Shown piece by piece: positions 1 through 48,963 of a stretch of 48,963 nucleotides of DNA. The notes beneath the pieces were generated by a model. That model was not told the DNA's origin, did no database searches, and was given only the letters and a program-made list of their open reading frames with translations. Numbering within the stretch: the stretch's first letter is position 1; the number at the start of each line of letters is the position of its first letter. The DNA is from Bacteroidaceae bacterium (lineage in GTDB: Bacteria; Bacteroidota; Bacteroidia; Bacteroidales; Bacteroidaceae). The DNA is taken from NCBI GenBank assembly GCA_017619585.1, contig JAFZSA010000043.1:1-48963 (forward strand), given 5' to 3'. The translations under genes and the position numbers were made by a program.

Positions 1-162
1 ATGTGATGTCGTTCAGCATCTCCCTGTATTCAGGATATCGTTCCAGGATTTCATTCATGTATGTCCCTTCAAACGTATCACTGACCAGGATCACGATATT
101 GCCGGCTTCGGAAGTTTCATACAGCCCTTTTGTGGAGAAATTGGTTGTTATGCAGCTTGTTT
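1..162 (-). pseudogene. Sulfatase/LTA-synthase-like fragment lacking its N-terminal part (runs off window)
   Basis: On the minus strand an open frame reads GLYETSEAGNIVILVSDTFE and then TYMNEILERYPEYREMLND, leaving the window at base 1. The NIVILVSDTF segment looks like the first beta strand and metal-binding aspartate of the alkaline phosphatase/sulfatase superfamily (membrane LTA-synthase-like type). In such proteins this segment normally follows several hundred residues of membrane helices. Here the frame runs back directly into the 3' end of the symporter gene in another frame, and I see no convincing start codon ahead of the conserved part. The gene is therefore either 5'-truncated, started at an unusual codon such as the GTG of VILVSD, or joined by a rearrangement or assembly error. 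Family assignment rests on a short fragment. Confidence 0.4.
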
Positions 163-1113
163 CTTGTCGAATCTTAGGAAGATGCCTGCCAGTATGGTGC
201 CGCTGATGCTGTGCCAGGCACAACTGATGGCGCAGGGAAGGACGGCAAGGGGCTGAGCGGCAAAGAAGTTGCCTGCCAGCACCGTTGCCAAGCCTGCATT
301 CTGCATACCCACCTCTATGCTGATGGTGCGCTTCTTGGCTTTGTTGAAGCCTGCCACCTTACCTGCCGTATAGCCCAGTACATAGCCTAATGTGTTGTGG
401 CAGAAGACCACGGCAAAGGTCCAGAGGAAGAGCCAGAGGCCACGAGCAATCAGACTGTCGTGAACCGTACTGATAACGCCTCCTACTATGCAGGCCAAAC
501 TGATTACGCTCAACCCTGGCATCAGGCTCTGTATGGTGGGGAAGTGTTGGCTCTTGGAATAGGTGTAGTTCAGGAAACAGCCTATTCCAACGGGTATTAT
601 GGTGACTATGAGGATATTCAGGAACATCCCAATGGCATCAATCTCTATAATCTGTCCAGCCGTAATCTCCATCAGTAATGGTGTCATCACGGGTGCCAAT
701 AGGGTAGAGGCGCAGGTCATGCCAACGGAGAAAGCCACATCGCCATGACAGAGGTACGACATGATGTTGCTGCTTACACCACCCGGACAACAGCCTACCA
801 GCAGAATACCCAGCGCCAAGGCGGGCTCCAAGTGGAATACCCTCACCAGCACGTAGGCCACGCAGGGCATGATGAAGAATTGGGCACAGGCACCAATCAG
901 TATGTCCAGAGGGCGACGGGCAAGGATGCGGAAATCATCCGTGGTAAGGGTCAGTCCCATCGTCAGCATGATAATGCCCAGGATAACGGTCTGCGTGGTA
1001 CCTCTCACCCACAGGAAGAGATCAGGCACAAAGAAGGTCAGTACCGCTATGGCGATGATAAACAGGGAGGCATTACTGGCAAGCCAGCGGCTCAGACGAA
1101 TCAGATTTTGCAT
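148..1113 (-). CDS. Bile acid:sodium symporter (BASS) family transporter
   Basis: An inner-membrane protein of about 321 residues with some 9-10 hydrophobic segments. It carries BASS-family hallmarks: MGLTLTTDDFR near residue 55, the glycine/proline-rich GILLVGCCPGGVSSNIMSYL near residue 105, and TISIEVGMQNAGLATVLAG near residue 265. Family members move organic anions (bile acids, pantoate, pyruvate and others) with sodium; the substrate cannot be read from sequence. An upstream TTG at 1137 is in frame, but it lies inside the predicted -7 box (1135-1142), so the ATG at 1113 is the better start and leaves a short leader. The gene is monocistronic as far as visible. Its 3' end abuts a truncated sulfatase-like fragment. 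Confidence 0.9.
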   Translation of the reverse strand: MQNLIRLSRWLASNASLFIIAIAVLTFFVPDLFLWVRGTTQTVILGIIMLTMGLTLTTDDFRILARRPLDILIGACAQFFIMPCVAYVLVRVFHLEPALALGILLVGCCPGGVSSNIMSYLCHGDVAFSVGMTCASTLLAPVMTPLLMEITAGQIIEIDAIGMFLNILIVTIIPVGIGCFLNYTYSKSQHFPTIQSLMPGLSVISLACIVGGVISTVHDSLIARGLWLFLWTFAVVFCHNTLGYVLGYTAGKVAGFNKAKKRTISIEVGMQNAGLATVLAGNFFAAQPLAVLPCAISCAWHSISGTILAGIFLRFDKKQAA

Positions 1114-1134
1114 AGTTTTGTTGTTTTGATGATG

Positions 1135-1142
1135 CAAAGTTA
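1135..1142 (-). promoter_or_regulatory. Predicted -7 box for the BASS transporter
   Basis: The minus strand reads TAACTTTG, matching the Bacteroidota TAnnTTTG box, about 22 bp ahead of the ATG at 1113. No clear -33 TTTG is visible. Confidence 0.5.
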
Positions 1143-1143
1143 A

Positions 1144-1683
1144 GAATAATTCTTTTCCCTTGTATTCCTGCTGAGTCTTTTCTTGTTACTGAACCACCTA
1201 AATGTCACAATGTCACAGTCACATGGTCACGTTGCATTTTCACAGTTTTCACAATTCACAGTTTAAAATTAAAGGGGTACCCTCAGAAGAAGAGATAGAT
1301 ATACCTTATTATATCTATATAATTATATATATATTAATATATATTAATAAATATTAACATTCAGTACGCGGGTTTTTCTCGGGTGGGGGCTTAAAAAATA
1401 AACTGTGAAACTGTGAAACTGTGAATGGGGATGTTTCTCTGTCCTGATTTTTCCAAGTACTCCCATTGCCCGTAAAATGCGCCATTTTGCCACTATTAAT
1501 AGTAACAATTGCTACTATACTGGGGCGCAAAAATTCCCTAGTGAGGGAGTAAATTTTCCCTCGTTGGGGAGTTTCTGATGTGGTGCAATGCGTCTGTATG
1601 ATGTAATGATTTTTCCTTTTGTAATGAAAAGAAAAAGTAAAAGAATGAGGGCGCGGAAGGTGAAAATTTACTCTTTTTTGGCA
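1144..1683. repeat. Non-coding repeat mosaic with long inverted repeat and AT-rich core
   Basis: I see no gene here. Bases 1201-1230 contain tandem ATGTCACA-like units. Bases 1239-1265 (three TTCACA-type units) form an imperfect inverted repeat with 1399-1425 (three ACTGTGAA units). Between the arms lies a strongly AT-rich core (about 1309-1360, TATATA/ATTAATA rich). Bases 1531-1550 and 1551-1572 are two imperfect copies of a 20-22-bp unit containing CCCT...AGGGAG-type dyads, and ACTATTAATAGT near 1492 is a palindrome. The layout resembles an interspersed element rather than decayed coding sequence. Confidence 0.55.
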
Positions 1684-1711
1684 TTGGAAAAAGGGAATTT
1701 TCGTACATTTG
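1684..1711 (+). promoter_or_regulatory. Predicted promoter of the DUF5009/HGSNAT-like gene
   Basis: TTGG at 1684-1687 and TACATTTG at 1704-1711 fit the -33/-7 pattern. The ATG follows at 1734, giving a short leader. Confidence 0.65.
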
Positions 1712-1733
1712 TAGCCAATAAATCGTTAATACA

Positions 1734-2852
1734 ATGGAAACGAAAGCAGAAAACAAGAGATTGGAGTCGTTGGATGCCCTCAGAGGATTCGACATGTTTT
1801 TCATTACCGGTGGTGCCACGCTGATTGCGGCCATTGCCGCATTGTTCCCCGATTCGTCCGTTTGGCAGGCTATTGCAGCGCAGATGGAGCATGTTCCCTG
1901 GGACGGACTGGTGCATCACGACACCATCTTCCCGCTTTTCCTCTTCATAGCGGGCATTTCGTTCCCCTTCTCGTTGCAGAAACAGCAGGAGAGGGGCAAG
2001 TCCATGACCAGCATCTACCTGAAGATTCTGCGCCGTGGCCTTATCCTTGTGTTCTTGGGTTTGGTAGTCAGCGGCTTCCTGAAGTTCGAGTTCGAGACAC
2101 TTCGTTGGCCCAGCGTCTTGGGTCGCATCGGTCTGGCTTGGATGTTTGCCGCCTTCATCTTCACGGCTACGGGTAAGAAATTGTGGCCAAAAGTTGCGGT
2201 CATTCCCGTCATTCTGATAGGCTACTGGCTGGTTTCGGCCTTCGTGCATGCACCTGGCGTTGACCCCTCTATCGACCCTTTGACACGCGAGGGCAACATT
2301 GCCTGCTACATCGACCGCACGCTGTTGGGTGTCCATTGTTATAGGGAAGATTACGACCCCGAGGGCCTGCTCTCCACCCTTCCTGCCATCTGTACGGCTA
2401 TGCTGGGAATGCTGACGGGCCTGTTCATCCAGCGCTCAAAAGCTACCTCACGGACGGCTCTCACGCTCTTTGTGGCTGGCGTGGTAAGTGCCCTGTTAGG
2501 TGCAGGATGGAACACGTTCTATCCCATCAACAAGGCCCTGTGGAGCAGTTCCTTCGTGCTGGCCGTTGCTGGCTACTCACTCATCATGTTCGCCCTGTTC
2601 TATTATATCATAGATGTACGTGGGTGGAAGAAGTGGGACCTGTACTTCAAGGTCATTGGTATGAACTCCATCCTCATCTACATGGCGCCCCGTTTCATCG
2701 ACTTCTCCAAGCTGAACCGTCGCCTCTTCGAAGGCGTTTACAGTCTTCTGCCCGAGCAGTACTATGATGTTGCCGAGACGCTTGGCTACATGCTTGTCCT
2801 TTGGCTCTTCATGTACTTCATGTATAAGAAGAAAGTATTCTTGAAGGTCTAA
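1734..2852 (+). CDS. HGSNAT/DUF5009-type membrane acyltransferase
   Basis: A protein of 372 residues with about ten membrane helices. The N-terminus RLESLDALRGFDMFFITGG and the WDGLVHHDTIFPLFLFIAG segment (about residues 58-80) are typical of the bacterial relatives of heparan-alpha-glucosaminide N-acetyltransferase (DUF1624/DUF5009). That family is thought to transfer acetyl groups from cytoplasmic acetyl-CoA to sugars across the inner membrane. In Bacteroidota such genes are often found with glycan-degradation genes, and here a GH29 fucosidase follows 113 bp downstream on the same strand. The start is supported by the promoter box about 23 bp upstream. The stop codon is followed at once by a C/G-rich palindromic element. 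Exact substrate unknown. Confidence 0.85.
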   Translation: METKAENKRLESLDALRGFDMFFITGGATLIAAIAALFPDSSVWQAIAAQMEHVPWDGLVHHDTIFPLFLFIAGISFPFSLQKQQERGKSMTSIYLKILRRGLILVFLGLVVSGFLKFEFETLRWPSVLGRIGLAWMFAAFIFTATGKKLWPKVAVIPVILIGYWLVSAFVHAPGVDPSIDPLTREGNIACYIDRTLLGVHCYREDYDPEGLLSTLPAICTAMLGMLTGLFIQRSKATSRTALTLFVAGVVSALLGAGWNTFYPINKALWSSSFVLAVAGYSLIMFALFYYIIDVRGWKKWDLYFKVIGMNSILIYMAPRFIDFSKLNRRLFEGVYSLLPEQYYDVAETLGYMLVLWLFMYFMYKKKVFLKV

Positions 2853-2885
2853 CCCCCCCCTCCAACTCCCCCGAGGGGGAGGGAG
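2853..2885 (+). repeat. C/G-rich palindromic element, copy 1 (forward)
   Basis: It begins directly after the TAA at 2850-2852. It consists of CCCCCTCC, a short spacer, then the hairpin CTCCCCC-GA-GGGGGAG (2866-2881). It could act as a terminator or 3'-end RNA stabiliser. Confidence 0.8.
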
Positions 2886-2888
2886 TAA

Positions 2889-2948
2889 TTCATAGTTCAT
2901 AATTCATAATTCATAGTTCATAGTTACGCTAACCTTTAACCGCTAACC
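2889..2948 (+). repeat. TTCATAR heptamer array plus TTACGCTAACC module, copy 1
   Basis: Five consecutive 7-bp units (TTCATAG, TTCATAA, TTCATAA, TTCATAG, TTCATAG; 2889-2923) are followed by TTACGCTAACCTTTAACCGC and a further CTAACC. The same compound module recurs at 5968 and, inverted, at 11864. Confidence 0.8.
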
Positions 2949-2965
2949 AATAATCAATAACCGCT

Positions 2966-4450
2966 ATGTATAATATTATCAAGAAAATTCTCTCCCCCAA
3001 AGGGGGAGTCGGAGGGGGCCTTCTCTTCCTCTCCTTATCTATATTTGCCCAAACTCCTATCGCTCCGTTGCCCCAGCCTCAGCAGGTGGAGTGGCAGAAG
3101 ATGGAGACGTATGCCTTTGTGCACTATGGCCTGAATACCTTCAACGATAGCGAGTGGGGCTATGGCGATGCCGACCCCAAGGTGTTTAACCCCAGTCGGA
3201 TGGATGTGGAGCAGTGGGTACGCACCTTCAAGCAGGCAGGCATGAAGGGCGTGATTGTAGTTGCCAAGCATCACGACGGCTTTGCCATGTGGCCCTCTCC
3301 GCTGACGGAATATAACATCACAAAATCCTCTTACAACGGCCCTAAGAACAAGGACGGAAAGGTGGATGTGCTGGCAGAATTAAGAAAGGCTTGCGACAAA
3401 TACGGCCTGAAGATGGGCATCTATTTGTCGCCTTGGGACAGAAACCATGCTGAATACGGACGTCAGGCCTATGTGGATTACTACCACCAGCAGCTGACGC
3501 AGTTGGTTACGGAGTACGGTCCGCTCTTCGAGGTGTGGCTGGACGGTGCCAACGGTGGCGACGGCTACTACGGAGGGGCCCGTGAGAAGCGCAAGATAGA
3601 CCATCGCAACTATTACAACTACCCCAAGATTCACTCCATCATACAGGAGCATCAGCCACAGGCCATCATCTTCAGCGATGGAGGTCCAGGTTGCCGTTGG
3701 GTAGGTAACGAGAGGGGCGAGGCAGGTGCTACCAACTGGTCGTTCCTGCGCCAGAACGTTGTCTATCCGGGCTATGATAAGAGCAAAGAGCTGACAACAG
3801 GGCATCCTGACGGCGACAGCTGGGTTCCTGCCGAGTGCGATGTATCCATCCGTCCAGGTTGGTTCTATCACCCTGAGGAGGATACGAAGGTGAAGACACC
3901 AGAGCAGCTGGCAGACCTGTATTATAAATCGGTAGGGCACAATGCCACATTGTTGCTGAACTTCCCTGTGGATCGCGAGGGTAGGGTGAATGCCATAGAC
4001 AGCGCTAATGCCGTTGCTTTCCATCAGCTGATAAAGCAGGATTTGAAGACTGATTTGCTGCGTAAGGCCAAGGTAACAGCCACCAGTATCAGAGGCAAGA
4101 AATTCTCTGCTAAGAACCTGACTGACGGCAAATGGGACACCTACTGGTCAACGCCAGACGGCATGAATACAGGCGTGGTGACCTTTGCCTTCAAGAAACC
4201 CACGAAGGTGAACCGCCTGCTACTGCAGGAATACATCCCCTTAGGACAGCGGGTAAAAGCCTTCAAGGTAGAAGCTATGGTGGACGGAAAATGGCAAATG
4301 GTGGAGGCAGGCGAACCCACAACCACCATTGGCTACAAACGTATTCTGCGCTTCCCCACAACGGAAGCATCAGCCCTCAGAATCTCTGTTACAGATGCCC
4401 GTGGGCCACTTTGTCTGAATACTATCTCGGCTTATTTTGCCAGTCGGTAA
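2966..4450 (+). CDS. Alpha-L-fucosidase, GH29 family
   Basis: A secreted 494-residue enzyme that would release alpha-linked L-fucose from glycans. The GH29 (beta/alpha)8 domain spans about residues 35-345. It shows the family hallmarks VHYGLNTF, AKHHDGFAMWPS and FEVWLDGANGG; by family precedent Asp193 of the last motif is the nucleophile. The WLDGANG form resembles the GH29-B (alpha-1,3/1,4) group, which is an inference. A C-terminal beta-sandwich (about 355-494) looks like a discoidin/F5-8-type module. Oddly, the signal peptide is interrupted: residues 10-18 (SPKGGVGGG) are encoded by a palindromic repeat element (2992-3020), between the basic start and the hydrophobic core. The gene probably shares a transcript with the upstream acyltransferase. 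Its last 19 bp overlap the convergent dprA. Confidence 0.92.
   Translation: MYNIIKKILSPKGGVGGGLLFLSLSIFAQTPIAPLPQPQQVEWQKMETYAFVHYGLNTFNDSEWGYGDADPKVFNPSRMDVEQWVRTFKQAGMKGVIVVAKHHDGFAMWPSPLTEYNITKSSYNGPKNKDGKVDVLAELRKACDKYGLKMGIYLSPWDRNHAEYGRQAYVDYYHQQLTQLVTEYGPLFEVWLDGANGGDGYYGGAREKRKIDHRNYYNYPKIHSIIQEHQPQAIIFSDGGPGCRWVGNERGEAGATNWSFLRQNVVYPGYDKSKELTTGHPDGDSWVPAECDVSIRPGWFYHPEEDTKVKTPEQLADLYYKSVGHNATLLLNFPVDREGRVNAIDSANAVAFHQLIKQDLKTDLLRKAKVTATSIRGKKFSAKNLTDGKWDTYWSTPDGMNTGVVTFAFKKPTKVNRLLLQEYIPLGQRVKAFKVEAMVDGKWQMVEAGEPTTTIGYKRILRFPTTEASALRISVTDARGPLCLNTISAYFASR
2992..3020 (-). repeat. C/G-rich palindromic element, copy 2, translated inside the GH29 signal peptide
   Basis: Reverse-oriented copy: CTCCCCC-AAA-GGGGGAG then TCGGAGGGGGCC. 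It is read in frame as residues 10-18 of the fucosidase precursor. It matches copy 1 almost base for base when inverted. Confidence 0.85.
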
Positions 4451-5559
4451 CAGCCTCCGCTCAGCAGGCGTACCACTCCCTTCATCTCCAACCCGAAAAG
4501 CAGGCTGGTAAGTTTGCTGATGGGCAATGCAGTATCTACGGCAAGGATGTTCATCTGCTTGCTGTCGGTACCTGCAAGTGCCTTGACGATGCGCTGTTCC
4601 TCTTCCGTAAGGTCGGGGAAGAGCTCTTGTTGCAGTCCCTCGTTCATCTGCTTCCTCAAATTGCATTCCGTCTCCCATCCCATAGCCTTTACAAAGTCCT
4701 CGGCACAGGTGATGAGGCCCGCCCGATTGTCTTTTATCAGTAGGTTACAGCCCTCGGAATAGGTATCGCCAATACGTCCGGGGAAGGCAAATACATCACG
4801 TCCATAGTCTTCTGAAATCTCTGCTGTAATGAGCGAGCCGCCTTTCTTGGCACTCTCCACCACGATGGTGGCATCGGCCATTCCTGCCACGATGCGGTTG
4901 CGTTGCACGAAATGCAGTTTCTCGGCTGTGCTGCGTGAGGGGAATTCCGTCAGCAACCCTCCGTGCTGAACCATTTGGACGGCTGTATCACGATGGAATC
5001 GTGGATAAATCTGGTTCAATCCGTGCGCCAAGACTCCTATGGTGTCCATTCCCTGCTCCAAAGCGGCCCTATGGCAATGGATGTCCACTCCGTAGGCCAA
5101 TCCGCTGACTATCAGCGTATCAGGACAAAGCGCCTTCAGGTCCTTAACAAACTGCTGGCAGAGCTCCTTTCCGTAGGCAGTAATCTGGCGCGTTCCCACC
5201 ATACTGATGATGTGCTGGGCGTTCAGGGATGTGGTTCCTCTGTAATAAAGCAGCGTGGGTGCATCTGGGCATTCACGCAGTCGGGCAGGGTAGGCCTCGT
5301 CATTAAAGCCTATGCACTGGATGTGTCCTGCCTGAGCAAAGGCCAATTCCTCCTCGGCTCTCTTCAGGTGCATATCCATCAGGCCCAAAGCCTCTAATGT
5401 GGATTTGCTGGCATCAGGGAAAATGTCCCTGAGATTATGGCGTTGCTCGAAAATCTCTGTTGCCGAGCCCATTTTCTCCCACAACAGCTTGCGGTTCAGC
5501 AGGTTCAGGCGCGGAACAAAGGAGAAGGCTATGGCATAAAGGGTCTCCTGCTCTGTCAT
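4432..5559 (-). CDS. dprA: DNA processing protein DprA
   Basis: A 375-residue cytoplasmic protein that binds incoming single-stranded DNA and loads RecA during natural transformation. An N-terminal helical region (about 1-75) precedes a Rossmann-like DprA domain (about 80-290). Motifs include ISMVGTRQITAYG, SGLAYGVDIHCHRAAL (family motif SGxAxGID..AH), GLNQIYPRFH, FVQRNRIVAG and ESAKKGGSLITA. The C-terminal 65 residues form a winged-helix-like domain. The start overlaps the hotdog thioesterase stop by 4 bp (ATGA), so translation is probably coupled within a DUF2851-thioesterase-dprA operon. The 3' end overlaps the convergent fucosidase by 19 bp. Confidence 0.95.
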   Translation of the reverse strand: MTEQETLYAIAFSFVPRLNLLNRKLLWEKMGSATEIFEQRHNLRDIFPDASKSTLEALGLMDMHLKRAEEELAFAQAGHIQCIGFNDEAYPARLRECPDAPTLLYYRGTTSLNAQHIISMVGTRQITAYGKELCQQFVKDLKALCPDTLIVSGLAYGVDIHCHRAALEQGMDTIGVLAHGLNQIYPRFHRDTAVQMVQHGGLLTEFPSRSTAEKLHFVQRNRIVAGMADATIVVESAKKGGSLITAEISEDYGRDVFAFPGRIGDTYSEGCNLLIKDNRAGLITCAEDFVKAMGWETECNLRKQMNEGLQQELFPDLTEEEQRIVKALAGTDSKQMNILAVDTALPISKLTSLLFGLEMKGVVRLLSGGCYRLAK

Positions 5560-5963
5560 GCTTTCTCCAGATAGGGTTCCAACAATGTTTCCAACTCAGG
5601 GCACTCGCTCAGTTGTCCGTTCACCACGCAGACGGTATCTATCTGACTGCGCAGCACCATCATCTCGTCTGGCAGGCGGAAGATATCCTGATAGAAGACA
5701 AAGCGTATGCCTTCCTTCTTGATGCGCATACGGCACACAAATTCGTCGCCACTCTTCAGGGGCACCTTGAAGGCCATCTTCAGTCGTGCCACCACGGCAT
5801 CTATGCCACGGTTGTGCATATCGGCAAAACTGATGCCTGCCTGCAAGAGAAACTCGTGACGGGTATGTTCGGTGTAATGTTGGTAGTTGGCATTATTGAC
5901 AATGCCCTGAAGGTCGCACTCATAGTCGCGTACCTTCATCTTCAGTTCATAAACGTATTTCAT
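5556..5963 (-). CDS. Hotdog-fold acyl-CoA thioesterase (YbgC/4-hydroxybenzoyl-CoA thioesterase type)
   Basis: A 135-residue cytoplasmic hotdog protein. The segment VRDYECDLQGIVNNANYQHY (residues 11-30) matches the catalytic loop of YbgC/FadM-type thioesterases, where an Asp-x-x-Gly-x-Val-x-x-x-x-Y pattern surrounds the acyl-CoA site. Substrates of close relatives are short or medium acyl-CoA or acyl-ACP esters; the true substrate is not visible. It lies between DUF2851 and dprA on the minus strand, an arrangement I consider operonic. The 81-bp gap to DUF2851 is filled by repeat elements. Confidence 0.88.
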   Translation of the reverse strand: MKYVYELKMKVRDYECDLQGIVNNANYQHYTEHTRHEFLLQAGISFADMHNRGIDAVVARLKMAFKVPLKSGDEFVCRMRIKKEGIRFVFYQDIFRLPDEMMVLRSQIDTVCVVNGQLSECPELETLLEPYLEKA

Positions 5964-5967
5964 TTAA

Positions 5968-6024
5968 TTCACAATTCATAATTCATAGTTCATAGTTACG
6001 CTAACCGCTAACCTTTAACCGCTT
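5968..6024 (+). repeat. TTCATAR heptamer array plus TTACGCTAACC module, copy 2
   Basis: Units TTCACAA, TTCATAA, TTCATAG, TTCATAG (5968-5995) are followed by TTACGCTAACCGCTAACC and TTTAACCGCTT. It fills the spacer between DUF2851 and the thioesterase gene. Confidence 0.78.
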
Positions 6025-6030
6025 GTTTTT

Positions 6031-6054
6031 CCCCCTAAAGGGGGTTAGGGGGTC
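6031..6054 (-). repeat. C/G-rich palindromic element, copy 3, providing the DUF2851 stop codon
   Basis: On the minus strand ACCCCCTAACCCCC is followed by TTTAGGGGG. The last codons and the TAA stop of DUF2851 (Thr-Pro-stop) are encoded by the element itself. Confidence 0.7.
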
Positions 6055-7262
6055 TTCAAAAATTCATATGCAAAGCGGCAGCGAAGGCAATCTTTGCGGT
6101 CGCAGTATTCACGTTTCAGTTGTATCAAAGCCTGACTGTCGGCAGCCGTCTCAACGCTCAGTCCGCAAGCCTTCCATTGGCGCAGGATGTAGTTGTCCTC
6201 GGCTGGCAGCTCTTCCAGCAATGCCGTAGCCTTCTGGATAAGCTTCTCCTCGCTCCTATGGATGCCATAGGCATAGAGCAGCGGCACTATGGTGTTGACG
6301 ATAAGCAACCTACGACTGTTGGCCGATGTTCCTCCAACGGCCAGGATCCTGTGCATCTCCTTTATGTCTTTGGCTTCTATCAGGGCCGACATCTGCGCCT
6401 TGCCGCTGTGGTAGAGCTCGGCTATCTGCAGGATGCGGATATGCGGAAAATTCTTGGGGCGGGTGCGTAGGAATCTCCATTCGCTGGCTTTCATGGGCTC
6501 AGGCAGTTGGAACTTATGGGAGAGGAAAGCAAATTCACGCTTCCACTTTTCTGCCATCTCAGCACCCTTTACCTGTGCTGCATCGTCTATCAACCCTGCC
6601 ATTCCTAAGAAGATAGCCTCCACCTGGAACAGGTTATCCCTATGCTTGCCCACACTCTTCAAGGGAATCATCATAGCCCAACGCTCGAAGGTGTCGCCAT
6701 TCAGCCCGAAGCCGAAGTTACGGCACAATGTTACGAAGGTTGCCTGCTCCCAGTCGCCATTCAGGCGGTCGGCTCTGTCCTGCACTTTCTGGGCCCTCTC
6801 CTTCATGCGTTCAGCCAATAAGGCATCCATCCACATGTGGGCCTTCATGGTGGGGATAGAAGGGATGATACGGTGGCAACGTGGATAATCATCCGTCTGA
6901 CAAAGTTCCTGATAGTTCAGGTACAGGTGGGCAGGGATATCCAGTTGCAGCTGGGGAGGGTGGCTGCCCTCCTCAGTAGTAACCTCGCAGTCAATAACTT
7001 GTGCAACATGCAGGATGGTATTGTTGTAGGCAGAATCTATGTCGTGCCCATGCTTGAACCAGTCGGATGACTTCAGGTGCAGCTCCACATTGCCTGCCCA
7101 TAGCGTCCCGTCAATCTTGACTTTGGCATTGAAAAAATCAGGCCCTTGGTCGGTATTGTGCATGCCTGGGTCTATGATTTCCACCTCCCGACCGTCTGTC
7201 GTTAGCAATGCTTTCAGGGGAAGAATCTTATGTTTCCACACGTAATGGAGTAACTTTTCCAT
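6045..7262 (-). CDS. DUF2851 family protein
   Basis: A 405-residue protein of a Bacteroidota-typical family with no established function. The N-terminal region holds GPDFFNAKVKIDGTLWAGNV followed by ELHLKSSDW (about residues 38-68). The spacing of PD, E and K there is reminiscent of PD-(D/E)XK nucleases, but that is my inference only. The C-terminus has a cysteine cluster (YCDRKDCLRCRFAYE, about residues 387-401, plus an upstream Cys in KACGLS) that could bind a metal. The gene heads a minus-strand cluster with a thioesterase and dprA; linkage to dprA hints at nucleic-acid metabolism. A TACTTTTG box lies about 34 bp upstream of the start. Confidence 0.85.
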   Translation of the reverse strand: MEKLLHYVWKHKILPLKALLTTDGREVEIIDPGMHNTDQGPDFFNAKVKIDGTLWAGNVELHLKSSDWFKHGHDIDSAYNNTILHVAQVIDCEVTTEEGSHPPQLQLDIPAHLYLNYQELCQTDDYPRCHRIIPSIPTMKAHMWMDALLAERMKERAQKVQDRADRLNGDWEQATFVTLCRNFGFGLNGDTFERWAMMIPLKSVGKHRDNLFQVEAIFLGMAGLIDDAAQVKGAEMAEKWKREFAFLSHKFQLPEPMKASEWRFLRTRPKNFPHIRILQIAELYHSGKAQMSALIEAKDIKEMHRILAVGGTSANSRRLLIVNTIVPLLYAYGIHRSEEKLIQKATALLEELPAEDNYILRQWKACGLSVETAADSQALIQLKREYCDRKDCLRCRFAYEFLKTP

Positions 7263-7295
7263 ACGTTACAATCCTCATTAACTTAATTTTATATA

Positions 7296-7303
7296 CAAAA
7301 GTA
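7296..7303 (-). promoter_or_regulatory. Predicted -7 box for the DUF2851-thioesterase-dprA operon
   Basis: The minus strand reads TACTTTTG (TAnnTTTG), 34 bp ahead of the DUF2851 ATG at 7262. No other such box is seen ahead of the two downstream genes. Confidence 0.55.
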
Positions 7304-7325
7304 GTGAATTTTGGCCTAAAAGCAT

Positions 7326-7333
7326 TATTTTTG
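7326..7333 (+). promoter_or_regulatory. Predicted -7 box for dapB operon
   Basis: TATTTTTG fits TAnnTTTG, and the dapB ATG is at 7356. The box is divergent from the DUF2851 promoter 23 bp away, so the two transcription units share a short control region. Confidence 0.55.
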
Positions 7334-7355
7334 CACGTGAAATGTATAATAAGGT

Positions 7356-8072
7356 ATGAAAATAGCATTGATAGGATACGGCAAGATGGGCCGGATGATA
7401 GAGGAGATAGCCCTCTCGAGAGGTCATGAGATTGTTAGCATAATAGACATCGACAATCAGCAGGAGTTTGAATCAGAGGCTTTTGCCAGCGCCGATGTGG
7501 CCATAGAATTCACCACTCCCTGGACGGCATACGACAATTACCTGAAGGCTTGGAAGGCAGGCGTGAAGGTGGTGAGCGGTTCAACCGGCTGGATGAAGGA
7601 CCACGAGGCTGAGGTGCGTAAGGCTTGTACCACGGAAGGTAAGACCCTCTTCTGGGCCAGCAACTTCAGCGTAGGTGTAGCCATCTTCGGTGCTGTGAAC
7701 AAATACTTGGCTAAGATTATGAACCAGTTCGACCAGTACGATGTCAACATGGTAGAGACCCATCATGTGCACAAGCTGGATGCTCCCTCTGGTACTGCCA
7801 TCACCCTGGCAGAGCAGATTGTAGAGAACCTTGACCGTAAGGAGCGTTGGGGCTTGCACGAGACAAAGCCTGAGGTGCTGCGTATCGACGATATCCGCCA
7901 GAAGGAGGTTCCCGGTATTCATACCATAACATACGATTCCCCTGAGGATATGATTACCATCACCCACGATGCACATAACCGTCGCGGCTTTGCCATGGGT
8001 GCCGTCTTGGCTGCTGAGTATACTGCCAGCCATGAGGGATTGTTAACAATGTCTGACTTATTCCAGTTCTAA
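7356..8072 (+). CDS. dapB: 4-hydroxy-tetrahydrodipicolinate reductase
   Basis: A 238-residue cytoplasmic enzyme of the diaminopimelate/lysine pathway. It reduces 4-hydroxy-tetrahydrodipicolinate with NAD(P)H. The N-terminal nucleotide-binding motif is [10 protein letters not shown] (residues 5-14). The catalytic and substrate motif is [16 protein letters not shown] (about residues 131-146), with the His pair and the Lys of the family. At 238 residues it is slightly shorter than the E. coli enzyme, as is common in Bacteroidota. It is the first gene of a plus-strand run dapB-lepB-wbqC-like, an order often seen in the phylum. A C/G palindromic element follows the stop. Confidence 0.96.
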
Positions 8073-8074
8073 AA

Positions 8075-8104
8075 GCCTCCCCTTCCCCTCCAAAGGAAGG
8101 GGGA
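8075..8104 (+). repeat. C/G-rich palindromic element, copy 4
   Basis: CCTCCCCTTCCCC followed by TCCAAAGGAAGGGGG, starting 2 bp after the dapB stop. It is a divergent member of the family with the same C-run, stem and G-run layout. Confidence 0.6.
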
Positions 8105-8122
8105 AAGAAACAAAAACATACT

Positions 8123-9580
8123 ATGACAAAGAAAAGCAAGAAAAAAGTAGCTTGGGCCGATTGGGCTCGTGCCATCATATACAGTGCATTATACATAGCT
8201 TTCCTCTATTGGGTGGATGCCTGGTGGGGACTGATTGTACTTCCCTTTATCTTTGATGCCTATGTTACCCGCTTCATCCCCTGGACGTGGTGGAAGGATG
8301 CCGAGAACCCTGTTGTCCGTACCGTAATGGGTTGGGTGGATGCCATTGTCTTTGCCTTGGTAGCTGTCTATTTCGTAAACGTATATTTCTTCCAGAACTA
8401 CGTTATCCCCTCCAGCTCGTTGGAGAAGAGCCTCTTGGTAGGCGACTATCTGCTGGTAAGCAAACTCAGCTACGGTCCCCGTGTACCACAGACTCCCTTG
8501 CACATGCCCCTTTGTCAGCATACCTTGCCTTTAGGCTTGGGCAAGAGCTACATAGAATGGCCTCAATGGGAATACAAGCGTGTAAGTCCCAAGCCCATTA
8601 AACTGAATGATATTGTGGTATTCAACTATCCTGAAGGCGATACCATCCTGACTAATCCGGAGTTTCAGACAGATTATTATGCAAGATGTTATATCCATGG
8701 CTACGAGGCCAGACAGCAGCAGATAGAAAAGCCGTTCCCCATTTTGGACAGCCTTACCACTTTGCAGCAGCGCCAGTTTTTCCAGGAAGTATATAACTTG
8801 GGCAAAGAAGTTGTTAAGGCAAACGCTAATATTTTTGGCGAGATTGCTACCCGTCCTGTTGACCGTCGCGAGAACTACGTTAAACGTTGTGTAGGCTTGC
8901 CTGGTCAGACCTTGCAGATTAAGGACAAGGTGCTGTATCTGGATGGTAAGGTGAACCCCGACGCCCAGAATGTACAGTACATGTATAACGTTGACCTTAA
9001 GACCAATTACCTGCCAGATGATATCTGCTATGACTTGGGTCTGCGCATTGAAGATGTAAAAGAAATGTATCGGACAGGTCAGATTCCCCTGACTAAAGCT
9101 GCTAAGACTGCGTTGGAGAAACAAACGGCTTATGTGAACAGCGTAACTCCTGTGGAGCAAAAAGAGATAGGTGTACTTTATCCAAAGAATGCGTATACCG
9201 GTTGGACCTGTGATAATTACGGTCCCGTTTGGATTCCTAAGAAGGGAGAGAAGATTAAGCTTACATTGGAGAATCTGCCCGTCTATGAGCGCCCCATCCG
9301 CATTTACGAGGGTAATACATTGGATGTCACTCCCGAAGGTAAGATTGTTATCAATGGTAAGGAGGCCACGGAATACACCTTCAAGATGGATTATTACTGG
9401 ATGATGGGCGATAACCGCCATTGTTCTGCTGATAGTCGTTTCTGGGGCTTTGTGCCCGAGGACCACATCGTAGGTAAGCCCTTGATTATCTGGTGGAGTA
9501 CTGATGCTGACCGTTCTTGGTTGAGTGGACATCATGTCCGTTGGAACCGCCTGTTCCGTCTGGTGGACAATATTAAGTGA
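8123..9580 (+). CDS. lepB: Signal peptidase I (long Bacteroidota form)
   Basis: A 485-residue inner-membrane serine protease that removes signal peptides from exported proteins. Hydrophobic segments at about residues 14-45 and 70-90 precede the catalytic region. The [20 protein letters not shown] segment holds the nucleophile, by alignment Ser99 (box B, Leu replacing the usual Met). The [17 protein letters not shown] segment holds the general base Lys254 (box D). [19 protein letters not shown] near residues 430-448 is box E. A long insert (about residues 170-245) between boxes B and D makes it larger than E. coli LepB; such inserts are usual in Bacteroidales. It lies 50 bp after dapB. Confidence 0.95.
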
Positions 9581-9584
9581 AGAT

Positions 9585-9616
9585 AACCCCCTCCCATCCT
9601 CCCCGAGGGGAGGGGT
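9585..9616 (+). repeat. C/G-rich palindromic element, copy 5 (forward)
   Basis: CCCCCTCCCAT then CCTCCCC-GA-GGGGAGG, 4 bp after the lepB stop. It pairs with the inverted copy 6. Confidence 0.82.
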
Positions 9617-9648
9617 ATTTGTTTAGATTAAGTTTAAAGAGTTTAAGA

Positions 9649-9680
9649 CTCCTCCCCTCGGGGAGGACGGAAGGGGGTTT
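9649..9680 (-). repeat. C/G-rich palindromic element, copy 6 (inverted), ending 2 bp before the wbqC-like start
   Basis: CCTCCCCTC-GGGGAGG then ACGGAAGGGGG; inverted, it matches copy 5 with few differences. It occupies the position where a ribosome-binding region of the next gene would lie. Confidence 0.82.
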
Positions 9681-9682
9681 CA

Positions 9683-10240
9683 ATGATTGTTCTTCCTTGT
9701 TACTATTTGGCTCCAGTTTCGTACTATTCGGCCCTCTTCCGTGCCAAGGAAGGGGTGCTGCTGGAGGTGAACGACCGTTATCGTAAGCAGACTTTCCGTA
9801 ACCGTTGCATGATAGACAGCCCACAGGGTGCCCTTGCGCTGAGTATCCCTGTTGAGAAGCCTGCGCCTCATGCATTGATGCGTGATATCCGTATCAGCGA
9901 TCATGGTAATTGGCGACATTTGCATTGGAATGCCTTGCTGAGCAGCTACAGACAATCCCCTTTCTTTGAGTATTATGCAGACGATTTTGCTCCCTTCTAT
10001 GAGAAGAAGTGGGAGTTTCTGGCTGATTTCAACGAGGATTTGCTTCAGCTCGTCTGCTCTCTGATTGATATTGACACACCCCTTTCGCGTACTACCGCTT
10101 ATGCTGGTGAACTGCCAGAGTTTCCTCAAGTAGAGAAACCTTATTATCAGGTCTTTGCCCGTAAGCATGGGTTTCTGCAGGATTTAAGCATTGTGGATTT
10201 ACTTTTTAATATGGGTCCGGAGGGTATGCTATGGCTGTAG
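9683..10240 (+). CDS. WbqC family protein
   Basis: A 185-residue cytoplasmic protein of the WbqC family. Members are found in O-antigen/polysaccharide loci and, in Bacteroidota, in a conserved dapB-lepB-wbqC order; the biochemical function is unsettled. Visible family features are PCYYLAPVSYYSALF (residues 5-19), RYRKQTFRNRC with YRKQ basic residues, WRHLHWNALLSSYRQSPFFE (about 75-94) and the terminal DLLFNMGPEGMLWL. The ATG follows 2 bp behind an inverted C/G palindromic element, so its leader is unusual. The last 10 bp overlap the start of the pseudouridine synthase in another frame, suggesting coupled translation. Confidence 0.85.
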   Translation: MIVLPCYYLAPVSYYSALFRAKEGVLLEVNDRYRKQTFRNRCMIDSPQGALALSIPVEKPAPHALMRDIRISDHGNWRHLHWNALLSSYRQSPFFEYYADDFAPFYEKKWEFLADFNEDLLQLVCSLIDIDTPLSRTTAYAGELPEFPQVEKPYYQVFARKHGFLQDLSIVDLLFNMGPEGMLWL

Positions 10241-11871
10241 CAATTCATCCCTTCCCCCTTGGGGGAGAATGGGAGGGGGCTCTACCTGAAAAGTTCACTT
10301 ATCCTTTCTGCTACCAGCCTCATCCCTTATGTGTGATGGCTGCTCAGGAAGTCCGTGCCTATCTGAAAACCCAAAAGCAATGGGAACAGGAACTGAAGGC
10401 AGGTAAGATGTTTGGTGTCTTGGTGGTAGCCCCCAAAAACAATAGCCTCCCTCCTCGGAGGGAGGTTGGAGAGAGGGTCCTTTTCTTGGCCGCTTTCTCA
10501 GGAACCTTAGACGGAAAAACCTGCCATCCCTACTTTGTTCCACCAGTATTCGACCTGATGGAGCCTGGTTGTTATTTCCAACAGGAGCAGGAGGTGATAT
10601 CATCCATCAATGCAAGGATTTCTTCTCTACAGGCTCAGGTAAAAGAAAGTCCTTTGCGTGAACAGATGCAGCAGGAGGTGGATGCCTATCGCTCAAAGAT
10701 GCAACAAGAGAAAGAGGAACGCCATCGTTTGCGTGCAGAATTGCCTCCTGAGGAACTGGCAGCAAGAGAGCCGGAGATGATTAGGCAGAGCCAGTTCCAG
10801 AAGGCTGAGTTACGTAGATTGCAACAGGAATGGAAACGTAGGATAGAGGCTGATGAGGCTCCTTTGCGTGAGTTGCAGCAACAGATTCATCAATTGCAGG
10901 AGGAGCGTCACAATCGCAGTATTGCCCTTCAGCAATGGTTGTTCCAGCAGTTCACATTCCTGAATGCAAAGGGTCAGAGTAAGAATCTTACAGAACTCTT
11001 TGACGTAACGCCTCCCAGCGGTGCTGGTGAATGCTGCGCCCCACGTTTACTGCAAGCAGCCTACAAGGAGGGCTTGCAGCCAATTTGTATGGCAGAATTC
11101 TGGGTAGGTGATTCGCCTCGTGACGAGTTAAGACAGGAGGGGCACTTCTATCCTGCTTGTAACAGCAGATGCAAGCCTATATTAGGCCACATGCTGCAGG
11201 GACTAAAGGTGGAAGAGAATCCGTTGCTGGCTCAGGGAGAACAGAAACTGGAAGTTGTCTTTCAGAACGATGAGATGGCCATTGTGGCAAAACCTCATGG
11301 CATGCTTTCTGTGCCAGGGAAGGATAATCTGCCCAGTGTTCAGAGTATCGTAAAGGAGATGTTTCCACAGGCCACAGGACCTATGATTGTTCATCGCCTG
11401 GATATGGATACCAGCGGCCTGATGGTTATAGCCCTTACAGACGAGATGTACCACAAACTGCAGGAGGATTTCCGTTATCACAGAATCCAGAAAACCTATC
11501 GTGCGCTCCTGGAGAGAGAGATGCCCGTTGGTCAGCAAGGCGAGATACGCTTGCCTTTACGTCCTGATGTGATGGACCGTCCCCGTCAGATGGTGGATTA
11601 TCAGCATGGCAAGACGGCAGTAACATATTATAAGGTAATAGAGAATACAGAAGGACATGCTTTGGTGGAGCTGCAGCCTCATACAGGCAGGACCCATCAA
11701 TTACGTGTGCATTGTGCCCATCCTGATGGCTTGAACAATCCCATCGTGGGTGACCGCTTGTACGGAACCCCTTCTGAGCACCTTTGCCTTCAGGCTTATA
11801 AATTGGTTATTGAGGGCAGGGAATATACAATTGGCAGCCCCCTCCGGCTCCCCAAGGGGAGAGAAGGTTAA
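10231..11871 (+). CDS. RluA-type RNA pseudouridine synthase with N-terminal coiled-coil extension and in-frame repeat insertions
   Basis: A 546-residue protein. The C-terminal 220 residues (about 325-540) are an RluA-type catalytic domain that isomerises uridine in RNA; HRLDMDTSGLM holds the catalytic Asp391, and HTGRTHQLRVH is the conserved motif III. The N-terminal 300 residues include a globular part and a Gln/Glu-rich coiled coil (about residues 110-240), as in the long form I associate with Bacteroidales. Three stretches come from palindromic repeat elements: residues about 7-17 (FPLGGEWEGA), residues about 72-83 (LPPRREVGERV, inserted before FLAAFSG) and the very C-terminus (SPLRLPKGREG). 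The target RNA is not predictable from the sequence. The start overlaps the wbqC-like gene by 10 bp. Confidence 0.9.
   Translation: MAVAIHPFPLGGEWEGALPEKFTYPFCYQPHPLCVMAAQEVRAYLKTQKQWEQELKAGKMFGVLVVAPKNNSLPPRREVGERVLFLAAFSGTLDGKTCHPYFVPPVFDLMEPGCYFQQEQEVISSINARISSLQAQVKESPLREQMQQEVDAYRSKMQQEKEERHRLRAELPPEELAAREPEMIRQSQFQKAELRRLQQEWKRRIEADEAPLRELQQQIHQLQEERHNRSIALQQWLFQQFTFLNAKGQSKNLTELFDVTPPSGAGECCAPRLLQAAYKEGLQPICMAEFWVGDSPRDELRQEGHFYPACNSRCKPILGHMLQGLKVEENPLLAQGEQKLEVVFQNDEMAIVAKPHGMLSVPGKDNLPSVQSIVKEMFPQATGPMIVHRLDMDTSGLMVIALTDEMYHKLQEDFRYHRIQKTYRALLEREMPVGQQGEIRLPLRPDVMDRPRQMVDYQHGKTAVTYYKVIENTEGHALVELQPHTGRTHQLRVHCAHPDGLNNPIVGDRLYGTPSEHLCLQAYKLVIEGREYTIGSPLRLPKGREG
10251..10281 (-). repeat. 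C/G-rich palindromic element, copy 7, translated near the RluA-type N-terminus
   Basis: CTTCCCCC-TT-GGGGGAG then AATGGGAGGGGGC; read in frame as FPLGGEWEGA. Same orientation and same frame as the copy in the GH29 gene. Confidence 0.85.
10445..10479 (-). repeat. C/G-rich palindromic element, copy 8, translated inside the RluA-type N-terminal domain
   Basis: CCTCCCTCC-TC-GGAGGGAGG then TTGGAGAGAGGG; read in frame as LPPRREVGERV between VVAPKNN and LFLAAFSG. Same orientation and frame as copies 2 and 7. Confidence 0.82.
11837..11863 (+). repeat. C/G-rich palindromic element, copy 9, encoding the RluA-type C-terminus
   Basis: GCCCCCTCCGG then CTCCCC-AA-GGGGAG, forward orientation. It is translated as the last residues PLRLPKGRE; the stop codon comes from the repeat module that follows. 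Confidence 0.8.
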
Positions 11872-11942
11872 AGGTTAAAGGTTAGCGTAACTATGAACTA
11901 TGAACTATGAATTGTGAATTATGAACTATGAATTATGAATTG
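11864..11942 (-). repeat. TTACGCTAACC module plus heptamer array, copy 3 (inverted), bridging a stop and a start codon
   Basis: AAGGTTAAAGGTTAAAGGTT, then AGCGTAAC, followed by about eight ATGAACT/ATGAATT-type heptamers. The first TTAA supplies the stop of the pseudouridine synthase (11869-11871). One ATG of the heptamers (11928) is the start of the PHP gene. Confidence 0.8.
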
Positions 11943-12665
11943 AATAAAGTGAAACCTTTACTTGATGTACATACCCATACTGTAGCAAGTGGACATGCCT
12001 ATAGTACCATTCAGGAGATGGCACACGAGGCAGCAAATCGTGGATTGCAGATTCTTGGTATCACCGAGCATTCGCCTGGTATTCCAGGGACTTGTGACCC
12101 AATATATTTCAGGAATCTGCATGTTGTACCTCGTCAGATGTATGGTGTACGCCTACTCTTGGGAGCAGAACTGAATATCCTGGATACCAAAGGTACGCTT
12201 GATCTGGACGAATACTACTATAAGATGCTGGATATCCGCATTGCAGGTGTACATTCCCTTTGTTGGAAGGGTGGAACCAAGGAGGAGAATACGGCAGGTG
12301 TAGAAGCTGCTATCTGTAATCCTTGGACGCATATCATCAGCCATCCGGGCGATGGTACGGCAGAATTGGACTTTGAGCCTCTTGTCCTTGCTGCTAAGGA
12401 ATCAAAGACGTTGTTGGAGATTAACAACAGCAGCCTGAATCCTTTGCGAAACAAGGAAGCGGCAGTTGCCAATAACCTGGAGATTCTGCGTCTCAGTAAG
12501 CAGTACGGCGTTCCTGTTATCTTGGGTAGTGATGCGCATATCTCCTTTGATATTGCCGATTACAACTATATTTATCCTCTTCTGGCTGAAACAGAGTTCC
12601 CTGAGGAACTGATTATGAATGATAAGCCAGAGAAGTTCCTTACTTATCTGAATATCCCCCTTTGA
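11928..12665 (+). CDS. PHP-domain phosphoesterase, YcdX type
   Basis: A 245-residue cytoplasmic metal-dependent phosphatase of the PHP superfamily. Metal-ligand motifs are DVHTHT (about residues 13-18), GITEHSPG (about 43-50), the Glu of LLLGAELNI, HPGDG near 137 and GSDAH near 200, the usual trinuclear set. The physiological substrate of YcdX-like enzymes is uncertain. The start codon lies inside a heptamer repeat array, so residues 1-5 (MNYEL) are repeat-encoded; the conserved domain begins only at about residue 11. Ribosome choice among the many ATGs of the array is not obvious. The stop codon is within a 14-bp stem-loop shared with the convergent luxS. Confidence 0.88.
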   Translation: MNYELNKVKPLLDVHTHTVASGHAYSTIQEMAHEAANRGLQILGITEHSPGIPGTCDPIYFRNLHVVPRQMYGVRLLLGAELNILDTKGTLDLDEYYYKMLDIRIAGVHSLCWKGGTKEENTAGVEAAICNPWTHIISHPGDGTAELDFEPLVLAAKESKTLLEINNSSLNPLRNKEAAVANNLEILRLSKQYGVPVILGSDAHISFDIADYNYIYPLLAETEFPEELIMNDKPEKFLTYLNIPL

Positions 12666-12687
12666 TATTCAGCATCAAAGAGGGATA
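12653..12687. terminator. Stem-loop between convergent PHP gene and luxS
   Basis: TATCCCCCTTTGAT (12653-12666) pairs with ATCAAAGAGGGATA (12674-12687), with one mismatch and a 7-nt loop. The PHP stop codon is inside the left arm. There is no long T-run, so termination strength is uncertain; it sits where a bidirectional terminator is expected. Confidence 0.55.
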
Positions 12688-12698
12688 TGTATATTAGG

Positions 12699-13214
12699 TT
12701 AGGCATCAAAGAAATCCATCTTTCCTTGTACCTTCGGTCGTTCTACGCCTGGATAGGTACAGCAGAATTCGTTCTTCAGTCGTTCTACGTATCGTTTGGC
12801 CTCGTATTTTGCCATGGGCAGGTCGTGCATCAGGCAGTTGCCGCAAGTGGCAGGTGTGGTGCCTGGTACTTCGCCCTTAAAGTCAACCACAAATTGGAAT
12901 GCCTTTATCATCAGCTGTCTGATTACTTCCGGGTCATGCTCTCCCTTCATAATCAGGTAATTTCCCGTAAGGCAACCCATAGGTCCCCAATAGATAATGC
13001 AATCTTTCCACTCAGAGTCGTTGCGCAGGTAGGTGGCCACCAGGTGCTCTATGGTATGGATAGCGGCTGGCGCAAGGGCAGGCTCCTGGTTGGGTGACGT
13101 CATTCTGATGTCGTATGTTGTAACTGGTTCACCTCCAACTTGATCTCTTCTGGAGATGTAAATTCCCGGATGCAGATTGGTATGATCAACTGCAAAGCTT
13201 GGTATCAAATCCAT
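12699..13214 (-). CDS. luxS: S-ribosylhomocysteine lyase LuxS
   Basis: A 171-residue cytoplasmic metalloenzyme that cleaves S-ribosylhomocysteine to homocysteine and DPD, the precursor of autoinducer-2. It recycles the product of SAM-dependent methylation. The metal motif HTIEH (about residues 53-57), the catalytic Cys in WGPMGCLTG and the third ligand region with GNC (about 123-126) are present. Length and N-terminus (SFAVDHTNL) match the family. The start lies only 4 bp behind the stop of the giant GH2 gene on the same strand. I see no promoter box in that gap, so luxS may be read from the AraC-controlled GH2 promoter or from a promoter inside the GH2 gene. Confidence 0.96.
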   Translation of the reverse strand: MDLIPSFAVDHTNLHPGIYISRRDQVGGEPVTTYDIRMTSPNQEPALAPAAIHTIEHLVATYLRNDSEWKDCIIYWGPMGCLTGNYLIMKGEHDPEVIRQLMIKAFQFVVDFKGEVPGTTPATCGNCLMHDLPMAKYEAKRYVERLKNEFCCTYPGVERPKVQGKMDFFDA

Positions 13215-13218
13215 AATG

Positions 13219-16200
13219 TTAATATAGTATTTTTTTTCCGTTAATGATATTTATTCCACTTCTTGGGGCATTGAGTCGTTGAGCCGATAGGTTGTATATG
13301 CCGTTGAGGGATGTCTCTGTTGCTATAGGTTTCTTGATTCCTGTAGGAATGGGACGGATGCCGGAAAGACCGAAGTCGATATACTGTCCTCCGCCCTTGT
13401 TGACACATTCTATGGCAATGACGTTAGTGTTGTCCGGTGTCAGGGCATCCAGGGCTTCCTGATTCAGGGTGATATTCTTGTAAGCTGTAAGGTAGCCACT
13501 CTCCTTGAATGCTACAACGCTGTTAAAGTAAACCGTTACATCCTCATCGTGATGGATTCTGCCTGTAAGGGCCTGTATCTGTTCTTGTGTGAAGCCTGTA
13601 AGGTCCAGATGATAGCGCAGCCTGATGACAGAGGTGTTCCAGGTTGTGTTTATGTTGCTTCCAGGAGGATTGCTGGCACCAAAACCAGCCAACCCTTCTT
13701 TCCAAGAGAGTTCGCCGTAGTTTTTCTTGGTCCAGGTTGTACTTGTTGCCGCACTTGCTGCTGTAATATATTTCCATTTGCAGGCTTCTTCCTCTGCTGT
13801 TGGCAGAATCTTGCATTCTTCGTAGAAGAAAGTATCCAGGATGGTATTGAGTTCATCGGTAGTGATGACCAATACAGAACCTTCCTCAGCCTCTTCTGGC
13901 AGGGTAATCCCGTTCTCGTCACAAGGATACCACTTGTTCTCTGCAACGTTTCCAGAACGGCTCATAGTCTGTCCTCCATTGCTTGTAGGATTATAAAGCA
14001 AGAACCAGCCGGAATTGTCCAATGCAGGGAAAGTCTGTGGTGCACGTGCCTTGGGTATCTGAGAGCTGAAGATACGCTGTGGGTCAGAGAATTTAGCCGT
14101 TGTGGTCTTTATGGAAGCAGTCTGTGTGGTACAGATGTTCCTGTCGTTGTTGTAGAAGAACCCGGTATAGTTGTCTCCTGTCTTTTCTATATGCATGTCG
14201 TAAGCAGAATAGCTGGGAGCAAAGTACACTCGTGGCGAGGTAAATCTGTTCCAGTCCTTGGTTGTTGACAGATAGATGCTGTTCTTGTCGCTGTTCGTGG
14301 CACTCCAGTATATATAATAGGTGGATGTACTCTCTTCGTATATCCATTCAGGTGATTCTCCCTTGCTGGCTTCTGTAGAAGAGGGCTTTATCAGGATGTT
14401 CCCGTTCTCTCCGGTAGTCCAGTTGACAAGATCCTCGCTCTGCAGGTGATAGAATCCTGCTAGGCTCTCATCGGTGGGGTCTGCCAACAGATGGAAGACG
14501 CTTTTGCCGTCCACGTCAGTCCTGCGTATAAAGGGGGATTTCAGTTCTATATCGGCAAATTCGCCCTGCAGGATACTTTTGTTACCGTTTATAGTAGTCC
14601 ATTTTGCTCCGTCCAAACTATAGGCATAGTGCAGCTTCTTGCTGGTAGGCAGGGTGTAGGTCAGCAGATAAGCCTTCCCGCTTGTGCTGTTGAATTCCGG
14701 TACAGGAGTCTTTTCCGGCATAGGCTGAACCTGCAGGTCGGAATTCTCCTTGTACTGGCACAGTTTCAGGCCGCAGTCTATGAACTGACCGCCTGTTGTC
14801 TGCTTGCAATGGATAGCTATCACATTGTCTGAGCCATCTGTCTTCAGGGCATTGAGGCCTGCAGGCAGCAAGGGCCACACCTCGTATTTGGTGTTGTAGC
14901 CGGTTACTTTGGCAGCAAGTTCACCATTGATGTATATCTCGGCATCCTCGTCGTGGAAGATCCATAGACGTAGTTCCTGAAGCTGACTGGCTTCCAGATT
15001 GGTAATCTTGAAGTTACGTCGTATCCAGATATCACTTGTTGACCATGCCGTTCTGCCGCCTCCGCCAAAGCCTGCTGTTCCGGTCTTCCAACCAGAAGCA
15101 GCAAAGTCTGTGGTGTACCAGTCGCCAGCAGGTTCTGTTGTCGTGTATTTCCATTGGATGCTCGAATTCTCATCGCCTGCAGCAACGATGGTCTTTGTTC
15201 CCTGGAATCGGCTGTTGATGGTTCTCTGAATCTTGGCTTTCATGATAGCCTGCTGTTCAGGTGACACCTTCAGAATCTTTCTGTCGTAGGTCATCAGACC
15301 GTTACACTCCTGCTCTACATCGGTAATCTGGGTGTAGACAGACATCCACAGACCTTTCTCTTGCTGCAATTGTTGCAGTCGGTCTGTATAGTGGTCATAC
15401 AGGTTGCAGTAGGTGTCGGCATCTTCTACTGTGGTATAGTTTACGTCTGATCCTGCCCACATGTGATTTTCTATGAACAGGTTAATGCCGCCAAACTCAC
15501 CACATGAGGCAATACGCTCGTTCACGGCATTGGTAGCTGCACCAGGGGCGGGGTAGGAGTGAACATCCAGGAAATCGCCCATTTCAACGTCCACCCATCC
15601 TGTTACGGCATGAACGAATCTGCCTGGGTCATGATTGGCTGCCATGACGCTGTTCACGCCCCTTCTGGTATGAGCCATTCCGTTTTCGGGATATTGTCCC
15701 CAACCCTCGTTCCATACCACCCAGGCACCTATACAGGGATGGTGGCGTGTTGCTTCAATGAGGGCTTCGTTCTCACGATAGAAGTTCTGCATTCCGTAGT
15801 CCATATTGCCTATCTGTCCGCTTCCGCATCCGGATGGCATATCCTGCCAGACCACCAGTCCGTTCTTGTCGCACCAGTCGAACCACAGGTCGTTCTCCAA
15901 CTTGATGTGCTTACGCACCATATTCATGCCAAAGTCCTTTATCACCTGCAGGTCATAGATCATAGCCTCATAGGAGGGAGGTGTCAACAATCCGTCGGGC
16001 CACCAGCCTTGGTCAAGAGGTCCGTACATATAGAGGGGCTTGTTGTTGAGCAGTACGGCAGGATGTCCGTCAACCATGGCGCGTGAGAACTTTCTCATGC
16101 CAAAGTATCCGCTAACCTTGTCAATCTCTTTTCCTTGTTCCTTTATGGCGATGTCCAGGTCATACAGATTGGGCTCATCCGGACTCCATAGTTTTGCTGA

Positions 16201-17043
16201 TGGAATGGGTAGTGTGAACGTGTCGTCCGAACTTCCTGTCTGCTCGGCTACTGTAGCCGTTCCGTCCTTTACCTTCAGGGTCAGCTGGCATGGGGCAGAG
16301 GTGTTTACTTTGATGGAGACGGTTGAGTTGTCAATGTCTGGGATAGGCTCGTAGCTGACGATATGAGTAGGGCTTACGGGCTCCAACCATACCGTCTGCC
16401 AGATACCGCTATTGGGTGTGTACCAGATGCCGCCTGGCGATACGCTCTGCTTTCCGTTGGGCTGTCCGCCGTCTGTAGGGTCCCATACAGCCACTTGCAA
16501 TTCCTGCTCAGTCCCTTCCTGTAGCAGGGATGTTATATCCATGCAGAATGGTACAGAACCGCCGTCGTGGGTACCTGCCAGCTGTCCGTTAACATAGACA
16601 TAGCAGCGCCAGTCAACAGCCCCGAAGTGAAGTAGTACATTTTTGTCCTTGAAGGATTCCGGCAAAGTGAAGGTCCTCCTATACATGTGGGTTGCCTTTC
16701 TGTTGGCAGAGTAGTTCTTATCCATAATACCCGAGAGTGCCGATTCAACGGGGAAAGGCACCAGGATGGCCTTCGAGAAGAGTGACGTTGTCTTCTCGTA
16801 GTCGTATTTTATAGACGAACGCTTGAAGTACTGCCATACGCCGTTCAGGTTCATCCAATCCTGTCTCTTCATAGAGGGACGCGGATATTCAGGCCAGACA
16901 TTGTCGGCTGTCAGTTGCTCGCCCCAGGGGGTCATTACCGGGGCTGTCTGTTTTTGCCATAGACTCTGTGCATAGGCACTTCCTGTAAGGGTCAGCATGA
17001 TGACTGTCAGCATCATCAGGCGGGGGATAGTACTTTTTTTCAT
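13219..17043 (-). CDS. Giant secreted GH2 enzyme with two beta-sandwich modules, a propeller domain and a sorting-type tail
   Basis: From the ATG at 17043 it has 1274 residues, with signal peptide MKKSTIPRLMMLTVIMLTLT plus GSAYAQ. An in-frame TTG at 17097 lies in the predicted -7 box and is rejected. The GH2 part (about 30-600) has sugar-binding, sandwich and TIM-barrel domains; WVVWNEGWGQ carries the acid/base Glu446 and SCGEFGG the nucleophile Glu516. Two similar beta-sandwich modules follow (about 620-755 and 1085-1225; each has WK..GxAGFG, HDED and GGQxID). They flank a five-blade-propeller-like region (about 780-1050) resembling GH43/GH32 folds. The end, IYNLSAQRLN...GINIINGKK, is a Prevotella sorting-type tail. 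The substrate (beta-galactoside, beta-mannoside or beta-glucuronide) cannot be fixed. A divergent AraC regulator lies upstream, and luxS follows 4 bp downstream. Confidence 0.88.
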   Translation of the reverse strand: MKKSTIPRLMMLTVIMLTLTGSAYAQSLWQKQTAPVMTPWGEQLTADNVWPEYPRPSMKRQDWMNLNGVWQYFKRSSIKYDYEKTTSLFSKAILVPFPVESALSGIMDKNYSANRKATHMYRRTFTLPESFKDKNVLLHFGAVDWRCYVYVNGQLAGTHDGGSVPFCMDITSLLQEGTEQELQVAVWDPTDGGQPNGKQSVSPGGIWYTPNSGIWQTVWLEPVSPTHIVSYEPIPDIDNSTVSIKVNTSAPCQLTLKVKDGTATVAEQTGSSDDTFTLPIPSAKLWSPDEPNLYDLDIAIKEQGKEIDKVSGYFGMRKFSRAMVDGHPAVLLNNKPLYMYGPLDQGWWPDGLLTPPSYEAMIYDLQVIKDFGMNMVRKHIKLENDLWFDWCDKNGLVVWQDMPSGCGSGQIGNMDYGMQNFYRENEALIEATRHHPCIGAWVVWNEGWGQYPENGMAHTRRGVNSVMAANHDPGRFVHAVTGWVDVEMGDFLDVHSYPAPGAATNAVNERIASCGEFGGINLFIENHMWAGSDVNYTTVEDADTYCNLYDHYTDRLQQLQQEKGLWMSVYTQITDVEQECNGLMTYDRKILKVSPEQQAIMKAKIQRTINSRFQGTKTIVAAGDENSSIQWKYTTTEPAGDWYTTDFAASGWKTGTAGFGGGGRTAWSTSDIWIRRNFKITNLEASQLQELRLWIFHDEDAEIYINGELAAKVTGYNTKYEVWPLLPAGLNALKTDGSDNVIAIHCKQTTGGQFIDCGLKLCQYKENSDLQVQPMPEKTPVPEFNSTSGKAYLLTYTLPTSKKLHYAYSLDGAKWTTINGNKSILQGEFADIELKSPFIRRTDVDGKSVFHLLADPTDESLAGFYHLQSEDLVNWTTGENGNILIKPSSTEASKGESPEWIYEESTSTYYIYWSATNSDKNSIYLSTTKDWNRFTSPRVYFAPSYSAYDMHIEKTGDNYTGFFYNNDRNICTTQTASIKTTTAKFSDPQRIFSSQIPKARAPQTFPALDNSGWFLLYNPTSNGGQTMSRSGNVAENKWYPCDENGITLPEEAEEGSVLVITTDELNTILDTFFYEECKILPTAEEEACKWKYITAASAATSTTWTKKNYGELSWKEGLAGFGASNPPGSNINTTWNTSVIRLRYHLDLTGFTQEQIQALTGRIHHDEDVTVYFNSVVAFKESGYLTAYKNITLNQEALDALTPDNTNVIAIECVNKGGGQYIDFGLSGIRPIPTGIKKPIATETSLNGIYNLSAQRLNAPRSGINIINGKKILY

Positions 17044-17084
17044 TGCCAATCCTATAAGTGTTTGACTATTGGTTAAATAATGCA

Positions 17085-17092
17085 CAAATGTA
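17085..17092 (-). promoter_or_regulatory. Predicted -7 box of the GH2-luxS unit
   Basis: The minus strand reads TACATTTG, 42 bp ahead of the ATG at 17043. No -33 TTTG is seen at the usual distance, which would fit an activator-dependent promoter. It overlaps the left arm of the inverted repeat at 17090-17137 by 3 bp. Confidence 0.6.
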
Positions 17093-17137
17093 CGCAAAAT
17101 ATTTAAGATGTGTGCTTATACATCATCTTTTGCGTAC
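17090..17137. promoter_or_regulatory. Putative AraC-regulator operator (inverted repeat) in the GH2/araC divergent region
   Basis: GTACGCAAAA...GATG (17090-17110) is mirrored by CATCTTTTGCGTAC (17124-17137). A further related half-site, ATTTGCGCAA (17151-17160), and ATTCGCATA follow toward the regulator gene; the spacing of the TTTGCG cores (17129 and 17152) is 23 bp, about two helical turns. Placement next to the GH2 -7 box and a divergent AraC gene supports an operator role; this is inference. Confidence 0.55.
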
Positions 17138-17151
17138 TTTTTGGGATAAAA

Positions 17152-17183
17152 TTTGCGCAATTCGCATATTTTGTGTACCTTAG
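17152..17183 (+). promoter_or_regulatory. Predicted promoter of the AraC-family regulator
   Basis: TTTG at 17152-17155 and TACCTTAG at 17176-17183 (one deviation from TAnnTTTG), 20 bp apart. The ATG follows at 17211. The -33 box coincides with a putative regulator half-site, so autoregulation is possible. Confidence 0.45.
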
Positions 17184-17210
17184 CAGCCAAAATGACACAA
17201 TTTTAATATT

Positions 17211-18086
17211 ATGGACAACGTTATTACAGAGATAACACCTCTTTCTGAGAAGGACTGTTTCTATATGATGGACAGGGATAAGGAGTGCTTTTCTTACCCC
17301 CTGCACAAGCATGATGAGATGGAACTTAACTTTGTTGAGAACTGTGACGGCGCTCGCCGTATTGTTGGAGACAGCATAGAAGTGCTGGGTAAGTATGACC
17401 TGGTACTGGTAGGAAGCGGACTGGAACATACATGGGACCAGTACGACTGCCAGAGTCAGTCCATTCATGAGATTACCATCCAATTCCCTACAGACCTGTT
17501 GGGTGATCAGTTCCTGCAGAAGAATCAGCTCAGTAGCCTTCGTGCTATGTTTGAGAATGCAAAGCGTGGTATCGCCTTTGACCTTCCTGCCATCATGGAG
17601 TTGTACGGAAAGATTACCCGTATCACGCAGGCTCAGCCCGGATTCTACAGAATGCTTGGACTGTTGGAGATTCTTTATGAACTCTCTCTGCAGGAGAACT
17701 ACCACTTGCTGGCAAGTAAGTCTTTTGCCAACGTCAAGAATGCTCCTGAGAGCAAGCGCGTACGTCAGGTAGAGGAATATATCGACAAGAACTACAAGCA
17801 GGAAATCCGTCTGAAGACACTTGCTGATATTGCAGGAATGACTCCTGCCGCCTTCAGCCGTTTCTTCCGTACCCGTACAGGCAAGACGGTTTCTGACTAT
17901 ATGATAGATATCCGTTTGGGTCATGCTGCCCGTCTGTTGGTGGATTCTCCCACCAGCGTTGCTGAGATCTGCTATGCGTGCGGATTCAACAACATCAGTA
18001 ACTTCAACCGTATCTTCAAGAAGAAGAAGGGTTGCTCACCCACAGCCTTCCGCGATAACTATCACAAGAGTAAGATTATCATCTAA
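17211..18086 (+). CDS. AraC-family transcriptional regulator
   Basis: A 291-residue cytoplasmic DNA-binding protein. Residues about 20-110 form a cupin-like sensory domain (YPLHKHDEMELNFVENCDG is the typical His-containing strand pair). The C-terminal 100 residues hold two helix-turn-helix motifs: LKTLADIAGMTPAAFSRFF (about 202-220) and VAEICYACGFNNISNFNRIF (about 249-268), followed by the GCSPTAFR signature. It is divergently arranged with the GH2 gene across a repeat-containing 167-bp control region, and a GH5 gene follows on its own strand 142 bp downstream. The likely role is sugar-responsive control of these enzymes. The effector is unknown. Confidence 0.92.
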   Translation: MDNVITEITPLSEKDCFYMMDRDKECFSYPLHKHDEMELNFVENCDGARRIVGDSIEVLGKYDLVLVGSGLEHTWDQYDCQSQSIHEITIQFPTDLLGDQFLQKNQLSSLRAMFENAKRGIAFDLPAIMELYGKITRITQAQPGFYRMLGLLEILYELSLQENYHLLASKSFANVKNAPESKRVRQVEEYIDKNYKQEIRLKTLADIAGMTPAAFSRFFRTRTGKTVSDYMIDIRLGHAARLLVDSPTSVAEICYACGFNNISNFNRIFKKKKGCSPTAFRDNYHKSKIII

Positions 18087-18090
18087 TAAT

Positions 18091-18225
18091 AGTTAACGAG
18101 TAAACAAGTTGACGAGTTGACAAGTAGATTTCTAGGAGATACATCACTAATGATTATTACTTGTTAACTCGTCAACTTTTTTACCCGTCAACTCGTCAAC
18201 TCGTTTACTTGTTTACTTGTCAACT
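18091..18225. repeat. Long imperfect inverted repeat built from 8-bp units upstream of the GH5 gene
   Basis: Left arm 18091-18126 and right arm 18158-18193 are complementary over 36 bp with four mismatches, around a 31-nt loop. More units of the CGTCAACT / TGTTTACT type continue to 18225, 3 bp before the GH5 start. In RNA the whole leader of the GH5 gene could fold into one long hairpin. Confidence 0.8.
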
Positions 18226-18228
18226 AAA

Positions 18229-19563
18229 ATGAAAAAACTATCCATTTTCACATTGTTGTTGTGCCTTTTTGCTCTTTGTGCCTGCAATCCATCTGCAAAT
18301 ACCGAGGCAGAGTTTGTAACCGTTAAGGACGGAAAGTTCTTCCGTGGAGATAAGGAATACCGCTACATAGGTACCAACTTCTGGTACGGAGCTATCCTGG
18401 GTAGCGAAGGCAGGGGTGGCAACAGGGAGCGCCTCCTGAAGGAGTTGGACCTGATGAAGGAAACGGGTATCACCACCATTCGTGTCTTGGTAGGTGCAGA
18501 CGGTCGTGATTGCTTGGGAAGGCATATTTCTCCTATCCTTCAATCCCAGCCCGGTGAATACAACGATACTATTCAGCAAGGTCTGGACTTCCTGCTTTCC
18601 GAGTTGGAAAAGCGAGAGATGACGGCAACGCTCTATCTGAACAATGCCTGGGAATGGAGTGGGGGTTATGGTGCTTATCTGGAGTGGGCAGGATGCGGAC
18701 AAGCTGCTGATCCTGAGGATTGGGACGCCTTCGTGAAGTATCATAGCCAATTTGTCAAGAACGATAAGACCAAAGAGTTTGCAGCAAACCATGTAAGGCA
18801 TATTGTCAGTCGTACCAACACCATTACAGGCAAGCCCTATACGGAATCACCTGCTATTCTGGCTTGGGAGCTCGCCAACGAGCCTCGTGCCTTTGCCGGC
18901 GACTCTATCACCAAGGCATGTTTTGCCCAATGGGTAAAGGATCAGGCAACACTTATCAAGAGCCTTGATGCCAATCACTTGGTGACCACGGGAAGCGAAG
19001 GTATTTGGGGATGTGAGTTGGATGCCGACCTCTTTCGTCAGATTCATTCATATCCCGAGATTGATTTCATCTGCATTCACATCTGGCCCTATAACTGGCA
19101 TTGGATAGGTCCTGTCTCTGGTCCTATTGCAACGGCTAAGGATATCAATGGCCCTACCTCTATGATAGACAGCGTGGATAATGCCATCAAGAAGACGGCA
19201 GAATACATAGACCTTTGCTACCAGAAAGTCTATGACTTGAACAAACCCATGGTACTGGAGGAGTTTGGCTATCCACGCGACAACTATTCTGTTGCGCCTG
19301 GAACCCCTACCATAGGCAGGGATCGTTATTATCAGGCTGTTTTCTGGTTGGTAGATATGTATCGAGATATGGATGTTGTTGGTGGCAAGTTTGTCGGTTG
19401 CAGCTTCTGGGGCTGGGGCGGATTGGCCTCTCAGCTTCATTACAAGTGGCAGCCTTGGGATGATTACACCTGCGACCCCGCCTTCGAGGAGCAGGGCCTT
19501 AACTCCGTCTTTGCTGCAGATTCATCCACCCTGCGCATCATCAGGGAGTTTGCCAACGAATAA
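18229..19563 (+). CDS. GH5-family glycoside hydrolase lipoprotein (endo-beta-mannanase-like)
   Basis: A 444-residue lipoprotein. The ATG at 18229 is chosen over an in-frame upstream TTG (18217), because MKKLSIFTLLLCLFALCACN is a clean lipoprotein signal ending in a lipobox (LCAC). The (beta/alpha)8 domain shows AWELANEPRAF with acid/base Glu218 and MVLEEFGYP with nucleophile Glu345, as in GH5. The NFWYGAILGSEG, IRVLVGADGRD and HIWPYNWHW segments recall the GH5_7 beta-mannanase subfamily, which is an inference. It would act at the cell surface or periplasm on a beta-linked polysaccharide. It lies downstream of the AraC gene behind a repeat-made hairpin leader. A weak hairpin (GCCTAA/TTAGGC, 19576-19598) follows the stop. 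Confidence 0.88.
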   Translation: MKKLSIFTLLLCLFALCACNPSANTEAEFVTVKDGKFFRGDKEYRYIGTNFWYGAILGSEGRGGNRERLLKELDLMKETGITTIRVLVGADGRDCLGRHISPILQSQPGEYNDTIQQGLDFLLSELEKREMTATLYLNNAWEWSGGYGAYLEWAGCGQAADPEDWDAFVKYHSQFVKNDKTKEFAANHVRHIVSRTNTITGKPYTESPAILAWELANEPRAFAGDSITKACFAQWVKDQATLIKSLDANHLVTTGSEGIWGCELDADLFRQIHSYPEIDFICIHIWPYNWHWIGPVSGPIATAKDINGPTSMIDSVDNAIKKTAEYIDLCYQKVYDLNKPMVLEEFGYPRDNYSVAPGTPTIGRDRYYQAVFWLVDMYRDMDVVGGKFVGCSFWGWGGLASQLHYKWQPWDDYTCDPAFEEQGLNSVFAADSSTLRIIREFANE

Positions 19564-19634
19564 TACCTGCAGATTGCCTAATTTGTGTTTTCTTAGGCTC
19601 ATTTCGTCTGCTGAGTGAAATTCTCTGGATAAAA

Positions 19635-19665
19635 TTTGCTGTTTTGGAAAGTATTCGTAACTTTG
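19635..19665 (+). promoter_or_regulatory. Predicted promoter of the LRR protein gene
   Basis: TTTG (19635-19638) and TAACTTTG (19658-19665) with 19 bp between, ahead of the ATG at 19689. Confidence 0.65.
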
Positions 19666-19688
19666 TCCTGGATTAATGAATTTTTCAT

Positions 19689-20690
19689 ATGAAAACACAC
19701 CTCTTACTAGTACTGTTTACCTTGTTTGTTTCCAGCGCAAAAAGCGTGGAGATTGATGGCATTCTTTACAGCTTTCATGGTACTAAGGCAGAAGTTGCCG
19801 AAAATCCAAACAAGTATGCAGGAGCATTAGCTATCCCGGAGTATGTAACTTTTGAAGGTGTCAGATACAAGGTGGAGAACATTGCTGATTTTGCCTTTTC
19901 CGACTGCAAAGACCTGACCTCTGTTGTCCTTCCCAATACCATAACCAGCATCGGAAATGCTGTGTTTCGCAATTGTAGCGGGTTGGAATCTGTCAGCATC
20001 CCGGAAACTGTAACTTCCATAGGTAATTATGCGTTCCGTGGTTGCAGGAGCTTGACCTCCATCACTATCCCTGAGGGTGTTACCCGCATTGGCACAGCCG
20101 CTTTCTGTTATTGTGATAAACTGGTGTCCGTCAGCATCCCTAATAGTGTGACCTCCATTGGCGTTTGGGCATTCTCGGATTGCTACGGCTTGGAATCTAT
20201 TGACTTGGGGAATGGCGTTACCAGCATCGGTATGGAGGCCTTTTATGGATGCGGCCTGAAGTCTATCACTATCCCTAATAATGTGACTTCAATTGGTGAA
20301 GAGGTTTTCTGCGATTGCAGGAATCTTGTCTCTGTTTCCATAGGTACTGGTATTACTTGCATAAGCAGATGGGCCTTCACAAACTGTGTCAATCTGAAAT
20401 CTGTTTCTATCCCAGAGAGTGTCACCGAAATTGGCACATGTGCTTTTGGCGGTTGCAAAAACATGACTTCCATCACTATCCCCAAGAGCGTTACCAAGAT
20501 AGGGTCTTCAGCTTTCTCTTGTTACAGCCTGAAGGATATTTACTGCTATGCAAGTGTTCCACCAGTTTTTATTTATGACGAACATCTTAAGTATAAATCT
20601 ATAACCCTTCATGTTCCTGCCGCATCTATTGATGCCTACAAAGGAGATAAGGTGTGGAAGAATTTCAAACAGATTGTGACAATAGAATAA
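19689..20690 (+). CDS. BspA-like leucine-rich-repeat (LRR_5) secreted protein
   Basis: A 333-residue protein with a short signal peptide (about residues 1-19). About nine repeats of roughly 23 residues follow the pattern LxSVSIPxxVTSIGxxAFxxC (residues about 60-290), the Treponema pallidum/BspA-type LRR. Such proteins form curved solenoids, and characterised members bind host matrix proteins or other bacteria. The C-terminal 45 residues (VPPVFIYDEHL...YKGDKVWKNFKQI) are the usual cap of BspA-like proteins. No C-terminal sorting tail is visible, so the mode of surface attachment is unclear. It has its own promoter and is followed after 19 bp by the membrane cassette. Confidence 0.92.
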   Translation: MKTHLLLVLFTLFVSSAKSVEIDGILYSFHGTKAEVAENPNKYAGALAIPEYVTFEGVRYKVENIADFAFSDCKDLTSVVLPNTITSIGNAVFRNCSGLESVSIPETVTSIGNYAFRGCRSLTSITIPEGVTRIGTAAFCYCDKLVSVSIPNSVTSIGVWAFSDCYGLESIDLGNGVTSIGMEAFYGCGLKSITIPNNVTSIGEEVFCDCRNLVSVSIGTGITCISRWAFTNCVNLKSVSIPESVTEIGTCAFGGCKNMTSITIPKSVTKIGSSAFSCYSLKDIYCYASVPPVFIYDEHLKYKSITLHVPAASIDAYKGDKVWKNFKQIVTIE

Positions 20691-20709
20691 CTAACCCCGT
20701 AATATTACC

Positions 20710-21681
20710 ATGAGAGTCCCGGCTATATATCAGATGACAGGGATTTGTTCCGTTATGCACCTGTTGGTTGACGGGATATGTGTCAGCTGCATGTATCTGA
20801 TGCTCTCATCTTTCTCTGACACTCAAATCTTAGGCATATTCTTGTTATATAATGTATTGGCCTTTTTGTCCCAACCGTTTACGGGTTTGTGGGCTGACAG
20901 GTTGGAACGTAGGCACTGGATACTGCTGATATCTGCTCTGTTGCTCACTTTGGCTGTATTGGCTACATCGGTTGTTATGAATGTGGAACGTTGTTCTATA
21001 GGGATGCCTGTTGTGGCTGCTTTGCTGGGTGTTGGCAATTCGCTGTTTCATGTATGGGGAGGCAAGAAAGTTGCTGTAGATACGGACAATGATATTCGTG
21101 CGCTTGGAGTCTTCGTGGCAACGGGTGCTTTTGGTCTTTCGCTTGGAATAGTGTTCTTTTCCTGGACTTTGCTTTATGTGTTGCTGATATCTTTCTGTCT
21201 TTTGTCTGTAGCCAGCCTTAGTATTGAAGTATCAGAATCCTCTTCCGATGCAGCCAAAGTAAAGGGTAGCCACTTTAGTTCTATATTTGTGTTGTTGTCT
21301 ATTATGGCGATAATGGCAGCTGTTGTGCTGCGTTCTTTTGTCAGCGAGACATTTTCTGCAGGAATACCTAAGAGCAGTACAATGGTGCTCTTGGCAGGCG
21401 CATTGTCCATGCTGGGAAAGATGGCTGGCGGTTGGATGGCACGTTGGCTGGGTGTCGTCAGGATGTTGGTACTGGTGTTGCTGATGCTTGTTGCCTGTTT
21501 CCTTTTTAGAGGTCAGGGTACAGCGATCTTATTAGCAGCCTTGTTTATTATAAACTGCACAATGCCGGTTACGTTGTATCTGGCCAATGTCGTCCTTCCT
21601 GGCAGAGAGGGGTTGGCATTCGGTCTTCTTGCTGCAGCCCTGATACCAGGATATTTAATAGCCCTAAATGTGTTATGGTGA
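20710..21681 (+). CDS. MFS-like membrane transporter, short form
   Basis: A 323-residue integral membrane protein with about ten hydrophobic segments. GLWADRLERRHW (about residues 59-70) matches the MFS motif A loop between helices 2 and 3, and GVGNSLFHVWGGKKVA recalls the fosmidomycin-resistance (Fsr) branch. It is shorter than a normal 12-helix MFS carrier (about 400 residues); a helix pair appears to be missing. Its last 7 bp overlap the next gene, suggesting translational coupling. The substrate is unknown. Confidence 0.72.
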   Translation: MRVPAIYQMTGICSVMHLLVDGICVSCMYLMLSSFSDTQILGIFLLYNVLAFLSQPFTGLWADRLERRHWILLISALLLTLAVLATSVVMNVERCSIGMPVVAALLGVGNSLFHVWGGKKVAVDTDNDIRALGVFVATGAFGLSLGIVFFSWTLLYVLLISFCLLSVASLSIEVSESSSDAAKVKGSHFSSIFVLLSIMAIMAAVVLRSFVSETFSAGIPKSSTMVLLAGALSMLGKMAGGWMARWLGVVRMLVLVLLMLVACFLFRGQGTAILLAALFIINCTMPVTLYLANVVLPGREGLAFGLLAAALIPGYLIALNVLW

Positions 21682-22016
21682 AACAACTGCTGTTATATGC
21701 TCTTATTCCAACCATTCTGATAGAATTGGCGGTACTGCTGTTCCTGCGAGAGCGTAGGGCACGAGTACTTGCGGCATCGGTTGTCGTCAACATCCTCACA
21801 AATGTTTCGCTGAACCTTTATATAAACTGCATCAGCAACAGCCTTCTTATCATCATCTGTGGCGAAGTTCTGGTCGTTCTCATAGAGGCACTGTGGTATT
21901 ACCTGTTTATCAGGAATCTTAGACAATCCTTTGTATATAGTTTCCTTTGCAACGCCATCAGTTTCCTCCTAGGTCTGCTGGCAGAGCTTCTATACCTATT
22001 CTCCCTAAGCATATAA
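21675..22016 (+). CDS. Small four-helix membrane protein, unknown function
   Basis: A 113-residue protein that I cannot name. It has about four hydrophobic helices. Each half contains a buried glutamate followed by small residues (IPTILIELAVLLFLRERRAR and ICGEVLVVLIEALWYYLF), and SVVVNILTNVSLNLYI lies between them. The repeated Glu/Asn pattern within membrane segments suggests an internal duplication. It overlaps the MFS-like gene by 7 bp and is followed 27 bp later by a third small membrane protein. Confidence 0.68.
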   Translation: MVKQLLLYALIPTILIELAVLLFLRERRARVLAASVVVNILTNVSLNLYINCISNSLLIIICGEVLVVLIEALWYYLFIRNLRQSFVYSFLCNAISFLLGLLAELLYLFSLSI

Positions 22017-22043
22017 TTATCAATCCTATAATAATCAAGTGTT

Positions 22044-22319
22044 ATGTTACAGTTATTAGACATTCTCCGTAGGATACCCGACACAACTCGGGTTATTCCC
22101 AAGAAAGTTCTTCCTGATTCTATTCCTCAGGATACTGCCAAGGCAGTTTCTACCGTTGATGTTTCTGGCGATATGCAGCAGGCTGCTGACATTTCCCCTT
22201 TGCCAGATGGCATTGTTGAGCAGATTGGCTCCAATATGCCGCTGACTTTTTTGGTTGTGCTTTTGGGCCTGTTCCTTTGTTTTCTTTTTGTCAAGAGATA
22301 TAGGAGCCGTCAGCAGTAA
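22044..22319 (+). CDS. Small single-pass membrane protein, unknown function
   Basis: A 91-residue protein. It has a polar, proline-containing N-terminal 60 residues and one membrane helix near the C-terminus (about residues 65-82, PLTFLVVLLGLFLCFLFV) ended by a basic KRYRSRQQ tail. It is not recognised. Position and spacing suggest it belongs to the same transcription unit as the MFS-like and four-helix proteins. Coding status is supported by the helix, by continuity with the upstream genes and by a normal ATG, but the protein is short and could be spurious. Confidence 0.5.
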   Translation: MLQLLDILRRIPDTTRVIPKKVLPDSIPQDTAKAVSTVDVSGDMQQAADISPLPDGIVEQIGSNMPLTFLVVLLGLFLCFLFVKRYRSRQQ

Positions 22320-22473
22320 TTCTTTTGTGTAATGTACCTGTCTGAAAGGAAAATATTAAACCATACCTCCCGTCCTTTCTGCCCGATAACCATCGGTCTT
22401 CAGCCCTTGTTTTTGAGGGTGTGAGGTCTGTTTCGCATAGTCTATGATTTTTAGGGAGTAAGAATCATTGTGA

Positions 22474-22540
22474 GCGAAAGGCCGTTTTACTACCAGCGAA
22501 AGGCCGTGTTGCTATGAGAGAAACGCCGTATGGCGTATGA
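22474..22540 (+). repeat. 22-bp tandem array A (GCGAAAGGCCG units)
   Basis: Units start at 22474, 22496 and 22518 (GCGAAAGGCC, GCGAAAGGCC, GAGAAACGCC), exactly 22 bp apart. Confidence 0.75.
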
Positions 22541-22560
22541 TGGTATAATGTTTGTAGCCT

Positions 22561-22637
22561 CGGGAGTCTGCACGTGTTATACCCGGGAGTCTACACGTGT
22601 AGCCTCGAGGGGTGTGCAAATGTAGGCTTGAGGAGTG
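22561..22637 (+). repeat. 22-23-bp tandem array B (CGGGAGTCTRCACGTG units)
   Basis: Units start at 22561, 22584, 22606 and about 22629. The first two share CGGGAGTCT and CACGTG; later ones degenerate to CGAGGGGTG and TGAGGAGTG. Confidence 0.68.
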
Positions 22638-23124
22638 CTTCTTTCCTTTCCTTTGTAGCATAGGCGTAGCGTAGACGTAGCAAGGGCGTTCAGATATCGA
22701 AGAGATAGTATGCGGATAGTATAGGAACATCTAGAGGTATGTGAAAAGGTGTCTAATTGAAAAATATAAAAACGTTCTTCACTTTCCTCTTTCTATTATT
22801 AACATTAATATTTAAAGAGGACGGCAAACTGATGGGTCTTAAGATATATCCCACCCGACAGATATAAAAAAGAGTCGCCACGAACCTGACAACTCTTCCG
22901 ATCGGGGACACCCCAATCCCTAGAAATGGAACACGTCCATTGTTCTGTGTGAAAAATTATGGTCAAACTTCTAATCATCCAAACATTTCTGCTATTATTA
23001 TCCTCAAAATAATCCATTTGACAGTTTTGGCTAGCAAATCATGATGGTTTAATGTTGCCGAAAGGCTCGTAGACGATACGTTTGTGTACTCTCATAAGTA
23101 CCAGTTGTAAAACGTGGAATGGCC

Positions 23125-23215
23125 AGTACTCCTGCGAGAGTACTCCAGTACTTCAACGAGAGTACTCCAGTACTTCAACGAGAGTACTCGAGTATTTTAG
23201 GCAGAGTACTGAAGG
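23125..23215 (+). repeat. 22-bp tandem array C (AGTACTCC units)
   Basis: AGTACTC(C/G) or AGTACTGA starts at 23125, 23139, 23161, 23183 and 23205. The units at 23139 and 23161 are identical 22-mers containing two AGTACT palindromes 8 bp apart. Confidence 0.85.
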
Positions 23216-23332
23216 ATAATAGGCGACACAGAATTAAAGTGAAGTTTATGCCCTCGGAGATGGTTCGTAGATGAGACGTTGGTGTACGCTCCTTAGTACA
23301 AGTAGTAGATGTGCGTTTATCTTTCTTTTTTG

Positions 23333-23386
23333 AACCTTGAGGAAACCTTGAGGTAAATCTGAGGTAACCCTGAGGTACTTCTGAGC
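23333..23386 (+). repeat. 11-bp tandem array D (GAGGTAAnnCT units)
   Basis: The GAG core recurs at 23339, 23350, 23361, 23372 and 23383, exactly 11 bp apart five times. Confidence 0.85.
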
Positions 23387-23400
23387 TATTTGCCGTATCT

Positions 23401-23445
23401 CTACCAGCGAAAGGCCGTGTTGCTGAGAGAGAAACGGCATATTGC
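23401..23445 (+). repeat. Second copy of array A
   Basis: The 24 bases 23401-23424 are identical to 22490-22513. The next unit (GAGAAAC at 23429) again follows 22 bp after the first (23407). Confidence 0.8.
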
Positions 23446-23679
23446 AAAAAGACTGACAACAGAGAGCAGTCGAGATTTAATAACCAGTCAACTCTATCCA
23501 GTCGTAAGACAGAAAACTGACAAACTAAATCAGCGAACTACAAAGTCTGGAGATCCTTTTGTGCATCTTTTTCTCAAGAGTGTTGTGTCAAATGTTAAAG
23601 GTTTATACGTTTGAATACATGTCTTATGTGTTGAACATAAAAAAATGGAGTTTTATTTCATTTTGTTCTCGGTTCTTTG

Positions 23680-23687
23680 TAATTTTG
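23680..23687 (+). promoter_or_regulatory. Predicted -7 box of the Gfo/Idh/MocA gene
   Basis: TAATTTTG, with a TTTTG about 14 bp upstream (closer than usual). The ATG is at 23741. Confidence 0.45.
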
Positions 23688-23740
23688 TGACACACTTTTG
23701 AATAACACACAAATTATAGCCAACAAACTATTATAACGAC

Positions 23741-25108
23741 ATGAAAGAGAACAAGACAAAAAAGACTGAGAAAGGTATGTCGCGTCGCGACTTCCTGGTA
23801 ACGGCCGGTACGGGAATAGCTGGTTTTATGATATTGCCCAGCTTTACCATAGACGGCAAGCGCATTGCTCCGAGCGACAGGGTAGTGCTTGGCTTCGTTG
23901 GGCTGGGACAGCAGGGATGCAGCGACTTCCGCAGTTTTGCTGCCTGCCCTGGTGTACAGGTTGCCGCATGCTGCGATGTAGACAGCATCAAGAACGAGCG
24001 TTTCCGTAGGTATGTTACCAAATGGCAGAAGGAGAAGTCTATGCCCGTCCGCTGCGATGTATATGAGGAATACGAGCGGATGCTTGAGCGTAAGGACATC
24101 GATGCCATAGAGATTGCAACTCCAGACCATTGGCACGCCCTTGTGGCCATCCACTCGCTACAGGCTGGGAAGGATGTTTATTTGCAGAAGCCATTGGCAT
24201 ATACTATTACAGAAGGTCTGGCTGTACAGCGTGCCGTCAGGGCCAATAACCGCATACTGCAGATGGGAAGCCAGCAGCGAAGCAGCCAGGAGTTCCAGAC
24301 AGCCATTCAACTGGTGCGCAGCGGAGCACTCGGAGACATCAAGGAAATTCACGTCCGTGTGGGTGATCCTCCAAAGCCCTTCGACTTGCCTGAGATGCCT
24401 GTGCCTGATAACCTGAACTTTAACCTCTGGATGGGACCGCTCAACAATCCGAAGATTCATTATCATCCTGATATCTGCCCTGTGGTCAGCCTTGATCCTG
24501 ACAAGAATGAGTCGCTATGGGGAGCATGGCGCTGGTATGAAGAGACCGGTAACGGATATCCTGCTGACTGGGGAGCTCACATGTACGACATAGCACAGGC
24601 TGCCATCGGTATGGACGGACTGGGCCCTGTTGAGTTCATTCCACAGGGTTACAACGGAGCAGAATACGGAACGATGAAATATGCCAACGGCATCGTTATG
24701 CAGGAGAGGCCCTACTGCGAGGACAAAGAGGCCAGGGGTCTTAAGTTCATTGGCGATAAGGGTTGGCTGAAGGTGGCTCGTGGCTATATTGAGTGCTCGG
24801 ATAGCAAGCTGTTGAAGAAACAGCAGGAGACTATCGCTGCAGGACAGTATGAGGTTAGCTCGCCCCACATGCAGAATTTCATAGATGCCATCCGTGAGCA
24901 TAAGGATCCGATAGCACCTGTTGAATACGGATGCAGTACCAACACGCTTTGTTGTCTGACCAATATTGCTCGTGAGCTGAAGCGCCCAGTACACTGGAAT
25001 CCCGCTACGCTGAGTTTTGGCGATGACAAGGAGGCCTTTGCACACCGCCTGTACTATTACGACTACCGTCGTCCCTATACGCTACCATATCTGGAAAGGC
25101 GCGGATAG
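23741..25108 (+). CDS. Gfo/Idh/MocA-family oxidoreductase with Tat-type signal
   Basis: A 455-residue NAD(P)-dependent oxidoreductase. The N-terminus MSRRDFLVTAGTGIAGF (from residue 13) is a twin-arginine signal, so the protein is probably exported to the periplasm. The Rossmann motif is VLGFVGLGQQGCSD (about residues 49-62), IATPDHWH (about 126-133) and YLQKPLAYT (about 147-155) are family signatures, and a C-terminal alpha/beta domain follows (about 180-455; WRWYEETGNGYPADWGAHMYD). Relatives include sugar dehydrogenases and the NAD-dependent GH109 glycosidases; the activity cannot be assigned. It stands alone between the minisatellite region and a convergent O-methyltransferase gene. Confidence 0.9.
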   Translation: MKENKTKKTEKGMSRRDFLVTAGTGIAGFMILPSFTIDGKRIAPSDRVVLGFVGLGQQGCSDFRSFAACPGVQVAACCDVDSIKNERFRRYVTKWQKEKSMPVRCDVYEEYERMLERKDIDAIEIATPDHWHALVAIHSLQAGKDVYLQKPLAYTITEGLAVQRAVRANNRILQMGSQQRSSQEFQTAIQLVRSGALGDIKEIHVRVGDPPKPFDLPEMPVPDNLNFNLWMGPLNNPKIHYHPDICPVVSLDPDKNESLWGAWRWYEETGNGYPADWGAHMYDIAQAAIGMDGLGPVEFIPQGYNGAEYGTMKYANGIVMQERPYCEDKEARGLKFIGDKGWLKVARGYIECSDSKLLKKQQETIAAGQYEVSSPHMQNFIDAIREHKDPIAPVEYGCSTNTLCCLTNIARELKRPVHWNPATLSFGDDKEAFAHRLYYYDYRRPYTLPYLERRG

Positions 25109-25138
25109 GGGTAAGATTTGTAAATTATCTAAGTTGGA

Positions 25139-25771
25139 TTATTCCTTCACCCTAATCAGGGTAAGGCCATCACGGAGGGGTAGAATGACTTTTTCTACCC
25201 TTTCGTCTTTTGCAACGAGGTCATTGAAGGCCTGAACGCCTTGGGTCTGAAGGTCGCTTTCGCGAGGATGTTCTTCCAGTACGTGACCATACCACAGGGT
25301 GTTGTCGGCAATGATAAAGCCACCCTTGCGCATTCGGGGCAATATCATCTGGTAGTATTCCACATATTGGCGCTTATCGGCATCAATAAAGGCAAGGTCC
25401 CAGGTAACATCCATTTGGGGCACCAGTTGCAGGGCATCGCCAATATGAAGATGAAGTTTACTGGCATAAGGGCTGCCATCAAACCATTTGCGGATGAAGT
25501 CTTCCTGTTCGTCGAAGATTTCAAAAGTATGCAGCTCAGCCCCTTCCTCCAGTCCTTCTGCCATACTGAGGGCGCTATAACCGCTGAAGGTGCCTAACTC
25601 CAATACCATACGGGGGCGAATCATCTGCACCAGCATCTTCAGCAAACGTCCTTGCAGGTGCCCGCTTGCCATCTGGCCATAAGACAGCCTGAGCTGTGTA
25701 TCTCGCCACAGCTCATGCAGGTATTCTCCCTCGGCATCAATATGATGCAGTATGTAATCGTCGATATTCAT
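25139..25771 (-). CDS. Class I SAM-dependent O-methyltransferase (caffeoyl-CoA OMT type)
   Basis: A 210-residue cytoplasmic methyltransferase. The SAM-binding motif I is VLELGTFSGYSALSMAEGL (about residues 55-73). The metal-site motif LAFIDADKRQYVEYY (about 128-142) and IADNTLWYGHV (about 154-164) are typical of the COMT family, where Asp/Asp/Asn bind a divalent metal. The natural substrate in Bacteroidota is unknown. It follows aroQ on the same strand after 78 bp, a gap that contains two palindromic elements; the forward one ends 5-8 bp from the start codon, in the leader. Co-transcription with aroQ is likely. Confidence 0.9.
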   Translation of the reverse strand: MNIDDYILHHIDAEGEYLHELWRDTQLRLSYGQMASGHLQGRLLKMLVQMIRPRMVLELGTFSGYSALSMAEGLEEGAELHTFEIFDEQEDFIRKWFDGSPYASKLHLHIGDALQLVPQMDVTWDLAFIDADKRQYVEYYQMILPRMRKGGFIIADNTLWYGHVLEEHPRESDLQTQGVQAFNDLVAKDERVEKVILPLRDGLTLIRVKE

Positions 25772-25778
25772 ATTATGA

Positions 25779-25804
25779 CCCCCTCTATATCTCCCCGGGG
25801 GGAG
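25779..25804 (+). repeat. C/G-rich palindromic element, copy 10, in the leader of the methyltransferase gene
   Basis: ACCCCCTCTATAT then CTCCCCGGGGGGAG, 7 bp upstream of the minus-strand ATG at 25771. Inverted partner of copy 11. Confidence 0.7.
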
Positions 25805-25819
25805 ACTTGTGGTTATTTT

Positions 25820-25851
25820 CCCTCCCTCGGGAGGGGAAGGGGAGGGGTCTC
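25820..25851 (-). repeat. C/G-rich palindromic element, copy 11, abutting the aroQ stop
   Basis: CCCTCCC-TC-GGGAGGGG then AAGGGGAGGGGTC; on the minus strand it begins at the aroQ stop codon (25850-25852). Confidence 0.72.
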
Positions 25852-26293
25852 ACTCTTCACTTTCATAAGACGAAGCCTTATCTATCAAAGCTTCAATGGC
25901 AAGACGATAGCTGTCGAGACCAAAGCCCATGATAACACCCAGGCATCCAGGGCTGATGAGGCTTTTGCGACGGAACTCCTCGCGCTGGTGAACATTGGTG
26001 ATATGTACCTCTACGGCAGGAGTGCTTACACTCTTCAAGGCATCCAGAATGGCAACGCTGGTATGCGTATAGGCACCTGCATTCAGGACAATACCATCGC
26101 GGTCGAATCCAACCTCCTGAATCTTGTTGATGATTTCACCCTCCAGATTACTCTGGTAATAGTCGATACGTACTTTGGGGAAACGTGTACGCAGGTCCTT
26201 CAAATAATCTGCCCAAGCCTTCTTTCCGTAAATTTCAGGCTCGCGAATGCCCAATAAATTCAAGTTAGGGCCGTTGATAATTTGTATTCTCAT
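25850..26293 (-). CDS. aroQ: Type II 3-dehydroquinate dehydratase
   Basis: A 147-residue cytoplasmic enzyme of the shikimate pathway that dehydrates 3-dehydroquinate to 3-dehydroshikimate. Family motifs are present: INGPNLNLLGIREPEIYG (residues 6-23, with the active-site Asn, Arg and Tyr), IVLNAGAYTHTSVAILDAL (about 68-86) and VEVHITNVHQREEFR (about 93-107, with the catalytic His region). The length is normal for the dodecameric type II enzymes. It is divergent from xerD with overlapping promoters and is followed by the O-methyltransferase gene. Confidence 0.96.
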   Translation of the reverse strand: MRIQIINGPNLNLLGIREPEIYGKKAWADYLKDLRTRFPKVRIDYYQSNLEGEIINKIQEVGFDRDGIVLNAGAYTHTSVAILDALKSVSTPAVEVHITNVHQREEFRRKSLISPGCLGVIMGFGLDSYRLAIEALIDKASSYESEE

Positions 26294-26311
26294 AATTATT
26301 ATGTACTTTTG
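26281..26311 (+). promoter_or_regulatory. Predicted xerD promoter
   Basis: TTTG (26281-26284) and TACTTTTG (26304-26311) with 19 bp between. The -33 box lies inside the aroQ coding region. Confidence 0.65.
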
Positions 26312-26317
26312 CCGCTA

Positions 26318-26325
26318 CAAAGATA
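26318..26325 (-). promoter_or_regulatory. Predicted aroQ -7 box
   Basis: The minus strand reads TATCTTTG, 25 bp ahead of the aroQ ATG. It lies downstream of the xerD -7 box, so each RNA would start within the other promoter. Confidence 0.6.
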
Positions 26326-26383
26326 AGGAAAATAGCTAAACAAGTGCGCATTATTGTGCAAATTTAATCTAAACGAAAGGATT

Positions 26384-27316
26384 TTGAGTTATCAGTTCAC
26401 AAATACAGGCGCTATTTCCCCTCAGATTCTGAGGCGTTATATGCAATATCTCAGGTTGGAGCGGTCGTATACAGGTAACACATTGGATGCTTATGTAAGG
26501 GACCTGCAAAAGTTGCTGAACTACTATGCCGACGTGGGTATCGACTTTCGACATGTAACGCTGGAACAGTTGGACCATTTCTCAGGAACGCTTCAGGATT
26601 TGGGAGTCCAGCCGCGTAGTGTGGCCCGCATCCTTAGCGGTGTACGTTCGTTCTACCGTTTCCTGGTTTTGGAGAAGGAGATAGAGACTGATCCGACGGA
26701 ACTATTGGAAAACCCGCAGATAGGGAAACACCTTCCGGAAGTGTTGAGCATTCAGGAGATAGATGCCATAGAGCAGGCCATAGACAAGAGCAAACCTCAG
26801 GGAGTGAGGGATGTTGCTATCATAGAAATGCTGTATAGTTGTGGCTTGCGCATCAGCGAATTGTGTAACCTGAAGATGAGCGAGCTGTTCCTGGAAGAGG
26901 GCTATATCCGTGTTCATGGGAAAGGACGCAAGGAACGACTGGTGCCTATTGGTGAACAGGCTATAGAGAAACTGCGCCAATGGTTTGTGATAAGGGTAAC
27001 TGTAAAAGCCAAGCCTGGACACGAGGACTATGTTTTCATCAGTACCAAACGAGGAACCAAGCTGAGTAGAATTACCCTCTTTGTATACATCAAGGATTAT
27101 GCTCAACGGGCTGGCATACAGAAGAATATCAGTCCGCATACCTTCCGCCATAGCTTTGCCACACACCTGTTGGAAGGCGGTGCCAACCTGCGTGCCATTC
27201 AGGCTATGCTGGGACACGAGGATATCTCCACCACGGAAATCTACATGCACATAGACAGAAGCCACTTGCGTGAGGAGATTCTGGAACACCACCCGAGGAA
27301 TATTAAGGGACATTGA
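26384..27316 (+). CDS. xerD: Site-specific tyrosine recombinase XerD
   Basis: A tyrosine recombinase that resolves chromosome dimers. The N-terminal SAM-like core-binding domain (YMQYLRLERSYTGNTLDAY) is followed by the catalytic domain. Catalytic residues: Arg in YSCGLRISELCNL, Lys in VHGKGRKERLVPIG, the HTFRHSFATHLLEGGANLR His/Arg pair, His of MLGHEDISTTEIY and the final Tyr. The start is uncertain: TTG at 26384 is preceded by AAAGGA and gives a full N-terminus (310 residues). The first in-frame ATG (26441) would clip the first helix, and another TTG lies at 26354. The stop codon is the first TTGA of a CATTGAN heptamer array. Confidence 0.94.
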   Translation: MSYQFTNTGAISPQILRRYMQYLRLERSYTGNTLDAYVRDLQKLLNYYADVGIDFRHVTLEQLDHFSGTLQDLGVQPRSVARILSGVRSFYRFLVLEKEIETDPTELLENPQIGKHLPEVLSIQEIDAIEQAIDKSKPQGVRDVAIIEMLYSCGLRISELCNLKMSELFLEEGYIRVHGKGRKERLVPIGEQAIEKLRQWFVIRVTVKAKPGHEDYVFISTKRGTKLSRITLFVYIKDYAQRAGIQKNISPHTFRHSFATHLLEGGANLRAIQAMLGHEDISTTEIYMHIDRSHLREEILEHHPRNIKGH

Positions 27317-27417
27317 CCATTGAGCATTGACCATTGAGCATTGAGCATTCCAGATGGCGTTTGGTGGTTATTTACAAAAATGTTCAATGTTCAATGTTCA
27401 ATGTTCAATGTTTTTTT
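27311..27417. repeat. CATTGAN heptamer inverted repeat between xerD and the OmpA/TPR gene
   Basis: The left arm 27311-27350 holds six CATTGAC/CATTGAG units, including the xerD stop codon. The right arm 27375-27417 holds TTCAATG units followed by a run of T. The arms are complementary over more than 30 bp with a mismatch roughly every seventh base, and the T-run fits an intrinsic terminator. The right arm lies directly upstream of the next gene's -7 box. Confidence 0.82.
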
Positions 27418-27418
27418 G

Positions 27419-27426
27419 TACCTTTG
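27419..27426 (+). promoter_or_regulatory. Predicted -7 box of the OmpA/TPR lipoprotein gene
   Basis: TACCTTTG, with the ATG at 27457. The region where a -33 box should lie is made of the TTCAATG heptamers. Confidence 0.6.
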
Positions 27427-27456
27427 CACGCAAAATATCAATTAGGTTAAATTATT

Positions 27457-29145
27457 ATGCAAAAATCTCATGTTTTTATGATGTCAGCAGCCGTTCTGGC
27501 GCTCTCATCTTGTAGCAAGCTTGGAAAGCTTAGCTCAGATAACTTTACTGTTACTCCTACTCCCCTTGAGGCTGTTGGTGGACAGGTTCCCGCTACAATT
27601 AATGGTACTTTCCCCGTTAAGTATATGAAGAAGAAGGCTCAGGTAACTGTTACTCCCGTCCTGAAGTATCAGGGTGGCGAGGCTGAAGGCCAGAGTGCTA
27701 CTTTCCAGGGCGAGAAGGTTGAAGGCAATGCTACAACTATCAGATACAAGGCTGGTGGTACTTATGCAATGAAGACCAACTTTGCCTACATAGAGCCTAT
27801 GCTCAAAAGCGAGTTGTATGCTCGTTTCGATGCTAAGTTGGGTAAGAAGACTGTTTCTATCCCCGAGGTTAAGATCGGTTATGGCGTATTGGCAACCAGC
27901 CAGTTGCTGAACCGTTGCAATATCACTGGTGCAACTGCTCCTGACGGTTACCAGCGTATCATTGCCCAGAAGCAGGAGGCTAACATCAAGTTCCTGATCA
28001 ATCAGGCTAACCTTCGTGCCAGCGAGCTGAACAATGTCAGCGTTAAGGATTTGGGTAAGATACTGAAGGAGATTAACGACAATGCCGAGACTCGTGCCCT
28101 GCAGAACATCGAGGTAAGCGCTTATGCCAGCCCCGATGGTAAGTACGACTTCAACGAGAAGTTGGCCGAGAAGCGTCAGAACGTCAGCAGCGATTACCTG
28201 AAGGGTGAGCTGAAGAAGATTCGCATGAAGGCAGATGTGGATACCAAGTTTACTGCTGAGGACTGGGATGGTTTCCAGGAGTTGGTTTCTAAGAGCAACC
28301 TGCAGGATAAGGAGATTATCCTCCGCGTTCTGTCTATGTACCAGGAGCCCGAAGAACGTGAGCAGCAGATTAGCAACATGAGCGAGGTTTACACAGACAT
28401 CAAGGAAAGCATCCTGCCCGAGTTGCGCCGTGCCCGTCTGATTGTTAACTACGAGGTTATCGGTCGTAGCGATGAGCAGATTCTGGAGCAGTTCCAGCAG
28501 GATCCCAGCAAGCTCAGCGTTGAGGAGATGGTATATGGTGCCAACAAGCTGACCAAGGATGAGGCTACCCGCAAGCAGTGGAACGAGGCTATTGCCAAGC
28601 AGTATCCCAGCGACTATCGCGCTCTGAACAATATGGCTCAGCAGGCTATTGCTGCTGGTAACACAGAGGTTGCCAACAACTACCTGAAGCAGGCTGCCAG
28701 CGTAAGCAAAAATGCTCCTGAGGTAAACACCAACCTGGCTCTGCTGGCCCTGAAGAACGGTGATGTAAACGCTGCTGAGACTTACCTTGCAAAGGGTAGC
28801 GGCTCTGACACCTTCAAGGAGGTTATGGGTAACCTGAACATTGCCAAGGGTAACTACACTCAGGCTGCTACTGACTTGGCTGGCACTTATTCTAACAGTG
28901 CTGCTTTGGCTCAGATTTTGGCTAAGGATTACACTAGCGCTAAGAAGACACTTGCTGCCATCAAGAATGCTGATGCTATTACCAGCTATCTGCAGGCTGT
29001 TTTGGCTGCACGTACAAACGATACTACTACTTTGGCTTCTGCCCTCAAGAGCGCTATCCAGCAGGATGCTACTTTGGCTGCCCGTGCTGCTAACGACCTT
29101 GAGTTTGCCAAGTATGCAAGCATCATTAAGGGTATCATCAAGTAA
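27457..29145 (+). CDS. OmpA-like/TPR envelope lipoprotein, probably abundant
   Basis: A 562-residue protein with a lipoprotein-type signal ending in LALSSCSK. The N-terminal 170 residues are beta-rich. Residues about 215-330 contain an OmpA-like segment (IEVSAYASPDGKYDFNEKLAEKR), the pattern used for peptidoglycan contact. The C-terminal 190 residues are Ala/Asn-rich helical repeats resembling TPRs (YLKQAASVSKNAPEVNTNLA, LKNGDVNAAETYLAKG, IAKGNYTQAATDLAG). Codons are strongly biased to GCT, AAG, AAC and CAG, as in highly expressed genes, so I expect an abundant periplasmic or outer-membrane protein. The exact role is unknown. The stop is immediately followed by the ATG of the next lipoprotein (TAAATG), indicating coupling. 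Confidence 0.8.
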   Translation: MQKSHVFMMSAAVLALSSCSKLGKLSSDNFTVTPTPLEAVGGQVPATINGTFPVKYMKKKAQVTVTPVLKYQGGEAEGQSATFQGEKVEGNATTIRYKAGGTYAMKTNFAYIEPMLKSELYARFDAKLGKKTVSIPEVKIGYGVLATSQLLNRCNITGATAPDGYQRIIAQKQEANIKFLINQANLRASELNNVSVKDLGKILKEINDNAETRALQNIEVSAYASPDGKYDFNEKLAEKRQNVSSDYLKGELKKIRMKADVDTKFTAEDWDGFQELVSKSNLQDKEIILRVLSMYQEPEEREQQISNMSEVYTDIKESILPELRRARLIVNYEVIGRSDEQILEQFQQDPSKLSVEEMVYGANKLTKDEATRKQWNEAIAKQYPSDYRALNNMAQQAIAAGNTEVANNYLKQAASVSKNAPEVNTNLALLALKNGDVNAAETYLAKGSGSDTFKEVMGNLNIAKGNYTQAATDLAGTYSNSAALAQILAKDYTSAKKTLAAIKNADAITSYLQAVLAARTNDTTTLASALKSAIQQDATLAARAANDLEFAKYASIIKGIIK

Positions 29146-30180
29146 ATGAAATCCAAGCTATTCTATATAGCATTCCTGCTCACCCTGCTCAGTTGCAGCA
29201 ATCACCCCGGTCAGGTTAAGATTCAGGGTAGTTTTGCTCACCTTGAGCAGGGTGAGTTCTTTATTTACAGTCCCAGCGGAGGAACCGACCGCTTGGATAC
29301 GCTGCATATTGAGAATGGTGAATTCGAGTATATGGCATCCATAGAGGGAGATGTTATCTTCCACCTGATGTATCCCAATTATTCCGAGCTTACCATTTTT
29401 GCCCGTCCTGGCGATGACATTAAGATTGTAGGCGATGCCCAGAATCTGAATGCAGTAGAGGTGAAGGGCACCGAGGATAATGAAACTTATACCGAATTCA
29501 GGAAACGCATAAAGGACCTTTCCGACAAAGAGGCACGTGATGTTGCCCAGCAATATGCTCTGGAATATCCTACGCTGGCCCTTAGCCGTTACCTGTTTTC
29601 ATCGTATTTCCTTTTGAACGACAGTATTCCACAGGCTCAGATATCGGAAATCTATGACAGTTTATGCCGTGCCTGTCCTGATAATGTGGAGTTGAGTAAA
29701 CTGTCCCGTCAGGTTCGTTCTCATGGTTTGCTGGCCGAGGGTCAGGAAATGCCTAAGCTTAAACTGAAAACCCGTCCGTCCGTCTTTAATGACGAAGGCG
29801 GAAAGGAGATATCTACAGAAGATTTCCGTGGCAATTACTTGCTGATATCCTTCTGGGCCAGTTGGAAGAGCGGTTCACAGAGTGCACTCTACCGTGCCCG
29901 TAGGTTCCGCAGGGAAATGAAGGAGAAGGGTATCAGGGTGAATGCCCTCAGCTATTCACTTGATGCAGCATCCTCAGAATTGGCAAGGATTGAGAAGAAC
30001 GATAGCGTAGACTATTACAGTTATTGTGATTTCCAATGTTTCAATAGTCCGCTTGTCCAGAAATGGGGCATTTGCGACTTGCCTTTCTTTGTTCTTATAG
30101 ATGCCAATCTGAAGATTGTTGCCTCCGGCACGGATTGGCAGCGTGATATAGAACCTCACATCTCGAAATTATGCTTGTAA
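29146..30180 (+). CDS. DUF4369-type lipoprotein with thioredoxin-like domain lacking the CxxC
   Basis: A 344-residue envelope lipoprotein (signal ends in LLTLLSCSN). The N-terminal part (about 22-110) resembles the DUF4369 beta domain that precedes TlpA-like thioredoxin domains in Bacteroidota. The C-terminal part (about 195-340) has the thioredoxin layout: YLLISFWASWKSGSQSA, then a LPFFVLID cis-proline segment. In redox-active relatives the motif is WAxWCxxC; here Lys241 and Ser244 replace the two cysteines, so disulfide exchange at this site is not possible. It starts immediately after the OmpA/TPR gene and overlaps comM by 10 bp, so it lies in a three-gene unit. Confidence 0.85.
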   Translation: MKSKLFYIAFLLTLLSCSNHPGQVKIQGSFAHLEQGEFFIYSPSGGTDRLDTLHIENGEFEYMASIEGDVIFHLMYPNYSELTIFARPGDDIKIVGDAQNLNAVEVKGTEDNETYTEFRKRIKDLSDKEARDVAQQYALEYPTLALSRYLFSSYFLLNDSIPQAQISEIYDSLCRACPDNVELSKLSRQVRSHGLLAEGQEMPKLKLKTRPSVFNDEGGKEISTEDFRGNYLLISFWASWKSGSQSALYRARRFRREMKEKGIRVNALSYSLDAASSELARIEKNDSVDYYSYCDFQCFNSPLVQKWGICDLPFFVLIDANLKIVASGTDWQRDIEPHISKLCL

Positions 30181-31709
30181 AAGTATATGGTGCAACAGTT
30201 CAGGGCCTGCAGGCGGTAGCCGTAACCATTGAGGTGAATGCTACCAGAGGATGCCGGTTTGTTATGGTAGGCCTGCCTGATAATGCTGTCAAGGAGAGTC
30301 ATGAGCGTATCATGGCTGCCATAGAAAATAGCGGTTACAGATTTCCTACCAGACAGATTACGGTAAACCTGGCACCTGCTGATGTCAGGAAAGAAGGCTC
30401 TGGTCTGGATCTTCCCTTGGCAATGGGAATCCTTGCCACAGAAGGTGAGGTGGATGTGAACCTGCTGAACCGCTATATGATGGTAGGTGAACTGAGTCTG
30501 GACGGCTCCCTGATGCCAATAAAAGGAGCACTCCCCATAGCTATCAAAGCCAGGGAGATGGGCTATGAAGGATTGTTTGTTCCAGAGGAAAACATTCGTG
30601 AAGCTGCTGTTGTCAACAAGCTTAAGGTTTACGGTGTACGTCATATCAATCAGGTGGTGGGACACCTGAATGGCATGCATCCTTTGGAGCCTACCGTCAT
30701 TAATACGCGTGCCGATTTCTATGCCCAGCAGAATGATTTTGAACTGGACTTTGCTGATGTCAAGGGGCAAGAGCATGTAAAGCGTGCTATGGAGATTGCG
30801 GCAGCAGGCGGACATAACCTTATTATGATAGGCCCTCCTGGAAGCGGAAAGAGCATGATGGCAAAACGCTTGCCCAGTATCTTGCCTCCTTTGTCATTGC
30901 AGGAAAGCCTGGAGACAACGCAGATTCATTCCGTTGCCGGCAAGTTGCCTGGCAACTGCTCTCTGATTGCCCATAGACCTTTCCGTGCACCCCATCATAC
31001 TGTTTCGCAGGTGGCTTTGGTGGGTGGCGGTTCCAATCCTCAGCCAGGCGAGATAAGTCTGGCCCATAACGGAGTCCTTTTCTGTGATGAGCTTCCTGAG
31101 TTCCAGCGTAGTACCCTGGAGGTTCTTCGTCAACCTTTGGAGGATAGGGTTATTAATATTTCGCGTGCCAAGTACAGCATTTCCTATCCTTGTTCCTTTA
31201 TGTTTGTTGCCAGCATGAACCCTTGTCCTTGCGGCTATTACAATCACCCGACCAAGCAATGCTGCTGCACGCCCGGACAGATTGTCCGTTACCTGAATAA
31301 GATTTCCGGTCCCTTGCTTGACCGTATAGATATACAATGTGAGATAACGCCCCTTTCCTTTGATGAACTCAGTCGTACGGCTCCTGGCGAGAGTAGTGCC
31401 ACTATTCGTGAGCGAGTGGTCCGTGCCCGTAGGATACAGGAGGAGCGTTATAAGGATGAGCCTGCCGTACATTGCAACGCTCAGATGACAAGCAGGCTGA
31501 TGCATCGTTATGCCGAGCCGTCTCCCAATGATATGGATATGCTCAGGGAGGCTATGAACCGCCTTCAACTTTCGGCACGAGCTTATGACCGTATCCTGCG
31601 TGTTGCCCGTACTATTGCCGATCTTGAAGGCTCGGAACAAATCCAGACACATCATCTGCAGGAAGCCATAGGCTACCGTAATCTTGACAGAAGTTCCTGG
31701 GGAGAATAG
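30171..31709 (+). CDS. comM: ComM/YifB-family AAA+ Mg-chelatase-like ATPase
   Basis: A 512-residue cytoplasmic AAA+ protein. ComM is a hexameric helicase that promotes branch migration when transformed DNA is integrated. The N-terminal Lon-protease-like domain (about 1-165; GLPDNAVKESHERI and VRKEGSGLDLPLAMGIL) precedes the ATPase core. The latter has Walker A MIGPPGSGKSMMAKRLP (about 221-237), Walker B VLFCDELPEF and a sensor region ASMNPCPCGYY with a cysteine-rich CCCTPGQ loop. The C-terminal domain ends about residue 508. Length is normal. It overlaps the upstream lipoprotein gene by 10 bp in another frame. Confidence 0.93.
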   Translation: MLVKVYGATVQGLQAVAVTIEVNATRGCRFVMVGLPDNAVKESHERIMAAIENSGYRFPTRQITVNLAPADVRKEGSGLDLPLAMGILATEGEVDVNLLNRYMMVGELSLDGSLMPIKGALPIAIKAREMGYEGLFVPEENIREAAVVNKLKVYGVRHINQVVGHLNGMHPLEPTVINTRADFYAQQNDFELDFADVKGQEHVKRAMEIAAAGGHNLIMIGPPGSGKSMMAKRLPSILPPLSLQESLETTQIHSVAGKLPGNCSLIAHRPFRAPHHTVSQVALVGGGSNPQPGEISLAHNGVLFCDELPEFQRSTLEVLRQPLEDRVINISRAKYSISYPCSFMFVASMNPCPCGYYNHPTKQCCCTPGQIVRYLNKISGPLLDRIDIQCEITPLSFDELSRTAPGESSATIRERVVRARRIQEERYKDEPAVHCNAQMTSRLMHRYAEPSPNDMDMLREAMNRLQLSARAYDRILRVARTIADLEGSEQIQTHHLQEAIGYRNLDRSSWGE

Positions 31710-31719
31710 GAAAAAGAAA

Positions 31720-31760
31720 AGCGCGCTGCCCCAAAAGGAGACAGCACGCTAGATTTCTAA
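31720..31760 (-). terminator. Terminator between comM and HU gene
   Basis: AGCGCGCTG (31720-31728) pairs with CAGCACGCT (31742-31750). On the minus strand the stem is followed by TTTTCTTTTTCC, a good T-tract for the HU gene; in the plus direction the tail is weaker. Confidence 0.7.
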
Positions 31761-31779
31761 TGCAAAAATAGAATGGTTA

Positions 31780-32043
31780 TTAGAACTTCAGGTCTGCACC
31801 AGCCTTGAACTTAACAACCTTCTTTGCGGGGATGTTAATAGTCTTCTTTGTAAGAACATTGATACCCTTACGTGCAGCACGCTCAGCAACAGAGAATGTA
31901 CCAAAACCAATCAAAGCTACCTTGTCACCAGCCTTTACAGCACCGGTAATAGCCTCCAATGTAGCCTCCAAAGCCTTCTTGGCATCAACCTTACTCAAAC
32001 CTGCGCCTTCTGCAATCTTTGCAATCAAATCAGTCTTGTTCAT
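31780..32043 (-). CDS. HU-family DNA-binding protein
   Basis: An 87-residue nucleoid protein. Helices 1-40 (MNKTDLIAKIAEGAGLSKVD) are followed by the beta-arm region. GFGTFSVAERAARKGINVLT is the HU signature, and a shortened arm ends in INIPAKKVVKFKAGADLK. It binds and bends DNA without strong sequence preference. It is slightly shorter than E. coli HU (90). It is convergent with comM and divergent from the rhomboid gene; leader about 50 nt behind a TATTTTTG box. Confidence 0.95.
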   Translation of the reverse strand: MNKTDLIAKIAEGAGLSKVDAKKALEATLEAITGAVKAGDKVALIGFGTFSVAERAARKGINVLTKKTINIPAKKVVKFKAGADLKF

Positions 32044-32096
32044 AACTTTGCGTTTTTAGATGTTTATAATTTAGTTAAATTCAATAATTTGTATCA

Positions 32097-32104
32097 CAAA
32101 AATA
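32097..32104 (-). promoter_or_regulatory. Predicted -7 box of the HU gene
   Basis: The minus strand reads TATTTTTG, 54 bp ahead of the HU ATG. Confidence 0.5.
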
Positions 32105-32202
32105 GGTAATCTTGGTATATAGCCCAAGTTTTTTTGTAAAAAAATGTAAGAAAATGCGAAAAAATCCCTTTTAGAATGCGTGTAATGGGCCCTCTTTTGT
32201 TT

Positions 32203-32218
32203 TATTTTTGTATTTTTG
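32203..32218 (+). promoter_or_regulatory. Predicted -7 boxes (tandem) of the rhomboid gene
   Basis: Two adjacent TATTTTTG boxes (32203-32210 and 32211-32218) precede the ATG at 32245. Confidence 0.5.
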
Positions 32219-32244
32219 CGCCGTAATTAGGAATTTTGATTGTT

Positions 32245-33192
32245 ATGAATAATATGCCTCCTGTAACCAAGAATCTGCTTATCATTAACGTGTTGTTCTT
32301 TGCAGCGCGCTGGGTAGCAGCTCTTCCTGCTTATGGTATAGACCTTGACGATGTACTGGGCCTACACTTCTTTATGGCCAGTCATTTCTATTTCTACCAG
32401 CTTTTCACGTACATGTTCATGCATGGTAGTTTCTCGCACTTGTTCTTCAATATGTTTGCCGTCTGGATGTTCGGCCGTATTATGGAGAGTACGATGGGCT
32501 CCAAGCGTTTCCTATTCTATTACCTGACGTGTGGTCTGGGAGCCGGAATGATGCAGGAGCTGGTTCAGTTTGGCAACTACTGGATAGAGGGTTTGGGTAA
32601 CTATGAGATGGCAAGCGTTGGCGGAATGCAGATTCCTATGGCGGAGTACCTGAACCGTTGGACTACGGTAGGAGCTTCCGGTGCCGTGTATGGTATCCTA
32701 CTTTCCTTTGGTATGACGTTCCCTAACGAGCGACTGTTTATCTTCCCGCTTCCCATTCCTATCCGTGCCAAGTACTTTGTGGTGGGATATGCTGTGATAG
32801 AACTGATGTCGGCTCTGGGTCGCCCAGGCGATGGCATAGCACATTTTGCTCATCTGGGTGGTATGCTTGTAGGCCTTTTGTTGCTTCTCTATTGGCGTAA
32901 TGGTGGTGGAAACCGTAATAGCGGTCATCGTAATTACTATGACAGAGACTATTATGACAAAGGCTCGGGCGGTTTTAATTTCCGTCGTTGGTTTGCAAAG
33001 AAGTTTACCCGTAAGAATCCGGATATCAAGGTTACCTATGGTGGTAAATACGAGCAGGACTTCGCCTACAAGCAGCGTCAGCAAGAAGAAGAGGCAGAGC
33101 TGAACCGCATACTTGACAAGGTAAAGAAGAGCGGATACACAAATCTTACAGAAGAAGAGAAACGCCGGCTCTTCGACAAAAGCAAGAAATAA
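32245..33192 (+). CDS. Rhomboid-family intramembrane serine protease
   Basis: A protein of about 315 residues. The ATG at 32245 is preferred over an in-frame TTG at 32236. About six membrane helices cover residues 8-220. FMHGSFSHLFFNMFAVWMFG (about 55-75) is the helix 2 motif with His/Asn. TTVGASGAVYGIL carries the nucleophile Ser145, and AHFAHLGGMLVG carries the catalytic His. It cleaves membrane-spanning substrates in the inner membrane. The C-terminal 90 residues are basic, Gly/Tyr/Lys-rich and cytoplasmic, ending in a charged helix (EEEAELNRILDKVKKSG). The stop overlaps the start of the EEP gene (TAATG), so the two are coupled. Confidence 0.94.
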   Translation: MNNMPPVTKNLLIINVLFFAARWVAALPAYGIDLDDVLGLHFFMASHFYFYQLFTYMFMHGSFSHLFFNMFAVWMFGRIMESTMGSKRFLFYYLTCGLGAGMMQELVQFGNYWIEGLGNYEMASVGGMQIPMAEYLNRWTTVGASGAVYGILLSFGMTFPNERLFIFPLPIPIRAKYFVVGYAVIELMSALGRPGDGIAHFAHLGGMLVGLLLLLYWRNGGGNRNSGHRNYYDRDYYDKGSGGFNFRRWFAKKFTRKNPDIKVTYGGKYEQDFAYKQRQQEEEAELNRILDKVKKSGYTNLTEEEKRRLFDKSKK

Positions 33193-34268
33193 TGCTGAAC
33201 AGAAAGAAAAAGACAAGCCCTTTTGTGCGTGTGCTCATAGGTATATTCCTGGGAGCTAATATATGTACAGTCCTGCTCATGTGGCTGGCTGTTGTTTCTA
33301 CCTTTATCTCACCCAGTTCACATCCTACTCTTTCATTGTTAGGGCTTTTCTTCCCCATATTCGTGGCGGTGGATATTGCCTTTTTCTTTTTCTGGCTGAT
33401 ATTCCGTTTCTATCTGGTCTGGGTCCCTTTAGTGGGATTGATGGTTGTGGCTGGCTATGCTATGGATTATTGTCCCATCAATACAAAGAAATACCTTTCT
33501 GACAGTGCCATCTGTGTTGTTACCTATAACCTGGGGGGCGTTACGGATGAAGAAGGCCGGCAGGAGGTGCTGTGTTTCCTGAAGGAGAAATCTCCGGATA
33601 TTGTATGTCTTCAGGAGACGTACGGTCCTCTTGTGAATATGAAAGAGTTCCAGCATTTTGCCGACTCTATGGGGTATCATCGTGTAATGGGAACTGGAAA
33701 ATGTATCCTTACCCGTTTCCCCGTCCTTGGTGATACCTTGCATATAGACTATCCAACCCGAAAGAATAGCAGTATGGCTTGTTGGGTTCGCTGTCAGGGA
33801 GACAGCCTGTTGCTGGTGAGCAACCATCTTGAGAGTAATGCACTTTCTGATTCCGACAAGACGGAGTATAAGAACATGATTCTGGATCCTGAACAGCAAC
33901 GCGTAGAAAAAGGAAGTCGGGTCTTGCTTCGTAAACTCAGGGATGCCGCCAGTTACCGTGGTGCACAGACAGATACGCTTTGTGCTCTGATAGACAGAAA
34001 TGAAGGAAAGAGCATAATCATGTGTGGCGATTTCAATGACACCCCCATCTCCTATACATACCAGCGTCTGGCCAGCAGATTGGATTGTGCTTACCGCAAA
34101 ATAGGCAGGGGAGTGGGCTTTACTTATAGACAAAGTGGTATCTATGTGCGTATAGATCATATATTTGCCTCTTCAGACTGGCAATGCATAAAATGCTATG
34201 TAGATGATGAGGTAAGGGCCTCTGACCACTTCCCGGTAGTTGCCTATCTGCAGAAGAAAGACCAATAA
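33192..34268 (+). CDS. Membrane-anchored endonuclease/exonuclease/phosphatase (EEP) family protein
   Basis: A 358-residue protein. Three hydrophobic segments occupy residues about 12-95. The EEP domain (about 105-355) follows: VVTYNLGG, IVCLQETYG (metal Glu), LLLVSNHLESN, IIMCGDFNDTPIS and the final ASDHFPVVA (catalytic His). In this superfamily the domain hydrolyses phosphodiester or phosphate bonds in nucleic acids, lipids or inositol phosphates. The orientation would place it outside the cytoplasmic face or near the membrane. Rhomboid-EEP neighbours of this kind are common in Bacteroidota. Start codon overlaps the rhomboid stop by one base. Confidence 0.9.
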   Translation: MLNRKKKTSPFVRVLIGIFLGANICTVLLMWLAVVSTFISPSSHPTLSLLGLFFPIFVAVDIAFFFFWLIFRFYLVWVPLVGLMVVAGYAMDYCPINTKKYLSDSAICVVTYNLGGVTDEEGRQEVLCFLKEKSPDIVCLQETYGPLVNMKEFQHFADSMGYHRVMGTGKCILTRFPVLGDTLHIDYPTRKNSSMACWVRCQGDSLLLVSNHLESNALSDSDKTEYKNMILDPEQQRVEKGSRVLLRKLRDAASYRGAQTDTLCALIDRNEGKSIIMCGDFNDTPISYTYQRLASRLDCAYRKIGRGVGFTYRQSGIYVRIDHIFASSDWQCIKCYVDDEVRASDHFPVVAYLQKKDQ

Positions 34269-34326
34269 AATACCATTATCATATAAAATTTTTGGTGCAA
34301 ATTATAATTAGTAAAGGAAAAATGTG

Positions 34327-34334
34327 TATCTTTG
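34327..34334 (+). promoter_or_regulatory. Predicted secDF -7 box
   Basis: TATCTTTG, followed by a leader of about 55 nt to the ATG at 34394. No clear -33 box. Confidence 0.55.
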
Positions 34335-34393
34335 CGCACTATTGATAGACTGAACGAAACTTATAAACTACAAAACAATAATTAATTAACACA

Positions 34394-37300
34394 ATGCAAA
34401 ACAAAGGATTTGTAAAGGTTTTCGCAGTCCTGCTGACTCTGGTTTGCCTCTTCTACCTGAGTTTCTCAGTGGTTACCAACCACTTCGAGAATAAGGCTGA
34501 GGAGATTGCTCAGACTGAGGGTCAGGAAGCTGCCGACCGTTACTTGGATTCTCTGCTCAACAACAAGGTGTACTGCAATGTCTGGACATTGAAGGAGTGC
34601 CGTGAGATGGGAATCGGATTGGGTCTGGACCTGAAGGGTGGTATGAACGTTATCCTGGAGGTTAGTGTACCCGATGTAGTAAAGGCTTTGGCAGACCACA
34701 AGGAAGAGACTGACGAGAACTTCCGCAAGGCCGTCGAGCAGGCGACCAGCGAGGCTGCAAACAGCCAGAGTGACTTTATTACCTTATTTATTAAAGACTA
34801 CAAGGCATTGGAGCCCAACAAGGCTCTGGCTGAGCTTTTCGCAACTCAGCAGTTGCGTGATAAGGTAACAACCAAGAGTACAGACAAGCAGGTTGAGAAG
34901 GTGCTCCGCGAGGAAGTGAAGAGTGCCATCGACAACTCATACAATGTGCTCCGTACCCGTATTGACCGTTTCGGTGTTGTTCAGCCTAACATTCAGGCCC
35001 TGGAGGGTCAGGAAGGCCGCATCATGGTTGAAATGCCTGGTGTAAAGGAACCCGAGCGTGTACGTAAACTGTTGCAGGGAAGTGCTAACCTGGAGTTCTG
35101 GGAGACATACAACTCTCAGGAGATTGTTCCCTTCCTGGCTACTTTGGATACCAAGTTGGCTGCTGTAATGAGCAATATCAAGGATGAGGCTCCTGCTGAT
35201 TCTGCTGCTGTTGCAGAGGCTCCTGCTGATACCACAGCCGTTGATACTGCTGCTGTCCAGAAGGATCTGGCTGCTGTAGTAGGCGGTAACGCTGAAGAGA
35301 AGAAGGAGACAGCTGTTTCTACTGCCGACATTGAGAAGGCACGTAAGCAGCATCCTCTTATGACCCGTCTTCAGCTTGCTCAGGGCGCTTATGGTTGCGT
35401 AGTAGGTTATGCCCACAAGCGTGACATGGCTGCTATTGATGAATTGCTGAATTCTCCCGAAGCCAAGGAGGTTCTTCCTTCTGACCTTCGTCTCAAGTGG
35501 GGTGTTAAGGGTGTTGGTGAAGGTGAGTCTTCTAACGTCTATGAGCTGTATGCCATCAAGGTAACAGAGCGTAATGGCCGTGCTCCTTTGGAGGGTGATG
35601 TAATCACCGATGCCAAGGATGAGTTCGATCAGAACGGTCAGCCTTGTGTTAGCATGAAGATGAATGTTGACGGTGCTCGCCGTTGGGCTGCCCTTACAAA
35701 GGCTAACCTGAAGCGTTGCGTTGCCATCGTTCTGGACGACAATGTATATAGTGCTCCTACTGTACAGAGCGAGATTACCGGTGGTAACTCACAGATTACC
35801 GGTCGTTTCACAACAGAGGATACACGTGACCTTGCCAACGTATTGAAGTCTGGTAAGATGCCCGCTCCCGCTAAGATTGTGAGCGAGGAGATTGTTGGTC
35901 CCTCTCTGGGTGCTGAGTCTATCCAGCAGGGTATCCTGAGCTGTATCATCGCCTTCGTAATCCTGATGGTTTACATGATTGTGATGTACGGTACTATCCC
36001 CGGTATGGTTGCTAACTGCGCCCTGATTCTGAACCTCTTCTTCACCGTAGGTATCCTGACCAGTTTCCAGGCTGCCCTTACCATGAGCGGTATTGCCGGT
36101 ATGGTACTGACACTGGGTATGGCTGTGGATGCCAACGTGCTTATCTACGAGCGTACCAAGGAGGAGATGAAGGCTGGCAAGAAGGTTCGCGAGGCTCTTT
36201 CTGCTGGTTACAGCAATGCCTTCAGCGCTATCTTCGACTCTAACCTGACCTCTATCATTACCGCTGTTATCCTTTACTACTTCGGTACAGGACCTATCCG
36301 CGGTTTCGCTACCACACTGTTCATCGGTATCTGCGTCAGCTTCTTTACTGCCGTATTCCTGACCCGTGTAGTTTATTCACAGGTTATGGCTAAGGACAAG
36401 TGGTTGGGTCTGACCTTCCGCACCGCTATTGGTGACAAGATATCTTTCCAGAACCCCACTTTCAAGTTCATGAGTGCTTACAAGAAGAGCTTCGCTATCT
36501 TTGGCGTGCTGGCTGTTATCAGCGTAGGCTTCATGCTTGGCCGTGGCTTCAGCAAGAGTATTGACTTTACAGGTGGCCGTAACTACGTTGTTATGTTCGA
36601 GAATGAAGTACAGCCCGAGGCTGTTCGTCCTATCTTGGCAGAGGCCTTCCCCGAGAGTAATACCAGTGTTATTGCCTTGGGTACTGGCGGCAAGACTGTA
36701 CGTATCTCTACCAACTACCGCATCCAGGAAGATGGCATTGAGGTAGATAGCGAGATTGAGCAGAAGTTGTTCGACGCCCTCAAGGCTGGTAATCTCTTGA
36801 CCAGTGACCTTACTGTAGAAAACTTCATCAACCGTGATGAGCGTGCAGGTGGTTCTATCATCAGCAGCCAGAAGGTTGGTCCTTCTGTTGCCGAGGATAT
36901 TACTAATGGTGCTATCTGGAGTGTCATTCTGGCCTTCATAGCCATCTTCGCATACATCTTTATCCGTTTCCGTAACCTTGCCTTCTCAGTAGGTGCCATC
37001 ACCGCTCTGATTATAGACATTGTTCTGATTCTGGGTATGTATGCTATCTGGTGGGGTATCCTGCCCTTCTCATTGGAGATTGACCAGACCTTCATTGGTG
37101 CCGTGCTTACCGCTATCGGTTATTCTATCAACGATAAGGTGGTAGTATTCGACCGTATCCGTGAGTACATTGGTCTCTATCCCAAGCGTGACCGTCAGGA
37201 ACTCTTCAATAGCTCACTGAACAGCACATTGAACCGTACTATCAACACCTCTGTCAGCACATTCATCGTACTGGCTGTAATCTTCTGCCTGGGTGGTGCT

Positions 37301-37429
37301 AGCATCCGCAGCTTCGCTTTCGCAATGATTCTGGGTGTTATTTTCGGTACATTGTCATCAATCTTTGTTGCTGCTCCTACTGCTTACCTGACTATGGGTA
37401 AGACCATTAAGGAGAACGAGGAGAAGTAA
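34394..37429 (+). CDS. secDF: Protein translocase subunit SecDF (fused)
   Basis: A 1011-residue inner-membrane protein that uses the proton gradient to help preproteins leave the Sec channel. SecD half: first helix about residues 7-27, GLGLDLKGGMNVILEV (D1 motif), a large periplasmic domain, then helices with GTIPGMVANCALILNLFF and LGMAVDANVLIYERTKEEM (D5). SecF half (from about residue 695): GFSKSIDFTGGRNYVVMFE, YSINDKVVVFDRIRE and the final helices. The periplasmic region has an Ala/Pro/Asp-rich linker (about residues 260-300). The fusion is usual for Bacteroidota. Codon usage is that of a well-expressed gene. A palindromic element and a bidirectional terminator follow the stop. Confidence 0.96.
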   Translation: MQNKGFVKVFAVLLTLVCLFYLSFSVVTNHFENKAEEIAQTEGQEAADRYLDSLLNNKVYCNVWTLKECREMGIGLGLDLKGGMNVILEVSVPDVVKALADHKEETDENFRKAVEQATSEAANSQSDFITLFIKDYKALEPNKALAELFATQQLRDKVTTKSTDKQVEKVLREEVKSAIDNSYNVLRTRIDRFGVVQPNIQALEGQEGRIMVEMPGVKEPERVRKLLQGSANLEFWETYNSQEIVPFLATLDTKLAAVMSNIKDEAPADSAAVAEAPADTTAVDTAAVQKDLAAVVGGNAEEKKETAVSTADIEKARKQHPLMTRLQLAQGAYGCVVGYAHKRDMAAIDELLNSPEAKEVLPSDLRLKWGVKGVGEGESSNVYELYAIKVTERNGRAPLEGDVITDAKDEFDQNGQPCVSMKMNVDGARRWAALTKANLKRCVAIVLDDNVYSAPTVQSEITGGNSQITGRFTTEDTRDLANVLKSGKMPAPAKIVSEEIVGPSLGAESIQQGILSCIIAFVILMVYMIVMYGTIPGMVANCALILNLFFTVGILTSFQAALTMSGIAGMVLTLGMAVDANVLIYERTKEEMKAGKKVREALSAGYSNAFSAIFDSNLTSIITAVILYYFGTGPIRGFATTLFIGICVSFFTAVFLTRVVYSQVMAKDKWLGLTFRTAIGDKISFQNPTFKFMSAYKKSFAIFGVLAVISVGFMLGRGFSKSIDFTGGRNYVVMFENEVQPEAVRPILAEAFPESNTSVIALGTGGKTVRISTNYRIQEDGIEVDSEIEQKLFDALKAGNLLTSDLTVENFINRDERAGGSIISSQKVGPSVAEDITNGAIWSVILAFIAIFAYIFIRFRNLAFSVGAITALIIDIVLILGMYAIWWGILPFSLEIDQTFIGAVLTAIGYSINDKVVVFDRIREYIGLYPKRDRQELFNSSLNSTLNRTINTSVSTFIVLAVIFCLGGASIRSFAFAMILGVIFGTLSSIFVAAPTAYLTMGKTIKENEEK

Positions 37430-37430
37430 A

Positions 37431-37463
37431 ACCCCCTCTCCGACTCTCCCGAGGGGGAGGGAC
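37431..37463 (+). repeat. C/G-rich palindromic element, copy 12 (forward)
   Basis: ACCCCCTCTCCGA then CTCTCCCGAGGGGGAG, directly behind the secDF stop. Confidence 0.8.
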
Positions 37464-37470
37464 TATAAAT

Positions 37471-37504
37471 AAAAATAGGACTCAGGTTTCTGGGTCCTAT
37501 TTTT
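37471..37504. terminator. Bidirectional terminator between secDF and the sialidase gene
   Basis: AAAAATAGGACTCAG (37471-37485) pairs with CTGGGTCCTATTTTT (37490-37504) around a 4-nt loop with one G-U position. The A- and T-tracts at both ends suit termination in both directions. Confidence 0.85.
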
Positions 37505-37513
37505 GTATGCTTA

Positions 37514-37536
37514 CTCTCCCATGGAGAAGGAGGGGA
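37514..37536 (-). repeat. C/G-rich palindromic element, copy 13 (diverged, inverted)
   Basis: CTCTCCCATGGAGAAGGAGGGG, ending at the sialidase stop codon. It is inverted relative to copy 12, giving a facing pair around the terminator. Confidence 0.5.
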
Positions 37537-39210
37537 TTAGTATGAGATGGGGCGGAAGGGTCTCTTCTTTGTGAAACTGTATTTGCCATCGCTTGCCCAG
37601 TTCAGACTGAAACGTACAAAACGCATGGTGTAGCAACCATAGACACCTTCTTCCTCGTAGTAAACTCCAACTGTACCGTCGGGTAATACGGTAGCTGCGC
37701 TGTAAGCCGAGCCGCTGGGACAGATGGTCTTAGCAGTCCCGAACGTCTCTCCTTCATCGGTAGAAAGGGCAATGGAAAGATTCTGGCGACTGCTGCTGTT
37801 GGGAAGTGTCTGAAAGACTATGTTCCAGGGATTCCCGTCGAGGGTTGAACACCAGTACATATATTCGCCGTCGCAGGCATTGCCGCTGATGCCGGATGTG
37901 AAGCGCGTCTGGGGCGCGTTCTTCCAGGTCTGTCCGTCATCAGATGTAACGTTGTGGTAGTTATAGCCGCTGGTTCGTACGCTGATAGCCAGATCGCCGT
38001 TATTGCGTTCCAATACCTTGGGCTCGTCTGCTGCTGTTGTGCCGCTCTTTCCGCTTACATACCAGGTCTTGCCACCGTCTTTCGACATGAAGTTATAGTA
38101 ATTCAGCGTAACATTACTGTTACTGCCGTCTGGCGATTCGCGGTTCACGAAGGGGGATACCAGTGTGCCGTCGCGTTTCTGTAAGCCCGCACCTGAGCCT
38201 GTGAACCCGCCTAACCAGTTGGGGTGGGGACTTCCTGCCGCATAGAGTTCCTTGGTATGATCTACAGGTGGTTCCCAGGTAAGACCGCCATCGTGGCTGA
38301 CGATGGTCTTCCACGTTTGCGGTTTATCAGGCGTAGAAGAGAAGAATCCTGTTCCGTTGTGCGAACTGGTCATGATGCCAATGATGTCACCGTTCATGCG
38401 GTTGGTTATCAGAGAGGCATCTCCGTGTCCGTAATCGCCTCCTGTTTCTGCTGTTCCTGCAACGGTAAGGGGATTACTCCATGTACGACCGTTATCCTCG
38501 GAATACTGGGCTACCACATAGCAGTGGTAGGGAAGGTCTGCATTATGGTTCTTCCTGTCGTCTGTAAGCGTTACCAGTCTCTTACCGTCGGCACTGGTAC
38601 AGATGGCGGGGATGCGGTAATAGAGACTCCCCTTGTCCATAGGCATCAGCACGCTGCTCTCCGTCAGGAAGATGGTAGCTGCATGGGCCGGGTTACCCTC
38701 AGGTTCGGGGTATGACACACCGTCTATTATATAAGAGGTAATAGAGGCATCTACCATATTACCCTCCTGTGCCTTCTTGCTGATGTCCAAGGCAATCCAA
38801 AGATAGTATGTGCCTGATGTAAGGCTACGAATGCCGGTTATGATAAATGTGCCGTCTTTTTCAATTTTACCTTCAGCATAGGGAATGGCGTTACTCTCTC
38901 GCCAAGTCATTTCCTTCTTGCTGTCCACAAAAAGTTCCTGAGGGTTGGAGGCGAAGTAGGCGCGTATAGCTTTCACGTCCTTCAGGTTGGTGGCTTTAAC
39001 CATACCCGTCACCCCTTGTAATTCTACGGACCTTGTAGGATTACTTATGGTAAGTGTACTGCGCAGTATGGGTACGTCCGTGTTGCCTATACCTGTTGTT
39101 ACCTTGCCCTGTTCCACCTTAGTGGCAGAGATGGGTGTATCTTCATCGGCATAGGTATTGAGGGTTGCCATTGCAAGAATCAAAAAGGATAGAATAGTTT
39201 TATTTTTCAT
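37537..39210 (-). CDS. nanH: Exo-alpha-sialidase, GH33
   Basis: A 557-residue secreted enzyme releasing sialic acid from host glycans. The signal peptide covers about residues 1-21. An N-terminal beta-sandwich (about 25-185), of the kind often preceding the catalytic domain in Bacteroidota sialidases, is followed by the six-blade propeller. YYRIPAIC (Arg199) is the RIP motif. Asp boxes are SEDNGRTW, SHDGGLTW, SKDGGKTW and SDDGQTW, with a degenerate STDEGETF. A later Tyr/Glu pair (YYEEEGVYGCY) is near the C-terminus. There is no sorting-type tail, unlike its neighbours. The gene has two copies of a perfect-looking promoter upstream and lies behind the SGNH esterase gene. Confidence 0.94.
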   Translation of the reverse strand: MKNKTILSFLILAMATLNTYADEDTPISATKVEQGKVTTGIGNTDVPILRSTLTISNPTRSVELQGVTGMVKATNLKDVKAIRAYFASNPQELFVDSKKEMTWRESNAIPYAEGKIEKDGTFIITGIRSLTSGTYYLWIALDISKKAQEGNMVDASITSYIIDGVSYPEPEGNPAHAATIFLTESSVLMPMDKGSLYYRIPAICTSADGKRLVTLTDDRKNHNADLPYHCYVVAQYSEDNGRTWSNPLTVAGTAETGGDYGHGDASLITNRMNGDIIGIMTSSHNGTGFFSSTPDKPQTWKTIVSHDGGLTWEPPVDHTKELYAAGSPHPNWLGGFTGSGAGLQKRDGTLVSPFVNRESPDGSNSNVTLNYYNFMSKDGGKTWYVSGKSGTTAADEPKVLERNNGDLAISVRTSGYNYHNVTSDDGQTWKNAPQTRFTSGISGNACDGEYMYWCSTLDGNPWNIVFQTLPNSSSRQNLSIALSTDEGETFGTAKTICPSGSAYSAATVLPDGTVGVYYEEEGVYGCYTMRFVRFSLNWASDGKYSFTKKRPFRPISY

Positions 39211-39243
39211 GATATTTCCTGTTATTAGTTAAGATCTTGAGTG

Positions 39244-39274
39244 CAAATATACGATTAAGTGAGAGAAAAGCAAA
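39244..39274 (-). promoter_or_regulatory. Sialidase promoter P1 (repeat copy 1)
   Basis: On the minus strand, TTTG (39274-39271), 19 bp, then TATATTTG (39251-39244), 33 bp ahead of the ATG at 39210. It lies in a 31-bp sequence (39250-39280) repeated exactly at 39331-39361. Confidence 0.75.
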
Positions 39275-39324
39275 AGAAAAGCCATTTTCTTTTCTTTTCC
39301 GAACGCTAGTATCTTTGGCGAAGC

Positions 39325-39355
39325 CAAATTTACGATTAAGTGAGAGAAAAGCAAA
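39325..39355 (-). promoter_or_regulatory. Sialidase promoter P2 (repeat copy 2)
   Basis: On the minus strand, TTTG (39355-39352), 19 bp, then TAAATTTG (39332-39325). Same 31-bp cassette as P1, 81 bp further upstream. A small dyad TTTGGC-GAA-GCCAAA lies just downstream of it. Confidence 0.7.
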
Positions 39356-39398
39356 AGAAAATGGTTTTCCTTTTTGTGCCCCCAGGAATTAAGACGAT

Positions 39399-42209
39399 TT
39401 AATGGGTAATAATCTTCTTACCCTCCTTAATGGATATACCCTTATGTGTATTGACAATGCGTCGGCCCTGAAGGTCATAGGACGGAATACTGTTCGGATT
39501 TTGCTGAAGACTGGGAACGATATCTTCACTTTCCTGTACTTCAATACTGTACAATGAACGTTTAGCTGTAGAGGGAAGGTAACATGAACAGGCGGGCAAC
39601 GAATAATCTGTCGTTGCACGATACATGCTGTTCCCAGAAGTCTTAAGATAATAGCCTGTTCCTGTTGTAATGGTTTTCTGACAGTATGAACCAACAAGGT
39701 AATTAGGTTGGGAGCTTATGTCGGTGTTAGTATATTCGGTGCTTTGGTCAATTGCCGATAGAGTGAAATTGCTGCGAGACGCTCCTTTCATAATCACAGG
39801 TATTCCCTGTGGAAGTATATCCCCTGAGCTTGCAACTTCCTTTAGGACTACGGAAGTATTGGTGACTTCTGATACTACATATGCGGTGAATCCATCGGGG
39901 ACGGAAGTTACAAAGGGTACGCAACATGTTGCATAGCCATTAGTTCCTGTGGTGAATGCAACCTGTTTGTTTTGTGTAACATTATACATTTGTTTGACAT
40001 CGTCTTCTGTAAGTGCCTTACCCCACACTCTGACCATAGCCACTTTTCCCATAAAAGGGTAGTTGCCAACTTTAGTGGCATTGTTGTAAGTACCGAGGGC
40101 ATCGCCTCCAATGGCCAGCCAGGTGGAAGGTGCCCACTCGTAGATAGGACATTCCTTGAAGGTAAGGTAGCGTACGGCCTTTTCTTCTCCGTTGATATAA
40201 AAGCGGGACACAAAATGTAGCCTATCATAGACAATAACATAGTGCGTATAGTCCGTTGTCAGGCTACCCACGCCTATCCATGACCATTGTGTTTTGGCAT
40301 AACTGCCGTCTGTCTTGTTACCTTGTGTGGTAGTGGTGTAGCAGATGTTTCCCTGCGAGTTCATGTGTAGGCCAAATCCGTAGCCGTTGACAAAACACAG
40401 CGGGCGTGTACTTGCCTTAGGTTTCTCGGTACTGTTCTGACAGTATATTTCCACGCTGTATGCGTCTGAAAGTTGACTCATGATACTTGGCTGGTCACCT
40501 ACAAAGAACTTAAAGAACTGCGATGTTTTACCATTGAACTGAGCCTCGTAAGACTGGATGGTAGCATTGTATTGCAGAGGTACGTTACCGGCCATCTCAA
40601 TGGGAATATGACGGTAGGAGACCGCATTGTTGAGTGCTCCGTCAGGGGTGAACTGACAGTCCAGGATCAGGTCGTTACCTTGTGGTGCTACCGGTTCTGT
40701 AAACATACGAACATGGTCAGTATAAAGATTCTGTGCAGCTTTCTGTGTTAGTGCCCCATTGTATATTCTGGCGAAGATGAAACTGCATGCAGAAGAATTC
40801 TGACTGCCGGCAGAACTGCTGCCAGCCGTTGGGTTTCCTCCCAGACATATCCACATGTTTCGCTTTCCTTTTACGGTTCCGCACTGAGGCGGCACCATGT
40901 CTGTTCCTGCCCTTGTGCCTGTGCATACCAGTTTGCCGTTGATGAAGTAGCGGATGATATGGCTTGCTCTGTCCATGGTAACAACCAGATGATAGAATTT
41001 ACCTGATACGGCAATAGAGTCTCCGCCAAGGTTCTTTACGGTGCTGGCTACTCCGCTTTCATGCCGGTATGTGAATGCGCTGGCAAGTTGTGAATTGTAG
41101 AATGACCATCCTCCATCCTGTTCGTTTCCGAAGAAACAGGTTTTGGAAATCTTTCCGTTCTCGTCGGCCAAACCTTCAAGGCGTACCAATGTCTCCCATG
41201 TAACGGATGAGTTGAAAGCTTCGGAAAGCGGACTGCCCTCATCGTATAAGGCATAGAAATAATCCGATGCAGTTACCTTTGTACACCCATAGTAGGTATC
41301 GTTAGCTTTGTCATAAAGTGTTGTTGCTTGTCCGTGAGAACCGACTTTTGCATTGTAAGAACCTTTGTTGACAATACCATTCGCATCAAAAGAAAGATCA
41401 AGGAGACATTCTGCTTCAACTGTCTCGCTATTCTGTCTCAGGTCTGATGTTATGATGTTTTGTGCCAGCAGTTCCTTGTATATGGCATTTGCCATCAGTG
41501 ATGCTCCGGATGCAGTGGGGTGAAGCTTGTCTAAAGTGTAGCTGCTCCAATTGGAACTGAAGGGGATGGTAGTACAGTCGATGTAATATCCTCCGAATTG
41601 CTTGGCTATCTTTTTGATACTTTCGTTGGCATCAGCTTGTGAATAACCTATGCCGTTCAGTTGGGTAACCCCTGCGGAACGTGGTGTTATGGAGAGGCAG
41701 ACCAATTTGGTGGAAGGGTAACGTGTGCTGAGTTTGTGCAATAACATGGCATATGCCCCTCGGAAGGTCAGAGAATCCGTGAATGTGTCTGTACTGAACT
41801 CGCCTAATGGAAGTTTAGCCTGATTCCAGTCATTTGTTCCGCCCATAATGAAGATAATATCAGGTATGCCGGCTCTTCCTACGGCTGCCACTCTGGCATT
41901 GCTGACAAAAGGAGCATCGCTGTCGAGAAGGTCGCATGATACGCGTGAACCGCTCCATGAAGCATTGGCAAGAAATGTGAGCCCCGAGAGACGACTAAGT
42001 TGCATCCACCATGTGTCGCCCACTTGTATGCCGTATTTCTTTTCCCTGTCTTCTGTATAGAAAACCTTATATCCGTCTGGGATGTATCCGTAGTATGTGG
42101 ATATGGAATTGCCCATAACGGCAAATGTGATGGAATCCTTTTTCTGTGCCTCGGCATGTAAGGGAATCCGCAGGAGGATACTCAGTAAAAATAAAGTATG
42201 GTATTTCAT
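39399..42209 (-). CDS. Secreted SGNH esterase with two LamG-type modules and sorting-type tail
   Basis: A 936-residue protein with a signal peptide (about 1-21). The SGNH hydrolase domain (about 25-245) has block I FAVMGNSISTYYG (Ser35), block III IMGGTNDWNQ and block V LDKLHPTASG (Asp/His). It would remove acyl groups from glycans. Two concanavalin/LamG-like modules follow (about 262-500 and 515-755; RYFINGKLVCTG and RFYINGEEKAVR mark equivalent strands). Next come the Prevotella GYAT-type domain (about 765-900) and the tail YDLQGRRIVNTHKGISIKEG. The start lies 6 bp behind the GH115 stop, so they are co-transcribed. Next to a sialidase, sialic-acid O-acetylesterase activity is plausible but unproven; xylan acetyl esterase is the alternative. 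Confidence 0.88.
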   Translation of the reverse strand: MKYHTLFLLSILLRIPLHAEAQKKDSITFAVMGNSISTYYGYIPDGYKVFYTEDREKKYGIQVGDTWWMQLSRLSGLTFLANASWSGSRVSCDLLDSDAPFVSNARVAAVGRAGIPDIIFIMGGTNDWNQAKLPLGEFSTDTFTDSLTFRGAYAMLLHKLSTRYPSTKLVCLSITPRSAGVTQLNGIGYSQADANESIKKIAKQFGGYYIDCTTIPFSSNWSSYTLDKLHPTASGASLMANAIYKELLAQNIITSDLRQNSETVEAECLLDLSFDANGIVNKGSYNAKVGSHGQATTLYDKANDTYYGCTKVTASDYFYALYDEGSPLSEAFNSSVTWETLVRLEGLADENGKISKTCFFGNEQDGGWSFYNSQLASAFTYRHESGVASTVKNLGGDSIAVSGKFYHLVVTMDRASHIIRYFINGKLVCTGTRAGTDMVPPQCGTVKGKRNMWICLGGNPTAGSSSAGSQNSSACSFIFARIYNGALTQKAAQNLYTDHVRMFTEPVAPQGNDLILDCQFTPDGALNNAVSYRHIPIEMAGNVPLQYNATIQSYEAQFNGKTSQFFKFFVGDQPSIMSQLSDAYSVEIYCQNSTEKPKASTRPLCFVNGYGFGLHMNSQGNICYTTTTQGNKTDGSYAKTQWSWIGVGSLTTDYTHYVIVYDRLHFVSRFYINGEEKAVRYLTFKECPIYEWAPSTWLAIGGDALGTYNNATKVGNYPFMGKVAMVRVWGKALTEDDVKQMYNVTQNKQVAFTTGTNGYATCCVPFVTSVPDGFTAYVVSEVTNTSVVLKEVASSGDILPQGIPVIMKGASRSNFTLSAIDQSTEYTNTDISSQPNYLVGSYCQKTITTGTGYYLKTSGNSMYRATTDYSLPACSCYLPSTAKRSLYSIEVQESEDIVPSLQQNPNSIPSYDLQGRRIVNTHKGISIKEGKKIITH

Positions 42210-42215
42210 GACAAA

Positions 42216-45200
42216 TTATTTCCTAATAAATTTCTTACCTTTTACAATGTATGTGCCTTTTGTTGTTTTTGTGGTTCGCACTCCTGCCAGATTGTATGCA
42301 GAGTCTACATTTAATTCTTCACCATTCATTCTTAATTCTTCATTTATTCCTGTCTCGTTATTAGGTTCAAAGCCGTAGAATTGTCTTGTTCCATTGCCTG
42401 TAATAATCAGGTATGCCTTTCCTTCTGGAATACTGCTACCTGGAACCGCTTTATAAAAACCTATGCCCTGTTCTTTGTCTGCAAGGCAGTATTGTGTACC
42501 ATCGCATACAATATCCTTTGTTGCGGCCTGTAGCAGGTTGATGTCAGGACTGGTGGCAGATAATGCCGGGTTATAGCAGTATTTGCCTGCTGCAGCCTTC
42601 AGTAAGACGGGGATGCCAGCTGCTGCTTCAGCAATAGGATCTGAGAGTTTTGCATAGTTGTTGTCCGTGGAAACAACAGCATGTGCTCCAAGAGCGGGAG
42701 GGAACAGCACATTGCTCTCTGCAACATAGGTGGCATAGCCACAGGCTGGAATGCTTATCTGCTTTACAGACTTACTTGTATTGAAGGGGACTGGGTATGT
42801 GTCTTCGCCAAGAGTCTGGAAGAACACTTCTTTCCCTGCTACATTATTTATATAATAGGTCAGCACACCGCTTGTAATGTCGGTATTAGAGAGTTCCTCT
42901 GTAATACCCTGAGTCTTTTGTTCCGTATCAGACAGATCTACAATACCCTTGACGCTGCCCGACATACGTCCGATATTTCCTCCTTTATGTCCTGTTATTG
43001 TTCCAAGGTTGATGAAATTCTCTATGGTATTCTCGTTGTTTCCCAAATAGCAGCACAGGCCTCCGGCATACGGTTCTGAATTAGAGGATGTGATGTTGCC
43101 TGTATTGATACAATTACGGATTACAAACCGTGGATTGGTATCGTTCTGTCCTCCTATGATGCCTGCTGCATCCTGACCTGTAACAGTCACGCTGGCTTCG
43201 TTTACGCAATTCTCGATGGTGATGGTAGCGCCTGTGTTCTGGCAGGAACCGGCCAGCCCGGCAGCTTTGGTAAGTGCAATGACAGAGCAACTGCTGTCAA
43301 TGATAAGGTTCTTGACGGTACATGAGGAATTACCTTGTAAATATCCGAAGAAACCTTGTGCCTCGTCCTGTGGGCGATAGATGACCATATTCTTGATGCG
43401 ATGTCCCTGGCCGTCAAAGATACCCTTGAACTTGTTTCCCTTAGTTTTGCCGATGGGCAGGTGCAGGTTAACTTCGCGCTCAAAGTCTATGTCGGCGGTC
43501 AATTTTGCATAATAAGATGTAGAGCCACCATTAGCAGCTACTATTTGTGAGAACCATTCCACTTTGCCGGCATTGTCCAGGAGATAGTATGAACCGGATT
43601 TCTCGGGTGTCTCATAACGTTCTGCTCCATCACAGGAGCAGATGCCATTATGTGCATAATCGTGAACATGTAGCTCGGCTATAGAGTACAGTCGGAAGTA
43701 GTCAACACGGAAGCGTCCTTGGTTGCTTGAGGCCCGGCTGCCTGACTTCAGCATGTTGCTGGTGCGGATGCCAATCTCAACATCGGTGGTTTTGTCAAGT
43801 GAAAACTCCAGAACCATCTCCTTCATGACAGGATCGCTACCGTCCAGCGTTGCACTATGGCCCATGAAAGTGCGTTTAGTTTCCGTTCCGAGATTGCTTC
43901 CATACTTGTCGGCAGATGCAAAGTAGCAGGCATTATCACCGGCAAAGAGACGCAGATTGGTGAGGTTCTCGTCGCCTGTGCCCATTGGGGAGAGCAGGCA
44001 GCTAATCCTATAAGTACCGGCAGGGAGATTTATTGTCTGGTATAGCTTGAAGTCATCGGGCATAGGAGAACAGTTCACCCAACAGCTTTTTTCTCCATGC
44101 AGTGTACCGCTACAGCCTCCATTAGCACCGTATGAAGTCTTGGGAAGCAAAGCGGTGTTGTTAACACCCGGTTCCTGTGTGTAGTTTGTCCCTCCTTTGA
44201 TTCCCCAGCCATGCCAGCCTGTGGGAATACCTCGGAAGTTGGTTCCGTCTACTATCATGCCTGTTGTCTCCTCGAAATCACTGTTCGAAATAAGTTCTGT
44301 AATTTCCTTCGCATCTTGTGGTTCTGGCTTTGTATAGGTGGTTTCATTTATTTTCCAGAAAGAGCGGTGATTGGTGCCGGCAACGGCTGCATAGGTTTGG
44401 ACGGTATTGTCGTTCTTCCAGTTCCATCCTATGCATCCTGCAGTAAAGTCAGTAACGGACAGGTTTGTGGATGTAAAGCCGAAACAATGACTGCCTTCCT
44501 GATCCGAGCAGTCTATGATGGCATACTCTGCAGGCGTTGTACCCATTTTGATATTAATCTCGGTAGAGGCGGGGCAGGCCTGGGCATATCTTCCAGTAGC
44601 CAGATTCTTGATATAGAAACAGTTGGGCTTTCCTGTGGATATAAACTCCCAGCATGCGTTGTCATTTTTTGCCCCCATTGCCAGAATGTCTGTGCCATTG
44701 TCCTGAACAAACAGGTTCTCGTCGTTACGGTTGGCAATGGTATAGGCTTTCCCTGCCTCAATGGTAAAAGGGGGCGTTTCCTCCAGCCTCTTTTGTATCA
44801 GGTTTATCTTGGCGTCCATGGCGAATTTGTCATCGCTGGCATACCATGTAGAGAAGACATCGTGCTGTGAATCGGTCAGTGCCTTCTTTGCAGCCTTCAT
44901 TTCGTCCAGCGAAAGCGTAAGATTGTCATAACGATTGGCCTTGTTTTTGTAAGCCAAGGCAAAATAGTGAAGACAAGCACTGACGTGCGACATATAATGT
45001 GCATATGCTGCCAGGTTATCATAGAAGAAAGTGCGCTGTGCTGGAGGGATTTGGCTAATCATGGCATCACAACGTTCTGCCACATTAGCAAAGGCAGCCA
45101 TTTCGCGGGCAGTACCTGCGATGATACTATCCACTTGGTTTGATCCCTCAATGCGGAAGGAACGTCCCGGTATAGACTCGTAGCCTATATCGGAAAGAGG

Positions 45201-46817
45201 ATTGGCTGTAAAGCTGCTCCACTTGTCGTTGATTTGCTTGATAGCACGTTCATGGCGCAAATCCTGGAAGATATACTGACGGTCGAATCCTCCAGGGAAG
45301 TCGCTTTTTTTCTGGCTCCAATAGGAATAATAGAAGTCGTGATATAGCTCTGCTATTTCCTGGGCGTGTTCTTCACCGAAGTATTGCTTGCAGTAAGAAA
45401 GCAGGAAGTCATTCGTGTTATAGGTATCCGCATTCCACATCATCGCTGCGTTGGCAGCCATTTCCATTAGGAACTCTCGTACGTTGCCTGCATTTACTAC
45501 ACTGAAGGTCTGCTTACCCTTACTTTGTACATAGCGGTAATTATCCTCCATCTTCCAAGGTCCCTCTGCCGGAGCCAAGTGGGCACCTGTTGAATAGAAC
45601 TGCAGGTTCATATAGTAGCCCAACTGTACATTATCCGTGTTCTGCCATTGTACAATGTCATCGAATGGATAGTGGTCGCGTCTGCCGGCAACAAAGGTCC
45701 ATAGCATGTTGGTAGCTACAGGCGGTGTTATGTAACCTTTAGCCATGAGCGAAGAAATCTCGTCATAGAATGTCATACGGACAAACGGGTTAGGGTCACC
45801 AGTGGACTGGCAAATCATATCGTACTGGATTTTTACCATCTCGCTGATAATGCGTCCCCGTTCCTTTTCTGAAGTGGGAGCATCCGAGAAAATCTCCCAG
45901 AAAGGTTGATCGCCTTTTCCACGGAAAGCTACCTGCCATAGATTCTCTGCTCCGCTATTCATGACGGCATTGATAGAGAATTGCCAGAATTCTTTTAACG
46001 ATTTCAGATCGTTGACGGAAAGGGTAGGGGGAGTCATGTTGCGCACATTCTTCCAATAGCTGTCCCAGTTGGAGAAACTGTTGTTCAGTGCTACCATGTG
46101 ATGTGAGGTAAGCACCAAACCGTATTTCTTGTATAGCATGGCCTCAGAGTTCAGGGTACCTGAGTTTGTTACTGTTGCTTCTTTTTCCACGGTATTGAGT
46201 TTCAGGCGTAACATGGTCTCAAGCCAGAGTTCGTTGTTTTGTGACGACTTAGCACGCCAGGGAATAAACAAATCCTGATCATTGGGAAACCAGGCCCTGT
46301 AGCGTACTTGCGGCGAAGGACAGAAATAGTCATAGTTAACAGGTAGTTCAATGTTTTCCTTAACTACTGGTTGCCAACTGCACCAATACCAAAGGGGCGG
46401 TACTCCTAAGACCCGTTCGCTGAAGCTGTATATAGCATAGATGGTACCGCGCATGTCTTTGCCATGCAGGACGATGCTGTTAGAAGTGGCATCTACATAA
46501 ACACGGTGACTTTCAAAGTCGTCCAGTTCGCGAGGATTATCTATGAGTGCCCGTCCGTCAGGATTCTCATCGTTGACCACCACAACACGTACTCCGTCTC
46601 TTGTGGTGTTTGTCCGAACAATGGATGGCGTGAAATTTAATACTTTACTGAAGTCTTTCTGTAAAGCCTGAACTGCCAGTAGTACTTGGCTCTTCTCACT
46701 TGCAGGAATTTGAATCCATGTGTTGTTGTTCCCGATGCTGATAATCTTGTCTTGTGCTTTTGTCATGGAAAAAGCAGAAAGCAAAAAAAGAACAAAGGAT
46801 AATAGTTTAGCTTTCAT
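42216..46817 (-). CDS. GH115-family glycoside hydrolase with accessory domains
   Basis: From the ATG at 46817 it has 1533 residues, with signal MKAKLLSFVLFLLSAFSMTK plus AQ; the longer in-frame version would begin upstream of the promoter box. The GH115 part (about 25-800) has GKDMRGTIYAIYSFSERVLG, PPLWYWCSWQP, RYRAWFPNDQD and WVAFRGKGD-like segments (here LWQVAFRGKGDQPFWE). Known GH115 enzymes remove (4-O-methyl)glucuronic acid from xylan or related glycans. A beta-sandwich module (about 865-1060), a GLUG-like beta-helix region (about 1090-1310; DFEREVNLHLPIG, GIFDGQGHRIKNM), a GYAT-type domain and the tail YNLAGVR...GTYIVKGKK follow. The linker NEELRMNGEELN (near residue 1493) is encoded by TGAAGAATTAA-type short repeats. 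First gene of a unit with the SGNH esterase. Confidence 0.87.
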   Translation of the reverse strand: MKAKLLSFVLFLLSAFSMTKAQDKIISIGNNNTWIQIPASEKSQVLLAVQALQKDFSKVLNFTPSIVRTNTTRDGVRVVVVNDENPDGRALIDNPRELDDFESHRVYVDATSNSIVLHGKDMRGTIYAIYSFSERVLGVPPLWYWCSWQPVVKENIELPVNYDYFCPSPQVRYRAWFPNDQDLFIPWRAKSSQNNELWLETMLRLKLNTVEKEATVTNSGTLNSEAMLYKKYGLVLTSHHMVALNNSFSNWDSYWKNVRNMTPPTLSVNDLKSLKEFWQFSINAVMNSGAENLWQVAFRGKGDQPFWEIFSDAPTSEKERGRIISEMVKIQYDMICQSTGDPNPFVRMTFYDEISSLMAKGYITPPVATNMLWTFVAGRRDHYPFDDIVQWQNTDNVQLGYYMNLQFYSTGAHLAPAEGPWKMEDNYRYVQSKGKQTFSVVNAGNVREFLMEMAANAAMMWNADTYNTNDFLLSYCKQYFGEEHAQEIAELYHDFYYSYWSQKKSDFPGGFDRQYIFQDLRHERAIKQINDKWSSFTANPLSDIGYESIPGRSFRIEGSNQVDSIIAGTAREMAAFANVAERCDAMISQIPPAQRTFFYDNLAAYAHYMSHVSACLHYFALAYKNKANRYDNLTLSLDEMKAAKKALTDSQHDVFSTWYASDDKFAMDAKINLIQKRLEETPPFTIEAGKAYTIANRNDENLFVQDNGTDILAMGAKNDNACWEFISTGKPNCFYIKNLATGRYAQACPASTEINIKMGTTPAEYAIIDCSDQEGSHCFGFTSTNLSVTDFTAGCIGWNWKNDNTVQTYAAVAGTNHRSFWKINETTYTKPEPQDAKEITELISNSDFEETTGMIVDGTNFRGIPTGWHGWGIKGGTNYTQEPGVNNTALLPKTSYGANGGCSGTLHGEKSCWVNCSPMPDDFKLYQTINLPAGTYRISCLLSPMGTGDENLTNLRLFAGDNACYFASADKYGSNLGTETKRTFMGHSATLDGSDPVMKEMVLEFSLDKTTDVEIGIRTSNMLKSGSRASSNQGRFRVDYFRLYSIAELHVHDYAHNGICSCDGAERYETPEKSGSYYLLDNAGKVEWFSQIVAANGGSTSYYAKLTADIDFEREVNLHLPIGKTKGNKFKGIFDGQGHRIKNMVIYRPQDEAQGFFGYLQGNSSCTVKNLIIDSSCSVIALTKAAGLAGSCQNTGATITIENCVNEASVTVTGQDAAGIIGGQNDTNPRFVIRNCINTGNITSSNSEPYAGGLCCYLGNNENTIENFINLGTITGHKGGNIGRMSGSVKGIVDLSDTEQKTQGITEELSNTDITSGVLTYYINNVAGKEVFFQTLGEDTYPVPFNTSKSVKQISIPACGYATYVAESNVLFPPALGAHAVVSTDNNYAKLSDPIAEAAAGIPVLLKAAAGKYCYNPALSATSPDINLLQAATKDIVCDGTQYCLADKEQGIGFYKAVPGSSIPEGKAYLIITGNGTRQFYGFEPNNETGINEELRMNGEELNVDSAYNLAGVRTTKTTKGTYIVKGKKFIRK
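42312..42352 (-). repeat. Short-unit repeat translated in the GH115 linker
   Basis: On the minus strand TGAAGAATTAAGAATGAA and GGTGAAGAATTAAATG are two copies of a TGAAGAATTAA unit 18 bp apart. They are read as NEELRM and GEELN just before the sorting-type tail. Confidence 0.55.
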
Positions 46818-46846
46818 TTTTGTTTGAATTTGAATGTTTGTTGCAA

Positions 46847-46854
46847 CAAAAGTA
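46847..46854 (-). promoter_or_regulatory. Predicted -7 box of the GH115-esterase unit
   Basis: The minus strand reads TACTTTTG, 30 bp ahead of the ATG at 46817. No clear -33 TTTG, so an activator may be needed. Confidence 0.55.
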
Positions 46855-46983
46855 TCAAATCTACCATATATACCGTTAAATCTAGTCAATAAATTAAAGA
46901 ATATTAACAAAAATCATTCTGTAAGTATGTTGTAATAGTAGATTTGTTATTTGATAGAACCGAATAAATAACAGATAAGTTTT

Positions 46984-47013
46984 TTTGCGTTTCGTTTTAT
47001 TTCTTTATCTTTG
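46984..47013 (+). promoter_or_regulatory. Predicted promoter of the DUF6057 gene
   Basis: TTTG (46984-46987) and TATCTTTG (47006-47013) with 18 bp between. The ATG at 47023 follows only 9 bp after the -7 box, so the mRNA would be nearly leaderless. Confidence 0.65.
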
Positions 47014-47022
47014 TGGTCGAGT

Positions 47023-48942
47023 ATGAGCAAAAAAGTTAAACAAAAGCATGTAACTGCTCCTGCTCCCAAGGCGCAGGAGGCAGCAAAAAAAGGACGAAAG
47101 ACACACTTTCCCCTATGGGTGTTACCCATTCTGTATAGCATAATGTTTGTGGTGTTTGCCTGGGTATTCCTGATAGGCAAGAATGCAGACACCTTGTATT
47201 TTATGCAAGACCGCGGGTATTGGAATGATACCATGGTGTATTTCCATGACTGTATGCGAATGCCTGGCGGCTTCCTTTCATGGGCAGGCTCTTACCTGAC
47301 GCAGTACTTCTACTATCCTGCCTATGGTGCTGCCATGCTAATCCTGTTGTGGATGCTGTGCTTCTGTGTGGCATGGCGGTCGTACCACGTTCGGTTGGAA
47401 TGGACCTTTGTGCTTTTCCTGCCCCTGCTGGCTTTGCTCTGCACAGAGATTCAGTTAGGTTACTGGGTTTATTTCCTCAGGGATATTGATTATAGTTTCT
47501 ACCACTCCCTGGGTCTGCTCTTTGCCTTGATTCTCTCTATCGACTATACAGGCAGATTCAAATACGGATCTCTGGTTCAGATAATCCTTGTAGCTGCTTT
47601 GTTCTATTATCCCTTAGGTATCTATGCCCTTGTGGCTGCTGCCCTGATAGGGGTGCGTATGTTCTGTAAGGACTGGCGTAAGGGATGGACAGGCTTGTTG
47701 CTGGCTGCTTTGGTATGCGGTTTGGTTCCTCTCTTTGAGAATAGCGGAACCACCATCATGCGTCCTGACCAGCGTTGGACTTTTGGCTTAAAGGTGTTCG
47801 AAATCAGTTCGGTGCGCGACTATGGTCTGGAGTTCCCCTTCCTACTGGTATGCCTTACTCCGATGCTATTTCCCTTCCTCCCCAAAAGGAAAGAAGGCGT
47901 GACAAGCACCAAGGGCTTAGTGCTTTGCCTGCTGTTGGCAGGTGTAACAGCCGTAGGAGGCTATAAGTTTATTGACAAGAGAAACAGCACCGATCCGAAC
48001 TATCAGGCAGAGTTCCGTATGTGCCGTGCCGTAGAGGATCAGCGATGGGACGATGTGCTCACCGAGGCCCGTATGGCCAAAGGCAATCCTACGCGTCAGA
48101 TGGTATTGTTCCGTGATATTGCCCTGATGAACAAGGGCGAGCTGCTGTCTCACCGCTATGAGTACAACAATCGTCCTGCCAAGCCATCGGTGATGAGCGA
48201 CTCCGTTGTGATTCGTCTGTCCGATGCCACGGGAGACTTTATCTATTACAACTACGGCGAGACCTGCTTTGCCATCCGTCGTTCCATTGAGCGCTGCATG
48301 CACTTCGGCTTCTCGTACTATACGTTGCGTGTGCTTGCCCGCTGTGCGCTGATTAATGGCGAGTATGATGCCGTCAGGAAGTACCTGCGTCTGCTGGAGC
48401 ACTCTACTTTCCAGAAGAAGTGGGCCAGTGAACTGCGTCCCTATCTGGATGATACCACGCGCATAGCCTCCTCTGCCCGCTTTGGCCTGATAAAGCGCCT
48501 TTACAATGGAGGTACGTCTATGGTGGGCACCGATGATTATTTTGTTGAGTCCACTCTGATTAATAAGCTGGCTCATACGCCTACTAACGATAAGTTTGTG
48601 CTGGAGGTTGCCCTGGCTTATTGCCTGCAGGACAAAGACGTAAAGTGTTTCTGGGCGCAGGTTGCTCAGTACCATACTTTCTTCCCCGACCAGCCTTTCC
48701 CACGTTATGTGCAGGAGGCTATGCTGCTCTTCCATGATGAACTGAAGACTGGTCCCGAGGATATCTCCATCTATAACATAGACCCTGACATCACACAGCG
48801 TTACCAGAGTTTCATTGCCAATATGAAGGCAAATGCCCAAAGCGGCATGACGGTTGATCAGGTAGGAGCTGCGTTGCAGGCCCGCTTTGGTGATACCTAT
48901 TGGTGGGACTACTGTGTGCTGACGAATATTCCGATGTACTAG
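47023..48942 (+). CDS. DUF6057-type polytopic membrane protein
   Basis: A protein of about 639 residues. The in-frame TTG at 47011 is inside the promoter box, so the ATG at 47023 is used. A basic, Ala/Lys-rich N-terminal tail (about 1-25) is followed by about ten membrane helices to about residue 320; DTLYFMQDRGYWNDTMVYF lies in the first external loop. The C-terminal 310 residues are soluble and helical, with TPR-like content (RCALINGEYDAVRKYLRLL). I associate it with the Bacteroidota family DUF6057, of unknown function. The layout (membrane part plus soluble tail) resembles membrane glycosyl- or phosphotransfer proteins only in outline. The stop is followed by G-run and heptamer repeat DNA. 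Confidence 0.78.
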   Translation: MSKKVKQKHVTAPAPKAQEAAKKGRKTHFPLWVLPILYSIMFVVFAWVFLIGKNADTLYFMQDRGYWNDTMVYFHDCMRMPGGFLSWAGSYLTQYFYYPAYGAAMLILLWMLCFCVAWRSYHVRLEWTFVLFLPLLALLCTEIQLGYWVYFLRDIDYSFYHSLGLLFALILSIDYTGRFKYGSLVQIILVAALFYYPLGIYALVAAALIGVRMFCKDWRKGWTGLLLAALVCGLVPLFENSGTTIMRPDQRWTFGLKVFEISSVRDYGLEFPFLLVCLTPMLFPFLPKRKEGVTSTKGLVLCLLLAGVTAVGGYKFIDKRNSTDPNYQAEFRMCRAVEDQRWDDVLTEARMAKGNPTRQMVLFRDIALMNKGELLSHRYEYNNRPAKPSVMSDSVVIRLSDATGDFIYYNYGETCFAIRRSIERCMHFGFSYYTLRVLARCALINGEYDAVRKYLRLLEHSTFQKKWASELRPYLDDTTRIASSARFGLIKRLYNGGTSMVGTDDYFVESTLINKLAHTPTNDKFVLEVALAYCLQDKDVKCFWAQVAQYHTFFPDQPFPRYVQEAMLLFHDELKTGPEDISIYNIDPDITQRYQSFIANMKANAQSGMTVDQVGAALQARFGDTYWWDYCVLTNIPMY

Positions 48943-48949
48943 GGGGAGT

Positions 48950-48963
48950 ACATAATTCATAAT
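48950..48963 (+). repeat. Start of another TTCATAA heptamer array at the window edge
   Basis: ATAATTCATAAT follows TAGGGGGAG at the DUF6057 stop. It looks like a fourth copy of the compound repeat, cut by the window end. Confidence 0.45.

Follow-up and report, generated by a model that had tools for sequence, protein, structure and literature searches.

The window, i.e., the whole stretch of DNA analysed here, comprises 48,963 nucleotides of contig JAFZSA010000043.1 from a Bacteroidaceae bacterium. It contains a short repeat which, as read at 13 sites, consists of a CCCCCTCC tail, about 3 nt and a CTCCCC/GGGGAG hairpin. The copies and two of their host genes are as follows (G and L numbers denote genomes and loci used for comparison).

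2853..2885, + strand: copy directly after a stop codon, left half of a doublet with 2992; a variant is present in L001
2966..4450, + strand: host gene, alpha-L-fucosidase with F5/8 type C domain
2990..3020, − strand: copy in the signal-peptide region of the alpha-L-fucosidase gene, peptide LSPKGGVGGG; common to L001
6029..6054, − strand: copy CCCCCTAA..., sharing 10 nt with the end of a DUF2851 gene; not in L001
8074..8106, + strand: weak and degenerate copy, flanked by dapB and a signal peptidase gene; not in L001
9585..9616, + strand: copy, left half of a doublet with 9649; not in L001
9646..9679, − strand: copy, right half of the doublet with 9585; the whole doublet forms one hairpin
10231..11871, + strand: host gene, RluA-type pseudouridine synthase, with three copies
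10248..10281, − strand: copy at the N-terminus of the RluA-type protein, peptide PFPLGGEWEGA; not in L001-L004
10446..10478, − strand: copy inside the RluA-type gene, peptide SLPPRREVGERV; in-frame insert
11836..11868, + strand: copy forming the C-terminus of the RluA-type protein, peptide SPLRLPKGREG; not in L001
25778..25808, + strand: copy, left half of a doublet with 25820; not in L001 or L003
25814..25849, − strand: copy, right half of the doublet with 25779; not in L001 or L003
37431..37463, + strand: copy starting 1 nt past a secDF-like gene
37510..37540, − strand: weak copy, doublet partner of 37431, reaching into the end of the following gene (37537-39210, − strand)

A first-pass annotation had listed all 13 sites. 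The repeat is real. In 11 copies the hairpin is clear and accompanied by the pyrimidine tail, but those at 8075 and 37514 are weak. Perfect stems of 6-9 bp are found in 10 of the 11 clear copies; the remaining one, at 37431, has a longer stem with a single mismatch, of which 5 bp form a perfect core. The stem at 37514 measures 5 bp, and at 8075 no perfect stem exceeds 3 bp. Because C-rich arms align ambiguously, copies were identified by exact patterns and a hairpin finder in place of a covariance model. Allowing up to two mismatches, the core pattern has 9 matches at 8 sites in the window where 1.8 would be expected; 9 was not reached in any of 100 shuffles. The strict tail-plus-hairpin finder detects 8 copies, whereas 60 dinucleotide shuffles averaged 0.017 and never exceeded 1. 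Most window copies overlap a gene end or lie within a few nt of one; the annotation had most of them touching a stop or start codon. AT-rich heptamer repeats adjoin window copies.

What the annotation had missed was the pairing of many copies as doublets. The natural unit is an inverted doublet: among pairs within 300 bp the tails point outward in 63 of 71. The window has four such tails-out doublets, 2853/2992, 9585/9649, 25779/25820 and 37431/37514. A full doublet is about 75-140 bp long and reads AG-CCCCCTCC tail, hairpin, variable centre, hairpin, GGAGGGGG-CT tail. AG-CCCCCTCC is a conserved unpaired tag at one hairpin end. The ends are defined, with G at position -1 in 113/126 and A at position -2 in 103/126 cases. 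Tail and AG/CT ends are located outside the hairpin; AG/CT may be part of the element or of the target sequence. Whole doublets fold as one long hairpin (z -10.2 and -13.3, and -6.5 for the window doublet 9585/9649), and in L006 and L266 the doublet stem, about 33 bp, amounts to terminal inverted repeats. The lone copy at 2851-2886 folds no better than shuffles (z -1.05).

Reading the genes bears out that the copies at 2992, 10251 and 10445 are in translated position. Two more had been assigned to C-termini. The copy at 11837 indeed supplies the C-terminal residues of the RluA-type protein; the second is less clear, as 6031 and 37514 overlap the last 10 and the last 4 nt of their genes, respectively. 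A reading frame common to the three in-gene copies holds in part: 2992 and 10251 agree by hairpin arm, 2992 and 10445 by tail, but never all three on both. In the wider set the idea is untenable, since all six orientation and phase classes occur among 116 in-gene copies, with forward phase 0 being rare (5/116). The RluA-type protein has the insert of 10446..10478 in the window and in L001-L003, and a degraded form of it in L004. The insert is absent from ten distant RluA orthologues (L005-L013, L016); had they carried the peptide, the annotation's reading would have been refuted by its own criterion, and this refutation fails.

The comparison genomes are close relatives found with the window's RluA-type protein. 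Copies per genome amount to 63 in G001, 41 in G005, 21 in G007, 107 in G111 and 73 in G126, with none in G008-G010. A backward-pattern control had a single match over all 11 genomes. High density is confined to the GTDB family to which the window's relatives belong, where the element occurs in 45 of 151 genomes with up to 107 copies. In a phylum sample it is present in 13 of 296 genomes, 12 of which have 1-4 copies. Between genomes of one family the copy number is either zero or dozens. The regions examined cover part of the listed copies (38 in G001, 20 each in G005, G111 and G126, and 40 in G140) and were picked around matches, not randomly. Counting elements with identical 30-nt flanks once, 116 of the 263 elements lie in open frame inside genes as called by a home-made ORF scorer, and 72 of these are at least 90 nt away from both gene ends.

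The genes which carry in-frame copies are of unrelated function, and the host protein families are intact; they include MiaB, RmlD, QueG, RluA and a DEAD-box helicase. Insert-free homologues are 92-93% identical to insert-bearing proteins. The same loop is occupied by different element subfamilies in different lineages. Loops were surveyed in the 120 best-scoring of about 8000 homologues per family, a choice biased towards the query, and the list of element-peptide motifs was drawn up after the peptides had been seen. Within these 120, the MiaB loop contains the insert in 7 and 4-19 aa in the other 113. In the helicase the loop has at least 20 aa in 53/120, with short-loop alleles at 92-93% identity; the corresponding count for RmlD is 36/120. 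The MiaB insert is positioned at a break in the alignment to the solved MiaB from B. uniformis. An AlphaFold2 model of MiaB with insert has a middling mean pLDDT of 68.8. The insert (206-237) is modelled below 50 and devoid of secondary structure, and most of 125-159 is below 50 as well, a weak hint that the insert may be disordered. For whole doublets, the search for a clean empty site at the DNA level drew a blank; the WbqC site does not serve, as its flanking loop is itself replaced.

Very probably, these copies represent a short, non-autonomous mobile element of the REP/REPIN kind, some as half units and others complete. Comparison of the sequences suggests that it transposes within genomes of one GTDB family, landing in and between genes, probably as a single-stranded hairpin handled by an HUH transposase encoded elsewhere. 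Frame-breaking copies would then be lost by selection. Copies which keep the frame and lack a stop in the frame used would be retained and translated as a Pro/Gly-rich loop, about 10 aa from a half unit and about 30-36 aa from a whole unit, in tolerant loops and termini. The annotation had proposed a mobile, protein-tolerated element reminiscent of Rickettsia palindromic elements (RPE). Presence and absence between close relatives, in-frame insertion into conserved enzymes and both orientations speak in its favour. RPEs are mobile palindromes found in frame within genes whose proteins are functional and unrelated to one another. The likeness is one of insertion pattern; Rickettsia belongs to a different phylum, and here the units are dimers of a tagged hairpin.

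According to PMC3733652, REPs, REPINs and BIMEs are hairpins with a conserved unpaired tag which form head-to-head dimers with the tags outside. They exist in dozens to hundreds of copies with patchy distribution and comprise the GTAG and CGTC superfamilies. Most are intergenic, yet some are located in genes and get translated, with 20-30 aa encoded by dimers and groups; translated palindromic elements are described there from Rickettsia and some REP-bearing genomes. The present element shares the tagged hairpin, tags-out dimers, dozens of copies, patchy spread and some in-gene copies. It differs by its AG-CCCCCTCC tag and, in G005, by having 34 of 43 examined copies inside called genes; G140, with 61 of 83 copies intergenic, is REP-like. 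A literature search which covered few subscription journals found no description of the element in Prevotella or Bacteroidales.

Could the copies simply be intrinsic terminators or mRNA-stabilising hairpins of convergent GC-rich composition? Several window copies do touch stop codons, and whole doublets form strong hairpins. Yet TTTT follows within 10 nt 3' of the hairpin in only 7 of 263 elements (2 of 141 intergenic ones) compared with 9.4% of background intergenic 10-mers, and copy numbers of zero or dozens within one family likewise contradict the generic terminators which the annotation had named as the refuting outcome. Together with the 116 elements inside genes, the conserved tail and AG/CT ends beyond the hairpin and the lack of any Rfam hit above gathering thresholds in the window, this largely refutes such an origin, which we consider extremely improbable. 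Improbable, though less so, is a transposase-independent spread among pre-existing C-rich stretches, by gene conversion or template copying, the loops being hypervariable low-complexity regions which take up any repeat. The same loops do hold peptides resembling other repeats (QFTIHNSQFIIG in MiaB, NGLDGEN...PIKPI in the helicase), and AT-rich heptamers neighbour window copies. However, the defined ends, the complete doublets with related centres at unrelated genes (WbqC-like in L006, and QueG-like) and the strong tails-out orientation all require a defined unit.

A mobile element presupposes a mover, and here the evidence is divided. A RAYT-like family, with HUH and Y...NP motifs, co-occurs with the element in family genomes (Fisher odds ratio 10.2, p 7e-9, phylogeny ignored). 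It is present in G002-G006 and absent from the element-free G008-G010, and tail-plus-hairpin in tails-out dimers is REP architecture. Short IS200-type Y1 transposases show no association (odds ratio 1.4, p 0.48, phylogeny ignored) and were rejected as movers; L081 and L082 of this type are flanked on either side by palindromes of their own, CCCAGGGC or CCCAAGGC. On the other hand, the RAYT-like family is absent in 5 of the 20 family genomes with at least 10 copies, including G111 (107) and G126 (73), and from G007 with its 21 copies. No examined RAYT-like gene has the element at both ends, unlike REP/REPIN, so that a REPtron consisting of this family and the element is not supported. A single CCCCCTCC copy is within about 1 kb of a few RAYT-like loci, e.g., L176/L247, L296, L297, L308 and L383. 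L297 (G154) was dismissed as a flanked locus: it has an element-like copy about 200 bp away on one side, and the opposite flank carries a terminator-like hairpin and T-run. Four RAYT-like genes (L163, L164, L177, L371) have other palindromes on both sides. PMC6006769 describes atypical flanking palindromes, with copies elsewhere in the genome, for Bacteroidetes RAYT/TnpA-REP subclass 2.6. Palindromes beside some RAYT-like genes and the HUH and Y...NP motifs agree with that description; that those at both ends of the four genes are not the CCCCCTCC element deviates from it. The RAYT-like family is a candidate mobilising enzyme. It is a serious possibility, somewhat short of even, that the element is mobile by a different transposase or is a MITE left behind by a lost parent transposon. 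A non-autonomous inverted repeat of about 75-140 bp with terminal inverted repeats is MITE-like, and a 732-bp unit bounded by inverted copies in G026 (L115) is a possible remnant of a longer element; a parent transposon was not seen.

For the element of the REP/REPIN kind which we favour, the consequences are considerable. Insertion of the RPE kind would take place at scale in rumen Bacteroidaceae/Prevotellaceae and in housekeeping enzymes; in some species most copies are inside genes, with predicted extra loops in ordinary enzymes. A process known mainly from Rickettsia would become open to testing in a group common in animal guts. Since alleles with and without the insert share about 90% protein identity, and different subfamilies occupy one loop, one can directly test how selfish DNA gets translated, which loops tolerate insertion and whether length evolves to keep frame. 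Many Pro/Gly-rich loops of these proteomes (SPLPAPPLGEC...ALPQRGSGEGA and kin) probably are mobile DNA and should not be annotated as conserved domains.

Tentatively, and with a little less than even confidence, we suggest that in gene-dense genomes the element is translation-adapted selfish DNA: open units which keep frame would spread in coding sequence and return time and again to the same permissive loops of core enzymes, with frame-breaking lengths confined to intergenic DNA. If so, selection would act on unit length modulo 3 as a property of the mobile element itself, and new protein segments would arise from it continually. The accessible RPE literature yielded no counterpart to such a contrast between genomes. 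Leaving out four of 63 doublets which exceed 160 bp, 10 of 12 doublets in G005 are wholly inside genes but only 2 of 23 in G140 (Fisher p 2e-5). The units mostly measure 89-101 bp in G005 and about 76 bp in G140. Three to five of six frames are open per doublet in G140 and two to six in G005. Stops are no commoner in G140, yet few of its doublets are in genes, which points to frame preservation and also speaks for the favoured REP/REPIN-like element. Against it, the tail-to-tail length of the ten in-gene G005 doublets is not uniform; six are multiples of three when AG/CT is counted. G001 (3/10 in genes) and G111 (2/6) are intermediate.

Each of the 13 listed sites in the window was inspected individually. 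Brought into a common orientation, the unit combines a tail of pyrimidines (consensus CCCCCTCC) with, a few nucleotides on, a hairpin of the CTCCCC...GGGGAG type, the loop of which is mostly 2-3 nt long. Eleven of the 13 copies counted in the first-pass annotation are clear, and two are weak (8075 and 37514). The window copies are not explained by chance: nine core matches (eight sites) are present where 1.8 are expected, and eight units of tail plus hairpin where 60 shuffles give 0.017. Tails-out pairs are found at 2853/2992, 9585/9649, 25779/25820 and 37431/37514. Next to or within element copies there are also AT-rich repeats of a heptamer (AATTCAT or its complement), at 2887-2921, 5966-5993 and 11893-11941.

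The full unit is a doublet. Tails-out orientation accounts for 63 of the 71 pairs that lie no more than 300 bp apart; five and two are tandem and a single one is tails-in. At the 126 doublet ends a G precedes the C-run in 113 and an A stands one base further out in 103; therefore, the full unit is bounded by AG and CT and reads AG-CCCCCTCC ... GGAGGGGG-CT. The AG is mostly missing from the window's own doublets. Two whole units each fold as one hairpin (z -10.2 and -13.3) and the window doublet 9585/9649 folds with z -6.5; the single half 2851-2886 alone folds no better than shuffles (z -1.05). The doublet centres vary by genome: a central CCATCCGGATGG or close variants are common to many units of genomes G140, G111 and G126, and units of G005 and G006 are without it. 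In locus L006 from a relative, 101-bp units with closely related centres reside in two unrelated genes, WbqC-like and QueG-like, in opposite reading directions. Different doublets occupy nearly one place in the WbqC-like gene of two related genomes, about 9810-9920 in locus L007 and 9806-9906 in L006; in a third genome (L005) a short unrelated loop is found there.

Copies inside genes were surveyed in regions picked around matches, i.e., around the listed copies in G001, G005, G111, G140 and G126, plus the window and loci L001-L007, with genes called by a simple, crude dicodon scorer. On this basis 263 distinct elements comprise 116 inside called genes, 141 in intergenic DNA and 6 that straddle a gene edge; 72 of the 116 are at least 90 nt away from both gene ends. 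The in-gene share differs by genome, e.g., 34/43 in G005 and 19/83 in G140. According to Pfam, the host genes encode MiaB, RibD, HPPK, a ThiD-type kinase, RmlD, an RNase R-type RNB protein, methionine synthase, a DsbD-like protein, an ABC protein and a DEAD-box helicase. The initial impression that translated copies share one reading frame does not hold in this wider set: all six orientation/phase classes are seen among the 116, forward phase 0 being rare (5/116). The WbqC unit of L006 is open in all six frames; it reads SPLPAPPLGECHNPTGQGSFGGNGALPQRGSGEGA, 35 codons or 105 nt with AG/CT, and the opposite strand gives the same end peptides. In the L266 unit two of six frames are open.

Frame may decide where units survive, for which the evidence is strong but not final. 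Doublets of up to 160 bp are wholly within genes in 10/12 cases in G005 vs 2/23 in G140 (Fisher p 2e-5); measured against the coding fraction this is unexceptional in G005 (0.90, binomial p 0.35) and far too few in G140 (0.83, p 2e-14). G001 (3/10) and G111 (2/6) are in between. Stops were rejected as the cause of the G140/G005 difference, with 3-5 open frames of six in G140 units vs 2-6 in G005 units. The unit lengths are mostly 76 bp in G140 and 89-101 bp in G005. With AG/CT included, lengths of 89, 92, 101 and 110 become divisible by 3, unlike 76; of the ten in-gene units of G005, three of 90 and one of 138 deviate from a multiple of 3. No DNA-level empty site supplied the true insertion length.

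Relatives were identified by scanning 84,980 species genomes once, the query being the window's RluA-type pseudouridine synthase (10231..11871, + strand); the 80 loci used are the best 80 of 217. The window and L001 (87% identity, from an uncultured Prevotellaceae) are collinear across most of 1-19.6 kb and once more beyond 25.1 kb; for L004 (76% identity, Bacteroidaceae) collinearity starts at about 2.2 kb and extends to 19.6 kb. Within the stretches that it shares with the window, L001 lacks copies 6031, 8075, 9585/9649, 10251, 11837 and 25779/25820; it possesses 2853 (as a variant), 2992 and 10445. Copy 10251 forms the N-terminus of the window RluA-type protein and is not in L001-L004. Copy 10445 lengthens the GVLVV-FLAAFS segment, as counted from the alignment, by about 11-15 residues relative to distant orthologues. 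The window, L001 and L002 all have this insert, and L004 has it in degraded form. Its peptide is absent from all ten more distant RluA-type sequences aligned (L005-L013, L016), so it is not ancestral, in line with the first-pass view of a mobile, protein-tolerated element. In L003, at about 713-796, this older insert has itself received a further 27-aa in-frame insert in its hairpin loop, an insertion into an insertion.

Empty and occupied alleles are also evident in other proteins. The alignment of the G001 MiaB with the solved protein of B. uniformis (7MJV) breaks only at an insert after GQNVNSY. Among 120 listed homologues each, lists which are biased to the query, this MiaB loop has 34-36 aa in 7 and 4-19 aa in 113, the helicase loop TAAYGLPLL-ILSPTREL at least 20 aa in 53, and the RmlD loop likewise at least 20 aa in 36 and exactly 16 aa in 80. 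By a peptide motif list compiled after the peptides had been seen, long loops are element-like in 7/7 (MiaB), 42/53 (helicase) and 30/36 (RmlD); some of those outside the list resemble other repeats. The seven long-loop MiaB proteins use two readings one base apart, which calls for two or more events, or else a single event and an indel. The MiaB insert is weakly predicted to be disordered (AlphaFold model, mean pLDDT 68.8). The peptide QFTIHNSQFIIG in the MiaB loop of 22/120 listed homologues can be back-translated to an AATTCAT-type heptamer array, which suggests translation of a second repeat there. The long helicase loops hold several distinct element peptides, and short-loop alleles exist, e.g., P0130, 92% identical. 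Helicase homologues P0182, P0222, P0228 and P0239 carry a third kind of repeat peptide there, NGLDGEN...PIKPINPI, so several unrelated repeats have colonised one loop. From such comparisons we infer translation and movement of the element.

The exact pattern CCCCTCC, 2-6 nt, TCCCC, 2-6 nt, GGGGA matches 63 times in G001, 28 in G002, 17 in G003, 7 in G004, 41 in G005, 31 in G006, 21 in G007, 4 in G011 and not at all in G008-G010; read backwards, it has a single match in total across the 11 genomes. The element is present in 45/151 sampled genomes of the GTDB family of G001 (maximum 107 matches) and in 13/296 of a phylum sample, all except G001 with at most 4, the genomes used including MAGs that are possibly incomplete or mis-binned. 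Because of these counts the element is, as far as sampled, dense only within part of one GTDB family.

The element works like a REPIN, and its in-gene behavior resembles that of the Rickettsia palindromic element. PMC3733652 describes REPs with GTAG or CGTC tags, their head-head dimers, and intragenic copies that are translated, the latter commonest in O. terrae (GTAG) and R. conorii (CGTC); REPs are mostly intergenic there, and CGTC repeats are listed in Bacteroidetes. Literature searches retrieved no description of the present element in Prevotella or Bacteroidales; its tag, its host taxon and the proportion of copies in genes mark it as a novel form.

As a mover, a RAYT-like family comes into consideration (about 290-380 aa as aligned, HUH (PDHxH) and Y...NP motifs, a C-terminal extension). 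All 14 members matched the NCBI REP-associated tyrosine transposase model (best E 2.5e-11), the single score given being 19 bits, under the cut-off of 80. Kinship ignored, the family occurs in 29/45 element-bearing vs 16/106 element-free genomes (odds ratio 10.2, p 7e-9), and short IS200-type Y1 genes show no co-occurrence with the element (odds ratio 1.4, p 0.48). The family is missing in 5/20 genomes with at least 10 copies (G032, G044, G047, G111, G126) and also in G007 (21 copies), perhaps on account of draft gaps. Of the RAYT-like genes examined, four (L163, L164, L177, L371) have other palindromes, TGCTGCAAC, CTCGGCAC and TGTTGCGT, at both ends, and none of those examined has the present element at both ends. 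RAYT-like genes with their own palindromes are a little-described REPtron family; for Bacteroidetes RAYT subclass 2.6, PMC6006769 reports secondary structures of an atypical kind that recur at other places in the genome. That a RAYT-like enzyme moves the element in trans is our guess, with about equal weight on either side. Some genomes have several RAYT-like paralogues, and the C-terminal extension has no consistent Pfam match. In L115:1501-2232 (G026) 732 bp lie between inverted element copies with extended ends (GGGGGAGTGCTC), perhaps what is left of a longer element that used to be autonomous.
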